From assembly GCA_964017195.1 (NCBI GenBank), contig OZ024900.1, forward strand, positions 32,132,641-32,196,640: DNA of 64,000 nucleotides, given 5' to 3'. Below, piece after piece: positions 1 to 64,000 of the stretch. This stretch comes from Siderastrea radians (taxonomy: Eukaryota > Cnidaria > Anthozoa > Scleractinia > Rhizangiidae). A program made the translations under genes and the position numbers. A model generated the notes under the pieces. That model did not search any database and was not told the DNA's origin. It worked only from the letters and a program-made list of their open reading frames with translations. The first letter of the stretch is position 1. The number at the start of each line of letters is the position of its first letter.

Positions 1-1095
1 AATTTAAACTAAGGGTATACAATATGATTCTAGAATAACAACATATAACAGTTTGTATTACAACGTTAAAAAACTGGCGTAAAAACTGAAAACGTTACGA
101 TTTGAAATCTGAAAATTTGTTACATAAGCAGGATTCGTGATACTATAATAACATAAGCTGAAGTGACAGGGATGCCGTACAGCGTGAAACGCTGTAAGTT
201 ATCACTTAAGCTAGGGTGCGTTTTTTTGGAGAATCCGAAAACAGATTCTTGAATCCACTGAAAAACGGGTTTTACGGTTTTTTCTTTAACTAAAATCCAA
301 AACCGGATCATGAATCCAAAGAATCCACACTCTGAGATCGAGTGGATTCTTTAGATCAAATGTAAATCTGGATTTTTGAGATTCAGGATCTCAGCGTTTT
401 TTTGGGAAAGGATCCGAAAATTTTACTTCTATCAAGCGGTCTTCCAAGCAAATTTACTTTTCTCGCCATATTTTCTCTCGATCTTGCGTGACAAAACCTT
501 CGATCGTGGAAGAGAACATTTAGGTGATTATTCCGTTTCGTATATTTGTAAAGTCTTATCTAAAAGCACAGGCAGAAGCATTAACACGTCAGGATAACTT
601 CACTTGTGTACCATTCTTATCACTGAGGGACTGAGTTTGATTGTGAACTCAAATAGCGAGTTCACTTGAACTACTGCAGATAATGTGCTTGTTTATAAAT
701 TATTTGTATTCCATTCTAGTCGAATTCTAGAGCAGTACCAGAGAAATATCATTCTGATACAAATATTGCGTGCCCTTCAGCCTGTCTTGTCATAACAAAA
801 TAATCCTTTTTCGGATTTCGCGTTTTTTTGGGTGTCGAAGAATCCGTATGATCACCCTTATAAGCTTGTGTTGTTATAGTATCACGTATCCTGCTTACGT
901 AATAAGTTTTCAAATCTCAAATCGCAATGTTTTTAGTTTTTACGCCAGTTTTTTAACGTTGTGATATTAGCTTCTTTAAATATAAATTTCAAATCGTAAA
1001 GTTTTTAGTTTTTACGCCAGTTTTGTGACGTTGTAATATAAGCTGTTATATGTTGTTATTCTAGAATCATATTGTATACCCTTAGTTTGAATTGT
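1..1095. repeat. Large foldback (inverted-repeat) element
   Basis: The first ~160 bases reappear as a reverse complement at about 870-1093. The outer 20 bases pair with 1074-1093 with one mismatch. The shared text includes a tract with GTATAC and TTCTAGAATAA and a repeated 'gtttttacgccagtttt' segment. The left arm reaches base 1, so the true left end may lie outside the window. The interior has smaller inverted pieces (gcgtttttttgg near 217 and 820) and no convincing gene. It is probably a non-autonomous foldback transposon. Confidence 0.7.
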
Positions 1096-2046
1096 AACGT
1101 TTTTGCCCTTAGAGTCATTCTCTGTAAGACCCTAAAGAAGAAAGGCTGTGTCTTTTGAAACATTGGTTAAATATACACTCAGTTTTCCTACCATTGAATC
1201 AGCATTGCTTTTTCATCGTATTTGGCTCTTTATTTTTTTCTGACTAGATCCTTTACTACAGGATCTGGTATTTTCATTTTGTTACGGTGGAACAAACCAT
1301 TTTTTCAGCCCAGTAATAGTGAAATGTATGAAAAAGAACCTCGATATAATGAACCAATTTTCCCAGTCCCTTGGCACTTCGTTACATCGGAGTTCCACTG
1401 TGCTTGGCGTGGCCTCCAATTTCCTTATAAGGCAAAAAGCACGGTTATTGGCTGTTACCTTTGTGCGGTGAACCAATCGGAAAGTGAAAGGACTTCACCC
1501 TGTCCCTGGCTTTTCGGCCCTCTTCTTCACTTAGCTAAACAATCTCGTCCCTCGTTTGATCGTTCTGCATTCCTTTTGGTCAGCACTAAGGATGAAAGAC
1601 ATGGCATTTTGATCCCGCTGACCTTACATGCGCGCGGGCTCTGGGGACGAGAGAGACCTCGCTGATCTGCCCTGGTCACCAGTCTCCCATTGCTTCAAGT
1701 ACTAGCGAAGAGCTTGTCCAAAAATATACGTCCAGTTCTGGCCTCTCTCTGTCACGCAACGCCTTGCGTGACAGAGAGAGACGGGAAAGAAAGGGGCCAG
1801 AACTGGACTAGTGAAGAGCGAATTAGTGTGAATTTTTTCCTTCTAGAAGAACAGTTACCATTGTCTTTACCGAGACTGGGGAAGAACTGAAAGGTTTTTG
1901 AATAAAAATTACGTGCATGCCCCTCCTTCGGCAATAAATGACTGCAGAAAGTTGGCAATTTATTTTGCCTCACTGGTTCGCCTGGGCCAACCTCGCCTCC
2001 CCAAATTTAAAAAAGAGAAAAAGTCCTGGGAACGAGGTTGCGCCTG
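1096..2046. other. Repeat-derived spacer, no gene recognised
   Basis: A 147-codon open frame at 1222-1665 has low-complexity, unrecognisable content and lies in sequence resembling a dispersed repeat, so I do not call it a gene. The only clear structure is the hairpin at 1731-1809, listed separately. Confidence 0.4.
1731..1809. repeat. Short perfect hairpin / MITE
   Basis: CTCTCTCTGTCACGCAA and its exact reverse complement are separated by four bases. The outer arms (tccagttctggcc and ggccagaactgga) also pair. This is a compact foldback of about 79 bp. Confidence 0.65.
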
Positions 2047-2192
2047 GGCCCGGTTGTTCAAAGGGTGGATAACGCTACCCACGGGATAAATCGCTATCCG
2101 GTAGATAAATGACAAGAAAACAAAGTTCACTATCCGCTGGATAGTGATTTATCCGGTGGATAGAGTTATCTGCTCTTTGAACAACCGGGGCC
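2047..2192. repeat. MITE with CCCGGTTGTTCAAAG terminal inverted repeats
   Basis: A 146-bp element. The left end GGCCCGGTTGTTCAAAG is mirrored by CTTTGAACAACCGGGGCC on the right. The interior is built of paired 'ggataac/gttatc' and 'tatccgg/ccggata' pieces, so it can fold fully. A degenerate relative lies near 52372-52560 in RAP1GDS1 intron 1. Confidence 0.75.
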
Positions 2193-2397
2193 TGGAATCT
2201 AGCTGTCAGATAACAAGATAATACTAAAAGCCAGCTTTTCTAATCTGTATTGCTTTTCATTCACAAACGATTTTTCAAGGAGAAATTTAAACACATATCA
2301 GTGCAATACTTAGTATGACTGCAGATTTATATCACTGAATATCTGTTGTGGTTTAAAATTGTTTTCAGTTAAAATTGTTATTTTCTATTGCATTGTC

Positions 2398-3060
2398 CAA
2401 TATTCGTCATCATATATTGCAATACAAGGACATGAAAAGAAAAGAAAAAAAATGAAATTCCACAACGTATCCTTTATTTTTCGTTATCCTTGTAAAATCA
2501 TAATTGTTTTTCAAGACAAAACATGGTCCTTCATACCATAACGTTGTTGAAAACATTGTTCTGCAATTCTTCAAAATGTTCGTTGCAATTCATTTTGTCG
2601 TGCTTTCCTCATCTTTTACTGTAGACGTAATTCCGGACGAAATCACCAAAGCCGCTAAACTCGTGAGCACCCTCTCTGCAGCTTGTGTCCTCTCGCCGTA
2701 TTGTAGTCCTCTGTTTTCTTGCACATAATTGGTTGATTGTTCTCCTATCGGATGTGAAAAGTGAGCTCTTAGCCATAGTTCTACTTTTTCTGAGGATCTT
2801 AGAGACTTGTTGAGATCATGGTCGATGTAAGGTACAAGCCATCCATGTTTCAAACTTTCCCTTTCTTTTGACTTCACGCTTCTGTTTGCAATGCTTTCTT
2901 CTTTGGAAGTTCCGGTGCTAATTTTTGCGGATGACTCATCGTATAGCCTTGTTTGTCATTGGTTTTTCATTTATCTTTCTTTTATATCGTAAACGGAAAC
3001 CGTTACTTTTTACGTTTTGGATCGTGCTTATGCATGCGTGAGCGCGTGCGAGGCCCCAGC
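2398..3060. repeat. Segmental duplication, copy 1 (partner 8473-9140)
   Basis: This stretch aligns over ~600 bp with 8473-9140 at high identity. Both contain a minus-strand open frame (95 codons here without an ATG, 116 codons with an ATG in copy 2). Copy 1 lacks one T in a TTT run near 2905, which breaks the frame relative to copy 2. Around 2400-2425 it preserves what looks like the empty site of the hAT insertion that precedes copy 2. Confidence 0.65.
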
Positions 3061-3699
3061 CATACTAAAGCGTTTTTCGTAGAAAATGAAGGACAACTTT
3101 GGTTTTTAAAGAGACATGTTTTGATCGATCTTCGGTTATCTTCAGTTGCAAGTGTTACAGTTAAGATTTGAAATTACAACTGTTGAAATGGTCTGTTAAG
3201 GGGGATTAGCTTGCAGACCAACAGCAAACTAAACAAAATGACTAAATGACCCGTTTTCTTTTTCCAAGGCTTGACTTTTTAATACAAACTGTTGAACTTT
3301 ACAGTACAGAGGCTAGCTTCGAATCACACAAGATTTATCGCTCTCACTCTTTTATCTTGACCAGGCGAGAACTGTCAATCTCATGTCAGACGTAACGCCA
3401 TGTCTAACGTAATGCCTTGCGCAGTTGATCTATTGCGAAAGCACGCCTGCGCACGAAGATGATTAGCATAAAAAGCTTCGACCAATACGCAGCTACAAAA
3501 TCTAGTTCTCGCTAAATTTTCAGCATTGTTCTCAAGGTATCTGGTCAAAATGAAGATGATGATGATGAACAACTTTATTTGTGTGTCTAGTCTTATAGCC
3601 GGCTATATGTAGCCTACTAATTGGGGACACCTAATAGTTAATTAAGTATAGGATTACATTCACTAATTTAAAAATGGTTATTACAAATTTCCTATCTAA
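3061..3699. other. Spacer with a retroelement-like tail
   Basis: No gene recognised. The stretch around 3548-3590 (gatgatgatgatgaacaactttatttg) resembles the 3' end of a non-LTR element on the minus strand. It precedes the TIR element at 3700. Confidence 0.3.
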
Positions 3700-4711
3700 A
3701 TCACAGGCAGACCACCCTATGTGTTCGTGGTTAATAATTGTTGACATAAGAAGATGTTGAAATCAATGGCGCGTACACAGGTAGCCCAAGCGTAATATAA
3801 GAGTTTGTATGGAAAATTGAACTGAGAATTCCTATCCAAAAATAAATGGACTTTAGAAGGTAACGCTCTTGAATAAAGAAGGTAAAATGTTACCTGGTGT
3901 TGTTTGCTGTCTTCCTGTGAAGTTTTAGCGCTTTTGGAGAGGAGAGGACACCTCCCACCTGGGGTTGTAATTTGACCCTCGTTCCCAGTGCTGGCCGAGG
4001 TTTTAACGGTCGAACTGGGCAACTTTCTCGAGTCAAAATACAACACCAGGTAACATTTTGTCTACTTTATTAAGCAGCTTTACCTTTTAAAAGATTATTT
4101 ATTTATCGATGGAAATTCTCAGTTCCATTTCTCATACAAACTCTTATATTGCGCTTGGGCTACCTGTGGGGGCTACCTGTGGCGCGTATAGAAGAAATAT
4201 AGAGAAACATTACGTCGGTTTCGATATACTAAAAAATATAAAATTTACTCTAAATGATTCAATAAAAGTTAAGATGAAATGTTGACTGAGTCTTCTGTCA
4301 TATTTTTTTGCCGTCCCGAGCCGTTTAAGGCGTTATTTTGCGAGGTCATTATCGACCGGTAGAAACAGAGAGAGAATGGAGAACAAGGCTTGCAGCAAAA
4401 CAGCCGGCGGCCGCGACCTTGTACAATTCAAGCTAGAACTGACGCCAAACCATCAAAATTCTCTCCTCGAAAACACCGGCATCTGATTGAATAGATATTT
4501 CTTCGTCCCTGTGCCGAATTAAAGCTTCATCCTTCCAATATTTTCCGAGAAAAGCGATCCTGAAGTCTCAAAGTAGCTTTCTCAACATGATCGGTGCAAG
4601 ATTCCAGACCAAAGGAATTTGAAGAACGCGAGTCCATTCGAATCTACCAATCAGCGCGTCTCGACCGTTGGGCTTTTGAACTGCCAACGAACACATAGGG
4701 TGGCCTGCCTG
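3700..4711. mobile_element. Non-autonomous TIR element (~1.0 kb)
   Basis: The left end (cacaggcagaccaccctatg, continuing tgttcgtgg) is mirrored at 4682-4711 (ccaacgaacacatagggtgg, then cctgcctgtg), giving terminal inverted repeats of about 28 bp with one or two mismatches. The interior shows another inverted pair (gagtttgtatggaaaattgaactgag near 3800 and its counterpart near 4100). No transposase was recognised. Superfamily unknown. Confidence 0.6.
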
Positions 4712-5182
4712 TGCCTAAATAAAGCAGAAAGAGCAATATAAAAATTACAAGGAACAATTCCATCGATTAAAATTCAACACACTCTACTTAAATACAAGTG
4801 AAATCGCAAGTTGAATATTATTACATAACGACAGTAACCTCAGTAAGTTAAATATAGAACAAAAGCTTCTCCAAATCTAAGGTCCGCCTTTTTCAATAAA
4901 TTAAAAGTGGACGTGACTAACAATCTTGGAGAGCAAAGATTAACATTCAAAACGGAACTTGACATAGCATAATTAACAATAGACGATTTGTCTTGCACAA
5001 CACTTGTGAATTAAAGTTTCCCTTTTTAAACAAACCGACTAAAAAGCAATTACTACAAGGAATATTAAATGATACGAATTCAGCCGCAAGAAACACGAAG
5101 AAATTGCTCTTTAAAATGGTAAAAGTAATATAGAAAAGTTATTTCCAAAATGCCCACAATCACAGAATCCAAACGGGGATGT
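4712..5182. other. Gene-less flank downstream of the first PY gene
   Basis: AT-rich sequence 3' of the minus-strand gene at 5183. I see no gene, RNA or clear repeat. Confidence 0.4.
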
Positions 5183-5800
5183 CTAGTTAAATGGCAGTAG
5201 TCGCCAATGTTCCATTTCAAGCGCTTGTTCATAACACGGTGGCGGGGTGTTGGGGACATCTTCTGTCCAAAACCCCACTTCGAAAGATGAATAAACTTCA
5301 TCGATATTTTGAACAGCACTACAATAATCCGGCAGATCTCCCGAACAGGATTCAACTTCATTACTGTTTTGTGAAGGCGTAAAATACTCTGGCAAATCGC
5401 TTAAAGAGTTTTCACCATGAAGATCCGTTGGTTGATAATGAGGAGTGTGATAATAAGGAAGTACAAGGGCCGGAGATTTTTCCAAATCTTCTGCGGGAAT
5501 TCGAGAGACAGCAACTTGCATCGTTAAGCTGTGGCATCTTCTTTTACGTTGCTGGTAAAGTATTAATGATAGGCCCCCGATAACAAACAGTGATAGGGCG
5601 ACAGCCCCACAAATCGTCATTGCACGTAGATGTGTATTGGAAGACTGGCAGTTAGTACATGGTTTGTACCAAAGATACATGAAGAACAGCGAAATTCCAC
5701 TGGCTACAAGGCAGAGCAATCCGAATACAAAATAAATTCTTCCCTTGCACCTCAGCCATCTCGAAATTGCTTCGTCTTGAGCTATTAATGTCATCATCAT
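5183..5800 (-). CDS. Two-TM PY-motif membrane protein, member A
   Basis: A single-exon gene of 205 codons starting at a run of three ATGs. Predicted layout: short N-terminus with an Arg/Lys patch, TM1 about residues 22-45, a loop with CTNCQSS (conserved cysteines), TM2 about 62-82, and a basic stop-transfer (QQRKRR). A long cytoplasmic tail follows with the family block VAVSRIPAEDLEKSP (97-110), LPEYF (136-140), LPDYC (156-160) and PPPCYEQAL (186-194). There is no signal peptide. LPxY and PPxY are known ligands of WW domains, as in NEDD4-family ligases. That this protein recruits such a ligase is inference. The nearest relative here is the 11047 gene, which shares the GFWTEDVP-TPPPCYEQALEM tail. 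I do not recognise a named family. Expression is untested, but conservation across many paralogues argues it is real. Confidence 0.8.
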   Translation of the reverse strand: MMMTLIAQDEAISRWLRCKGRIYFVFGLLCLVASGISLFFMYLWYKPCTNCQSSNTHLRAMTICGAVALSLFVIGGLSLILYQQRKRRCHSLTMQVAVSRIPAEDLEKSPALVLPYYHTPHYQPTDLHGENSLSDLPEYFTPSQNSNEVESCSGDLPDYCSAVQNIDEVYSSFEVGFWTEDVPNTPPPCYEQALEMEHWRLLPFN

Positions 5801-5934
5801 GCAAAAATTTCGCAGAGCCTGTTACTCCAGCTGTAGCTAGAAGGACGATGAGGTGATGCAAATACATGCATTCTGACTCTAATAAATATTTTACTTTCTC
5901 TTCCTGTCTGAGGCGATCCCGGGAGGCGAACCCA

Positions 5935-6290
5935 CCAACCACTTCCCACTTCCTGTCTAATTAACAATTAGATTATGAGCTCGAGATTTCTATCGCGTGA
6001 TAGTTGATGAGGCCGAAGGCCGAATCAACTATCACGCATAGAAATCGAGAGCGAATAATCTAATTGTTTTAGTATAAATCTACTAGACGTTCAAAACTTA
6101 ACAGCAGACACTACATGTTTTTATTGAAAAATGATATAAATAGGTCACACCGCGTGCGGAAAACACTCTGCTCACTATCTACAACAGAATAGATAGTGAG
6201 TAGCGTAGCCAATCAGAGAACAGCATTAGTGTTAGAACGCTAGTAGATTTATACTAATATCAATTAGACAGGAAGTGGGAAGGATTGAAA
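5935..6290. repeat. Nested foldback MITEs
   Basis: CCCACTTCCTGTCTAATT near 5943 is mirrored by AATTAGACAGGAAGTGGGA near 6265. Inside, cgagatttctatcgcgtgatagttgat pairs with atcaactatcacgcatagaaatcg at 6032-6056. A separate arm (tttagtataaatctactag near 6068) pairs with ctagtagatttatactaat near 6240. This looks like at least two foldback elements, one inside the other. Confidence 0.6.
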
Positions 6291-6814
6291 ACACTGAAAT
6301 CCGTCTTGTATGGCTTCAATATAACTATTTTTTCGCTTCAACAAAGTAAATTCAAGGAAAATTCACTTCCAGTACTGTTTGGTACCAGAGGTATGAAAGA
6401 GTTACGTTTTTAGCCCACCAACCCTCCTGAACGCGTCGTATGCAAAATAGACACAAGAGTAGTTTAACTTAGTAATTGAGCGTTTACAAATCCTCTTTCT
6501 CTATACAATGTGAGATTGTCCCATATTGGTTATCATATATCTGGCGCGGATCCAGGTTTCTAGGAGAAGGGGTTGAATGAAAGGCGGCTCCCCAGTAGGG
6601 GGGTCCGGGGGCATCCTCCCCCTGAAAATTTTGAAATTTCAAGTCCTCAGAAACGCGATTTCCGCCATTCTGAGGCAAAGTCAGCGTGTTTTAATATCTT
6701 TTTTTTTAAAGTTAAAATGCCATATTTTTCATAAAAATATAACAAAGCTACGTAAAAACATGCAAATTTGCATTAATAAAACTATGATAAAAATATAATG
6801 CATTTTATCTTATT

Positions 6815-7097
6815 TCAATTTTGCGTTTCGTCAAAGACGGGATCGACAAGAAGCATTCTTCGGGGATATCTTTCCGCAAAAAGCTGAACCACAGCATCGT
6901 AGTCAACGGGCTTTTCGTAGTGAATGTTCATCAGAGCCAAGCCTGACAGTCTTTCCGTTGTCATGGTGGTACGTAAATATCCTTTGACAAGCTTCAAAGC
7001 ACTGTTTGCTCGCTCGTTGTCGGCTGAAGTGACTGGCATGGTGCAAGCAATTCGCAGCAAACAGTTAACGTTGGGGAAAATGTCGGGATCACAGGCC
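6815..7097 (-). pseudogene. hAT transposase C-terminal dimerisation domain remnant
   Basis: The minus-strand reading begins after a splice-like cag at 7098 and runs CDPDIFPNVNCLLRIACTMP, then VTSADNERANSALKLVKGYL, ending in a stop at 6815-6817. This is the classic hAT C-terminal dimerisation region (LRI.CT.PVTS...ER..SALK..K.YLR..M..ERL.GLALM.I) in ZMYM1-like proteins. A preceding exon-like stretch around 7258-7410 reads FGPTQKTAVQLLGLVPSIIV and so on. It is part of the 6541-8472 element. Confidence 0.75.
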
Positions 7098-7669
7098 TGG
7101 TGGAAAGAGAGAGATAAAGATTATTGTCATCAGTTCAATAAACAATGTAATTTTGATCGTTTAAATAAGATGGATTTCAGAAGGGAAGTGTTTTACCTCT
7201 AATTCAGGTTGAAGTGAGTCTGGCTTGGTTACTTCTGATTTCCATTTCTTAACCACCTGTCATATTCAATGTCAAGGGTATGGGGACTTGGAAGATCTGA
7301 CTTGTACATCTCCGACATCTCTTCAATGTTTGCATTTTCTCGTGTAACGATTATGCTTGGTACAAGGCCAAGTAACTGAACAGCAGTCTTCTGAGTAGGA
7401 CCAAATCTAAAAATTTAAGCAGTCGCACTACTCAGCACACACACAGGTCTGGTTTGCACCGTCTAAGTAATGTGCATGTAATGAAAGCAAGGATGCTATT
7501 TTATAATATTAATTGACTAAGCTAAGATTTAAGTATTAAGAAGCTGAACTATCAAGAGGAGCTTTATCATGAATGTGTGTAACTTTAAACTGACAAGGCA
7601 AATAAAAGCTAATGCAATATATTATATATCTAAAATGTTTACCTTGATGACATCTCTTCCGTGATATGG

Positions 7670-8095
7670 TCAAGAAAAGGAAGGAACGAGGTCCGACGGT
7701 AAATATTCTTCCGGGGAGTCATGAGGGGTGTTGTCTCTGTGTCGCTGTCTCGAGGCCGTTCTTGGGACGCTCGGCTCGGTACCTAGGTCTGAGCCAAGGG
7801 CTACTGCATTTTCATACCATGCCTTAAATACGGTGTCGGCATTGTTTCTCATTTGCCCTAACTCTTTTTCCGTCTCCGCTATCATGTTATACGCTTTGAC
7901 GATGTCATTAGACTTCTTTTGAAGCTTAATGCTAACTGGCTTGATGACCGCTAGAGTTTTCATTCCGACTATCAACGAAACGAGAAACTGAAAGGAGCAA
8001 CATGTGTGATAGCAGCCATTTGCCTCCTGAACAGTCTCTCTGTCCCAGTTCCAGGGCGTTTCCAAACTATACTGTTGGTGTTGCTGCTTATCCAA
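7670..8095 (-). pseudogene. hAT transposase central region remnant
   Basis: An open frame of about 140 codons containing SFQFLVSLIVGMKTLAVIKP and KSNDIVKAYNMIAETEKELG. It resembles the helical segment that precedes the catalytic insertion in DUF4371-hAT proteins, but is shorter than an intact transposase needs. It lies between the DUF4371 remnant and the dimerisation remnant, as expected for one decayed transposase. Confidence 0.55.
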
Positions 8096-8114
8096 AATAA
8101 CTTCAAATGTTTAT

Positions 8115-8312
8115 AACTTCCCCGGTTATCATGATCCGGTCAGTGCACTGGAAGTGTAGACATTTTTCGCGAATTTGACAGTCTTTGTCTACAAACCTCA
8201 AAACAAACGACAACTGTTCAAGATTCGCATTGTCAGTAACTTCATCGCAATGAACCGAGAAGAACTTTGCTTCCTTGATCTCCTGAACAATAGATTCTCT
8301 TTAGGGAGAAAA
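8115..8312 (-). pseudogene. hAT transposase DUF4371 remnant
   Basis: The minus strand reads IVQEIKEAKFFSVHCDEVTD, then NANLEQLSFVLRFVDKDCQI. This matches the DUF4371 core of hAT/ZMYM1-like transposases, where the CDE.TD aspartate belongs to the RNase H-like fold. No upstream BED or TTF zinc finger was found before the element ends, so the N-terminus is missing. Confidence 0.65.
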
Positions 8313-8472
8313 TGTTTTAGCTTTATTGAGCAGCAGAGGCTTAACTTGGTTATGAACTTTTTGCACTTAAGATTGACTGTATTTATTTAACATTTTTACA
8401 AGTTTTTGACGTTAGCTGTTTTAATTTAGGGGGTTCGATCGAAGCCCCCGAACCCCCCTAGATCCGCCCCAG

Positions 8473-9140
8473 TATATCACAATACAAGGAAGTGAAAACG
8501 AAATGAAAAGAAAAAAAAAACAAATTGAAATTTCACAGCATATTCTCTATTTCTTCCGTTATCCTCGCGAAATCAAGACACAAAAAAAATCTTCGTTCAG
8601 TTCATTATGTTGTTAAAAACAGTGTTGTTCTGCTATTCCTCAAAATGTTCGTTGCAATTTATTTTGTACTACTTTCCTCATCTTGTACTGTAGACATAAT
8701 TCCGGACGAAATCACCAAAGCCGCTAAACTTGTGAGAACGCTCTCGGCAGCTTGTGTCCGCTCGCCGTATTGTAGTCCTCCGTTTTCTTGCACATAATTG
8801 GTTGATTGTTCTCCTATCGGATGTGAAAAGTGAGCTCTTAGCCATAGTTCTACTTTTTCTGAGGATCTTAGAGACTTGTTGAGATCATGTTCGATGTAAG
8901 GTACAAGCCATCCATGTTTCAAATTCTCCCTTTCTTTTAACTTCACGCTTCTGTTTGTAATGCTCTCTTCTTCGGAAGTTTCCGGTGCTAGTTTTTGAGG
9001 AAGACTCATCAGTCGTATTACCTTGTTTGCTATTAGTTTTTCATTTATCGGCTTTCTTTCACACCGTCACGGAAACCGTTACTTTTCAAACTTTTGAATC
9101 GTACGTAGGCATGCGCGAGCGCGCGCGAGGCCACATCCAT
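8473..9140. repeat. Segmental duplication, copy 2 (partner 2398-3060)
   Basis: Begins directly at the hAT right end (tatatcacaatacaagg, compare tatattgcaatacaagg near 2414) and runs parallel to copy 1. It carries the 116-codon minus-strand open frame at 8659-9009. Confidence 0.65.
8659..9009 (-). CDS. Possible small hypothetical protein in duplicated segment
   Basis: A 116-codon frame with an ATG. It is hydrophilic with no membrane segment, and includes LKHGWLVPYIEHDLNKSLRS and ELWLRAHFSHPIGEQSTNYV. I do not recognise it. The copy at 2590-2877 keeps most residues but is frameshifted near its N-terminus. The differences between copies (S/N, D/E, R/G, R/S, T/M, K/Q, T/S) are mostly amino-acid changing, which argues against strong protein constraint. 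It could be a repeat-borne open frame or an exon of an unseen gene. Confidence 0.25.
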   Translation of the reverse strand: MSLPQKLAPETSEEESITNRSVKLKERENLKHGWLVPYIEHDLNKSLRSSEKVELWLRAHFSHPIGEQSTNYVQENGGLQYGERTQAAESVLTSLAALVISSGIMSTVQDEESSTK

Positions 9141-9220
9141 ACCAAACAGTGAGGTGTCCGCCAAACTAGAATTAACTACATAAATCACAATTCTTACAGT
9201 ATTATTAAATTTTTTAAAAT

Positions 9221-9376
9221 TTAATTAAGTTGCAGGTCCCTGCTCGAAGTTGTATCCGCTTTGATTGTAGAAGGTCTCATTTTAAGTGCTTGTTTGTAAG
9301 TTGGTGGCGGGGTATCAGGTACGTGTGTCCGGCGAAATTCCGCGTTCAAAAGAGGATCAGAAACTCCATAAGCGTC
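9221..9376 (-). other. Untranslated C-terminal remnant with PPPTY motif, in frame after a stop
   Basis: Immediately after the TAA at 9377-9379 the same frame stays open for 51 codons to a second TAA at 9221-9223. It encodes a family-typical tail including VPDTPPPTYKQALKM. This equals the C-terminal end of other members, so the upstream stop looks like a recent nonsense change or a readthrough site. Confidence 0.75.
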
Positions 9377-9988
9377 TTAAACCGTGGGGAAATAATCTGG
9401 CGGATCTCCTGAAGCCGAAAGCTCAGCTTCATTACTGTTTTGTGCAGATGTTTTAACTCCATTACTGCTTTGTAGAGAGGTGAAATCTGGCAGATTTATC
9501 GCGAATGTTTCATCTCCTTTAGTGCTATGTACAGAAGTGAAACAATCTGGCAGAGCTATCGTAGAGGTTTCATCTCCATTACTGCTGTGTATGGAAGTAA
9601 CATAAACTGGCAGATTTATCAAAGAGGCTCCAACAAACGGCTGATTGTACGGAAGTATGGGAGCCGGCGATTTCTCCACGTCTCCCGCGGGAATCTCTGA
9701 GACTACAACTTCAGGAGTTGAACTGTCTTGTGGTTTTTTACGGAATAGTAAAATCCATAAGACAGTTATTCCAATACCGATTATTAAAATAGCACCTGAT
9801 CCAGTAAGATACACTAAGAGCGAGTTAGGCCAGGTACAATCAAAGCAAAACAAGATGAACATAACCGCGAAAGCTGTGGCACTCACCGCAAAACAGACAA
9901 ATGTTACTGCAATGGTAAACACACATAAAAGCCTTCTCTTATACTTCGATGATGTCCACGTTACTCGTCCTTCGTTGCTTTCTGGCAT
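9377..9988 (-). CDS. Two-TM PY-motif membrane protein, member B (premature stop)
   Basis: 203 codons from the ATG at 9986-9988. This member and the 45145 gene form a subfamily (MPESNEGRVTW against MSENNEERMTW, and the loop ending in C-WPNSLLV). TM1 is about residues 20-48 and TM2 about 58-82, followed by EVVVSEIPAGDVEKSP. The tail has 20-residue repeats in which the LPDYF core has drifted: LPVYV, LPDCF, LPDFT and a final PPDYF. A TAA then ends the protein before the usual C-terminal PPxY motif. Either a truncated product is made, lacking the main PY motif, or the gene is a pseudogene. The long intact frame and downstream coding tail suggest the change is recent. Confidence 0.65.
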   Translation of the reverse strand: MPESNEGRVTWTSSKYKRRLLCVFTIAVTFVCFAVSATAFAVMFILFCFDCTWPNSLLVYLTGSGAILIIGIGITVLWILLFRKKPQDSSTPEVVVSEIPAGDVEKSPAPILPYNQPFVGASLINLPVYVTSIHSSNGDETSTIALPDCFTSVHSTKGDETFAINLPDFTSLQSSNGVKTSAQNSNEAELSASGDPPDYFPTV

Positions 9989-11046
9989 ATTCAAAGGTTT
10001 GGCAGGCCAGTTTCAATTGATGTCTCGATAGGACTTAGCGCTTTCTTTGAACATCAGTGCTAGCGCCGAGTTGTAGTCGATTTAGTACTGCGTGTTTGCT
10101 TCCATCTGTGTTTACTTCTCTTTTACTGTGACAATATCCTTGTCAGTTTTTTTGCCAAATATTGTATTGTAATCGGAGGCGTGACAAAACAAGCGAACGC
10201 GAGGACTGCTGGACGATCTTGACACAGGCAACCCACTTGATGGTGACACCACAGGCTACATGCTAATCTGCGATTCGAATATTAAATGACGCTGAAGCAT
10301 TGCCTGAACTGCAATGAGGACATGATTTTTTCTTATCTCGTTCACAAAGATGCTTTTAAATCAAAATTAACCAGTCAGTTGTTAAAAGTTGCTTTGATGG
10401 TAAGGATTGATCGCCTGTTGGTTGTTGTTTCCGCTTTATCATAACGGAAGCTGTTGGCCTGTGTTCTTTGGAGCGCACCACGTACGGATTTGAAGCGCGG
10501 TGACAAAAATTGAATTTCTATTTGCATAATTTACAAAACACATAAGTTTTCAGTAATATTTGTTGCCTTCTTGTAACTAGCCAAAGCGAGCGTTATTTTA
10601 TGAAGCGTAATCCATTTTCTCGAGCACAGCCGAAACTGGAGCAATTGGGTTTCGTGTTTGAGGTCACGTCAAACACGACAAGGTAATACAGTACAACACG
10701 TTCTACATGTGATACGCAGCAAAATTTCCCGTGATATTTTTGCACATTTATTAATAATCCAATACAGAAATATTAGTCCTCAGTACTCTTGGGATGATGA
10801 GCGCGATAAAACCAAAAGATGGAAATTAAAGCATGACTAAGTTTTGGTCAGTGTTTTTTATTTCGTGGCTGCGAAAGCAGGTTACCGGTGTTTACGCAGC
10901 ACGCCGACTCATTCCACGGCCATTCGCTCTCCACGGCCACACGCATTCGCAAACTCCGTGCGCGCCTTCCACTCGTGTAATCCACGCTTTTGATCTCAGA
11001 GCGGCACAACAATCCAAAACGATCCCTATTAGGTAGTCATGCCTAC
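9989..11046. other. Intergenic region, nothing recognised
   Basis: Upstream flank of member B and downstream flank of member C. It holds a short hairpin-free, AT-rich sequence with a GC-richer patch at about 10850-11010. I see no supported gene. Confidence 0.4.
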
Positions 11047-11664
11047 CTAAGGGGCAGCATCTGCCGATGTTGTCATTTCAAGCGCTTGTTCGTAACACGG
11101 TGGCGGAGTTTTAGGGACATCTTCTGTCCAGAACCCTACTTCAAAAGATGAATATACATCATCGATATTTTGAACAGCACTACAATAATCCGGCAGATCT
11201 CCCGAAGAGGTTTCAACTTCATAACTGTTTTGAAAAGACGTAAAATAATCCGGTAAATCCCTCGTAGAAGCTTCGACACAAAGATCCATTGGTTGATAAT
11301 GAGGAGTGTGATGATAAGGAAGTAGAGGTGCCGGAGATTTTTCCAAATCTTCTGCGGGAATATGGGAGATGATAACTTCGAACGATGGACCATATCGCCT
11401 TCTTCTGTGCAGCGCGCAATTTCTTATGGCAACACTTCCGACAAGAAACAGTAAAATGGCGAAACCTCCACAAATCTTCCCTGCTACTAGATCAGTTTTC
11501 GAAGACTGGCAGTTAGAGCATGGTTTGAACAAAAGAAACACCAGCAACAGCAAAATTGCACTGCCTCCAAAACAAAGCAATCCGATTACAACAGAAATCT
11601 TTTCTTTGCACCTTAACCTGCATGTCAAAACTGCCTCATTTTGAACTATTTGTGTCACCATCAT
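11047..11664 (-). CDS. Two-TM PY-motif membrane protein, member C
   Basis: 205 codons from the ATG pair at 11659-11664; an in-frame GTG lies further upstream. TM1 is about residues 23-47, then the loop CSNCQSSKTDLVAGKICGG, TM2 about 64-81 and a basic RRRR stop. The tail carries VIISHIPAEDLEKSP, LPDYF (137-141), LPDYC (157-161) and PPPCYEQALEM near the end. It is closest to the 5183 gene: identical GDLPDYCSAVQNID and SSFEVGFWTEDVP segments and the same loop cysteines. No frame break was seen, so it is probably functional. Confidence 0.8.
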   Translation of the reverse strand: MMVTQIVQNEAVLTCRLRCKEKISVVIGLLCFGGSAILLLLVFLLFKPCSNCQSSKTDLVAGKICGGFAILLFLVGSVAIRNCALHRRRRYGPSFEVIISHIPAEDLEKSPAPLLPYHHTPHYQPMDLCVEASTRDLPDYFTSFQNSYEVETSSGDLPDYCSAVQNIDDVYSSFEVGFWTEDVPKTPPPCYEQALEMTTSADAAP

Positions 11665-12259
11665 GCACACGTCTAGGAGAACCTATCACAACGACTGAGT
11701 TTTTAGAATAAGATAACATCTAAAGGAAATTTTGCACGTACAATTTACCTTTCTGACGTAGCGGAAGCAATCTTAGACAACGCAATTGATTTTCAAAACA
11801 AAAAGCCCAGTGAAGTGTGCGTGGAAGTCGTGAACTAATGCCCTGTAGGAAAATACGATAATGAGCGGGTAACGCAAAATTTTAGAACAATTAAATGGCT
11901 GGTGTAATCTCATACAAATTATTTAAAGTATTTGTTGTAAAGAAGTTATTTGATGTATTTTTAGCATCAGGACCAAACTTCTCAACGAATTTGAATTCGT
12001 TTTTTAGTTTATCAAAATAGATTCCATGCACTCTGGTGGTTCTAAACGTTCGAATCCAGTGAAAATCCTTGAGAATGTACACTCAAATGAAAGCTATCGA
12101 GGAGTATTCTCCTCTAAGGGTGTTTGTTATTTACTACTTTATAAAACGACATTTCGGAATTTTTTCAGGGTCAATGCCATGTCGAGCACAAGACGGCTTA
12201 CAAAGTAAACGTCTTCTTTCCTAAACTGCTTATGAGGTAGGTTATGATGTTATTTATTC
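11665..12259. other. Intergenic region with a dispersed-repeat fragment
   Basis: At 12029-12120 a stretch (ggtggttctaaacgttcgaa ... tcaaatgaaagctatcgagg) matches 16505-16590 and is a divergent copy of the ~105-bp dispersed repeat. No gene recognised. Confidence 0.45.
12246..12257 (-). terminator. Polyadenylation signal for member D
   Basis: On the minus strand AATAAATAAC begins within a few bases of the stop codon of the 12260 gene. Its position immediately downstream of the coding end makes it a plausible cleavage/polyadenylation signal. Confidence 0.4.
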
Positions 12260-12862
12260 TCAAATCTCTGGTAGTTCCTTGTTCGAGATGGAATCCTCTT
12301 CGCTAACAGGAGCAGCCAATTCTGACATTTTAAGCGCTTGTTCGTAAGACGGTGGCAGGTTTTCATGATCAGAGACATCCAAATCTTCTGTCCAGGATCC
12401 CGCGATGGCGGGATAAAAGTTACCGATGTTTTGAACAACAGAAAAATAATCCGGCAAATCACTGCAACCGTCTTCAACAAACGGCGGATAATGAGGAATG
12501 TGATTATATGGAAGTATAGGAGCCGGCGATTTTTCCAAGTCTCCCGCGGGAATGTCTGAAACAACAACTTGAGGAGCCGATCGGCGTTGTCTCCTTTGGT
12601 GGAAAACTAATATTAATAGTATGGACCCTCCAAGAACCAACAAGACAACAGCTCCAACTCCGCAGCGTTTTCTGGACACTGTGGACCAACGACAGCTGGT
12701 CTGATCCGTGCAAGATCTGAACCTGAAAATAACAAGGAGCGACAGCAAAACGGCGCTTGTTAAGCAAAGTGATCCGAAGACAATAGCTGACAAATAAATT
12801 CTTCTGCTGCATTTCGACCATTTCAAGGCTGCTTGTCCTTCCCTTTGAGTATTTTCTGCCAT
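12260..12862 (-). CDS. Two-TM PY-motif membrane protein, member D
   Basis: 200 codons from the ATG at 12860-12862, uninterrupted. TM1 is about residues 22-47 and the loop reads CTDQTSC. TM2 is about 67-87, then a strongly basic HQRRQRRS. The tail has VVVSDIPAGDLEKSPAPILPY, one LPDYF (136-140) and a C-terminal ENLPPSYEQALKM, so the PY motif is PPSY preceded by Leu. It is the intact parent or sister of the broken copies at 16766-17366 and 19286-19556, which share MAENT, the CTDQ-SC loop and the tail. Function unknown; the WW-ligand inference is as for the family. Confidence 0.8.
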   Translation of the reverse strand: MAENTQREGQAALKWSKCSRRIYLSAIVFGSLCLTSAVLLSLLVIFRFRSCTDQTSCRWSTVSRKRCGVGAVVLLVLGGSILLILVFHQRRQRRSAPQVVVSDIPAGDLEKSPAPILPYNHIPHYPPFVEDGCSDLPDYFSVVQNIGNFYPAIAGSWTEDLDVSDHENLPPSYEQALKMSELAAPVSEEDSISNKELPEI

Positions 12863-14114
12863 CCCCCTGCCAGCTGGTTATATAGGTATAGTACCTATGA
12901 AAAAGATCTTGAAAGTCTTCAAGGCAGAATAAACAGTCGTAGGGCAAAACGTTTCCGGCTTCTTATGCTCACCGCTAATTGCGAGTATAGTTATAATGGA
13001 CCCTTAACTGTCTGTTCGGTTGCGGTTGCAAAATAAATTTTAAAAACAACACGGTCAATGAAGAGTGGAAGACAGGAGGAGATGACGAGAATATAGATGG
13101 TGAGGAACAGCAAATTTCCGCTGTCAGACAGTCAATCTGGTCTTGGCGGGGTTTATAATTCTCGAAAATCGTTGAAAAAAGGACCTAATGAAATTACGCC
13201 AGTAAATTCTTGGCAGTAGTCGCTGAATCACGTACAAAACTTAGAAAATGAATACCGCAAACAAAGCCAGTCCTGATTATTATAACAAATAGAAGTATAA
13301 TTGTCAATAACACTTATGCCTTTCAATAAGGGTTATGGCCCTTCATTTGTGGGCAATTGGTTTACAATGCGAGGCTACAGTAGTGTTTATAGCGGAATAA
13401 GTTAGAGGGCAGGTTTAAACTTCTTAAGGAAATGACCTTTATTTGCGTCATGGCAAGCAAGTGATTAATCAGTGATATAAAGAGCAGGTCTTCAGGACAG
13501 AGAAAACTGTTACAAGGTAAACTTAGTTTTTGCTCTTTATGCCGAACGCTAAATGCGGGTATATAAAGTATCTTTGAGTCTGTTGTTGCGTTATTGCGGC
13601 TACCTAGTACCGCAGAACAATGTGCTCAATGAACGGTAGCAAACTAGAAGAGTTGACAAGAAACCCGGAAAACAGTCAGCGGTGTTTAGAATTGTCGAAA
13701 ATCGTGAAAAAGGAGCTGGTAAAATTCAGTTGGTAAATGTTTGGCAATATTCGATACTGACACGTACAACATTGAGAACAATTCCTTGAAGCTTCCTGAC
13801 CGAACAATAACCGAGTTTTAACAATAAGACTCTCAACAAAGTTATGACCCTTCTATTGTCGATGAACAATATACAATGCAAGGCTCTAATGGGCTCCTGG
13901 CAAGGCACGTTCCAGCCGTTCAACGGAAAAAGAAACAGGCCAAAAGACCAATATACCCTTCGTGCTTGTGTCTTATGTCAAGCAAGCGAGTAACTAGCAA
14001 ATATTAGACGAGGTTAAGCAAAACTATATCGTTACTCAGTGTCAGTGGCGAGCTAATGAATTACTTGGCCGATGCCGAAGCTAGAGGGAAATAAATGAAC
14101 TGCAAGATAAGGGC
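12863..14114. other. Upstream block of member D, duplicated elsewhere
   Basis: The stretch 12880-13560 is repeated upstream of the broken copies at 17370-17800 and 19560-20190, and again at 28909-29000. Shared phrases are 'aataaattttaaaaacaa', 'aaaggaccta' and 'tttgcaatgcgaggct'-like text. These mark duplication units of about 2-4.5 kb. No independent gene recognised. Confidence 0.5.
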
Positions 14115-14120
14115 AAATAA

Positions 14121-15594
14121 CCCGGCGTATCCAATCGATGAAATCGACAATCGATGACAATCGATATCAATCAATATCAATCGATATCAATTAATCGATT
14201 GGTATTGACAATCGATGACCAATCGATGAAGCAGATCTTTGTGACCTTTTATCGATTGCCATCGATTTCCAATAGCAATCGATAGTTTAATTGATATCGA
14301 TTGGTATCGATTGGTTTCGATTTTTTCCCGTTCTACAAGCCGACGGAAAAGGCACAACATATCACATCTTTTCACGTACAGATTGTCAACAGATTTTATT
14401 TCATTCCGCGGAACTTTAACAGGAGAATAAGACGTATTTTTCTCTCTCTTCTGTCGCTTTATAGATCTTAAGCAAACACGACGGAGACAGCTAACGAGAA
14501 CGTCTCAAACTGAAAGCTCTAATTAACAAAACAATGACTCTGCACGTGCGTTATACCTGTTGGGACATTTCTTTGTCATTCCGTGCACAACTATAACGTG
14601 AAATAACCAAATTAAAATTTTTGTGTAGAACGTGAAGACGCGACGGTAAATTTTCCTTTTCCCCTTGGACTGTAACGCCGTTTTGAATTCACCTTCCGGA
14701 TACATTGCCCAGCCACATTAGGCAAATTGAACGAGTTGAAGCTATAGTCAACTGAGAATTTTTAAGATTGGGAACTCGTTTTTAAACTGACGTTTTACTT
14801 AGTCGCGTTGTCGTCGTGGTTGCTAAATTTACAAAACGGAAGCTGGTGTCACGCAAAATTCTGGTAACTCAAGTTTTAAAGTGGCAAACAATGAACCTGC
14901 CAACAACAGCAGTATAAGTTGATGCAAAACAACAACTAAAGCAGCAGCGCCTAACCTAATGATAACAAAATAAATCGTACTTATCACAGTAATCACATAC
15001 ATGTAGACTAAAGGATCTAAAAGGGCACCAATTGTATTTAAAAGAAATAAAACATGAAGCAAAAGGTAAAAAAAGACGTTCCTTTTTTTCATCATAGTAG
15101 TATCCGATTGGCCATTTTAGTTTTGGCGTTTTTGGATTCCTTTCGGTGGTATGTACTGAACCGTCATCGCAATCCCGGGTGGAGGATCCACACTGGATTG
15201 AAGATGGCCGAGCTGCCCACGATTGTTAATAACTTTAAACGCGTTCTCCCCTCTTCTTGCAAGCAGTAAAAAGCTCGCCAGTATTGATTTCAAAACAGCA
15301 ATGGTGGTACCCTTTAACGATGCTGCTCATTGGACAGTTCAACGTCTTGCGACTCAGACTTTCTCTGCGTGTCGGCCTTGACAAGTGGTATCAAATTACG
15401 GCGCGGTATTTCTTTTTCGCGTTAAGTAACTGGGAGCTACTTGTTTTGCCAATCGATGACAATCGATCAACGAATTTCATGTGGCTATCGATTGGTCATC
15501 GATTGGCCGATACCAATCGATATCAATTAACTAATTTTATCGATTGATCGATTGCCTTACCGATCATCGATTTCCATCGATTGGAGACGCCGGG
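14121..15594. mobile_element. TIR element with ATCGAT-rich subterminal arrays
   Basis: The ends CCCGGCGTATCCAATCGATG (left) and its mirror CATCGATTGGAGACGCCGGG (right, one inner difference) form TIRs. They are flanked by AAATAA at 14115-14120 and again at 15595-15600, a convincing target duplication. Subterminal blocks 14131-14320 and 15449-15590 are packed with ATCGAT and ATCGATT on both strands. The interior has a hydrophobic 88-codon minus-strand frame (14829-15095) that I do not recognise, and no transposase. Total 1474 bp, probably non-autonomous. Confidence 0.75.
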
Positions 15595-15852
15595 AAATAA
15601 AAATATTTGGCGAAAATCGAGTTTAATAATTGGTTCATCATTTAACCCGTCAAGTAACAGAGAAAGCAAGCAACTTTCATTCATCCACAGAATGAAATCA
15701 AAATCCTTCAAAATTGACATACTTGTCTGCTACCCTCGATGTTACAAATTGATCTTCCACTTACTACCTATGTACATTAAGATTACAAACGCTAGTTTCC
15801 TTCCTTCGTTCTTTCCTTTAAGTTACCGCTCGTTATGCTCAAGAAAACTACA

Positions 15853-16530
15853 GTTCAAATGAAAGCTACTGAGCATAGCTTTTCTGTGGCACTCTTTGTT
15901 ATGCTGTACAACTCTGTACAAGGTGATTCTAACTTTTGAGCCTGTAGATGAAATCCCAAAGTGTGACCATTCAAATGAAAGCTACTGAGCAGTACTTTCC
16001 TGTGGTGCTGTTTATTACGCTGAACAAGGTGGTTCTAACTTTTGAGTCTGCGGATGAAATCCTGAAGTGTGACCATTCAAATGAAAGCTACTGAGCAGTA
16101 CTTTCCTGTAGTGCTGTTTATTATGCTGTACCATGTGGCCCTACCTTTTGAGTCTGTGGGTGAAATCCTGAAGTGTGACCACTCAAATGAAAGCTACTGA
16201 GCATAACTTTCTTGTAGCCTGTTCCAGGCGTTCAGATAGTGGAGTACGAGCGAAAAAGAAAGGGAGCGAAAGAGCGGGAAAAAAAACGAGTGGAGACTGG
16301 GGAAGAGGACCTCTTCCCCAGTCAGTTAAGCATAACTAGACGAGCATTCTTGCAGGTATTGAACAGTACTTTCCTGTGGTGCTGTTTATTACGCAGTACG
16401 AGGTAGTTCTAAGTTTTGAGTCTGTGGATAAAATCTAAAAGTGTGACCATTCAAATGAAAGCTACTGAGCAGTTCTTTCCTGTGGTGCTGTTTATTACGT
16501 TGCAAAAGTGGTTCTAAACGTTCGCACCAA
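15853..16530. repeat. ~106-bp tandem repeat array (dispersed coral-type repeat)
   Basis: Units contain 'tcaaatgaaagctactgagc', 'tttcctgtggtgctgtttat' and 'acttttgagtctgtggatga'. Starts at 15971, 16077 and 16183 give a 106-bp period. The array is interrupted at about 16216-16345 by foreign sequence with a foldback (gaggacctcttcc), then resumes. Related arrays or single units occur at 50875-51265, 61497-61590, 12029-12120 and in the three tandem copies near 37060, 39225 and 41370. Confidence 0.75.
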
Positions 16531-16765
16531 GTGAAATCCTTGAGAACGTACACTCAAATGAAAGCAATCGACGAGTGTTCTGCTTTGTAGTATTTTAGAA
16601 AACGAAACGTTGGATTTTTTTTCTTGTTCTGAACTCAATGGACGTACTTTATTTTTAGAAGTTAAAGGGTCAATGTCATGTCGAGCATGTGATGGGCTGC
16701 AAAGTAAGGCGTGTGTTTTTCCTAAACTGCATATATGTGAAGTAGGTTACGATGTTGTTTTTTTT

Positions 16766-17366
16766 TCAAATCTCTGGTAGTTCCTTGCTCGAGATGGAAT
16801 CCTCTTCGCTAACAGGAGGAGCCAGTCCTGACATTTTAAGCGCTTGTTCGTAAGACGGTGGCAGGTTTTCATGATCAGAGACATCCAAATCTTCTGTCCA
16901 GGATCCCGCGGGATAAAAGTTGTCGATGTTTTGAACAACAGAAAAATAATCCGGCAAATCGCTGAAAGCCGCTTCAACAAACGGCTGGTAATGAGGAATA
17001 TGATTATAGGGAAGTATGGGAGCCGGCGACTTTTCCAAGACTCCCGCGGGAATGTCCGAGACGACAACTTGAGGAGCCGATCGACGTTGTCTTCTTTGGT
17101 GACAAACTAACAGTATGGACCCTCCAAGAACAAACAAGACAACTGCAGCACCTCCGCGGTATTTTGGCGACACCGCCGACCAACGTACGACAGCTGGACT
17201 GATCCGTGCAAGATCTGAACCTGGGGGCAAAAAGGAGTGACAGCAAAACGGCGCTTGTTGCGAGGCAACCTGATCCGAATACGATAGCTGAGAAATAAAT
17301 TCTTCTGCTGCAGTTCGACCATTTCAAAGTGGCTTGAACTTCCCTTCCAGTATTTTCTGCCATCAT
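16766..17366 (-). pseudogene. Broken PY-motif gene, member E (4-bp frameshift)
   Basis: From the ATG at 17364-17366 the frame encodes a member-D-like N-terminus (MAENTGREVQATLKWSNC), TM1 and loop start CTDQSSC. It then shifts: relative to the 12260 gene, GTAC is inserted at 17185-17188 within ACGTACGA. The other frame continues from about 17230 with TM2, VVVSDIPAGVLEKSP, LPDYF and LPPSYEQALKM and ends at 16766. Apart from the insertion the coding text is well kept, so the lesion is recent, a polymorphism, or a sequence error. Confidence 0.75.
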
Positions 17367-17369
17367 CAA

Positions 17370-18420
17370 CTAGTTGGTCATATAAGTATAGACTAGCTAT
17401 GACGAAGATCAAGTCTTCAAGGCAGAATAAACAATCGTAGGGCAAACTGTTTTTGCTTCGTATGCTGATCGCTAATTGCAGGTATTATGCATTGTACTTG
17501 TGAGTGTCTGTTTTTGCGATTGCAAAATAAATTTTAAAAACAATATGGTCAGTGACGGGTAGCAGGCAGAAGTAGACTTCTGCTATAAACGAGAATAGAA
17601 AATTTTCGTTGTCAGTCAGCCTGGTTTTGGCGGGGTTTGGGTAATTCTCGAAAATCCGCACGGTAATAAAAAAAGGACCTGATAAAATTACGCGGGTAAA
17701 TTTTTGGCAGTATTCGTTGAATCACTTAAAAAAACTGAAAAAAAAAAATCCGCAAACAATAAGTTTGTGACCCTTCATTTGTAGACAATATATTTTTGTT
17801 AAGCCCGAACGTTCTAGAGCCGTGCACCGCAATGCGCAGGAACAGACCATTATTTATAGGAAGTTACTTACAGTGACGACTGCAGTGACATAATGCTTTC
17901 TCTGCCGATCAAAACGCCAGAGGAAATTGTTGAGTGATACATGTCAATGACAAAAGTTACCATTATCCCTTGTTTTGTTCTTTGTGTTAACTAGGTTTGT
18001 ACTGTTAAGATTAAATATTCCTGCCCTTGTCTTAAAACAAATTGCTGGGAAATGAACGGTTGACGTTATCGTTTAATAATAAGTTTCTTGAATTTCTTTT
18101 CATCTTTTGTCTGATTTCATTGCAAATTAATACCGAATAGTTAATATTGTTAAAAGGCACCAATGAACAACTTTCTCAATTTTAATTAGAGCGGAGTTAA
18201 CTTTGGCAGTTACGTTGGCTAAAAGACTGCATAGCTGTTTGAAGATAAAATCTCACAAATTAGGCTTGCAGTTACATTGTACATAATTTAGACACACCCT
18301 AAGAGCTGTAACAAGCAACTTTCTTGGAGATGTTTTCTTTTACAAAGGCAGCTTAGCTATTTGTTTGCATTAACTAAAGTAAACAGCTAGCTTCTCACAC
18401 ATAAATATGGATTTATCAAC
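17370..18420. other. Duplicated upstream and intergenic sequence
   Basis: 17370-17800 parallels 12880-13400. 17990-18420 parallels 29150-29370 joined to 30677-30975, that is, the same sequence without the TTAA insertions. No gene recognised. Confidence 0.5.
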
Positions 18421-18568
18421 TGAGTTGATAAGGTAAATTGGCTACTGTAGGGGAATTGAAATCTGACGTTTCGAGCGTTAGAACTTCGTCAGAGCGAATC
18501 ATTGGCGCTCGAAACGTCAGCTCTCAATTTCTCTGAGGTGGCCAATTTACCTTATCAAGATCAACTCA
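18421..18568. repeat. Foldback MITE downstream of member F
   Basis: tgataaggtaaattggc and gccaatttaccttatca form the outer arms; tctgacgtttcgagcgtta pairs inexactly with ggcgctcgaaacgtcagc inside. The same family is at 30972-31135, and a half copy is at 31592-31710. Both lie near the 3' ends of the paralogous genes F and H. Confidence 0.7.
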
Positions 18569-18592
18569 TTCCTCTTCTAGTGGGTTGTATTT

Positions 18593-19276
18593 TCATATAT
18601 CTCTGGTATTTCCCTTTTCAAAATTTGCACCCACATCCTTTAAGGTAGCTGCCATCGTTGCCATGGCATCTTCGTAGCACGGTGGCGGGGTTTCAGGGAC
18701 ATTATGTGTACAAATTTGCAAGTCTGCATCTGAATAAACTTGGTCGATGTTCTGTACCACTGAGAAATAATCCGGCAAACCTTTCGAAGAGGTCTCAACT
18801 TCAGAATTCTGTTCCGTCAAACTATTTATGGAAGAGGCTTCAACTTCAGAACTGTTTTGAACAGTACCAAAATAATCCGGCAAATCTGTAGAGGAAGCTT
18901 CATCAAACAGCTGATGGTGTGGAATGCAGTTATAAGAAGGTATAAACGCAGGACTTTTTTCCACGTCTTCCGCGGGAATCTCGGAGACAACAACTTGAAA
19001 AGAAGAACGGTGTTGTCTTCGTTTGCGTATAAATAACAGCATAAAGACTCCGATAAGAAACAGTGAAATAGCGACACCTCCACAAGTCTTCCCCCACGAA
19101 CGATGGCAGATTGTTTGTTTCTTGCAAGGTTGAAACATGAAAGCAAATATGATCAAAACCAACACGGCACTTGTTACAAGGGAAAACACTCCGAATACGA
19201 AAACCGATAAATAAAACCCAGTGCTGCACTTAGACCATCTCAGGACTTCTCGTACTTCAGTATTTTCTGTCATCAT
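18593..19276 (-). CDS. Two-TM PY-motif membrane protein, member F
   Basis: 227 codons from the ATG at 19274-19276. TM1 is about residues 22-49, the loop is CKKQTICHRSWGKTCGG, TM2 is about 66-84 and the stop-transfer is IRKRRQHR. The tail has VVVSEIPAEDVEKSP, LPDYF (132-136), a degenerate middle unit (SINSLTEQNSEVE) without the motif, LPDYF (167-171) and TPPPCYEDAM (196-205), with Asp-Ala-Met where others have Gln-Ala-Leu. It is a close paralogue of the 31699 gene over its full length and over ~500 bp of 3' flank. The frame is intact. Confidence 0.8.
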   Translation of the reverse strand: MMTENTEVREVLRWSKCSTGFYLSVFVFGVFSLVTSAVLVLIIFAFMFQPCKKQTICHRSWGKTCGGVAISLFLIGVFMLLFIRKRRQHRSSFQVVVSEIPAEDVEKSPAFIPSYNCIPHHQLFDEASSTDLPDYFGTVQNSSEVEASSINSLTEQNSEVETSSKGLPDYFSVVQNIDQVYSDADLQICTHNVPETPPPCYEDAMATMAATLKDVGANFEKGNTRDI

Positions 19277-19285
19277 CGAAAAATA

Positions 19286-19556
19286 CTAAGTTGCTTCAGG
19301 AGCTTGAGGAACCGATCGGCGTTGTCTTCTTTGGTGGCAAAACCCAACTCTGCAGCCGTGTTTTCTTGAGACTGTCGACCAACGACAGCTGGTCTGATCC
19401 GTGCAAGATCTGAAGCTGAAAGCAAAAAGGAGCGACAGGAAACCGGCACTTGTTGCGAGGCAAACTGATCCGAATACGATAGCTGAGAAATAAATGCTTC
19501 TGATGCATTCGACCATTTCAAGGCTGCTTGTTCCTCTGTTTCAGTATTTTCTGCCA
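19286..19556 (-). pseudogene. Truncated PY-motif gene copy (D-like)
   Basis: Starting at the ATG at 19554-19556 it reads MAENTETEEQAALKWSN, then shifts frame near 19505 and continues as SIYFSAIVFGSVCLATSAGF with the CTDQTSC loop. TM2 is almost entirely deleted (HGCRVGFCHQRRQRRS), and the sequence stops around 19288, where it abuts the 5' flank of member F. The whole cytoplasmic tail is missing. The junction marks a deletion or unequal exchange between a D-type and an F-type unit. Confidence 0.75.
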
Positions 19557-20184
19557 TTATCAACCAGTTGGTCATCTGATAAAGAGTAGCTATGACGAAG
19601 ATCAAGTTCTCAAGGCAGAATAAACAATGGTGGGGCAAACTGTTTTTGCTTCCTTTGTTCATGATAATTGCAAGGCTTAGAGAACGTGCTTGTGAGTGTC
19701 AATTTTAAAACCAATATGGTCAGTGAAGTGTAGCAGACAGAAATAGACTTATGCTTAGTATACAAGAGAATATAGATGGCGAGGAACAGCAAATGTCCAC
19801 TATCAGACAGTCCGTCTGGTCTTGGCAGGGCTTACAATCCTCGAAAGTCTTTTAAAAAAGGACCTAATAAACTTACGCGCTTAAATTTTTGGCAGTATTC
19901 GTTGAATCACGCAGCGTGCCAAAACTTAGAAAAGTACCGCAAACAAAGCCAGTCCCGTACAAACAAATATAGTTTTAATTGTCAATAACACTCATGACTA
20001 GGTTATGACCCCTAATTTTTAGAAAAAACAAATTTCAGTGCGAGGCTATTAGGCACAGGGGCAAAAGGAAGAAGGCGGATTTTAAAACTTCCTCTAAAGG
20101 AATGAACTTTATTACCGTCATTGTAAGCAAATGAATAATCACGATACAAAGAGCAAGTCTTCAGGACAGAAAAAACTGTTACAA
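19557..20184. other. Duplicated upstream flank
   Basis: Parallels the upstream region of member D (12880-13510), including 'caggacaga.aaaactgttacaaggt'. It ends at the target site of the 8.7-kb element. Confidence 0.5.
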
Positions 20185-20193
20185 GGTCCTGTC
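20185..20193. repeat. Left target-site duplication GGTCCTGTC
   Basis: The nine bases GGTCCTGTC directly precede the left inverted repeat at 20194 and recur at 28900-28908 directly after the right one. Confidence 0.75.
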
Positions 20194-20199
20194 GACACA

Positions 20200-21335
20200 G
20201 CGGCAAAATGAGTGCGCGTGCGCTAACTCGTTCCCGCCATTTTCGCGGGCGGGCGCAAGCAGAGAGACTGGATTCAAGAGAAACCATTCGGGGAAAAATG
20301 GTGGCAATTCAAAAATTCCCGTCGTATGTTTTCATTTCTCGGAGATAAGGGCGTCACGAAACAGATGAGGTTTTCACCTTGAAGACAGTTCCTAGAGAGA
20401 CTCTTCTTCCACATATCTTTTTTAGCAAACTAATTGTCTTCGCCACCATGGTAAATTTTTCGCTCGAAGTCAATGGCTCGTAAGTGAAACGTGAATTGTG
20501 TCAGGTAAGCTTATACTTTTGTCGTAGCAGTGCTAGCTTTCGCCTTTTCTAAAGCAAATTACCTAGCTGTTGTTTGAGGGATAAAACTCGGGATAAGTCC
20601 TTTTGCAAGAAAAAGATGATTGCAAAAGCTGGTAGTCAAAATTAAAGCCGCAGAAAAACTCGCCTGACATTCAGGCTACAAAGCGAAAACAGCATGCGGA
20701 CCGCTGAGGAAACGACTCTTTTGCTTGCTTTATTCATCACGAAGTATAGAATTGATTCTTACTTATACGTCTTTCTAAAGTGCTTAATTAATTTGGATTG
20801 GCATGATAGCTGCAGGGTAAAATTTTGAAACCTTTAGGCAAATATTGGGAAGTCTTAATTTTTCCTAAGTTCAGTTTCCATGCTAGACAAGCAGTAGACA
20901 AGGTGTCCTTAGTCACAACTCAAACTTACAATCAATCGACTTTTTACAGACAGAGGAAAGAGAGGAAAGTTTGTTATTTCCAGAGACTTTTTTTTTATAA
21001 AGAAATAAAAGCGAGAACTACTCTAGAATCACCGAACGGAAAGGGTTCATATAATTGAAGAAGTTAAAGTATTTCTCAGATTAAATTAATGTGCAAAATA
21101 TAATTTTCGATCACGGCGTTCTGGCATCAGACCGCAGTACTGGACGAGTTTTCTACAAATCTATAAATCTAAATTTAAATGATTTTAGAAATAAATTCGT
21201 TGCAAAAAGAAAGAAACTATAACCACATATGATTTTAAGAGCTGAAAACTTTACTAGTACTAATAAACGAATTTTTTGCAAAAAAGTATACCAGTGAAAA
21301 ATAAATGAAGCGATATATATTTTTTAAAATGCTTT
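20200..21335. other. Left unique part of the 8.7-kb element
   Basis: No recognised gene. 20630-20900 shares text with 53020-53280 (gtcaaaattaaa, atgcggaccgc, ttaggcaaatattggg-like), pointing to related element interiors. A 77-codon frame at 20825-21058 is not recognisable. Confidence 0.4.
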
Positions 21336-22056
21336 TACTAATAAATGCAAAAACTTGCAAAAAAGAAAACGACTTTTCGCGAGATATTCCATTTATTAGT
21401 ACATGTTTCATTGTTAATACTAGTAAATGCAAAATCTTGCAAAAAAGAAAACGACTTTTTCGCGAGATATTCCATTTATTAGTACATGTTTCATTGTTAA
21501 TACTAGTAAATGCAAAAACTTGCAAAAAAGAAAACGACTTTTTCGCGAGATATTCCATTTATTAGTACATGTTTCATTGTTAATACTAGTAAATGCAAAA
21601 TCTTGCAAAAAAGAAAACGACTTTTTCGCGAGATATTCCATTTATTAGTACATGTTTCATTGTTAATACTAGTAAATGCAAAATCTTGCAAAAAAGAAAA
21701 CGACTTTTTCGCGAGATATTCCATTTATTAGTACATGTTTCATTGTTACTACTAGTAAATGCAAAATCTTGCAAAAAAGAATACGACTTTTTCGCAAGAT
21801 ATTCCATTGATGGTAATTTTTTCCGCGGAGTTCTGTGATGAGTTCCGTGGAGTTCCGTGGAGTTCATGCACAATCTTGCAGAAAGCAAAACGACTTTTTT
21901 ACAAGATATTCCATTTATTAGTATATCCTTTATTATTACTAGTAAATGCAGAATCTTGCAAAGAGGAAAACGACTTTTTTGCAAGATATTCCATGTATTA
22001 GTATATGTTTCAATATTAATACTAATAAATGCAAAATCTTGCAAAAAAGAAAACGA
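21336..22056 (-). repeat. 83-bp satellite, left array (minus orientation)
   Basis: About eight tandem units of 83 bp with the landmarks TCGCGA, 'gatattccatttattagtac' and 'actagtaaatgcaaaa'. This is the reverse complement of the right arrays. A degenerate stretch with ttccgtggagttc duplications interrupts it at 21808-21870. The right boundary is the insertion point of the 22057 element. Confidence 0.9.
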
Positions 22057-22069
22057 TAGCCTGCGAGCA

Positions 22070-22253
22070 GGCTCTCGTTTGGGTTTTATGCGCGAGATGC
22101 GAGACGCGAGTGGCGAAGCCGCGAGAAGCAGGCTCTCGTTTGGGTTTTATGCGCGAGATGCGAGACGCGAGTGGCGAAGCCGCGAGAAGCAGGCTCTCGT
22201 TTGGGTTTTATGCGCGAGATGCGAGACGCGAGTGGCGAAGCCGCGAGAGCGTG
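22070..22253. repeat. Three ~61-bp tandem units in the left TIR
   Basis: The segment 'gaagcaggctctcgtttggg' followed by 'ttttatgcgcgagatgcgag' repeats three times starting near 22069, 22125 and 22186. The right arm has a single copy, so the left TIR has expanded by tandem duplication. Confidence 0.8.
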
Positions 22254-22450
22254 GGGCGCGGTGGGCGGGGCTGGGCGAAGAGAGAGCCTGCTCCTATTAC
22301 TGTAAATTTTTCATTTCCGCTTTGCCTGAGCGAAGTTTAATACCATTGGCTGAAAAGTGATAAGCTGTCAATCTATTAGGATTGCGCCAGAAGCAAAATT
22401 TAGCGGGAAAACGTTAAGAAGAACACACACTAACAAGAAGGCGTGTGGCG

Positions 22451-23190
22451 ATGTCGACAATAGCGGCCGATAACAATCAAACGCCGAAGAAAAAAACCGG
22501 GCGAGGCAGAAAAACTCTTCTTCCTTCAGTTAAAGATTACTGCCGACTTGGTGGTTGTTCTTTTAAGGTCCAGTATGGATCACTGGCCCGCCAGATTGGA
22601 ACAGAAAATTTGTTTCAACCTTCCAAGCAGAAAGGATCCATCGGTGTTGTCCTTGCAAAACAGTGTGATGAAGTAGGATTGAAGGTGACACGTAGTGAAA
22701 GTAAATCGGACAGAGTTTGTGCCGCTTGTGGAAGGAAAATACGGAACAAACATCAGCTATTTTGTTTTGTTGCAAGTGCGTTGCAAGATCCAGAGACAGA
22801 GAGTCAAGAAAGGTTCAAACGTTGTCTTCCGACGTCTGTTTCTTCGCCTGAGCGAAGCCCGGTAAACAAAAAGATGCTGAGGAAAGGCGTTGAGGAGTCT
22901 GCATCTCAAAAGCGACAAGTAGAGGGCGATGATGATGCAAAGATCGCAGATAACTAACGAAAGAAACCTACGTCGAGGAAAAGCTTATTTTGTTCCACGA
23001 ATAGCGAGGAATTAAACCAAGCAGAATCGAATGCAAATGGCAGAGGCGATTGGGAGCTCGGTTTGCTAAACGTGGACGATCTATCGCAGGGGAAGACGCA
23101 AGTGAAAATCCTTATTTTGTATCCAAGTGAGCATATAAAAATTAGGACACCGGAAGATCAAAAAACGATCGCGATTACAAGCAGGGCAAA
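22451..23190 (+). pseudogene. Captured zinc-binding-like gene fragment, in-frame stop
   Basis: From the ATG at 22451 the frame runs 168 codons to TAA at 22955-22957, then continues open in the same frame to about 23190. Residues include a basic start (TPKKKTGRGRK), CRLGGCSFKV and a second pair in RVCAACGRKIRNKHQLFCF, which could bind zinc. After the stop it reads KKPTSRKSLFCSTNSEELNQ and LNVDDLSQGKTQVKILILYP. I do not recognise the parent gene, although it resembles an uncharacterised zinc-finger-like protein. It lies wholly inside the 22057-23572 element and ends where an antisense helicase fragment begins. Confidence 0.55.
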
Positions 23191-23192
23191 TA

Positions 23193-23414
23193 TCATTGGT
23201 TTCTCGTCGGAAGAACAGCAAGCACGTCTCGATTTAACAGGAGGCTTTTCACTGCAGACTCCTGCTCTTTTTTCAGTTTGAAACTAACACCAGATACCGC
23301 CTGAAACTTGGTTAAAACCTCCGAAATCGCATTCAACTCCCGCTCCATGTTGTTGATAACTATGTTTACTTCAGCAATCCAGCGGTCTGCACATGTTGCT
23401 GTCAAATTTCTCAC
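23193..23414 (-). pseudogene. RecQ-like helicase N-terminal fragment
   Basis: The minus strand reads a coiled segment (IAEVNIVINNMERELNAISE) and then FKLKKEQESAVKSLLLNRDV and LAVLPT before losing similarity. LK-EQ-AV..LL..RDV.AVLPT is the Q-motif and the start of Walker A of RecQ/DEAH-type helicases. The expected glycine-lysine of Walker A is missing because the fragment stops there. It abuts the plus-strand fragment, as in a chimeric capture. Confidence 0.6.
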
Positions 23415-23572
23415 TTCCTGTGAAATTTTATAGCTTCCGGGGTGGGAATGAAAAATTTACAGTAATAGGAGCAGGCTCTCTCTTTCGCGGCTTTGCTGCT
23501 CGTCTCGTGGCTTCGCCGCTCGCGTTTCGCATCTCGCGCATAAAACCCAAACGAGAGCCTGCTCGCAGGCTA

Positions 23573-23690
23573 AGTAAACGACTTTTTCGCAAGATATTCC
23601 ATTTATTAGTATGTGTTTCAATATTAATACTAGTAAATGCGCAATCGTGCCAAAAGGGAAACGGCTCTTTTGCAAGATATTACATTTCTT
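23573..23690 (-). repeat. Satellite remainder right of the nested element
   Basis: About 1.4 units of the 83-bp satellite in the same orientation as the left array (cgactttttcgcaagatatt), confirming that the 22057-23572 element inserted into a once continuous array. Confidence 0.85.
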
Positions 23691-24186
23691 TCTTTCTCAA
23701 TAGAATATTCATTCCTTATTTTGTTTGCTCTATTTTTTTCCAGAGTCCAAGGATGTGTTGACTGTAACGCAGTGAGACGAGCAAGAGGAAAACTCGTTTT
23801 TTTTTTTACGAGAAGCAAAGCGGGCGGCGCCGTCTTGAATTTTTCCACGAAAAAGAAACAAATTTTCAAAAGATTCGAAAGTTTGTGCTGGATTTTAAGG
23901 GTCAGTCCGTGGACTAGCACAGGTCCGAAGCACAAACAGAGGATGGTAAGCCTGTGATTTCTCCGACTTCTTCTTCGCCCTGTTGATTTCACAAGTATTG
24001 GTTACCATTTCCAGACCTCGCGCGAGTTTTAGAACTACCACTGACTTAGTTCCGAGTGACGTAGTGCCTTATATGCCTTCAAAAATATAGGCGGCAGATT
24101 TCAACTTAACGCCACAGTGGTGCTGTCAAGATAAAGGGTGGCTGGTACTACTGATGATAATGATGGGCTATGGGAACGACAGCAGG
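23691..24186. other. Spacer between the inverted satellite arrays
   Basis: Non-satellite sequence with short open frames on both strands, none recognised. The orientation of the satellite switches across this spacer. Confidence 0.45.
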
Positions 24187-26400
24187 AGCAAGATTTTGCA
24201 TTTCCTAGTATTAACAATGAAACATGTACCAATAAATGGAATATCTCGCGAAAAAGTCGTTTTCTTTTTTGCAAGATTTTGCATTTACTAGTATTAACAA
24301 TGAAACATGTACTAATAAATGGAATATCTCGCGAAAAAGTCGTTTTCTTTTTTGCAAGATTTTGCATTTATTAGTATTAATATTGAAAGATGTACTAATA
24401 AATGGAATATCTCGCGAAAAAGTCGTTTTCCTTTTTACAAGATTTTGCATTTACTAGTATTAACAATGAAACATGTACTAATAAATGGAATATCTCGCGA
24501 AAAAGTCGTTTTCTTTTTTGCAAGATTTTGCAGTTACTAGTATTAACAATGAAACAGGTACTAATAAATGGAATGTCTCGCGAAAAAGTCGTTTTCTTTT
24601 TTGCAAGATTTTGCATTTATTAGTATTAATATTGAAACATATACTAATAAATGGAATATCTCGCGAAAAAGTCGTTTTCTTTTTTGTAAGATTTTACATT
24701 TCCTAGTATTAACAATGAAACATGTACCAATAAATGGAATATCTCGCGAAAAAGTCGTTTTCTTTTTTGCAAGATTTTGCAGTTACTAGTATTAACAATG
24801 AAACATGTACTAATAAATGGAATATCTCGCGAAAAAGTCGTTTTCTTTTTTGCAAGATTTTGCATTTACTAGTATTAGCAATGAAACATGTACTAATAAA
24901 TGGAATATCTCGCGAAAAAGTCGTTTTCTTTTTTGCAAGATTTTGCATTTATTAGTATTAATATTGAAAGATGTACTAATAAATGGAATATCTCGCGAAA
25001 AAGTCGTTTTCCTTTTTACAAGATTTTGCATTTCCTAGTATTAACAATGAAACATGTACTAATAAATGGAATATCTCGCGAAAAAGTCGTTTTCTTTTTT
25101 GCAAGATTTTGCATTTACTAGTATTAACAATGAAACATGTACTAATAAATGGAATATCTCGCGAAAAAGTCGTTTTCTTTTTTGCAAGATTTTGCATTTA
25201 TTAGTATTAATATTGAAAGATGTACTAATAAATGGAATATCTCGCGAAAAAGTCGTTTTCCTTTTTACAAGATTTTGCATTTACTAGTATTAACAATAAA
25301 ACATGTACTAATAAATGGAATATCTCGCGAAAAAGTCGTTTTCTTTTTTGCAAGATTTTGCAGTTACTAGTATTAACAATGAAACAGGTACTAATAAATG
25401 GAATGTCTCGCGAAAAAGTCGTTTTCTTTTTTGCAAGATTTTGCATTTATTAGTATTAATATTGAAACAGGTACTAATAAATGGAATGTCTCGCGAAAAA
25501 GTCGTTTTCTTTTTTGCAAGATTTTGCATTTATTAGTATTAATATTGAAACATATACTAATAAATGGAATATCTCGCGAAAAAGTCGTTTTCTTTTTTGC
25601 AAGATTTTGCAGTTACTAGTATTAACAATGAAACATGTACTAATAAATGGAATATCTCGCGAAAAAGTCGTTTTCTTTTTTGCAAGATTTTGCATTTACT
25701 AGTATTAGCAATGAAACATGTACTAATAAATGGAATATCTCGCGAAAAAGTCGTTTTCTTTTTTGCAAGATTTTGCATTTATTAGTATTAATATTGAAAG
25801 ATGTACTAATAAATGGAATATCTCGCGAAAAAGTCGTTTTCCTTTTTACAAGATTTTGCATTTCCTAGTATTAACAATGAAACATGTACCAATAAATGGA
25901 ATATCTCGCGAAAAAGTCGTTTTCTTTTTTGCAAGATTTTGCAGTTACTAGTATTAACAATGAAACATGTACTAATAAATGGAATATCTCGCGAAAAAGT
26001 CGTTTTCTTTTTTGCAAGATTTTGCATTTATTAGTATTAATATTGAAAGATGTATTAATAAATGGAATATCTCGCGAAAAAGTCGTTTTCCTTTTTACAA
26101 GATTTTGCATTTACTAGTATTAACAATGAAACATGTACTAATAAATGGAATATCTCGCGAAAAAGTCGTTTTCTTTTTTGCAAGATTTTGCATTTACTAG
26201 TATTAACAATGAAACATGTACTAATAAATGGAATATCTCGCGAAAAAGTCGTTTTCTTTTTTGCAAGATTTTGCATTTATTAGTATTAATATTGAAACAT
26301 ATACTAATAAATGGAATATCTCGCGAAAAAGTCGTTTTCTTTTTTGCAAGATTTTACATTTAGTAGTATTAATATTGAAAGATGTACTAATAAATGGAAT
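24187..26400 (+). repeat. 83-bp satellite, main right array with 830-bp higher-order period
   Basis: About 26-27 head-to-tail 83-bp units, each with ATATCTCGCGAAAAAGTCG, 'ttttttgcaagattttgcat' and 'actagtattaacaatgaaac'. A diagnostic variant (gaaagatgtactaat plus cctttttacaagatt) recurs at spacings of 581, 249, 581 and 249 bp, and another variant (gaaacaggtactaat) at 830 bp. This is a ten-unit higher-order repeat. Open frames of 73 codons in every unit are by-products of the repeat and not genes. Confidence 0.92.
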
Positions 26401-27319
26401 TTATTATTCAACTGCATTCAGTAGAGTACAAATAACACCCAAAACGAGTACAAATATCCCACGGTATTTGTACTCGAGAAGACCGGTTTGACAGGTTTTC
26501 TACAAATGCCACGTCAGGCATTAGGCTTACAAGGTGAACGATGAAAAAATGGCCGAAACGCTCGTCGGTTTTTCCCAAAGAAAACAATGAATGCTTACCA
26601 AATTTTGAGGTTTTTAACGAAAACGAGATCCTAGAGACAAGCAATGACCTAGACGGCAGAGAAATTTCTTTATTTATTGAAGAAAATCGAAACGCATTTA
26701 AATACAACAGAAAAGACGAAAACTGACCTCAAGTCCGTTAAAGAAACAAGGGCCATTGAAGAAATTCCCGCCGAGGAACTTAACAATCTTTTATGTCATT
26801 TGTTTGTCAAAGTCAGGAAACAGAACCCATCTTTTCTCAGGAGATGTCTTCAACAAATGCACAATTGTTGTCGGTCAGAAATCTCCACCGCTATCTCTTC
26901 CAAAATGACGCGTGGTTAGTGATTCGGACGAAGATGACCGAGCTTGAAGTGCTATTTAACTTTGTTTGACTTGACTTTCGAGTTCTGTTTGTTCTGTCGA
27001 GTTCTTTCTTTTCGTAGTTTTACTCGGTGACCGACCAAGAACATTGTTGTTCATCTAACTGTAAACCCGAAAATAATTCAGTTTTGCCTTATTCCATCTT
27101 TGTTTTCCTTGCAAGTTTGAAATAAAATCACGACGCTTCGCTCGATTGACAGGTTTGACAAGTTTTCTTTTTTGACCAATCAACAACAACCTCACGTTAA
27201 GCGCGCGAAACCTGACCCACTGGCGCGCTCACTCGCTGCTCAGAAGTCACGCTAGTTTGTCACGCAACTCAGACAGTTTATAAACCACTTTTCCATTTTG
27301 TAGCTAAGTTGAATAATAA
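26401..27319. mobile_element. Small TIR insertion with Crypton-like fragment
   Basis: TTATTATTCAACT at 26401-26413 is mirrored exactly by AGTTGAATAATAA at 27307-27319. It interrupts the satellite. Near its left end is a hairpin (cgagtacaaata / tatttgtactcg, 26443-26475). The coding remnant is listed separately. Confidence 0.6.
26541..26918 (+). pseudogene. Crypton/DUF3504-like recombinase fragment
   Basis: A frame at 26541-26726 (MKKWPKRSSVFPKENNECLP) is followed, in another frame, by 26740-26830 reading ETRAIEEIPAEELNNLLCHL and FVKVRKQN. IEEIP-EELN-LL--F---VRK is typical of the N-terminal part of the DUF3504 (Crypton-derived tyrosine recombinase) domain. The catalytic domain is absent. It is a broken fragment carried by the 26401-27319 element. 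Confidence 0.55.
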
Positions 27320-27323
27320 ATCC

Positions 27324-27463
27324 CTTATTAGACGGTTTAGTGTGTAGTATCGTGGGACATTTTTACTCGCCTCTTGTATTTTGACTCGCCCTACGGGCTC
27401 GCCAAAATACGGCGTGACTCGTGAAAATATCCCACGATACTACACACTAAACCGTCTAATAAG
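27324..27463. repeat. 140-bp palindromic foldback
   Basis: CTTATTAGACGGTTTAGTGT continuing to about 27366 is mirrored by the sequence ending ACACTAAACCGTCTAATAAG at 27463, around a loop with cgccctacgggctcg. Nearly the entire element is one hairpin. It separates the small TIR element from the resumed satellite. Confidence 0.8.
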
Positions 27464-28263
27464 ATATATATCTCGCGAAAAAGTCGTTTTCCTTTTTGCA
27501 AGGTTTTGCATTTACTAGTATTAACAATGAAGTATGTACTAATAAATGGAATATCTCGCGAAAAAGTCGTTTTCTTTTTTGCAAGATTTTGCATTTACCA
27601 GTATTAGCAATGAAACATGTACTAATAAATGGAATACCTCGCGAAAAAGTCGTTTTCTTTTTTGCAAGATTTTGCATTTATTAGTATTAATATTGAAAGA
27701 TGTACTAATAAATGGAATATCTCGCGAAAAAGTCGTTTTCCTTTTTACAAGATTTTGCATTTACTAGTATTAACAATGAAACATGTACTAATAAATGGAA
27801 TATCTCGCGAAAAAGTCGTTTTCTTTTTTGCAAGATTTTGCAGTTACTAGTATTAACAATGAAACATGTACTAATAAATGGAATGTCTCGCGAAAAAGTC
27901 GTTTTCTTTTTTGCAAGATTTTGCATTTATTAGCATTAATATTGAAAGATGTACTAATAAATGGAATATCTCGCGAAAAAGTCGTTTTCCTTTTTGCAAG
28001 ATTTTGCATTTACTAGTATTAGTATAGGTAATCATACGGTTTTTCTCGTTCAATTTGGAATTAATTTGCACTTGTGAGTTTTTCAAAAAGCTGAAATTGC
28101 ACTCGCCGCTTGCATTTACTAGTATTAGTATAGGTAATCATACGGTTTCGAGTTCAATTTGGAATTAATTTGCACAAGTGAGTTTTTCAATGAAACGTGT
28201 ACTAATAAATGGAATATCTCGCGAAAAAGTCGTTTTCTTTTTTGCAAGATTTTGCATTTATTA
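27464..28263 (+). repeat. 83-bp satellite, distal right array
   Basis: About six and a half units continue in the plus orientation to 28018. A duplicated ~105-bp insert (ggtaatcatacggttt ... ttcaatttggaattaatttg, copies near 28025 and 28131) is followed by one more unit to 28263. Confidence 0.88.
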
Positions 28264-28899
28264 GTATATGATTTTTATATTTTATATGTTGTTTTTTATA
28301 CATTTATGTAATTTTTATTTTCATTGGTAAAGTTTTTCACCAAAAATTTATTTACTAGTACTAGTAAAGTTTTTTAAAAAGTTTGCAAGTATCTGATGAC
28401 CCTAACAATTGGCTGTTTTCGCAGCGCTCGAGAAGACGGAGCAACTGTTGTTGTTTTTCGGAATTTGATTTCAGTGCGGTCCATTGGAAGTTGAGCAGCC
28501 CGAGTGAACTCTTCTGATATATTAAAGGAATAATCTCTGGAGACACAATAATAGATTTTTAGTTTCGGTCTTTTCTCTCTTCATGCATTTTTATCACCAC
28601 GCTGCATCCAACACAAGCCACACAACAAGCTTACCCTAGCGGCTCCGAACTAATTTTCACTTTTGTTGCGAGCACCAAACCCTTTATGCAAAGTGTATGA
28701 GTACAACAAGTTTCAAACGCTTTCAACAAAACCAACCTCACCTCGCTGACTCTTGCTTTCTGGTTACAAACTACACAAAACTGGAACTTTCCCTGTTATA
28801 ATAGACCGTTATAATAGCTTTCTGATCATAACCGGAAAAAAAAAATGACCGGAAGCCCGCCAAAAAGCCGAGCATGCGCACTCATTTTGCCGCTGTGTC
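28264..28899. other. Right unique part of the 8.7-kb element
   Basis: AT-rich sequence then the right TIR. A 61-codon minus-strand frame (28361-28546) is unrecognised. No gene called. Confidence 0.4.
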
Positions 28900-28908
28900 G
28901 GTCCTGTC
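28900..28908. repeat. Right target-site duplication GGTCCTGTC
   Basis: Exact repeat of 20185-20193, directly outside the right TIR of the 8.7-kb element. Confidence 0.75.
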
Positions 28909-29372
28909 CAAACAAACATAGTTTTAGCTGTCAGTAACACTCATGACTTTCAATAAGGTTCGTTTTTGCTTTTTATGCCGACCGCTGAGTGCAGGTAGAT
29001 AAAGGCCTTATGAGCCCAGTTATAACTGACGTACTCAGAGGCTGCATAACTGAAGAATGGGTGGACTCATTACTAGCAATGACGTTTTTCGTTTAAACTT
29101 GAAAAACTCACTGCCTGGAAAGCCTGAAATAATAATCACAATAACAATTCCCACTGCCCCTCGTTTTATTCTGTGTGTTAACGAGGTTTCTACCTGAGAT
29201 CAGTAAAATATTCCTGCCCTTGTCTTTAAACAGAATGCTGGGAAATTATCGGTTGGCGTTGTCTTTTAATAATAAGTTTCTTCGATTGCTTTTCATCGTT
29301 TGTCTGAATTCATTTTATTAGTTATTAAAAGGCAGCAATGAACAACTTTCTTAATTTTTATTTAGAACGGAG
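28909..29372. other. Duplicated array flank
   Basis: Parallels 19948-20010 and 17990-18190 of the array (for example 'atagtttta.ttgtcaataacactcatgac'). No gene. Confidence 0.45.
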
Positions 29373-30015
29373 TTAAGGTGATTCCATCGAAATAGAAGGA
29401 ATATTCAAAATTTTCTAAGACTTGGTCCAACTGGTAATTATGTTTAGAACATTTCAAAAATGCAATAAAAAATAGGGGTCACCGAGCTTGTTTTGGCACA
29501 ACATGGATAGCCATTGATAGCAACTATACGACCCGCAAGGTTTTCCTGAGAAACCCTAGTAATCAGAAATGAGAGCTGTAGTTGCTTTAAAAAGTCATTG
29601 CTTGTATTGAAATGTTGGAGCAGTTGAACAAAATAGACATTTATCTTGCACTGTATACTACTTTAGTTGAACAGGAATTGAGGATATGGAAAAAATCAAA
29701 GAATCTGCCGCGTGCGTACATACCCTGCTGTACCTAAAGAAGTGTTCTATTCGGCATTTAAATAAAAATATCTCAAAGGAGAATTTTTAACTTTTCTTGA
29801 AATCGCGATATATTATACTCGACGATGTGCCATTTGATTTTATGTATTAAAAAATGGGGTTCACCGAGCTCGTTACGGAGAAAACGTCTAGTCATTTCTC
29901 TGAACTGCTCAGTTTTCATAGAAAACCTATCAAGTTCCGAAGGTGCGTGCGCTAATCACGCAAAAAATTGATGCGCAGAAAGGATGCATAATGCAATTGA
30001 CGGGAATCACCTTAA
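29373..30015. mobile_element. TTAA-flanked inverted-repeat element 1
   Basis: Begins TTAAGGTGATTCC and ends GGAATCACCTTAA. The same family starts at 63665 at the window's right edge (TTAAGATGATTCCATCGAAA). No transposase recognised. The TTAA flanks suggest a piggyBac- or Kolobok-type target preference. Confidence 0.7.
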
Positions 30016-30676
30016 GGTCATTCCCCTGTATTGCATTACACATCCTTACTGCGCATGATTTGTTGCGTCATTTGCGCGTGCTCACAGCGCCTGCACGCCC
30101 AGGGAGTAATGGATTTCCTATGAGGCTAAGCTCACCAGAGAAAAGAATACTTATTTACTCTTAAGCAAGCATGGGGACCTATCTTTTTTTTCAAATATTT
30201 TTGACTTACCAGTAATCCTCTTTTTGTTCAAAGAGTTAGAAAAAAAACACATGTTCGAAAAAAAAATTATTACTAGAAAGGCGTTGCTCACGGAGATGAA
30301 ATCAAGACCTCGAGAACACGCACGTAAGGAAGGTTTTAAGTCAATTTCGTCTGATGCTTCGAGCATCTGCCATAAAACTTATAGTAAATTGTTCCTTGTT
30401 ATCGATATTTTCCATCTAATACATTGTTTCAAGGTTTGCTTTAATCATGTGCTTCCTCTGCCTACGGAAAGTAGCGTAAACTGATCAAATAAACATGTGC
30501 TCGTTAGGCGAAATTGCAAGGAATTATGGGGTAACTTGAGACGATGATATCTCGTAAACGAACATGGGGACCTATTCTTTTTATTTTATTTTTCAAAACA
30601 TTGACCGACAGATAACAACTTGTGACAGTCTGACAAAAGTCCTATGTTAAATTTTATTTCGGGGGAATGACCTTAA
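30012..30676. mobile_element. TTAA-flanked inverted-repeat element 2, abutting element 1
   Basis: Begins TTAAGGTCATTCCCC, sharing the TTAA at 30012-30015 with element 1, and ends GGGGGAATGACCTTAA at 30676. Its TIR differs from element 1 by a C for G change at one position. Short frames inside are not recognisable. Confidence 0.7.
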
Positions 30677-30971
30677 ATACGGCAGTTACTTGGCTATCTA
30701 AGCAATCTGTTGTTTTACGCCATATTTGTGTTAAAAACACCATTTTAGACTAATTAACTAAACGGAAGAATTTAATGTAATAAAGACCGGCTTTTTTAAG
30801 ACATAAAATACCACAAGTTGTTCTTGCTAATTATTTAATTTACATGACACATCCTAAGAACTGTGATAATCAACTTTCTTGGAGATATTTTCTTTTACAA
30901 AGGCAGCTTAACTATTTGTCCTATTTGTTTGCCTTAACTAAAGTAATGCTTCCCACACATGAATATGGATT

Positions 30972-31140
30972 TATCAACTGAGTCGATAAGGCAAATTGGC
31001 CATCGTGGAGAAACTGAAATCTGACGTTTCGAGCATTAGCCCTTGGTCAGAGCGAATCAGACGAAGAGCTAACGCTCGAAACGTCAGCTTTCAATTTCTC
31101 TACGGTGGCCAATTTACCTTATCAGTTGATGAATCCAAAT
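30972..31140. repeat. Foldback MITE, same family as 18421-18568
   Basis: gataaggcaaattggcc and ggccaatttaccttatc form the outer arms, and ctgacgtttcgagcattagc with gctaacgctcgaaacgtcag the inner arms. A degraded half copy follows at 31592-31700. Confidence 0.7.
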
Positions 31141-31698
31141 TTTTTGTGTTTCATTCCCCACCGATGCAGCAACACAGTTTCTTTAGAAACGAACCCCCTT
31201 TTTAGACATACATCACCACAACATGGTCGATGATCTAGAATTATGTACAAAGGTTCCGAGTTTTTTTTTTATACTCCAGGCATTACTGCAGCAGCTGAAG
31301 AGGACGTTCTAACAACAATCAAGTGCAGTTCCGACGATAATATTTTCCTTTGACGCATGGAGATGACACTTCTTAGACGCCAAAAGAATAATTGTGATTA
31401 AAATTATAGTTGACATCCACCTTTGATAATATCTTAGACTGTCTATGATCTTTCTTCACCTGTTTGAACTCACTGCAAACAGATTTATACTGAACGGATC
31501 GATATTGCAAACTCATTTAAAGTGTCAGTAACTACCTTCCCTAATTTTCTGTCAGTAGAGGTTTTACACAACCACCTATCATGCTTTTGGCAAGGTAAAT
31601 TGGCCTCCGTAGATCGAGAAATTGAAAGCTGACGTTCCGAGCCTTAGCCCTTCGTCAGAGCAAAGGGCTAACGCTTATCAACTCAGTTCCTTATCAAA

Positions 31699-32469
31699 TC
31701 AGTTGATGAATCCAAATTTGTTGTATTCCTCTTGTGGTGGGCTGTATTCCGGCTGTATTCTTCGTATATCTCTGGTATTTCCCTGTTCGAAATCTGTATC
31801 CACATCCACTGATTTAGCTGCCAACGTTGCCATTTTTAACGCTTGTTCGTAGCATGGTGGCGGGGTTTGGGGGACATCACATGTGCGAATCCCCAAGTCT
31901 ACATCTGAATAACCTTCGTCGATATTTTTTACATTTGAGAAATAATCTGGCAAACCTATCGAAGAGGTCTCAACTTCAGAGTTCTGTTGTAAAGTTGTAC
32001 AGTGAACTGGCAAACTATTTTTCGAAGAGGCTTGAACGTCAGAACTGTTTTGAACAATACTAAAGTAATCCGGCAAATCCGTTGTGGAGGTTTCGCGAAA
32101 CAGCTGACGATGTGGAATGCAGTTATAAGAAGGTATGAACGCGGCAGTTTTTTCCACGTCTTCCGCGGGAATCTCGGAGACAACAACTTGAGGAGAAAAA
32201 CGGCGTTCTCTCCGTTTGCGTATAAATAACAGCATAAAGACTCCGACGAGAAACAACAAAACAGCGACACCTCCACAAATTTTCCCCCACGAACGATGGC
32301 AGTTTGTTTGGTTCTTGCAAGGTTGAAACATGAAAGCAAATACGATCAAAACCAACACGGCACTTGTTACAAGGGAAAGCAATCCGAATACGAAAACCGA
32401 TAAATAAAACCCAATGCTACACATAGACCATCTCAGGACGTCTCGTACTTCGGTATTTTCAGTCATCAT
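31699..32469 (-). CDS. Two-TM PY-motif membrane protein, member H
   Basis: 256 codons, the longest member, from the ATG at 32467-32469. TM1 is about residues 22-49, the loop is CKNQTNCHRSWGKICGG and TM2 is about 66-84. The tail has VVVSEIPAEDVEKTA, LPDYF (132-136), a decayed unit LPVHC (153-157), LPDYF (173-177) and TPPPCYEQAL (202-211). Its paralogue at 18593 stops after GNTRDI. Here the frame continues 21 more residues (RRIQPEYSPPQEEYNKFGFI and a final Asn) into sequence derived from the adjacent foldback repeat. Otherwise full-length similarity to 18593 is high and the frame is intact. Confidence 0.8.
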   Translation of the reverse strand: MMTENTEVRDVLRWSMCSIGFYLSVFVFGLLSLVTSAVLVLIVFAFMFQPCKNQTNCHRSWGKICGGVAVLLFLVGVFMLLFIRKRRERRFSPQVVVSEIPAEDVEKTAAFIPSYNCIPHRQLFRETSTTDLPDYFSIVQNSSDVQASSKNSLPVHCTTLQQNSEVETSSIGLPDYFSNVKNIDEGYSDVDLGIRTCDVPQTPPPCYEQALKMATLAAKSVDVDTDFEQGNTRDIRRIQPEYSPPQEEYNKFGFIN

Positions 32470-33984
32470 CGAAAAATGCTAAGCTTGCTATGCAACGTCT
32501 AACTCTCCACTGATTGAGTCCTCAGTATGGCGGAATAAGTCTACCTACTGGCTACTTCTCAGAAAGTAAGGAAGTTCCCAGAAAGAAAATGTTTGCTTTA
32601 AAGTATGTAAGTTGTTGAATGCATAATTAATGTAAATTGTACCAAACTGTACCGTGACTGAGATAGGTAGATGAAGGACGTCTGATGTCAGGTATGTGTT
32701 GACGATAATTATTGGCTTTGCGGAAGTCACAGAAAAAACAGTTAACACATGCAACACAGGTTACCTAGGAGAAACGAGATCACGTCCAGAAAACGAAAGA
32801 ATACGAAGAAAGTAAATGGAAGGAAGTAGAAACCTAAACTGAGGTGACGAATTTAAAGAGGGGAAGGTACTTTTATCAACAACAGTTAAGTAAAGCAAAG
32901 ACAAGCAAAAAATAACGATAAAAAACGGCGTTTCCGATTCGGAGTCATCATGACGCCACTGTTAAGGTAACTACAACATGTAAATATTCTGCTAGTATAA
33001 GAAGCAGCATCCGCTAAAACTAGCATAATATATAGTACGAAAGTTAAATTACGCAAATACTTATTTTGCACGAATCTGGAATCCGAGGGCCACTGTCAAA
33101 TGTCACCCTCGTTAAACAAAGTCGATTTATTTTTATTTATTCATTTTGTCTGATTGCACGGTTAGATTAGGTTTCACTTGTCTTTGCACCAAACAATCAA
33201 ACTAATTTGTGCATTTCTTAAGAACACAAACTGCCTCAGCAGGTCTTCAGGGCCCTTCCCGTGCATGTTATGATAGTGTTTCTATATCTGCTATATGGAG
33301 GATGATTCTTCTTGTGTCCCTCTACACGTTGCGGTTCGTTGAAATGAAAGGAAGGTATTTTATTTATTTATTTTTGTAATCGGAAATTTCTAAATATAGT
33401 TTTTTAAAATGTTAAAGTGAGGATACAATGGACAGCATCGAGTTCGATCCAAGTTGCTGTGATATTTAACTTGACAACATGGTTAAGTTTTTCAAGTTTG
33501 AGACATTAATTATGGAAACAATAGTTCCACTAAAATGCTGAAACGCAACAGATCGTTCGGCATGCAGTACTCAGATTTAACTCATTGTTAAAAAGCATAG
33601 GTTTCTTCATTAGAACCATTTATTAACTATGCTAGAACTGGCAGAACTTCTCAGAAATGGCAGCTCATTAGCAATTCATGGAGAGCAGTCACACACTACT
33701 TAGGAAAGAAGCCTACACGCACTTCCGCTGATATCCGCTTCCGCTTTCCCAGAAATTCAGGAAGATCTTAGAGGACCATGGGACAGCAGGGAACTGGGAA
33801 ACATGTACTCTTGAACGCTGAGCCCGCCCGCTCATGTCATGACTATCAATCGCAGACGTCCTTTGAGAAGCGATTTTTTAAAGCCCGCATCACAGACTGT
33901 TGATTTCACCCCGCGGTCTCAGGTGGCCCTCACATCAAATATGTTGACATGAACAAAATTTAAAGAACACTCATCAGGGCCAAA
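32470..33984. other. Intergenic region upstream of member H
   Basis: 1.5 kb of AT-rich sequence with no recognisable gene, RNA or clear inverted repeat. It contains the presumed promoter of member H, but no motif that I can defend. Confidence 0.4.
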
Positions 33985-35165
33985 TGGCGAGAAACCTGAT
34001 GGTGTCGAGGCTGCACCTTCACTTGATATTCAAGCTTTCTTCCTCTCTAACAAGCTGGTTTGTAACCCATCTAAGACAGAAGCATCTTGGTTCACTCGAC
34101 ATCCTCCCTTATCCAATACTACATTTGGCCAAAACATTATACCCCGTGTTTCCAAAGCTCGTAATCTGGGAACTCTTAAGGATCGTTATCTCACCATGAC
34201 AAGCCACGTTAACAACATCTGCCGTCATGCATCCCTGGTGCTCCGTATTACCCTGGCCCCGGTTCCTGGAAAGCCGATTAAATTATCCCCCGATTAGCAG
34301 TTAATCCACGATTAAATTCCTTATCTCTAGAATAACTAATCCAGGGATAAAAAGGCGTTCCTGAAAGCAGAGTTATTCCTCGTTTAACTATCCCTCGGTG
34401 CTCCCTCGGTTAAACTCGTATCAAACCGGTTAAACTAGTTACAAGCATATAAAAGCGCGGGAAAACGACGGAGCGGGAGAAAAAAGTGGACTCCGATACT
34501 CGTTTTACCGGTCGATACCTGTTGAAGTCTATTGTCGATATTTGACCGCGGTACGATTTGCCCTTTTTCTGGTTGTGAAAAACCAAAACTTCAAACCTTT
34601 TCTCAAAGAAAAACAATGTGGAAATCAAGGTTCAGTGCAAAGCGATGCTGATTCGAGGTGAAATGTGGGCTATATCTGAAAATCGTAGCGCCGAGCGCCT
34701 AGTACATGCTTTCATAACTTCTAAGCTGGGCTATTGCAATAGTCTGCTGAACGGTCTACCTTCTACTGAAATTCAAAAGTTACAACGCATTCAAAACACT
34801 GCTGCAAGACTAGTTTGTTAAGGCTAAGTGCACTGATCATACAAGCCCTATTCTGCAACAACTACACTGGCTCCCCGTTAGCGAACGCATTTCGTTTAAG
34901 ATCTTGCTGCTTACGTATAAGGCTGTGAATGGATATTCTCCATCTTACATTGAAGATCTTGTGAATCATTATGTACCGTCACGCAGTTTACGTTCGACTT
35001 GAGAAGGCTTGCTCACAGTTCCTAGATCGACCACTTCAACAAACGGCGATCGGGCCCTTTCGATCGTCGCGCCGAGACTTTGGAATACGCTACCTCTAAT
35101 GATAAGGAATGCACAATCAGTCTCTGCTTTTAAAAGGTTTTAAAGACATATCTTTTTAAATTAAT
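33985..35165 (+). pseudogene. Broken CR1/L2-type LINE fragment
   Basis: 34018-34245 reads FLSNKLVCNPSKTEASWF and then MTSHVNNICRHASLVLR, the palm-to-thumb region after the RT active site. 34690-35150 reads [20 protein letters not shown], then QLHWLPVSERISFKILLLTY and LWNTLPLMIRNAQSVSAFKR, the typical C-terminus. Stops and frameshifts (for example after AARLVC at 34821) and a ~400-bp insertion (34246-34650) break it. It is homologous to the C-terminal half of the 46244-48838 LINE. Confidence 0.75.
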
Positions 35166-36184
35166 TTATTTTTAGCTAGTTCACCGGTTTCCCTCATCTT
35201 GTAGACTGATTTTGTATTTCATCCATTGTAGTTAATAGTTAGCATTTTTATATTTTATCCATTGTTGTTAGTAGGTAAGCACTTTTTATCTATTTTTTGA
35301 AGGTTGTAAATTAGGTTTTGATATTTTTGTCTTGTAAACGCTTGAGGCTCTGCAAAATGCGTCTATAAAAACTGTTTTTGTTATTATTATTACTGGCTGT
35401 ACGCAAGGCCACTCGAGAAAATGGCCGCGACACAACTGAGTGAAGTGCGAGAAACACTTATAGTTCTTTAATATTATTTTCCTGTAGAACAAAAAACTAG
35501 CAGCCAAATTTTACCAAGACAACTGCCTCAGTGGCCTCTATGCTGGCTGCGGACCTGCTATTCCCCTTCAGTGACTCCTTCCCGCCGCCCCATCAAACTG
35601 GGTCGTGGGATCCCGTTTCTCGAAAGTCCCGATAACTTATCGGGTCCTGGGACCCGTTTTTCGAAGCTTCCTTTAATTTATCGGCCCTCGGGCCCGTTTC
35701 TCGAAACTTACGTTAACGGAAACTAGCCAATTTGTTTTAGATAACTATAAAACAAAGTTAATAAAATTTGAGTCTCTGCTGAAAAATGTTTTGCACATAA
35801 AATAGTTTTCGGCCCGGATTAGTTACAAGGAGTTCCGAAAAACGGTCCCTTGGTCTTCTTGGCTACATTAGAAGGCCATGGTTAACATATTTGGTCACAG
35901 TTTGAAATAAGTTCATGAACTTTGTCCTGAATTGGCGTGATAATTAATTGTCTTGATGGCGCGGGACGCATTCATCATCATATATATTACCTCAAAATTT
36001 ACATACCTATTGTCATGATAGTCAACTATGATTAGTCAATAAGACATTCACATTTCCAAAGACAATATTTGCAGTTATGGAGAGTAAACCTGTCAATCCG
36101 TTCATTTTCTGATGTGTAGAAATGGAAACACTTTACTGGAACAAAAAAGTTACTTCGCCAGTGCGTATAACGTAACTAACGAGG

Positions 36185-36790
36185 TTATAGTCTTGTATCT
36201 CCTTCACTTCCCTGTTCAATGTGGGTATTTGCAGCATCTGTACTAGCAGCAGCTAATTCTGACATTTTAAGCGCTTGTTCGTAAGTCGGTGGCGGGCAGT
36301 TTTCGTAATCAGAGGCATCTAAATCTTCTGTCCAGAAGCGCGGCGTGTTCACAGGTAATCCAACATCATCTTCATTTTGAACAGTAGATGTTTCCAGAAA
36401 CGACTGACGTTGACTTGGGATATGGCAATAAGAAAGTATGGGGGACGCAGATTTTTCCAAATCTTCTTCAGGAATCCGAGAGACAACTACTTGCTCTGGG
36501 CCGTGTTTTTTCAGTTTTATGTGGCAATATAACATGATACCACCTCCGACAAGAAACAGTATAGCCGAGATAGCTCCACAAATTTCGCCGGTTTTTCTTG
36601 TATTCGACGTGCAGGAGCATTCACCAGTAGTGCAAATTTCGGAGAAAATAAACACGAGCGACAGTAGAACGAAACTCGTCCCAAGGCAAATCAAACCAAA
36701 CGCAAAACCTGATTTATAAAATCTCCTTCTGCACTTCGGACATCTAGAGATCGCTGCTTCAGTTGTCTGTATCTCAGTATTTTCTGTCAT
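36185..36790 (-). CDS. Two-TM PY-motif membrane protein, member I
   Basis: 201 codons. The N-terminus carries CPKCRR (17-22), a CxxC pair that is unique to this trio and could bind metal or be acylated. TM1 is about residues 27-50, the loop is CTTGECSCTSNT, TM2 is about 70-90 and the stop-transfer is KLKKHG. The tail has VVVSRIPEEDLEKSASPILSY and ends in ENCPPPTYEQALKM (PPPTY 166-170). It has no LPDYF: relative to members J and K, the stretch around residue 131 is remodelled and the motif lost. It is the most diverged of the three tandem copies. Confidence 0.8.
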   Translation of the reverse strand: MTENTEIQTTEAAISRCPKCRRRFYKSGFAFGLICLGTSFVLLSLVFIFSEICTTGECSCTSNTRKTGEICGAISAILFLVGGGIMLYCHIKLKKHGPEQVVVSRIPEEDLEKSASPILSYCHIPSQRQSFLETSTVQNEDDVGLPVNTPRFWTEDLDASDYENCPPPTYEQALKMSELAAASTDAANTHIEQGSEGDTRL

Positions 36791-37180
36791 TGTTAAACAC
36801 TTAGCAACGTTTATTGACTGCTTTTAGGGGTACTAGAATAAATCAATATAAAGCAAATCTGTTAACACTTCCTGTGCTTGTAAACACGCGCTAGTGTGAC
36901 GCGGTATTAAACACGCTTAAATTGGCATTAAGGACAAAAAGTTCACCGAAGTGTATAGCTAACCGAAGTGGAATTTTCCACAAAGTGCTTTTTTGAAACT
37001 CAAGAGGTTGTGAATAAAGCCGTGCGTAATATGCAGTCCAAGGTGGTTCTAAAAAAGTGAAACCATTCAGATGAAAGCTATTGGGCACTGAATAGTTTTC
37101 TTTGCTACTTTTTATTTAAAAACATAATAATTTGAAAAAGGAAGTTTGGTAATATTAGGCACTGTCGCAAAGAAGAGGAA

Positions 37181-37240
37181 CCAATCAAGCGTAAAAGAAT
37201 CGTGACGTATTCTAACCCTTTAATGACTGATATAAATAAT
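37181..37240 (+). promoter_or_regulatory. Candidate core promoter, tandem copy 1
   Basis: Plus-strand order CCAAT (37181-37185), TGACGTA CRE-like (37203-37209), TATAAATA (37231-37238). The spacing is canonical for a polymerase II promoter pointing right, away from member I. The same trio is retained in the other two copies. Retention could simply reflect recent duplication, and no plus-strand gene follows. Confidence 0.35.
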
Positions 37241-37850
37241 TTCAGTTGTCATTTAAAAGCCATTTACTTGTGTTTTTGTATCAGAAATAAATAAAAGTAA
37301 GGTTTAATTTTTCAAAGTCGAAAAGTGATTGAGTGAAGTGTGAGTAACACTTAAGTTTTTTTGTTTTAAACATTCCTGTACAACCAAAAAAGTAGCAGCC
37401 AAATTTTTACCGAGGCAACTACCTCAGTAACCTCTATGCTGGATACGGGCCTGCTATACCCCTTCAGAGACAAACTTCTTCCTACCGCCCTATCAATCAT
37501 TCAACTTTAAAAAAATAAACATTGAAACAGTTTAAACGACAAATAATAAGAAGTTGTAGAAATCCATTTTGTTGAGGCATCAAACTGTTTCTAAAATTGA
37601 CACTAATCATGGAATAGATTAACCCTGCTTTGAAAAGCCGGGTGCTGGGGTCCCGTTTCTCGAAAGTCCCAATAACTTACCGGGTTCCGGATAAGTATAA
37701 GTTATAAATCCGTTTTAATAGCGATTGGAGGTAGTTTTTAACGAACTGACTTGCCAATTTGTTTTAGACAATTATAACATAAATTAAAGAAAATGTATTG
37801 TTCAAAATCAATTAAATGTTTCTGTTGAAAAATGTTTTGCACATAAAATA

Positions 37851-37919
37851 GTAGCCTGCGTGCAGACGTCTCCTATTTGCAAGAAGCAAAGGAAATAGGA
37901 GACGTCTGCGCCCAGGCTA
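37851..37919. repeat. ~69-bp hairpin MITE
   Basis: tagcctgcgtgcagacgtct and its mirror agacgtctgcgcccaggcta flank a short loop. Present in tandem copies 2 and 3 only. Confidence 0.75.
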
Positions 37920-38334
37920 ATAACATAGTTTTCGGTCCGGGTTAGTTATAACGAGGTTCGGAAAAAAAAAACGAAAAAAAAAACACACACAAAAAAAAGA
38001 AACCGGGCCCCTGGTCTTCTTGGCTACATTCGAAGGTCATGGTTAACATATTTATATCAGAGTTTGATATATGTTCTTGAACTTTGTTTTCAGTTGGCCT
38101 GATAATTGTTTCCATGGCGCGGGACGCATTCGTCATCATATATATCACCTTAAAATTTACATACCTATTGCCATAATAGTCAACTACGATTAGTCAATAA
38201 GACCTTTACATTTCCAAAGACAATATTTGCAGTTATGGACAGTAAACGTGTCAAATCCGTTCATTTTCTGATGTACAGAAATGGAAACAATCCATAAAGC
38301 TATTTTGCCAGTGCGATTAACGTAAGTGACAGGG

Positions 38335-38958
38335 TTATAGTCTTGTATCTTCGGCGATTCCTTGTTCAAAGTGGGTATTAACATCCTCTGTACTAGCCGC
38401 CGCAGTTAATTCTGTTATTTTTAGCGCTTGTTCGTAAGTTGGTGGCGGGTTTTCGTAATCAGAGGCATCTAAATCTTCTGTCCAGAATCCTGCGTTCACA
38501 GATAGTTCAACATCATCCTTATTTTGAACAGTAGTAAAATAATCCGGCAGATCTATCGAAGATGTTTCCGCAGATGACTGAGCTGGAATATGGCAATAAG
38601 GAAGTATGGGTGACGGAGATTTCTCCAAATCTTCTTCAGGAATCCGAGAGACAGCTACTTGCGCTGGGCCGTGTTTTTTCAGTTTTTTGACGCAAGATAA
38701 TATCATGCCACTTCCGACAAGAAACAGTATAAAGGCGATAGCTCCACAAATGTCGCCGGCTTTTTCTGTATTCGACGTGCGGGAGCATTTATCAGTAGTA
38801 CAAGATTTGTAGAAGACAAACACGAGCGACAATAGAACGGCACTCGTTAGTAAGCAAATCAAACCAAACACAAAACCTGTTTTATAAAATCCCCTTCTGC
38901 ACTTCGGACATCTAGAGATCGCTGCTTCAGTTGTCTGTATCTCAGTATTTTCTACCAT
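38335..38958 (-). CDS. Two-TM PY-motif membrane protein, member J
   Basis: 207 codons, uninterrupted. N-terminal CPKCRRGFYKTGF, TM1 about residues 27-50, loop CTTDKCSRTSNTEKAGDICG, TM2 about 71-90, and basic KKLKKHG. The tail has VAVSRIPEEDLEKSPSPILP, one LPDYF (137-141), GFWTEDLDASDYENPPPTYE (PPPTY 171-175) and ends EQGIAEDTRL. It is nearly identical to the 40475 gene and likely functional. Confidence 0.8.
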   Translation of the reverse strand: MVENTEIQTTEAAISRCPKCRRGFYKTGFVFGLICLLTSAVLLSLVFVFYKSCTTDKCSRTSNTEKAGDICGAIAFILFLVGSGMILSCVKKLKKHGPAQVAVSRIPEEDLEKSPSPILPYCHIPAQSSAETSSIDLPDYFTTVQNKDDVELSVNAGFWTEDLDASDYENPPPTYEQALKITELTAAASTEDVNTHFEQGIAEDTRL

Positions 38959-39348
38959 TGTTAAACACTTAGCAATGTTTATTGACTGCTTTTAGGGGTA
39001 CTAGAATAAATCAATATAAAGCAAATCTGTTAACACTTCCTGTGCCGTGTAAACACGCGCTAGTGTGACGCGGTAGTAAACACGCTTAAATTGGCATTAA
39101 GGACAAAAAGTTCACCGAAGTGTATAGCTAACCGAAGTGGAATTTTCCACAAAGTGCTTTTTTGAAACTCAAGAGGTTGTGAATAGGTCGTGCGTAATAT
39201 GCAGTCCAAGGTGGTTCTAAAAAAGTGAAACCATTCAGATGAAAGCTATTGGGCACTGAATACTTTTCTTTGCGACTGTTTATTTAAAAACATAATAATT
39301 TGAAGGAGGAAGTTTGGTAATATTGGGCACTGTCGCAAAGAAGAGGAA

Positions 39349-39408
39349 CCAATCAAGCGTAAAAGAATCGTGACGTATTCTAACCCTTTAATGACTGATA
39401 TAAATAAT
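39349..39408 (+). promoter_or_regulatory. Candidate core promoter, tandem copy 2
   Basis: CCAAT 39349-39353, TGACGTA 39371-39377, TATAAATA 39399-39406, with the same spacing as copy 1. Confidence 0.35.
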
Positions 39409-40010
39409 TTCATTTGTCATTTAAAAGCCATTTACTTGTGTTTTTGTATCAGAAATAAATAAAAATAAGGTTTAATTTTTCAAAGTCGGAAAGTGATTGA
39501 GTGAAGTGTGAGTAACACTTAAGGTTTTTGTTTTACACATTCCTGTGCAACCAAAAAAGTGGCAGCCAAATTTTTATCGAGGCAACTACCTCAGTAACCG
39601 CTATGCTGGACATGGATACGTTCAGAAACAGACTTCTTCCCGCCGCCCTATCAATCATTCAACTTTAAAAAAATTAAAATTAAAACAGTTTAAACGACAA
39701 CTAATAAGAAGTTGTAGAAATCCATTTTGTTAAGGCATCAACCTTTTTCTAAAATTGTCACTAATCTTGGTATAGATTAACACTGCTTTGAAAAGCCGGG
39801 TGCTGTGGTCCCGTTGCCCGAAAGTCCCGATAACTTACCGGGTTCCGGATAAGTATCAGTTATAAATCCGTTTTATTAGCGATTGGAGGTAGTTTTTAAC
39901 GAACTGACTTGCCAATTTGTTTTAGACAATTATAACATCAATTAAAGAAAATGTATTGTTCAAAATCAATTAAATGTCTCCGTTGAAACATGTTTTGCAC
40001 CTAAAATAGT

Positions 40011-40079
40011 AGCCTGCGTGCAGACGTCTCCTATTTGCGTGAAGCAAAGGAAATAGGAGACGTCTGCGCGCAGGCTAAT
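40011..40079. repeat. ~69-bp hairpin MITE, second copy
   Basis: Matches 37851-37919 with slight loop differences; part of the tandem unit. Confidence 0.75.
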
Positions 40080-40474
40080 AAAATAGTTTTCGGACCGGGT
40101 TAGTTATAAGGAGGTTTGGAAGAAAAAAAAAAAAAAAAAAAAACGGGCCCCTGGTCTTCTTGGCTACATTCGAAGGTCATAGTTAACATATTTATATCAG
40201 AGTTTGATATATGTTCTTGAACTTTGTCCTCAGTTGGTCTGATAATTGTTTCCATGGCGCGGGACGCATTCATCATCATATATATTACCTCAAAATTTAC
40301 ATACCTATTGCCATAATAGTCAACTACGATTAGTCGATAAGACCTTTACATTTTTAAAGACAATATTTGCAGTTATGGACAGTAAACGTGTCAAATCCGT
40401 TGATTTTCTGATGTGTAGAAATGGAAACAATCCATAAAACTATTTTGCCAGTGCGTATAACGTAAGTGACAGGG

Positions 40475-41098
40475 TTATAGTCTTGAATCTTCGGCGATTC
40501 CTTGTTCAAAGTGGGTATTTACATCCTCTGCACTAGCCGCCGCAGTTAATTCTGTTATTTTTAGCGCTTGTTCGTAAGTCGGTGGCGGGTTTTCGTAATC
40601 GGAGGCATCTAAATCTTCTGTCCATAATCCTGCATTCACAGACAGTTCAACATCATCCTTATTTTGAACAGCAGTAAAATAATCTGGCAGATCTATCGAA
40701 GATGTTTCCACAGATGACTGAGCTGGAATGTGGCAATAAGGAAGTATGGGTGACGGAGATTTTTCCAAATCTTCTACAGGAATCCGAGAGACAACTACTT
40801 GCGCTGGGCCATGGTTTTTCAGTTTTTTAACGCAAGACAACATTATGCCACTTCCGACAAGAAACAGTGTAACGGAGATAGCTCCACAAATTTCGCCGGC
40901 TTTTCCTGCATTCAACGTGCGGGAGCATTTACCAGTAGTACAAGATTTGGAGAAGACAAACACGAGCAACAGTAGAACGGAACTCGTTAGTAAGCAAATC
41001 AAACCAAACACAAAACCTGTTTTATAAAATCCCCTTCTGCACTTTGGACATCTAGAGATCGCTGCTTCAGTTGTCTGTGTCTCAGTATTTTCAGTCAT
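40475..41098 (-). CDS. Two-TM PY-motif membrane protein, member K
   Basis: 207 codons, intact. It differs from the 38335 gene at scattered positions (for example TGKCSRTLNAGKAGEICGAI in the loop and VVVSRIPVEDLEKSP after TM2). It keeps CPKC, LPDYF (137-141) and PPPTYEQAL (171-179). Changes lie mainly in TM1, the loop and TM2, while the tail motifs are untouched, which hints that the cytoplasmic tail is the constrained part. Confidence 0.8.
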   Translation of the reverse strand: MTENTETQTTEAAISRCPKCRRGFYKTGFVFGLICLLTSSVLLLLVFVFSKSCTTGKCSRTLNAGKAGEICGAISVTLFLVGSGIMLSCVKKLKNHGPAQVVVSRIPVEDLEKSPSPILPYCHIPAQSSVETSSIDLPDYFTAVQNKDDVELSVNAGLWTEDLDASDYENPPPTYEQALKITELTAAASAEDVNTHFEQGIAEDSRL

Positions 41099-41491
41099 CG
41101 TTAAACGCTTACCAATGTTTATTGACTGCTTTTAGGGGTACTAGAATAAATTAATAAAGCAAATCTGTTAACACGTCCTGTACTTGTAATCACGCGCTAG
41201 TATGACGCAGTATTAAACACGCTTAAATTGGCATTGAGGACAAAAAGTTCACTGCCGGAAGTGTATAGCTAACCGAAGTGGAATTTTCCACTAAGTGTCT
41301 TTTTAAAACTCAAGAGGTTGTGAATAAGCGGTGCGTATTATGCTGTCCAAGGTGGTTCTAAAAAAGTGAACCCATTCAGATGAAAGCTATTAGGCACTGA
41401 ATACTTTTCTGTGGTACTGTTTTTTAAAAACATAATAATAATCTGAAAAAGGAAGTTTGGCTGTATTGAGCACCGCCGCAAGGAAAAGGAA

Positions 41492-41550
41492 CCAATCGTG
41501 CTTAAAAGAATCGTGACGTATTCTCACCCTTTAATGATGATATAAACAAT
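41492..41550 (+). promoter_or_regulatory. Candidate core promoter, tandem copy 3
   Basis: CCAAT 41492-41496, TGACGTA 41514-41520, TATAAACA 41541-41548. The TATA is slightly changed compared with copies 1 and 2. Confidence 0.3.
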
Positions 41551-41640
41551 TTCATTTGTCATTCATTAAAAAGCTATTTATTTCGGTTTTTGTATCAGAA
41601 ATTGATAGAAATAAGGTTTAACTTTTCAAAGTTTAAAAGT

Positions 41641-42619
41641 GCAAAAAGGGCACAATCCCTAGTTTGATAACAGGGAACTACTAGTCGACAACGAGGAATG
41701 AACATTTATTAACTGATAAGTCTAATGAGAGAGAAGAAAATTTTTTCTCAGTTGTTAGTAGTGCGGCGTATAAGAAGCTGTGTTACATTTGACCGCGAAG
41801 TATGCATCCTCCTATTGCCTCACTCAGCGAGTTTTCTAATTCTCTCCGATGGCAACTTTATAATTGACGCAGTGATTTCGAAGCTCATCCAGCGATATTC
41901 ATCGAGACGGAAAATCATAAACATAAAGGAGGGTATGAAAATCAGGATAAATTTTGGGGAGTTTGTCCCTTTAAACTCTCTTTTTCTTAGTGCCTCGTTT
42001 TGAATACCCAAGCGAGTGTTTCACCAGGAAGTCCATTGCTTCGAATTTCGTAAAAAACCCCCCGACCTTCTTGGTGTTCAGCATTCAATGAATCTGATGA
42101 AACGTGCTTTCTTGCGTTTGATATTTTACACGAGTGACTTGGCTATGAATATGATAATTTGTGTTTTGACCTTGGTACGTGGTGATAGTGGTTTGGTGTC
42201 TTGACGTCAAAACGCGAATGGAAAATCGACCCTAGCCCACGCCGCTTTCGCTCTGGATGCTTTTACGGAAACCTTCATAAAATTGTCGTTTTATTACCCC
42301 AGAGAGCTGTTTAATACCAATAAACCCTCATAGTTTATCTGGGTCCGTATCTTTCTATAAGTTGAGAGTAAAACTTGCTATTTTTCCATAGCTAACAATT
42401 ATTACGTCATTTGCTCAAAACGGAGTTGTTCAGTGTCACGCTTCTGACGAAATTAACGAAGCAGAAAACAACCAAAGAACGCAAACAACACGTAAACTGG
42501 CTTTTGTTTCTAAACAAAGGTATTTCCTGTTAAATCAACATTAAAACTGAAGGAGGCCTAACAAATAAAATACTCACCAGCCACAGCAGCACTGAATTAC
42601 ACTGAAAAAAAAAATTGGA
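41641..42619. other. Intergenic region, nothing recognised
   Basis: Short unrecognised frames only, including a 92-codon plus frame at 41725-42003. It lies between the triplication and the degenerate plus-strand family member. Confidence 0.4.
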
Positions 42620-43000
42620 ATGAAGGAAAAAGAAGTGTTGATGTCAAGTTCGAACAGTGGGACAAGTAAATCAAAGTTGTATTTTGGGTATCTAGCAGCC
42701 GCAGTTTTCGCATTTCTCTCTCTGGCAGGGAGTGTGGTTATTCTAGCGTTCATTTTTATTGCGTTTAACGATCGTGTTGCCTGCCACTCGCCGAACGAAG
42801 AGGGCGACTCGACGAACTTAGGGGCAGTTGTAGGACTTATTGCTGTTCCTCTTTGTATCATTGGAGGACTCACAGATCTTGGACATAAGAGGACTCCAAA
42901 AACCCGCCACCATGTCTCGAAAATGCGCTTGAAATTACAGAGCTAGTGGCTGTTATTATAGCCATTCCAAACAGGCAACTACCAAAGATAGAAGAACTAG
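42620..43000 (+). pseudogene. Degenerate PY-motif gene: internal deletion plus frameshift
   Basis: The frame from 42620 encodes a short N-terminus, TM1 (YFGYLAAAVFAFLSLAGSVV), a loop with one Cys and TM2 (GAVVGLIAVPLCIIGGL), then quickly TPK. One base later, in a second frame starting at 42901, comes NPPPCLENALEITELVA, clearly the family's PPPCYEQALE---LAA tail. The five-A run at 42898-42902 is one A short. The block between TM2 and the tail (VVVSxIP and LPDYF repeats) is deleted, and the PY tyrosine is Leu. Plus strand, like the 45145 gene. Confidence 0.7.
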
Positions 43001-43469
43001 TTCTTCCTTTAAGGACTTCAAGTGATCAGAGTCCAAAATCCAGCGGTCTTGAATTTCCCCGTGCAGACCAGCCCACGCTCAGGAGCGAAACAGCAGACAC
43101 TACACGCCTTGTGATTGGTTAAAAAACAATGAACTTCAATACTGTGGAAACAGAACTATCAACTGCATTTTAAGAGAAACTGAACTGTTTTATCTTCTTG
43201 TTTCCACCAAATCAAGAAAAAAAACTTGTAAAAGTGTGGAACTCTGTGGAAACTCAGATTTCGACGGCTCTTGTTTCGACAGCTTTTACTCAAAGAGCGT
43301 TCATTTAGACTAATATTTATGTAAGAAATGTAATATAATGTAGTATACGTTAGATTTGTTCATAATATATGAAAAATACTAGGTTTAGATATTTATTTGA
43401 ATATGATTTGAATATAGCGAAATCCTCATTTTCTTCTTATTCTCTTCTTCCGTAGAACCCCAACTGCAG
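43001..43469. other. Gene-less stretch
   Basis: No gene. 43085-43140 (cagcagacactacacgcctt) resembles 6105-6130, a dispersed repeat trace. Confidence 0.35.
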
Positions 43470-43746
43470 AGGCGGATCCAGGAGCGGGGTAAAGGGAGTT
43501 GCAACCCACTTTCCCGACCAGTTCTTTTTTTGTTTTAGTTTTGCCTCTTGTAATTCTGCATTAATACCCTCTGAAAAGAATCCCGTAATTTACAATCTGC
43601 TCTTTCAAAACGTACTGGGCAAATTTACCGTCAGAGTCCCCCCTGGGAAGTTAACCTTCCCCCTGGGAAGTTAACGTTTCCCCTGGGAAGTTAACATTCC
43701 CCCTGGTAATACCCTTCTTTCAAAGAATCCTGGATCCGCCCCTCCA
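43470..43746. repeat. hAT-type MITE with internal 23-bp tandem
   Basis: aggcggatccagga near 43473 is mirrored by tcctggatccgcccct near 43727. The gcggatc core is that of hAT ends (compare 6541-8472). Inside, 'ccccctgggaagttaac' repeats three to four times at 43645-43706. Confidence 0.6.
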
Positions 43747-45144
43747 CTGAAACGTAAGATGAGAAATTCTTCTATGCCCAGATATCAGAACGATTAATTA
43801 CCATCTGACTATATCTTCCGTAAGGTTCCAAAGCTGACAGAATTAAAACATATAATCACTTCAAAACGTAGTGGGAATTGCTCCAAGCCGATCTACACCT
43901 TCTCTAACATCGTTCCCAGGGTCTTTTTAGAGACCCTGGGAACGAGTTTGTACCTTGTCTTATGCTAAACTCGTGCAGCGCGAATGTTCTCACGCAAAGT
44001 CCAACTGATTAACAATCATTGGACATGTTGCAAGGACAACATTCCGCTGAGGTGTCACGGTTCTTCTTGTGGATACAAAACGTAATTTCTGGTAGCTGCT
44101 ACACGTGCTATTCATGGGGTATAGTTTTCCGGTGTTTTTTTTTTTGCAAGGGAGGGGAGGCAGAGGAGGTGTTTATCAAGCTGAATGCGTGACGTTCTTT
44201 TCCTTACGTGACATCCACTGAGTCACGCAGTAGAAGCACTGAAAATACTAATCAATTTGGCAAGTTTTATCAACGAGGAAAGCTCAATTTTTGATGCCTT
44301 AGCTGTACTATTGATGAGCAATACTCCTGGTGTACGTGGTTTAAAATTTAGGGAAACACAAAATATCGAGGAATTTTTTAATTTGATGCGTATAACATAT
44401 AGTACGTGCTGTGTCGTAGGAACTTGTCGTGACGTCAAACACGGAACCCACTTACATGACACCTATTCACTTCCCGTTCCGCTTTTAATAACCGCTCTGA
44501 TCCGTTTCCGAATCGCTTTCCTCGCTTGCGATACAAGAAGGCAATAAATTATACAAAATGTGATATATTCGTCAGTTATTTTTTACGCAGTATTGTCTTT
44601 ACTTAAAACAATCAAGTAATTACTGTTGTTATAGTTCCTTGATGCTCCACTGCTCCTGACTTATCATACCAACCAACCTGATAGCGTGCTTCAAATCCAT
44701 ATCTCGCGAGTTCCGCTTGGGTAAACATCTTCGGCTCTGAATGAAACCGGAAATGACAATGAACACATGCGAACGTACAGTATTATTGCACCAACTTTTC
44801 AAATTGACTTCTGAGTTTGGATTTTTAAGTAAATGTCACTATAATGAAGAGAGAAAGAAAAATATGCTCTCCTTTCACTCCGGCTAAAACTTATCGTTAT
44901 TCAGTTGATGTATGATAGTCAGTGGCCCTTGGCAACACCTGTAGTTTCACGTCTCTGAAGCGGATGTTGCCGTAGGCGTAGAAAGGTTAAGTTATCCGAT
45001 AAGGGTGAACTCAGCTGAAAAGAAACAATATATTGCGATTACTATGCAACAAGACTCCTTAGGGCAGCACGAACAAAACTTGCCATCAAAACTACCTAAA
45101 AGCGCTCAGGCTGAGAGTATTATAACCTCAGTAAATTTTTGAAT
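43747..45144. other. Intergenic region with one hairpin
   Basis: CGTTCCCAGGGTCT and AGACCCTGGGAACG at 43911-43947 form a tight hairpin. The rest has no recognisable gene; a 96-codon plus frame at 44257-44547 is not convincing. It includes the upstream region of the 45145 gene. Confidence 0.4.
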
Positions 45145-45822
45145 ATGTCGGAAAACAACGAGGAACGAATGACGTGGAGATCGTCTAAGTGTAAAGGAAA
45201 ACTTTTGTACATATTCGCTTCAACGGTGGCATTTCTCTGTTTTGCAGCCAGTGCGGCGTGTTTGACGATCGTGTTGATTTTGTTTTGTCCTGAATGTGCC
45301 TGGCCTAACTCACTGTTGGTGTGGGTTAATGGAGCAGGATCCGTTGCACTTTTCACAATTGGAATAATGACACTGTGGATGTTAATATTCCGCCCCAAAA
45401 CACAAAACACTTCGACCGCTCAAGTTGTCGTCTCTGAGATTCCCGCCGAAGACATCGAAAAATCGCCGGCTCCTGTACTTCCTTATCATCATATCCCTCA
45501 TCGACAGTCTCCTCTTCATGAAACCTCTTCGATGGATCTTCCGGATTACTTTATATCTGTACAAAACAGTAATGCCGTTGGAGCCTCTTCGATAGATCTT
45601 CCGGATTATTTCAGCTCCGTGCAAAACAGTAATGAGATTCAAGCCTCTTTGATAGATCTGCCGGATTATTGTAGTATTGTACAAGCCAACGACGAAGTTT
45701 CATTACCATCCGTGGACGTGGACTTATGGACAAATCATGCCCCCAAAACACCACCCCCATGTTACGAACAAGCTCTTGAAATGGCAGCAGTGGCAGCTTC
45801 TGTAAATAAGGTGTATGAATAA
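45145..45822 (+). CDS. Two-TM PY-motif membrane protein, member M
   Basis: 225 codons from the ATG at 45145; an in-frame TTG six bases upstream is not used. It is the only intact plus-strand member. TM1 is about residues 20-48, the loop is CPECAWPNSLL, TM2 is about 60-83, then VVVSEIPAEDIEKSPAPVLP. The tail contains three LPDY units at exact 20-residue spacing (LPDYF 132-136, LPDYF 152-156, LPDYC 172-176; repeated S-IDLPDYFSSVQNSNE text) and ends with TPPPCYEQALEM (202-213). It is the best repeat-preserving copy and sister to the 9377 gene. Four potential WW ligands in one tail suggest avidity binding (inference). Confidence 0.82.
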   Translation: MSENNEERMTWRSSKCKGKLLYIFASTVAFLCFAASAACLTIVLILFCPECAWPNSLLVWVNGAGSVALFTIGIMTLWMLIFRPKTQNTSTAQVVVSEIPAEDIEKSPAPVLPYHHIPHRQSPLHETSSMDLPDYFISVQNSNAVGASSIDLPDYFSSVQNSNEIQASLIDLPDYCSIVQANDEVSLPSVDVDLWTNHAPKTPPPCYEQALEMAAVAASVNKVYE

Positions 45823-46243
45823 TATAAATTCTAAACATTTATACATTTATATATAACCCTCTCCCTCTTGCGCACCGAAGCTTATAAACGGTCCCTTTTA
45901 GGGAAATCCGCAAAAGGAAGTGACTGCAGGGAACAGAAACGATCAGTCATACCCTTGCATTCTCCCCAATCAGCGAATCCAGTCCCTCTCTCTTAATCAC
46001 CGGTACGGTTTAGGGAGAGGCCAAATTCATAACTTAGACGGGTACAGATGAACCTCGTTGAATCTCCGGGCACGACCTCTAATTTGGCATGGGAACGACG
46101 TTGGGTACAGATCGCAGATTCTTTTAAACATTTTTAACTTAACATATTTATTAGCTTATGATATAAATAAATGAAAAATAATAAATTAAAATGAGTGATA
46201 TGATCGTACTATGGTATGATAGTAATTTACCTTGAGCTTGTAA
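45823..46243. other. Intergenic region before the LINE
   Basis: 3' flank of member M. Nothing recognised. Confidence 0.4.
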
Positions 46244-48838
46244 TTTACCTATTCATTTGAATCATCTGAGTGGAATATCGTCGCCTGTGGCCGCTCTACA
46301 AAGTTTGTCATTGTATATCGCCCACCCTACTCAGAGGCACACCCTGTGGCTACAAGTGCATTTATGCAGGAATTCAGTGTTTTTCTCGAGAACTTGGTGC
46401 TCTGCCCTGAGGTACTAGTTGTTGCTGGAGATTTCAATCTCCACATGGACGATGCAACGGATGCTGATGCTTTGAAATTTGCTGAACTTCTTGAGACCTT
46501 CGGTTTGATTCAGCATATTAACTTTGCAACTCATGTCTCCGGTCATTGGCTTGATCTCATTATCACCAGGTCTTCCAATGATGTGATGATTATCTCACCC
46601 CGCCCCTCACTATTTTTATCCGACCATTGCTTCGCCGAGTGCACGCTGGCCATTCCATCTGATGCGACTACTGCGAGAGAACTTACATTTCGCAAGTATA
46701 AGAACATTGACATTACAGCGTTTCAGAAAGACATTGCTAAATCCGACCTGACTAGACTTAAAGACAATGAGCTCGCCGAAGGCTACGACCGCATTTTGAA
46801 CTCTATTCTAGATGCACATGCCCCTCTCCGCCGCAAGGTAATCGTGACTCGCCCTAGAGTACCCTGGTTCAATGACGAGCTTAGAAGCTTGAAGTCCAAA
46901 CGGCGTAAGCTGGAAAAAAGAATGAGGAAAAGCAACCTTGATTCTGACATCAGGGCTTATCGTGTAGCATGCAATCAGTATTGTTTTCGCTTGAATGAAG
47001 CGAAAAAGAAATTTTACGGTGGTCTTATCGAAGAATGTGCGGGAGACTCAAAGAAGCTTTTTGGTGTAGTGAAATCTCTCTGCAATGAGCGTACTGATGC
47101 TCTTCCACCGCACGACAATCCACGCCAACTCGCTGATGAATTTGGAGAGTTTTTCTATCGTAAAATTGCTGTCATCAGAGAAGATATTAAAAACTGTTCT
47201 ATTCCTCAGCCCGTTGTCTCTATTCCATCGCCTCCAACGAAGATAACGCATTTTTCGCCTGTGTCTGAAACCCAAGTACGTGACATAATTTCCTCATCTT
47301 CTAACGCAAGTTGTCAACTGGATCCAATACCCACGAGTTTGCTGAAGAAGAGTGTAGATGTTCTTGCACCTATCATCACAAGGATGGTCAACTCGTCTCT
47401 GGTCAGCGGTTGTGTTCCAGACAACTGGAAGATCGCACTTGTCCTACCATTAATTAAAAAGCTCGGTCTTGAACTTGTACAAGAAAATTTTCGTCCGGTT
47501 AGCAACCTTCCCTTTCTTTCTAAAATTGCTGAGAAAGCTGTGATACCGCAAGTTCTCGACCACTGCTCTAAGCACGCTCCCCTGCCCAGTAACCAGTCAT
47601 CTTACCGACAACATCATTCCACCGAGACTGCCCTACTTAGAGTTCAAAACGACATCCTTCTCAGTATGGACAGGCAGGAAGTCACTTTGCTTGTCTTGCT
47701 AGACCTCAGTGCTGCGTTTGATACTATAGACCACTCAATCCTAGCAGATCTACTGGAGACTGACTTTGGCATCAGTAACGTTGCTCTCTCCTGGATAAAA
47801 TCGTTCGTGCGTGGGAGGAAACAACGTGTAACCATCAAACAGGAACAATCTCGGAACTTCTCAGTTCTTAGTGGAGTTCCACAGGGAAGCTGTTTAGGGC
47901 CCTTGTTATTCATAATGTACGCCTCTAGGCTGTTTCACGTGGTTGAGAAACACTTGCCGGTTGTCCACGTGTTTGCAGACGACACGCAACTCTATCTTTC
48001 GTTTCGTCCCACGTCTTCAATCTCTCAAGACCAAGCCATTCGAGCTATGGAAGAATGTATTGTCGATGTCCGTGCTTGGATGTGCCACAACATGATGAAA
48101 CTAAACGACAGCAAGACAGAATTTTTGATCATCGGGTCACGACAGCAGCTCGCCAAAATAAATGTTGACTCTATAAAAGTTGGCGCTTCCGAAATTGTGT
48201 CAACCTCGTCTGTTCGCAATCTTGGGGCGTGGTTCGACAAGAATATGTCAATGGATGCTCATGTTGGGAAGGTCTGCAGCAAGGCCTTCTTCGGACTCTA
48301 TAAGATCAGGCAAATAAGGAAATTCCTGTCGGTAGATGCCACCAATACGCTCGTTCATGCATTTGTCACGTCTCACGTGGACTATTGCAACTCATTGCTT
48401 TACGGCGTATCGCAGTACCAACTCAGCCGTTTACAGCGTGTCCTTAATGTCGCAGCTCGCATCACCTGCCTTCTTCCACGGTATTCTCACATCACCCCAA
48501 CGTTGTTCCATCTCCACTGGCTTCCTATTGCCTCCCGGATCAAATTCAAGATAGCGTTGATAGTTTACAAAGCGCTCAATGGCTACTCCCCGTCTTACAT
48601 AACTGATTTATTACACATCAAACCTCCAGGTCGCTACGCAATGCGTAGCGACGATCAACACCTCCTCTTGGTCCCACGGACTAAGTGCAAAACATTTGGC
48701 GACCGGGCTTTTGCCGTCGCCGGACCAAGGGTCTGGAACAGTCTGCCACTGGCAGTCAGAAATTCAGTAAATGTAGATACATTTAAAACTAACTTGAAAA
48801 GTTTTCTTTTTACGCAAGCGTACAAACATATTATATAG
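46244..48838 (+). CDS. LINE endonuclease/reverse transcriptase, N-terminally truncated
   Basis: Open from 46244 (preceded by TAA) with no natural start. The endonuclease part keeps VIVYRPPYS, VVAGDFNLHMDD, HWLDLIIT and the catalytic LSDHC. The reverse transcriptase has FRPVSNLPFLSKIAEK, HHSTETALLRVQNDI, LDLSAAFDTIDHSI (catalytic Asp), SGVPQGSCLGPLLF and VFADDTQLYL (FADD in place of YADD). The C-terminal segment has RLQRVLNVAARITCL and PRVWNSLPLAVR, as in CR1/L2-like elements. More than 850 codons without a stop indicate a young copy. The missing endonuclease N-terminus means it is unlikely to move autonomously. Confidence 0.88.
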   Translation, partial: FTYSFESSEWNIVACGRSTKFVIVYRPPYSEAHPVATSAFMQEFSVFLENLVLCPEVLVVAGDFNLHMDDATDADALKFAELLETFGLIQHINFATHVSGHWLDLIITRSSNDVMIISPRPSLFLSDHCFAECTLAIPSDATTARELTFRKYKNIDITAFQKDIAKSDLTRLKDNELAEGYDRILNSILDAHAPLRRKVIVTRPRVPWFNDELRSLKSKRRKLEKRMRKSNLDSDIRAYRVACNQYCFRLNEAKKKFYGGLIEECAGDSKKLFGVVKSLCNERTDALPPHDNPRQLADEFGEFFYRKIAVIREDIKNCSIPQPVVSIPSPPTKITHFSPVSETQVRDIISSSSNASCQLDPIPTSLLKKSVDVLAPIITRMVNSSLVSGCVPDNWKIALVLPLIKKLGLELVQENFRPVSNLPFLSKIAEKAVIPQVLDHCSKHAPLPSNQSSYRQHHSTETALLRVQNDILLSMDRQEVTLLVLLDLSAAFDTIDHSILADLLETDFGISNVALSWIKSFVRGRKQRVTIKQEQSRNFSVLSGVPQGSCLGPLLFIMYASRLFHVVEKHLPVVHVFADDTQLYLSFRPTSSISQDQAIRAMEECIVDVRAWMCHNMMKLNDSKTEFLIIGSRQQLAKINVDSIKVGASEIVSTSSVRNLGAWFDKNMSMDAHVGKVCSKAFFGLYKIRQIRKFLSVDATNTLVHAFVTSHVDYCNSLLYGVSQYQLSRLQRVLNVAARITCLLPRYSHITPTLFHLHWLPIASRIKFKIALIVYKALNGYSPSYITDLLHIKPPGRYAMRSDDQHLLLVPRTKCKTFGDRAFAVAGPRVWNSLPLAVRNSVNVDTFKTNLKSFLFTQAYKHII

Positions 48839-48985
48839 TTATTAAATTTTTAGATGAAATCCATGTAAATTTTTAGTTAATCCTATTTTTACTTAAATTA
48901 TGAATATCATGTAAAGCGCATTAGAATATTTTTATAAATTATAGTGCTATATAAGTTTATTAAATTATTATTTTATATTATAAGG
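46244..48985 (+). mobile_element. 5'-truncated CR1/L2-type non-LTR retrotransposon
   Basis: The coding region runs to 48838, followed by a short AT-rich 3' tail ending in TTATTATTTTATATTATA-like repeats. There is no ORF1 or 5' UTR; the element starts inside the endonuclease domain, the usual outcome of incomplete reverse transcription. A second, badly broken relative lies at 33985-35165. Confidence 0.85.
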
Positions 48986-50198
48986 TAAAAACAGTTTGTT
49001 ACCTTTCGTTATATGTACTACATTTTCTTTCTTCGCCAACATCAAAATGGCCGTTGCTTGAGTTTTCCCTCTTCTTGGTTTTCTTCCGCGTTTTCCACCT
49101 CAGCACTCAAGTCTTTCTCCTTCCATGTGCTTAGCACGGTTGGCAGGGCTCTAGACCGCAGAGCGAAAGGTTGTGCTCTCGAATCCCCCCTCCTGCCGGA
49201 AGATCAATCACTTTATGGGGGGGGGGGGTGACGTGAAGTCGGGGGGACCCGAAGCCCAGTCCCCTCCTCCCATTTTTTGCAAGAAGAAACTAAGGCCCAA
49301 ATGACCGAAATTTCTTAAACTTCCGACCTATTTTAACCCTAGCCCTCCCCGCTCCCCTTTTTATTTTACCCCGGGCCTCCATCTTGAACGAAGGCTTGGA
49401 TTCATGGGAAGGATCGCAGAGGGCCAACACGAATGATCGTTTCAGTACTTTCAAGAAAATTTAAGGAAATGTATGGGAATACCGTAGCGTCAGTTCCTAT
49501 TGACATGAAATATTGCAAGGGATATTTGAGTTCAAAATAGACGTAAACTTGCTTCAGTCGTTTTGTTTTCTCATCCTTGTGGCTGTATTAAAGCGGCGAA
49601 TTTTAGCAGTTTAAGGGTTTGGGAGACCGTCTACTATACCTAATAAGAAGGATTTCTTGCAAACGCAGTGCATGAAAGAAAGATTGACAAAACACAGCTT
49701 GTGTATAGCCGCCCACCCTCTAGACTCTATAGGCTGTTAATTTTTCCGTCCCATGTCAGAGAGGAAAAATTCGTGTCTGCATGCAGGCTACCTGCTTTCT
49801 TGAGGAGAGCTTTTTTTGCATCTCAAGATTCCACGCAACTTTAACTTGTAGGCGTCTTCTACACCCCACAATTCCAGGTTGTCTACTGAATAGCACGGGA
49901 ATCGAATGGAAAGAAGACTGCCCAGGACGGCAATTCTGAGAATGGGTGAGTAATTTAAGAGTAGGGGGTTGGTAAGGGGTAATTCCAGGCGAGACAACGG
50001 GCGCACACTAGTTGTACAGGAGACGAGCTCTTGGAGATGGCCGGCGACTTGGATTTTCACTTTTCCAACCCCAGCATTTTGTTACACTTCCCTGAACCGG
50101 TAACCGGTACCTATATTAAACATCTGGGCCGGGTGAGACTGGCAATGCGGAAGTGTACTTTCAACTCTGAGGAAAGAACACGACGGTAGAGACCAGGT
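48986..50198. other. Intergenic region, nothing recognised
   Basis: Contains a 12-base G run at 49217-49228 and unrecognised short frames. No supported gene. Confidence 0.4.
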
Positions 50199-50388
50199 AG
50201 CCTGCGTAGCAGGCGTAAACGGGGAAGGGGAAGGGGAGCAAGAACGCGGGAGAAAAATGGGGTACTGGGAGCCAGGGACTATTCGCGAGCGCGGAACGCG
50301 AGAGGCCTCCCTTTCTCGCGCGCTCCGTGCTCTCGAATGATTTCTTCCCTTTTCCCTCCCCTTTCAGCGACTGCCACGTAGGCTGCTC
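50199..50388. repeat. MITE upstream of RAP1GDS1
   Basis: agcctgcgtagcaggcg with ggggaaggggag on the left is mirrored by ctcccctttcagcgactgcc and acgtaggct on the right. Centre is GC-rich with cgcgagcgcggaacgcgag. It ends ~290 bp before the RAP1GDS1 start codon, so it could influence the promoter. Confidence 0.55.
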
Positions 50389-50673
50389 ACCACTAGATAG
50401 CCGCCACCAGATGAACCACGAGTGGACTGAGAGGGGCTTAGAGAGGCACATGCACACCTGAAACTTTACGTAATGTGTCACGAACTAGTGTCTCGAAATT
50501 GCGGGCTCAAATGTTCGCGATCTTAGACCTTATGTAACCAAGCTTGTTGTGTCCAACTTATTATCACTGTTTGCTGACTCTGCTGGAAATTTGTTAAAAG
50601 GAAAAAGCTCCTGCAGCCTGCTTCTTTACAAGCATTCATATGAAAACGCTACGTTGAAAAGAGAGACCAAAAT

Positions 50674-50785
50674 ATGAAGGAATTATGTGAATTATTCGAG
50701 AAGCTGAAGCTCCATGTGGAACAGACAAATGAACTTGACTTGGGAGCGGCCGACTCTATTATCAGTGCCCTTCAAACCAAAGACG
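50674..50785 (+). CDS. RAP1GDS1: RAP1GDS1 exon 1 (residues 1-37)
   Basis: MKELCELFEKLKLHVEQTNE onward, donor GTGAGT at 50786. It corresponds to the family's leading helices (LKKLK-like). Ends with the first base of a split Glu codon. Confidence 0.82.
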
Positions 50786-53700
50786 GTGAGTGTAATTCTT
50801 GTTCTTAATATGAGCCTGTGTGATTGTTTTCAGAAATACCCAACAGGTTAACGTTTGATTCTTCCATTTAGAGGAGAGCTACTGAGTAGTTCTTTCTTGT
50901 GCTGCTGTTTATTGCCCTTCCAACCTTTGAGTCTGTGAAGTGTAACCATGCAATGAAAGCTACTGAGCAGTACTTTACTGTGGTGCTGTCTATTATGCCG
51001 TACAAGGTGGTTCCAACTTTTGAGTCTGTGGATACAATCCTGAAGTGTAACCATTCATTGAAATCTACGGAGCAGTACTTTCCTGTGGTACTATTCATTG
51101 TGCTGTGCAAGCTGGTTCTAACTTTTGAGACTGTGGATGAAATTCCAAAGTGTATCCATTCACTGAAAGCTACTGAGAAGTACTTTCCTGTGGTGTTGTT
51201 TATCATGCTTTACAAAATGGCTCTAACTTTTGAGTCTGGGGATGAAATTCTTAAGTATAACAGTTTCAAATGAACACTGTTGAGCAGTACCTCTCCCTGG
51301 CATTCTTGGAATAGAAGTGTTTTTTTGAACAGTGCTCTTGTTCCTGACTCTGTAGGGTGGGGTGGTGCACCATTTCAAGGTGTGTGCATACCCCCAATAT
51401 AAGCTATAGAGTTTTGGAGTCCTTTTGGTCTTTAACAGGGTATGTTTTGTACACTGAAAATGATTGGACATAAAGTTTTTTTTTTTCATTTTACATTGAG
51501 ACATAGGGCTACTTTTTAAAGGCATTTGAATACCATTATCCATTACTACCGAGTTAGAAAACTTGCTTGTTTTGCCATGAAAAAGGGTGAGGGTTTTTGA
51601 GGTATGGGTTGTACAATCCTCTTCTGGATTCCTAAGGAGAATGTACTCCAGACCTGTACCCCATAACTGTGCCTTTGACATCATTGTTGTCATATCTTGC
51701 TAATAAAGATGTACAGATGTTTTCTATAAAGCTTGCTTTGCTTTGCTTTTGACGTACCAGAAGACATGTAAGGCCACAACATTCTACCTCTAAGCTATCC
51801 TGTCCATTGCTAAACAAGTGTTGTAAAACTATTTGAGCATAGAAGGTTTTCGCGGTGGCCATGTTGGAGCTATTAAAGTGCCACTGAGACGAAAATTCAT
51901 AGGTTTATTTCCGCCAAATTCTGTTGCAGAATATCGCGTTTTGTCCATATTTCCCCAGAAAACTGAATAACAAACCTTCCATCCTAATATTTTTTAGCTC
52001 CAAAGTTGCGTAAAATGTGTCCGCCATTACTGAAAACGTGTTCCTGGGTGATTGCGCAATTTAATAGCTTGTGACGTCAGAGGCTCACCTCAGTCGCGTT
52101 TCCTTGTGTTTTGACTGAAGATGTCTACCGTCGACTGCGAAACCTCCGAAGAGTATTTCTACGATTCAGAACAGTCTTTAACTTCCAAAGCCTCTGAGGA
52201 TTCGTTTTATTCGGCAAATGAAGAATTTTTCTCACCGTACGATGTAAGAACTGATGTGAGGTTTCAACTAATAATCTTGTAAACCGGTTTGTTGACAATA
52301 TTATTTGAGTTATTTGGCGGGAGTTCAAAACATAAGTGAAATATGCTTAGACAATGATTGTAGTTCAGGCCCCAGTTGCTCAAAATGTGGATAACTCTTT
52401 TTCAACGGATAAGTCGCTGTCCGGTGGATAAAATTTATCGCTTCATCTCGGTTGTTCAAAGCTTGGATAGCGCTCTCCAGCCAGCTGTTAAGCCGCTATA
52501 CAGCGATCATAAAGTTGTCCATTCCAAGGTAGGTTGTGCAACTTTTATCCACTGTAAACCTGTGGCAAAATAGACATGGCTATTCGAAGAATTGATCTTT
52601 TAAGCTGTGGAAATTTAGACAAAACACCTATGAAAACTTTTGACTTTGATGCTCGCGAATTCTCAACCTTGGGTCGATCGATGTTACTGTTGGTGTGGGA
52701 GAAAATAAGATAAGCGATACCTTGTCTGCCGTTGTTTATGTTTATTATATATTATAAAAAAACCATTGAGATTTTTGGCCATTCTTGGCATAGTCTGGGA
52801 ATCTTTCTTGAAAAACCGTTATTGTTGTAGTCAGCTGCCAGGCAGCTAATCGTGTCTATCATAGTACAGTGGTCACTCAACACATTGAAACACAAGTGCT
52901 TGGCGCTGCTAAATATTTTAAACAGTTTTTAGAGAATTCTTTTTCTGAGCCGAAAGAAGTGAAATAAATCAAAACCTTTTTTTTCAAGAACTGGAGGCCT
53001 TGTGTGACCGGAATCTAAATATTTGTAGTCAAAATTAAAAGCGCACAAGGAGAATTTTCCGCTGCTCAACAACAACATGCGGACCGCCGAGGAAACGAAG
53101 CTTTCGCTTGCCTTATTCGCGGCGAAAAATAATAACGATATTTAATCATTTTTCTTAGTAGTTCATTTACTAAGATTGCTATGACAGGTAAAAGAAATAA
53201 CATTGTTAAACCCTTAGGCAAATAGTGGCGTGTGATATTTGACCCATATTTTTTCCCAACTTCAATTTCCACACACCGACGATCCGATCTATTAAAGCCT
53301 TTATCTCGAACAACAACAACAACATTTTATTTGCATTCCCAATTACAAATGCCATTGCACATAGAAAAGAGAAAGAAAAAATGTTGCAAAATCGATTAAT
53401 TTACAATTTCTGTGTCTATTGATCCATTTCTTAATACAAAAGTTTCGTAAATGAAGTAACCTAATTTTTAACAAGTGAAAGCGTCAATGCTATTTAAGAG
53501 AAATACAATTTTAATAATCGAGATCGGAATATTTACTAATAATATCGTCCATTAAAGATTTTCTAATTGGATCATATCTATTGCAAGATAAGAGGAAGTG
53601 TACTTCGTTTTCAACTTCATTTGAGCTGCAGCATTGACAAATTCTCAGATGCTCAGGGATTTTAGGGGTGGAATGTCTTCCATTTTCAATTCTTATAGGT

Positions 53701-55184
53701 TGTAATAATACCTAACCTAAGTTTTGCTACTGCCCGAACAATAATGTCAATCGACTGTTCGCCGACAGGGAATAAAGAGAGAAAAGTTTCTCAACATTCA
53801 GGATGGTATGTTATAAAATAAATGTCCATGCTTCTAAGCGATTACTGCTCTGAAATTAACACACGCGGAATTAAAAAAAGGAAAAGATAAGCAGTACAAA
53901 CTATATCAGCTTAATCAAGGCGGTCAGGATTGCATTTGCCGAGGATCTTCGCGCTAGCAGACGGCAGAACTGAAAGGGTTTTCCTCGACGATAATAAATT
54001 TCAAAATACGTTAAAAGAAAATCAGTTTTGCACAATGGTGGATGCGTTGAAAAAGAAACAAACTATCACTTCAACTGCGTTATAAGATTAGGTAAATTAC
54101 CTTTCGTCTTGTTTGCGCAGATAATGTTTTTTTTCCGGTTCTTTTTTCCATATAGTTGGAATGGGCAATGGAATGATCGACCTCTGGGATCTTGCGACAT
54201 GAACAGCCCTCTGGAAAAACTCGTCCGTGAAATGATCAAAATGCCTCTCGGGTTGAAATTCGCACTGTGTGTGAGTGCGAACATTGTCCTTTTTTCCATC
54301 GCGGGTCCGTTCGCAGGGCTTCAATGAAGCAAAATACCAGCTCGGTGGTTGGATTTATTGTTGTAGCATTGTACAACACAAGTGCTACCTGTCATTACTG
54401 CTGCAGCAAGGAAGATTTCAAAGTCGAGCAACAACCACTTGGCAAGAAATCTTTCCTCGAGGACAATTTACTTTCCCGTGGCAAGTAACCATGTGAAGGC
54501 GCTAGATTTGAGGTGAGCCTCTGACGTCACTTCCGCTCATTCGCAAGCCAGCTTCCGGAACAAGGGCCAGTAATGGCGGTCGCAAAATCTCGACAAAAAC
54601 CGTCCAAAAAAAGCGACTTCTAGTCGTCGTAATAAGTTGAAATTTGGCATGGTAACTAAGAACCACAAACTATGTTCAAAAATGTAAAAATATGGAATAC
54701 CAAAATTCTGGCCCCAGTGGCACTTTAAACACTAAAATGTATCTCCTTTGGGAAATAAGTTCTGTTTTTTATGCAAATATTTTTTAATAATAATATTGTT
54801 TTTTGCCTCCAACATGGCTACCATGAAACCCCCTATTACCATCCTGCCCGTCATCCCTCTGCTTCCACAGTTTGGCATGTTGTTTCCAATCTTCCTATTT
54901 CCGTTCTTCTCTCAGGCCTCCATCCTAATATCATCATGCAGTCATTGTTCACACAGCTTGTGACTGATCCAATTCCACTGCCTTAGTCTTACTTTGTCAC
55001 TGGTTCTGTTTAGATACAGGGGTGTAGCCAGGTTTTCTTATAGGAGGGGTGGGGGGGGGTACTCTAGAGTCACTAACAAACTTGCGTTATATGTGGCTGT
55101 GCAGTAAGCACTGTGCCAATTTAAAAGTCTATTATTTTGCACTGCAGTAAATCACTGAAGTTACAAATCCAAAAATGGTATCTG

Positions 55185-55266
<82 letters not shown>

Positions 55267-58200
55267 TTTAGTATTGATTCCTGGGTAAGAGGGGGTCACA
55301 GGCAAAAAATGATAGGACCCCCGAGCTATGCACCTGTAGATGTGTTATCTCAGTACACAGGAGGTTATGTGTTTTAGTACCTTTGGGGACTAAGATGTTT
55401 GTAGTACCATTATTCTTATAGTGAAATTGAATGTATTTTATTTATTTTTTCAGAAAAATTTGATGAATCAACAATTGAAAGCATTCTTGATGCCATTCTG
55501 GCATTAATGCAGATAGAAACTCCTGTGATCAAGGCCAAAGTTTTGATGCTAATTGCTGAAATTGCTAAATCAGGTAAGTGGAACGGGGTATCTGGGGTGT
55601 GCCCAGTCCAGGTAGACAAGCTACAGGTACACATGTATGGTTTAAAATTACATATGTCTGAAAAATAACCACCATTAATGGCATGTCTCCCTGCCTGCTT
55701 ACAAAAAAATCACATTTCCATATACAGGAGACTTCCAAACGTGCAGCTGGCTTGCTGGTTTTTCCTTATAGGTTAATAATGTGTGGTTCCAGAAAATATC
55801 CATACCCCCACCGCAGAGGGTCATTGGAAATTCCGAGGGGGAGGGGGGTCTTAAAGTGTATATGACAAGAAAATTTTTTCTTCGGTTTTTGATTGTTTTA
55901 TGTGTATAAAAAACGATTCTAAGCCTTAAACCGGCATCAAACTTTGCAAACGTACTTTTTTCGTGGTGAAAATAGAGGAAATTTGACTTCAAAAGTGTTG
56001 CCGTCTTGCGCGGCCAAAATATCATGTGATTAGCTAATGTGACGTCAATCGACTTGATAACAAAAGCAACATGGTGTCAAAGTGGAAGGAACTTGGCAGA
56101 GTTGGGAAAGGTTTCTCGTAGCTGAAGCGCCTAATAAGCAGTGGTTTGCATATTCCTTTTGACGATAAGGAGGGAAAGTACTCAGTATTCCTTGGATCCA
56201 GCATTTTGGGACAAGGGAATCGAAATAATTATGTTGAAAGAGATGCAAGATCGAAGCACTCAGGCTATGCGAGATTTTGATGTTTGCTTTGTTTTTAACT
56301 TGAAGATATGTTTACGAATGAGCATTGTTTTATAAGGATCTGTCTCGATAAGCAAAGAAGTTTTACTGCAAAGCCCAGGGATGCTTTTCATTCACAAACC
56401 AGGACAGGTACGATAGCATGGTCTGACTTTCGATTGCACAGGTGAAGAGAGCTACCAGTACGGTCTTAAATGAAATTTGTTTTTATTCTTCTCTGGACTT
56501 TAGTAAGACATTATGACATCAATATAATTTTAACGATGATTGCCTACTCATAACATTTTTACACTGGACTGTGCATACACTGTCTGAAGGATTTTAACTT
56601 AAATAAATCACCTTTTTAGCAAGACAAGAGTTCAGGATTTTGTTTGACTCTTCCTGTGAGGAGGCTGTAAATGCCTTGTTGTTAGAGAGTGAAAATAGAA
56701 AGAAAATCAAGAGGTTGCTGAAAGAATTCCAGGAAAATGTCTCACTTGGTTATATTTGTTTATGAAGACAAACATTTTCTAGGAGTTTTTTGAGCCTATG
56801 TCTAAATATCAAGGTGTTTACCAATCAGGCTGAAATAAATTCCCTGCCTTTTCACTGATGACCATGACCTGACCTGATTTACATCAGCTTGCCAACAACA
56901 AAAATCCCTGTTAATACCAACAGCTGTAACTAAGCTAGATCCATCCAGGCCTTGAGGGATCTAGATTACATGGTTGTTGATACTGACACAGGGCATTCAG
57001 ACCCCCTGCCTTGCTTTTTTGTCAGATGAAGTAAACATGGAATCATTATCTCTTGTTGCTTTATGTTTGGTGGTGGTTCTGATAAATCAATAAATATCAA
57101 CTATCAAAAATTGAAGATCAAGTGATGATGACAGAAGGAAATTCCTTCTGTTGCAATGATTGTGACCTGTTGTCAACAAGAACGATACATTACATTGTAT
57201 TAAATTTACTATTTTACAAACTTCCCATATAGGAATACTTAGATAAATTGTTGTTGTTGTACTGCCACTCTTTGTTGGCTGTAATCAGGCTTAAGCAGAT
57301 TAAGCTTGTGGGGCCAGCCCTGGGTCAGGAACCTGTACTGTGTGTGTGGGGGGAAGGGGAGGGGGAGGGGGAGGTGAGCTGCTATAAATAATATCTACAA
57401 GGGATGTATGGATCCTCATCACTGCGTCTGAGTGATACATATGCTTTGGTAATCGAGCAGTTAATAATGATTATTATTGATAAAGATAATGATTATTATT
57501 GGTGAAGATTGATGTTGATTTCCACTGTTCATAGGAAAATTGTTTGAGAAGGAGTCAATATGGAGACCCACTCTTGATTTGCAAATTTACTTGTCAATTG
57601 TCAATTCCTGTTGGTTTATTTATAATTAACTGTTAGTTTTAGAAGAGTTTGATATGCTGCACTCCCCTCCTGTGGTATTAGAAACACCAAAAGCTATTTA
57701 AGAAGCTCAAGGACACCAGTTATTTTAAAAGCTAATGAACATGGTTATGATTCAATAACAGTTGTACAGTATTGGAAAACCATACCCACTGCAAAACAAA
57801 ACAAATTGAACTGTATTTTAATGTGAAATGTGACATTGCCTTCATGGAACTGAGTTGTTTGAAAAATTACTGAGCCAAGATTAGTGTTAATACCCTGATA
57901 TTGATACTCTAGATAGCAACAGTCTTAAGCTGCTATATTTGCTGAATCAGCCAGTGATATGGCAAGTAGCATGCGAGCCGAAGTCAGTTTCAGTGCTGTT
58001 TTTAAAGTAAAGGGTATATTATAGATTCTACTTGCAGGATAACACGACAGTAGAAATTGATGTCTTTTCTGGCCTGGAAGTACATTGCGTCTGGCCATAT
58101 TGTCAACAAAACGATTTTGTCATTGGCTTTTCTCTACACTCTGTAAAAACACTTTTGTTTGCTGCAGAAACCACTGAAACTAAGGTTAGGCTGGGAACAA

Positions 58201-61200
58201 ACTCTGGGAACTCGTTCTCAAATCAAAATGAATCGAAAATCCAGCACACTCTCTATAAGAACGACGACATTTTTGAGGTATTAAAACATCAAAACAATCG
58301 GCACTTTCGGTTCTCCTCAGGTTGATGGAAACATTAAGCTGTTTATGTGACCACAAGGGCTTTGATGTTCTTGATAAACCCTAAAAGAACTCAACACAGA
58401 AATCTCACAACTGAGGTGCTTCCACTGCGGATGTACAGTCAGGATAAATCATCGACATTGAGATCAACATCCTCATCACAGTACGAAAGAAGAGAAGACA
58501 TCGCAAATGTTTGTCGTTGCCTGGTTTGATAAGACCTAAAACAGCTCTATTTTTTCTCCTACTTGTTCTTTCTCACTGTAGGTCTTGGAAGTTTCGAAAG
58601 ATCCCCGATACTGCTGAACAATGTCAACATTTTGAGGCGATTTGTAACAAAAACACTGTGTTTGCGTGAACGCAATCAAGTCGATTGACGTCACTATGAG
58701 GTAAATTCGGTCCCAGTCCCCGGGACAGTTTTGAAGTGAAAAATAGGGTCTTTTGCCCACGAAAAAAGAGGTTTTTAAAAATTTTAGACAGGTTTTAAGT
58801 TTAGTATCGTTTTTTATACACATCAGACTCGCAAAAACTGAAGAAAAAATTTCGTGTCATATGCACTTTAAAGGCCACAATTTTTAAAGGAAAGTGTGAG
58901 CCTAAACTGGAATTTCCAGAGGGGTGGGTGTTCAAATAAAAAAAAAAACCTCCATGGGGGGAGTATGGATATTTTCTGAAACAATGCAGTCTCCAAGGAC
59001 AACTATCTAAGGAAACTGTTTTAGACTACGGTATCTCCAAGGTAAATTTGCCTTCATCACATGGCCACACTTACTTACTGTAGATCTAGCAACAGTGGGG
59101 TTTAAGCTTAAGTCAAAATAACTTTGTTTGTGTTTAGAAATCTTAACAATTTTGCTGCAAACAGTCAGATAATATTTGTTTGTCCATTGTCTTTATTTTA
59201 GAGGAGACCAGAGTTCCATGTGTAAAGGCAGGCCTTATTTCTACTGTCTTATCTCATCTTGAAAGTGAGAACCCTAATGTTGTTCTACAGGCTTTGAGGG
59301 CCATTGGAAATATCAGTTGTGAAAATGGTAGGTAGACACAACTGAAATGGTAACATGTTGACTGTGGTCTGATTGAATATTTGCTCACTGAAACTTGGTT
59401 TTTGTTTAACTCTTAAGTAGAAGTTGATCGCTTATTATTTTTTTATTTTTCACACATTTTATTCCATTATTGATAATATTGTGTTGCCTAAATATAACAA
59501 TAAATTCATAGTTAACTCAGACTGTGACCTATCTGGAACATATTCCATTTAACCTACTGAGATGTGAACCATTCAACCACCCCCCCCCCCCCCAAAAAAA
59601 AAGAGAGAAAAAAAGAAATTCCACGAGGAAATCAAATGGAACAAAAAATTCAGGGGTTAAGGTATAAAAATATGGGTGTACCTCAAAATCCAGCAAGAAT
59701 GAAAATTCCTTTCCATTTGCCACCATAAGGTATCTGAAATCCCAACTGGAGCTTTTTGTAGTTAAGAACAGAAAGCTCCCCAAGACAAAAATCCTTCAAC
59801 ATGTCTTTGTTACAGAGCAAGCAAAGTCAGTCCTGTTGGAAAACAAAGGAGCTGAGAAGATTGTAAAGAAGCTAGGAGTGTTAGAGCAGAGCTTTGATGA
59901 AAAGAGTGACAACAGAGTAGAACTAGCAGCCTGTGGCTCAATGCTTAATGTTGCGAGTGGTAACGGTATGGCGTGCGGAATAATTTTTTGTTTAGCCCTC
60001 CATTCTTACTACACTTTCCTCGGAAAAGCCCTGGTGGGGATGCTCTGTGAATTTTTGCATAGGGCTGTGTCACTGGGACTCTGAAACCTTTAGCCATGTT
60101 TGCAACCCTATTTTATACCACTCGGCAGGCACCTAAATTGACCCTTTAAGCCTCAATAGTGACAAGGATCTAATTTCTTCTTACAGTTTTACTACTTGAT
60201 CAAACATTCAGGTCATGAGAATAAAGAAAATGATCAACAATTATCAAATGTCTTGATGTTTAATCAAATTCTCCCAACTAGTAACATAAGAAATATTGGG
60301 AGGATAGTGGGGAGAACGTGGATGCTAATTTTGGGGCTTAAAGGGTTAAAGCACCACCCTATCCTAGACTCACCGAGGGTTTTTGCTATTCTAGACTAGT
60401 AAATTTTTCGTACCACTGATCCATTTCTGACCTGAGTGATACCCAACTCTAAATCAAAACTCCCTGATTTCTATGTCCTTTCCAAGACTAACTATAGTTT
60501 TTGCATTGGATTAACCCCCCCTCCTCTTGCGGTGAAAAGCTTAGTGTAAAGCGGTGATTCTATTGTGCTAAAAATGTCCCATCAAGTGGCATGTTTTTTT
60601 TGCTTCAATGTGCAGGAGATTTCTACACTTGTGGACATTGTTAGCACAATTTTTGTGGGCTGTTTCAAAACTTTGCTGTTTTCTGTTTTCTTCTTTTTTC
60701 ATTCTTCTTCTTCATTCTTCTCTCACAGTTTATCCAGTAGTTTAGTGTAATACAAAATGTTCCTTATTTCAATCTTTCTGTAAATGAATACTTCTTCTGC
60801 TCATTTTCTTCACTAGGCTAGATTTCAATGACTTTTCCCCGATTTTTACAAATATGTTATCTGAAAGGGATGGCATTCTGAACAAAATGCATGCATTACT
60901 ATAGGGACCTTCACCATTGCTTTGGTGACTTATCTAGCCATTTATCCATTTTGTCTTTTTTTAATAGAGGCTTTAGCAGATGAAGCAGTTTCCTTTGGCG
61001 CGGTACCATTTTTGTTTGGCTTTGTGAAGCAAAGTGTTCACAGCAATCCCTGCCTTTGTCGAATGGCTCTGTCTGCTTTGTCTGTGCTGGTTTCTTCAGG
61101 TACGTTGCCCTTAATAGTGATCAGCATCTAATTTGAATTCCCTTTTTAAAAGCCCCAATATCAGCATGCTAATTCTCTTCACAGTTCTCAATATATTTGT

Positions 61201-63194
61201 TGTGGTACTAGTTGAGAGAACTTACTTGAACATCAAGACATTTTTTCCTTGGTGGCCATTTCCTTTTTCTCTGATCAAGTAGTGATACTGTAAGGAGAAA
61301 TTAGATGCTTGTCACTCACCATAGATGAATTGTCTCACCATAAAAACTACCAGTACTTCTGCCAACTAGTGCTATATGAAATGCAATCTATGAAACCAGT
61401 AAGGAGAACTTGTAAGTTAACAATGAATGGGGCTCAAACAGTTTATGCTGTAAAAATCTTGGTTAACCCTTTCACTCCCAGAGTTAGCTATGGAGGCATT
61501 TAAAGTGGTTCTAATTTTTGAGTCTGTGGATGAAATCCTATTATGTGACCATTCAAATTACCTCTTTAGCATTACTTTCACGTGGTACTATTTATATTTA
61601 AGTATTTTGCAAAACAAAATTTGGGATTTGTCGAGTGAATTCTCATTTTGGGCACTCTTAGAAGTGAAAAGGGTTACTGTAAGTGGAGGAGCACAGAGGG
61701 TAGGAACCTGAAAGTTAAGGGGGAGGGATTTGATTGAAAAAGTGGGGCACAGAAGTGCATCTTTTTTGAGACAACAGGAAACACGAGATACAGGAACTGG
61801 GTTAAGCTGTGGCTCTGTGGGCTGCCTGTGTTTCATGCTACAGGAACTGGGTTAAGCTGTGGCTCTGTGGGCTGCCTGTGTTTCATGCTACAGGAACTGG
61901 GTTAAGCTGTGGCTCTGTGGGCTACCTGTGGCTTGTGTTTGATGTTACCTTACCTTTTTTTCATAGATAAAGGAAAAGCAAGTTTATTGGAGAGTGAAGG
62001 TGTGTCCATTTTAAGGATGGTCTTGCATGAATCAGCTGATGAAGAATTGACTGACTTGGTGTTTGAGATTTTGTCATCTGTTATTATTGATGGTGAGTTC
62101 TCACTGAGAAACCTCTTGACCAATTTTGGTGGTTTTCAGTGTTACATACACAGCAGAGAATAGCGACTATCTTTTGGCATGCCCTCTTTCACCATGCTTT
62201 GAAAACAGCACTCATGAAAAGACCATTACATGCTTAACTCTGAAGGGTGACTTAAGTAAGGATGTCCACATATCAGTCTTCAACAACAACCTTTAATTAA
62301 GACAACCTTTACCCTGACATTCTCACTTGACAGACTGCAGTTTACACATACTTACAGGTTTCAACCCTTTAAAACCCAATAGTAATCAGCATCAGATTTC
62401 TCATTGTAACATCAATGCACAAATAACTGCACAGTTGTTGAGAATTAAGGAATTGATCACCAGGGAAGATATTTGATCACCAGGGAAGATATTTGAACAA
62501 CTTCTCCCGAGTAGCACTACAACAAAAGTATGGCTCACGACCAGTAAGGAGAATTGATATGCTGATGCTGGGGCTTAAATGGTTAAAGTTTGTGTACCAT
62601 ATGGATCATAACTGCAGCTACTATCACCTAAAGAGAATTATCCATATTTTTGTTGAAAATATTCAACGGTTCTGTTTTTATTGCACTTGCAGATAATGTA
62701 AAGAAGGCACTTGTCCAACAAGGATATGCTGAACATCTAGTTAACATTGTGTCTTCAATGAAACATGAACAAAAGGATGAATTCTTAAAGCAAAGAGTAC
62801 AATCGGCTGCTGACCTGATTGTTATGCTGCTTACGGAAGGTCAGAATTATTTTATTTTTTCCTCTGCTCTAGCTTGCTGCATTATGTAGTTTTACGTGGG
62901 AACATTTTGTTTTAACTCAAGATCTTTCCCCCGGTATGATCAATTTCTTAATTCACAAACTCCCTTAGACGAATCAAAAGATGTGTTTTACTCTGTCTAT
63001 TGTATAAAAAATTAATATCTTTTTAATAACAGATCGGTTGAAACAAATCTTTTTTATTGCAGATGAAAGTATGAAAGCATTGTTTAATGATGGTAACGGT
63101 TCCGTCCTCAAAGCCTGTATTTCATGGCTGTCTTCTGGGGACCAACATCTTGAGATTTCTGGTTGTTTGGCTCTTGGAAACTTTGGCAGGTCAG
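50674..63194 (+). CDS. RAP1GDS1: RAP1GDS1 / SmgGDS orthologue, 5' part (eight coding exons)
   Basis: Exons: 50674-50785, 55454-55573, 59202-59327, 59816-59965, 60968-61099, 61967-62092, 62693-62839, 63063-63194. All junctions are GT/AG and every intron is phase 1. The 348 codons read so far align in order with vertebrate RAP1GDS1: an N-terminal helical segment, then armadillo repeats. Diagnostic pieces are RVPCVKAGLIS, ALRAIGNISCEN, SAADLIVMLL and DESMKALFNDGNGSVLKACI. The family protein is a cytosolic armadillo guanine-nucleotide-exchange/chaperone factor for prenylated Rho and Rap GTPases. The ATG at 50674 fits the family's N-terminus. About 250 residues remain beyond the window. Confidence 0.9.
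50875..51265. repeat. 105-bp tandem repeat in RAP1GDS1 intron 1
   Basis: Four units start near 50846, 50951, 51056 and 51161; landmarks are 'gaaagctactgagcagtact' and 'acttttgagtctgtggatga'. Here the period is 105 bp, a multiple of three, so one plus-strand frame stays open through the array with a 35-residue repeat (KATEQYFPVVLFIMLYKVVL and so on). The related array at 15853 has a 106-bp period and no open frame. Confidence 0.8.
51873..54728. mobile_element. 2.86-kb TTAA-flanked TIR element in intron 1
   Basis: Left TTAAAGTGCCACTGAGACG, right ...CCCCAGTGGCACTTTAA. Inner inverted pieces also pair: cgccattact near 52021 with agtaatggcg near 54567, and gacgtcagaggctcacctca at 52074 with tgaggtgagcctctgacgtc at 54511. 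An exon-like frame at 52121-52243 (MSTVDCETSEEYFYDSEQSL ... EEFFSPYD before GTAAGA) may be a first exon of the element's own gene. The rest is unrecognised. A degenerate MITE (52372-52560) is nested inside. Confidence 0.7.
52121..52243 (+). CDS. Possible first exon of an element-encoded protein
   Basis: 41 codons, Ser/Glu/Tyr-rich, ATG start, ending at a good donor (GAT|GTAAGA). It lies just inside the left TIR of the 51873 element. No domain recognised and downstream exons not identified. Confidence 0.3.
55187..55266. repeat. (TAA)n(TTA)n microsatellite
   Basis: About 15 AAT/TAA units followed by about 12 ATT/TTA units, so the tract is itself a palindrome, in intron 1 ~190 bp before exon 2. 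Confidence 0.95.
55454..55573 (+). CDS. RAP1GDS1: RAP1GDS1 exon 2 (residues 38-77)
   Basis: Acceptor tttttcag, donor GTAAGT. Encodes EKFDESTIESILDAILALMQ, ending AEIAKS. 120 bp, phase 1 on both sides. Confidence 0.88.
55783..58985. mobile_element. Outer MITE split by a 3-kb TTAA element (intron 2)
   Basis: The flanks of the inner element pair with each other: cagaaaatatccatacccc at 55787 and its mirror gtatggatattttctg near 58980, plus ggaaattcc and ggaatttcc inside. The outer element is thus a ~180-bp MITE into which 55851-58871 inserted. Confidence 0.65.
55851..58871. mobile_element. 3.0-kb TTAA-flanked long-TIR element in intron 2
   Basis: Left TTAAAGTGTATATGACAAGA pairs with the right end ...TGTCATATGCACTTTAA. 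Pairing extends ~150 bp inward (tgtgtataaaaaacgat on both arms). The ends share TTAAAGTG with the 51873 element, so the two are related. No transposase recognised in the unconvincing interior frames. A G-rich tract at 57346-57376 (runs of four to six G) could form a quadruplex. Confidence 0.7.
59202..59327 (+). CDS. RAP1GDS1: RAP1GDS1 exon 3 (residues 78-119)
   Basis: One 42-residue armadillo unit: EETRVPCVKAGLISTVLSHL ... ALRAIGNISCEN. Acceptor ttttag, donor GTAGGT. Confidence 0.9.
59816..59965 (+). CDS. RAP1GDS1: RAP1GDS1 exon 4 (residues 120-169)
   Basis: EQAKSVLLENKGAEKIVKKL ... ACGSMLNVASGN, a 50-residue armadillo unit with the longer helix-2/3 loop known at this position in the family. 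Donor GTATGG. Confidence 0.88.
60968..61099 (+). CDS. RAP1GDS1: RAP1GDS1 exon 5 (residues 170-213)
   Basis: EALADEAVSFGAVPFLFGFV ... ALSALSVLVSS, a 44-residue armadillo unit. Acceptor ttaatag, donor GTACGT. Confidence 0.88.
61497..61590. repeat. Single copy of the ~105-bp dispersed repeat
   Basis: ttaaagtggttctaattttt ... gtctgtggatgaaatcctat ... accattcaaatt matches the array units; intron 5. Confidence 0.65.
61791..61926. repeat. 50-bp tandem repeat, ~2.7 copies, next to exon 6
   Basis: Units begin caggaactgggttaagctgt at 61791, 61841 and 61891 with almost no divergence. The array ends ~40 bp before the exon 6 acceptor. Confidence 0.92.
61967..62092 (+). CDS. RAP1GDS1: RAP1GDS1 exon 6 (residues 214-255)
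   Basis: DKGKASLLESEGVSILRMVL ... VFEILSSVIID, a 42-residue armadillo unit. Acceptor tcatag, donor GTGAGT. Confidence 0.88.
62693..62839 (+). CDS. RAP1GDS1: RAP1GDS1 exon 7 (residues 256-304)
   Basis: DNVKKALVQQGYAEHLVNIV ... QSAADLIVMLLTE, matching the family's -GSDLMVLLL- unit. Acceptor ttgcag; donor GTCAGA is a weaker match than the others. Confidence 0.87.
63063..63194 (+). CDS. RAP1GDS1: RAP1GDS1 exon 8 (residues 305-348)
   Basis: DESMKALFNDGNGSVLKACI ... LALGNFGRS, the most recognisable family unit. Donor GTATGG at 63195. The coding sequence continues past the window. Confidence 0.9.
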
Positions 63195-63664
63195 GTATGG
63201 GACAAATATGGCAACGTGGTATTCTAATAACTCAATAGTTAACTGTCTCCAAAGCAGACATCTGCTACGCAAATGGCATTCTGTATGTTAAATGGTGACA
63301 TTTTGCTACTTCAGTCAACTTTGCGTAAAGAGGAATGGCTTATTTTTGTGAATTGGATGAAATTTCATTGATTGATTGATTGACTGGTGCTCTTAAGGAT
63401 GTTAGCGCTGACTGTTTATGCCATCCTTACCACACATGCAGTGCTGATTGTTGCTGTGTCACACCAGGTCATGAATCAGTTGCAGGTGCTAAGGAAGATT
63501 AAATGTAAACAAATAATAAGAATTATTCTTTGGTGGCTTTTGTAATAACACAGTATGGCTTTCACTCTCTCAAATACACAGCATTACCTGGTTTTCTTTC
63601 AACAGTTCACTTTTTTCACTGATTTATTTCACTGTATTTATATACAAAAATGGGGAGGGGGGTA

Positions 63665-64000
63665 TTAAGATGATTCCATCGAAATAGACGGAATGTTTAA
63701 AATTTTCTAAAACTTTGTGCAATTGGTAATTATGTTCTGAACATTTCAAAAATGCAATAAAAAATAGGGGTCACTGAGCTTGTTTTTGTACAACATTGAT
63801 AGCCACTAATTGCAACTATACGATCCGCAAGGTTTTCCTGACAAACCCTGGTAATCAGAAAGGAGAACTGTAATTTCTTTAATATGTCATTGCTTGCACT
63901 GAAATACTGGAGCATTTTATTTTAGTTGAACAGGAATTATAGACATGAAAAATAAATGTATTCACCACGTTGTACCTAAATTTGCCCTGCTGTACCTAAA
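63665..64000. mobile_element. Partial copy of the TTAAGGTGATTCC element (intron 8)
   Basis: TTAAGATGATTCCATCGAAA and the following ~330 bp align with 29373 onward (shared 'aaaatgcaataaaaaatagg', 'gcaaggttttcctgacaaac'-type text). It runs off the window end. Confidence 0.75.

What the first reader, a model, noticed from the sequence alone, without database searches (positions are those of the whole stretch)
5183..45822. A lineage-specific array of two-TM proteins with LPxY and PPxY motifs
About 13 related single-exon genes and broken copies share two TM segments, a Cys loop, VVVSxIPAxDxEKSP, LPDY[FC] units and C-terminal PPPxYEQAL. LPxY/PPxY are established ligands of WW domains, notably in NEDD4-family ligases (compare NDFIP, LAPTM and WBP1-type adaptors). 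I know no named family with this layout. Inference: an expanded set of membrane adaptors recruiting ubiquitin ligases, possibly for receptor turnover, immunity or symbiosis.
Basis: partly seen in the sequence, partly recalled or inferred. Interest (0 to 1): 0.88.

Follow-up and report, generated by a model that had tools for sequence, protein, structure and literature searches.

The report
Coral array of PY-motif membrane proteins
What looks like a stony-coral genome carries a cluster of related small membrane proteins that keep the same inner tail, built like known tags that summon protein-disposal enzymes, while their membrane and outer parts vary, so they may be a set of adaptors for removing surface proteins.

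Summary
A profile search of the six-frame window finds 13 loci: nine intact one-ORF genes of 200-256 aa and four broken copies. dN/dS is below 1 in the four pairs tested. The family is large: 172 distinct sequences in hand, many sharing contigs. The three hits named with an organism are stony corals (Oculina, Porites). No Pfam match reached its cutoff wherever scores were shown; the best E among 61 members is 6.7e-5 (MARVEL, one member). Of 172, 163 have two hydrophobic segments by a simple scan. AlphaFold2 gives a helical hairpin with a mostly coil tail, at low confidence.

The best-conserved parts are three tail blocks: VVVSxIPAEDLEKSP, DLPDYFTxVQN and PPPxYEQALxM. The last has the form of the extended PY motif of Commissureless (GLPSYDEAL) and PRRG (GLPSYEQAV); Comm binds Nedd4 by its PY motifs.

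Best reading: membrane adaptors recruiting NEDD4-type ligases by multivalent PY motifs, cargo unknown. Anatomy and motif grammar are shown; WW binding, ligase recruitment and cargo are inferred. Restriction to corals is not proven, and no transcript was examined.

The parts
5183..5800 (-). intact member, 205 aa; two TM; LPYY, LPEY, LPDY and PPCY in the tail
9239..9988 (-). broken member, in two frames; frame lost before the PPxY region
11047..11664 (-). intact member, 205 aa; two LPDY and one PPCY
12260..12862 (-). intact member, 200 aa; one LPDY and one PPSY
16769..17366 (-). broken (two-frame) member close to 12260-12862
18593..19276 (-). intact member, 227 aa; two LPDY and one PPCY
19370..19560 (-). 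5' fragment of a member
31699..32469 (-). intact member, 256 aa; two LPDY and one PPCY
36185..36790 (-). intact member, 201 aa; PPTY only, LPDY unit missing
38335..38958 (-). intact member, 207 aa; one LPDY and one PPTY
40475..41098 (-). intact member, 207 aa; one LPDY and one PPTY; the modelled reference
40778..40789 (-). SRIP core of the conserved juxtamembrane block, residues 104-107 of the 40475 member
   Evidence: coordinates from residue numbers
40679..40690 (-). LPDY motif, residues 137-140
   Evidence: coordinates from residue numbers
40574..40585 (-). PPTY motif, residues 172-175, followed by EQAL
   Evidence: coordinates from residue numbers
42656..42954 (+). broken member: TM part and a degenerate tail, middle missing
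45145..45822 (+). intact member, 225 aa; three LPDY units at a 20-residue period and one PPCY
35838..41641 (.). tandem duplication block carrying the three members at 36185, 38335 and 40475 (self-matches 85-90%)

Best explanation
The array encodes two-pass membrane proteins, both ends in the cytosol, with a short outer loop that usually holds two or three Cys. The long, mostly disordered tail offers one to four [L/P]PxY motifs, successive ones about 20-41 residues apart. These most likely bind the WW domains of NEDD4-family HECT ligases multivalently and bring the ligase to membrane cargo chosen by the divergent TM/loop part, so that the cargo is ubiquitinated and sorted to endosomes, as Comm, Ndfip and WBP1L do. 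Shown: array, two hydrophobic segments, conserved tail, extended PY grammar, dN/dS below 1. Inferred: topology (from charges), WW binding, ligase recruitment, cargo, endosomal site, and any use in immunity or symbiosis.
For: PPxY in 165 and LPDY/LPEY in 162 of 172 distinct sequences, both in 155. Of 171 PPxY, 152 read PPxY[ED]x[AV][LIVMF], the grammar of Comm GLPSYDEAL and PRRG GLPSYEQAV. Mean column conservation is 0.84 for the LPDY block, 0.78 for PPxY and 0.77 for SxIP, against 0.44 for the loop and 0.50-0.52 for the TMs. Loop Cys53 and Cys58 are kept in 130 and 127 of 133 non-gap rows. LPDY/LPEY units are repeated within 19 of 139. The YxxPhi sorting signal is not kept at LPDY: Y+3 is V, I, L or F in 76 of 158, while Y+4 is V or I in 134 of 158. 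The model puts a helix at 175-191, beginning at the PPxY tyrosine. dN/dS 0.44-0.53 in the four pairs tested, one-sided p 0.04 to 3e-6. A published survey infers four NEDD4-subfamily genes in the cnidarian ancestor (PMC2837046, passages).
Against: No binding or expression evidence. PPxY also binds non-ligase WW proteins (YAP, WWOX; recalled). LPDYFTxVQN is conserved well beyond LPxY, and the SxIP block has no role in this scheme, so the tail probably does something more. Homologues were collected partly through shared tail words, which inflates tail conservation. Faster loop evolution is not significant in three independent pairs (15/4 vs 156/83, p 0.31). For Comm itself, earlier work cited in PMC5578492 held that Nedd4 binding is not needed for midline crossing.
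Confidence: 0.55

Rival explanations
1. The tails bind WW domains of non-ligase proteins (YAP-type, WWOX-type) or act as decoys or regulators of the ligases themselves, not as cargo adaptors. CYYR1, for example, triggers degradation of WWP1.
For: PPxY is a general WW ligand; CYYR1 binds WWP1 through PPxY and triggers its autoubiquitination and degradation (PMC11399591, passages).
Against: The acidic Y+1, Ala Y+3, aliphatic Y+4 pattern matches the Comm/PRRG motif. The divergent TM/loop fits varied partners, though that is not proof.
Confidence: 0.2
2. The tail is a phosphotyrosine signalling tail: LPDYFTxV and PPxYExAL are kinase sites for SH2/PTB proteins and the family forms receptors or co-receptors.
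For: The Tyr of LPDY is Y in 131 of 137 non-gap rows, with fixed flanks.
Against: Six of the 137 rows carry Phe there. The ITIM consensus (recalled) wants an aliphatic at Y-2, where this motif has Pro. Prolines at both motifs are nearly invariant, which fits WW better.
Confidence: 0.12
3. The VVVSxIPAEDLEKSP block is an EB1-type SxIP motif that ties vesicles or membrane sites to microtubule ends.
For: In the 139-row alignment S 137, I 134 and P 138, with the x position variable.
Against: EB ligands usually have basic flanks (recalled). Here acidic residues follow (E 119 and D 137 of 139).
Confidence: 0.05
4. A drifting, mostly decaying tandem cluster with no retained function.
For: Four of 13 copies are broken.
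Against: Nine intact copies, dN/dS below 1 in the four tested pairs, and close intact counterparts on other contigs (97-99% protein identity for four of the nine).
Confidence: 0.04

Closest known systems
Commissureless (insects)
   Same: Short membrane protein with PPxY plus LPxY in the cytosolic tail; extended motif GLPSYDEAL; PY motifs bind Nedd4 and are needed for Robo1 ubiquitination (PMC12101832, PMC5578492, passages).
   Different: Single TM, lacks Cys in its extracellular domain; no SxIP-DLEKSP block recalled. Whole sequences were not compared here.
PRRG (proline-rich Gla) proteins
   Same: GLPSYEQAV followed by PPxY; coral PPxYEQAL reads the same up to the last residue after the Tyr.
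   Different: Gla domain and one TM (recalled). Not compared by sequence.
NDFIP1/2
   Same: PY-motif proteins that recruit NEDD4-family ligases.
   Different: Three TM (recalled); no NDFIP model appeared among the matches shown.
STMC6/Shisa-like (WBP1, WBP1L, VOPP1, CYYR1, TMEM92)
   Same: Outer Cys, TM, several PPxY; WBP1L adapts ligases to CXCR4.
   Different: Short single-pass proteins; most have a six-Cys pattern, CYYR1 a signal peptide and Cys-rich domain. Here two hydrophobic segments in 163 of 172 and two loop Cys in 90 of 139; signal peptides were not tested.
TMEM252 / TMEM171 (Pfam PF15664, PF15471)
   Same: Weak hits; TMEM252 is recalled as two-TM with PPxY tail.
   Different: TMEM252 14.6 bits against cutoff 27 in one window member; TMEM171 in 5 of 61 at best E 0.0029, 13 bits against 27 where shown.

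Membership tests
Comm / Comm-like PY adaptors | extended [L/P]PxY with acidic and aliphatic residues after Tyr | tested here: met
   152 of 171 PPxY fit PPxY[ED]x[AV][LIVMF]
Comm / Comm-like PY adaptors | single TM, no Cys in the outer part | tested here: not met
   two hydrophobic segments in 163 of 172; loop Cys at residues 53 and 58
STMC6/Shisa-like | single-pass with six-Cys outer domain | tested here: not met
   2 loop Cys in 90 of 139, 3 in 36; two hydrophobic segments
TMEM252/TMEM171 | match above Pfam gathering score | tested here: not met
   by score; by E-value only
Any Pfam family | match above gathering score | tested here: not met
   no cutoff reached for 9 intact window proteins, one broken one (9377-9988) and seven hits; for the rest of the 61 in A1 only E-values are shown, best 6.7e-5 (MARVEL), 1.7e-4 (TMEM52), 4.1e-4 (DUF7139), one member each
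Any PDB family | significant sequence match | tested here: not met
   best Claudin-9 E 0.032
NEDD4-family adaptor (by function) | binding to WW domains of a HECT ligase and cargo ubiquitination | not testable with these tools
   needs binding and cell assays
Lineage-specific family of stony corals | absence outside Scleractinia | tested here: inconclusive
   3 hits named with an organism, all coral; other hits unnamed; 95 of the 215 hits were not listed

The most novel reading that the evidence does not exclude
Corals hold a diversifying repertoire of ligase adaptors with a constant recruiting tail and variable membrane and outer parts, each member removing a different surface receptor or symbiont-contact protein, with PY copy number setting strength. 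The SxIP-DLEKSP block would be an undescribed second docking site.
Probability: 0.2. Interest if true: 0.75.

Novelty: new variant of a known kind. Interest (0 to 1): 0.5.

Why it matters
PY-motif membrane adaptors exist in yeast, flies and vertebrates as several small families. A large coral set with a fixed tail grammar and varied membrane parts would be another such case, and a handle on how corals tune surface receptors. It also offers a profile for a family for which no Pfam model was found here, and conserved peptide blocks with no known partner.

Tried and rejected
Rejected: a YxxPhi sorting signal as the reason for Tyr conservation at LPDY (Y+3 is V, I, L or F in only 76 of 158). Claudin kinship (E 0.032 on a hydrophobic stretch) and a bromodomain match at LPDY (E 0.18), both chance-level. 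MARVEL (best E 6.7e-5, one of 61 members) and TMEM52 (1.7e-4, one of 61): lone matches; where bits were shown they were below cutoff (MARVEL 16.3 vs 32.8, TMEM52 19.1 vs 26.4). TMEM171/TMEM252 membership. Positive selection on the outer loop: dN exceeds dS in some young pairs there and in a few other regions, but the loop is not significant over three independent pairs. Viral or phage origin: 12 pattern matches in IMG/VR, none encoding a relative (close relatives only); no tblastn match of one member in phage records. A fold search was not run because the model is weak (mean pLDDT 61, pTM 0.31). Neighbour genes: 10 of the 91 open frames of 75 or more codons outside the array, all among the 12 longest, were scanned against Pfam; one matched (reverse transcriptase/endonuclease).

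Limits: alignment A1 used 61 sequences, the nine intact window proteins and 52 of the 55 hits (P0011, P0040, P0054 and the broken copies left out). One search scanned eight of the nine intact proteins and one broken one; 38335-38958 was scanned. One search listed 25 of 135 families and no bit scores beyond the first member; one search is the check. In the counts, P0058 is identical to the 11047 member and P0011 is part of the 31699 member: 139 rows are 138 different, and 172 still counts P0011. One search listed the best 120 of 215 hits and scored only 7998 candidates. One search ended in a script error after the region means; the column table was redone. Literature searches for an earlier description: PPxY+transmembrane+coral (13 papers, 8 listed, none on this by title) and LPDY+coral (none); a description elsewhere or under another name would be missed. 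A TMEM252 search (81 papers, 20 listed) was not used further. Five papers were opened, and of each only passages were seen.
Full report
The observation. The window has no N and about 0.39 GC (mean). ORF listing, tblastn of members against the window and a profile search of 2116 six-frame segments agree on an array from 5.2 to 45.8 kb. It has nine intact ORFs (eight on minus, one on plus) and four broken copies. The 42656-42954 copy on plus was found by the profile but not by the tblastn. The next best match after the 13 loci has E 0.11, so the edge of the set is clean.

Anatomy. All nine intact window proteins, and 163 of 172 distinct family sequences (134 of 139), have exactly two hydrophobic segments by a simple Kyte-Doolittle scan. 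In the window proteins net basic charge lies before TM1 and after TM2, which suggests both ends in the cytosol; this is a charge argument, not a trained predictor, and several loops are also net positive. The loop is short. Cys53 is C in 130 and Cys58 in 127 of 133 non-gap rows. AlphaFold2 on A1 gives helices 18-52 and 62-95, a mostly coil tail and a helix 175-191, but mean pLDDT is 61 and pTM 0.31, so only the secondary structure is used.

The tail. Three blocks carry the conservation: VVVSxIPAEDLEKSP (S 137, I 134, P 138, D 137, K 134 of 139), DLPDYFTxVQN (L 137, P 136, Y 131 of 137 non-gap rows) and PPPxYEQALxM (second and third P 134 and 137, Y 137 of 138). Outside them regional conservation is 0.39 to 0.59. 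Across 172 distinct sequences, LPDY or LPEY is present in 162, PPxY in 165, strict SxIP in 161, all three in 146; the 26 without all three are listed there and include the window member 36185. The last LPDY and PPxY lie a median of 31 residues apart (5th to 95th percentile 23-41). LPDY/LPEY is repeated two to four times in 19 of 139 and absent in 9; in 45145-45822 three units follow at a 20-residue period. A caution: the searches collect relatives by shared words, so the counts lean towards conserved tails.

Motif grammar. In the PPxY motifs of 139 rows, Y+1 is E in 124 of 136, Y+3 is A in 127 and Y+4 is L, I or V in 126; in the LPxY motifs, Y+4 is V or I in 134 of 158. [quoted passage not shown] The 2025 study (PMC12101832, passages) reports that removing LPSY or both PY motifs ends Comm's ability to raise Robo1 ubiquitination, and that Ndfip proteins act likewise in mice. 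PMC5578492 also notes earlier work in which the Nedd4 interaction was not needed for midline crossing, so the Comm mechanism itself has been debated. The coral motif PPxYEQAL has the same form. This is a resemblance of short motifs, not proof of common descent.

Relatives. One search found 55 proteins, (profile) 215 with E up to 1 of which 120 were listed, and (tail of the 45145 member) 46; together 164 protein ids. Three carry an organism name: two Oculina patagonica loci on one contig length and one Porites evermanni protein. Judged by equal longest-contig length, a proxy, 17 other contigs hold two or more listed clusters, so clustering is common. Close counterparts exist for the 36185 (97%), 38335 (99%) and 12260 (97%) members and for 45145 (98%). 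The counterparts of 36185 and 45145 share a contig length (1850933), which suggests a conserved cluster in a near relative or another haplotype. In a tree of 139 rows the window members fall in five groups (45145; 12260; 18593 with 31699; 5183 with 11047; 36185 with 38335 and 40475). The last four are strongly supported (98/94 to 100/100); 45145 joins P0038 and P0041 at 93/87, inside a seven-row group at 99/97. In four of the five groups a window member sits next to sequences from elsewhere; in that of 18593/31699 the nearest rows are the window's own. The root and deepest split are weak (57/28). Old diversification plus more recent tandem copies fits this. Self-alignment shows a duplicated block at 35838-41641.

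Selection. dN/dS over the whole ORF is 0.51, 0.53, 0.52 and 0.44 in four pairs, with one-sided Fisher p 0.041, 0.0058, 0.00099 and 3e-6. In the other three pairs it is 0.71, 0.54 and 0.47 and was not tested. Some regions of young pairs show dN above dS, mainly the loop, but the pooled loop test is not significant (p 0.31).

Known families. No Pfam model reached its cutoff for the nine intact window proteins, one broken one and seven hits for which scores were shown. Among the 61 of A1, three families reach E 5e-4, each in one member: MARVEL 6.7e-5, TMEM52 1.7e-4, DUF7139 4.1e-4; DUF7139 is 20.4 bits against 30, and for MARVEL and TMEM52 the bits of that best member were not shown. At E up to 1, no listed family is matched by more than 9 of 61. 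PDB gave nothing for one member and chance-level hits for the profile. So this looks like a family without a Pfam model; its working kind, a multi-PY membrane adaptor, is known.

Setting. Tandem duplication is widespread in corals: 29.9% of genes in Porites lobata, with receptors likely related to innate immunity prominent among amplified families (PMC10236652, passages). An expanded array is therefore not unusual in itself, and neither ubiquitin nor NEDD4 occurs in that paper's main text. The NEDD4 subfamily is inferred to have had four genes in the cnidarian ancestor (PMC2837046, passages), so the presumed partner is likely present; it was not looked for in this genome.

Verdict. A real, large gene family, coral as far as named, with a strongly conserved multi-PY tail and signs of purifying selection. 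Adaptor for NEDD4-type ligases is the best reading (0.55). Immunity or symbiosis remains a guess. The SxIP-DLEKSP block is unexplained and is the most open part of the finding.

Noticed in passing
window 24106-27900 and about 21360-22080: An 83-bp minisatellite, 33 or more copies listed; a second block of the same unit length whose unit reads as the reverse complement of the first (by eye on the printed units).
   Followed up: no
window 46244-48835 (+): Long ORF with reverse transcriptase and endonuclease domains, probably a non-LTR retrotransposon, next to the array.
   Followed up: partly
window 22418-22954 (+): 179-codon open frame with no Pfam match at E 0.01, between the two minisatellite blocks.
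   Followed up: no
window 2426-3069 and 8497-9146: A duplicated stretch of about 650 bp at 86% identity on either side of the first member.
   Followed up: no
tail of the members, for example 40778-40789 (-): Near-invariant SxIP within VVVSxIPAEDLEKSP, of unknown role.
   Followed up: partly
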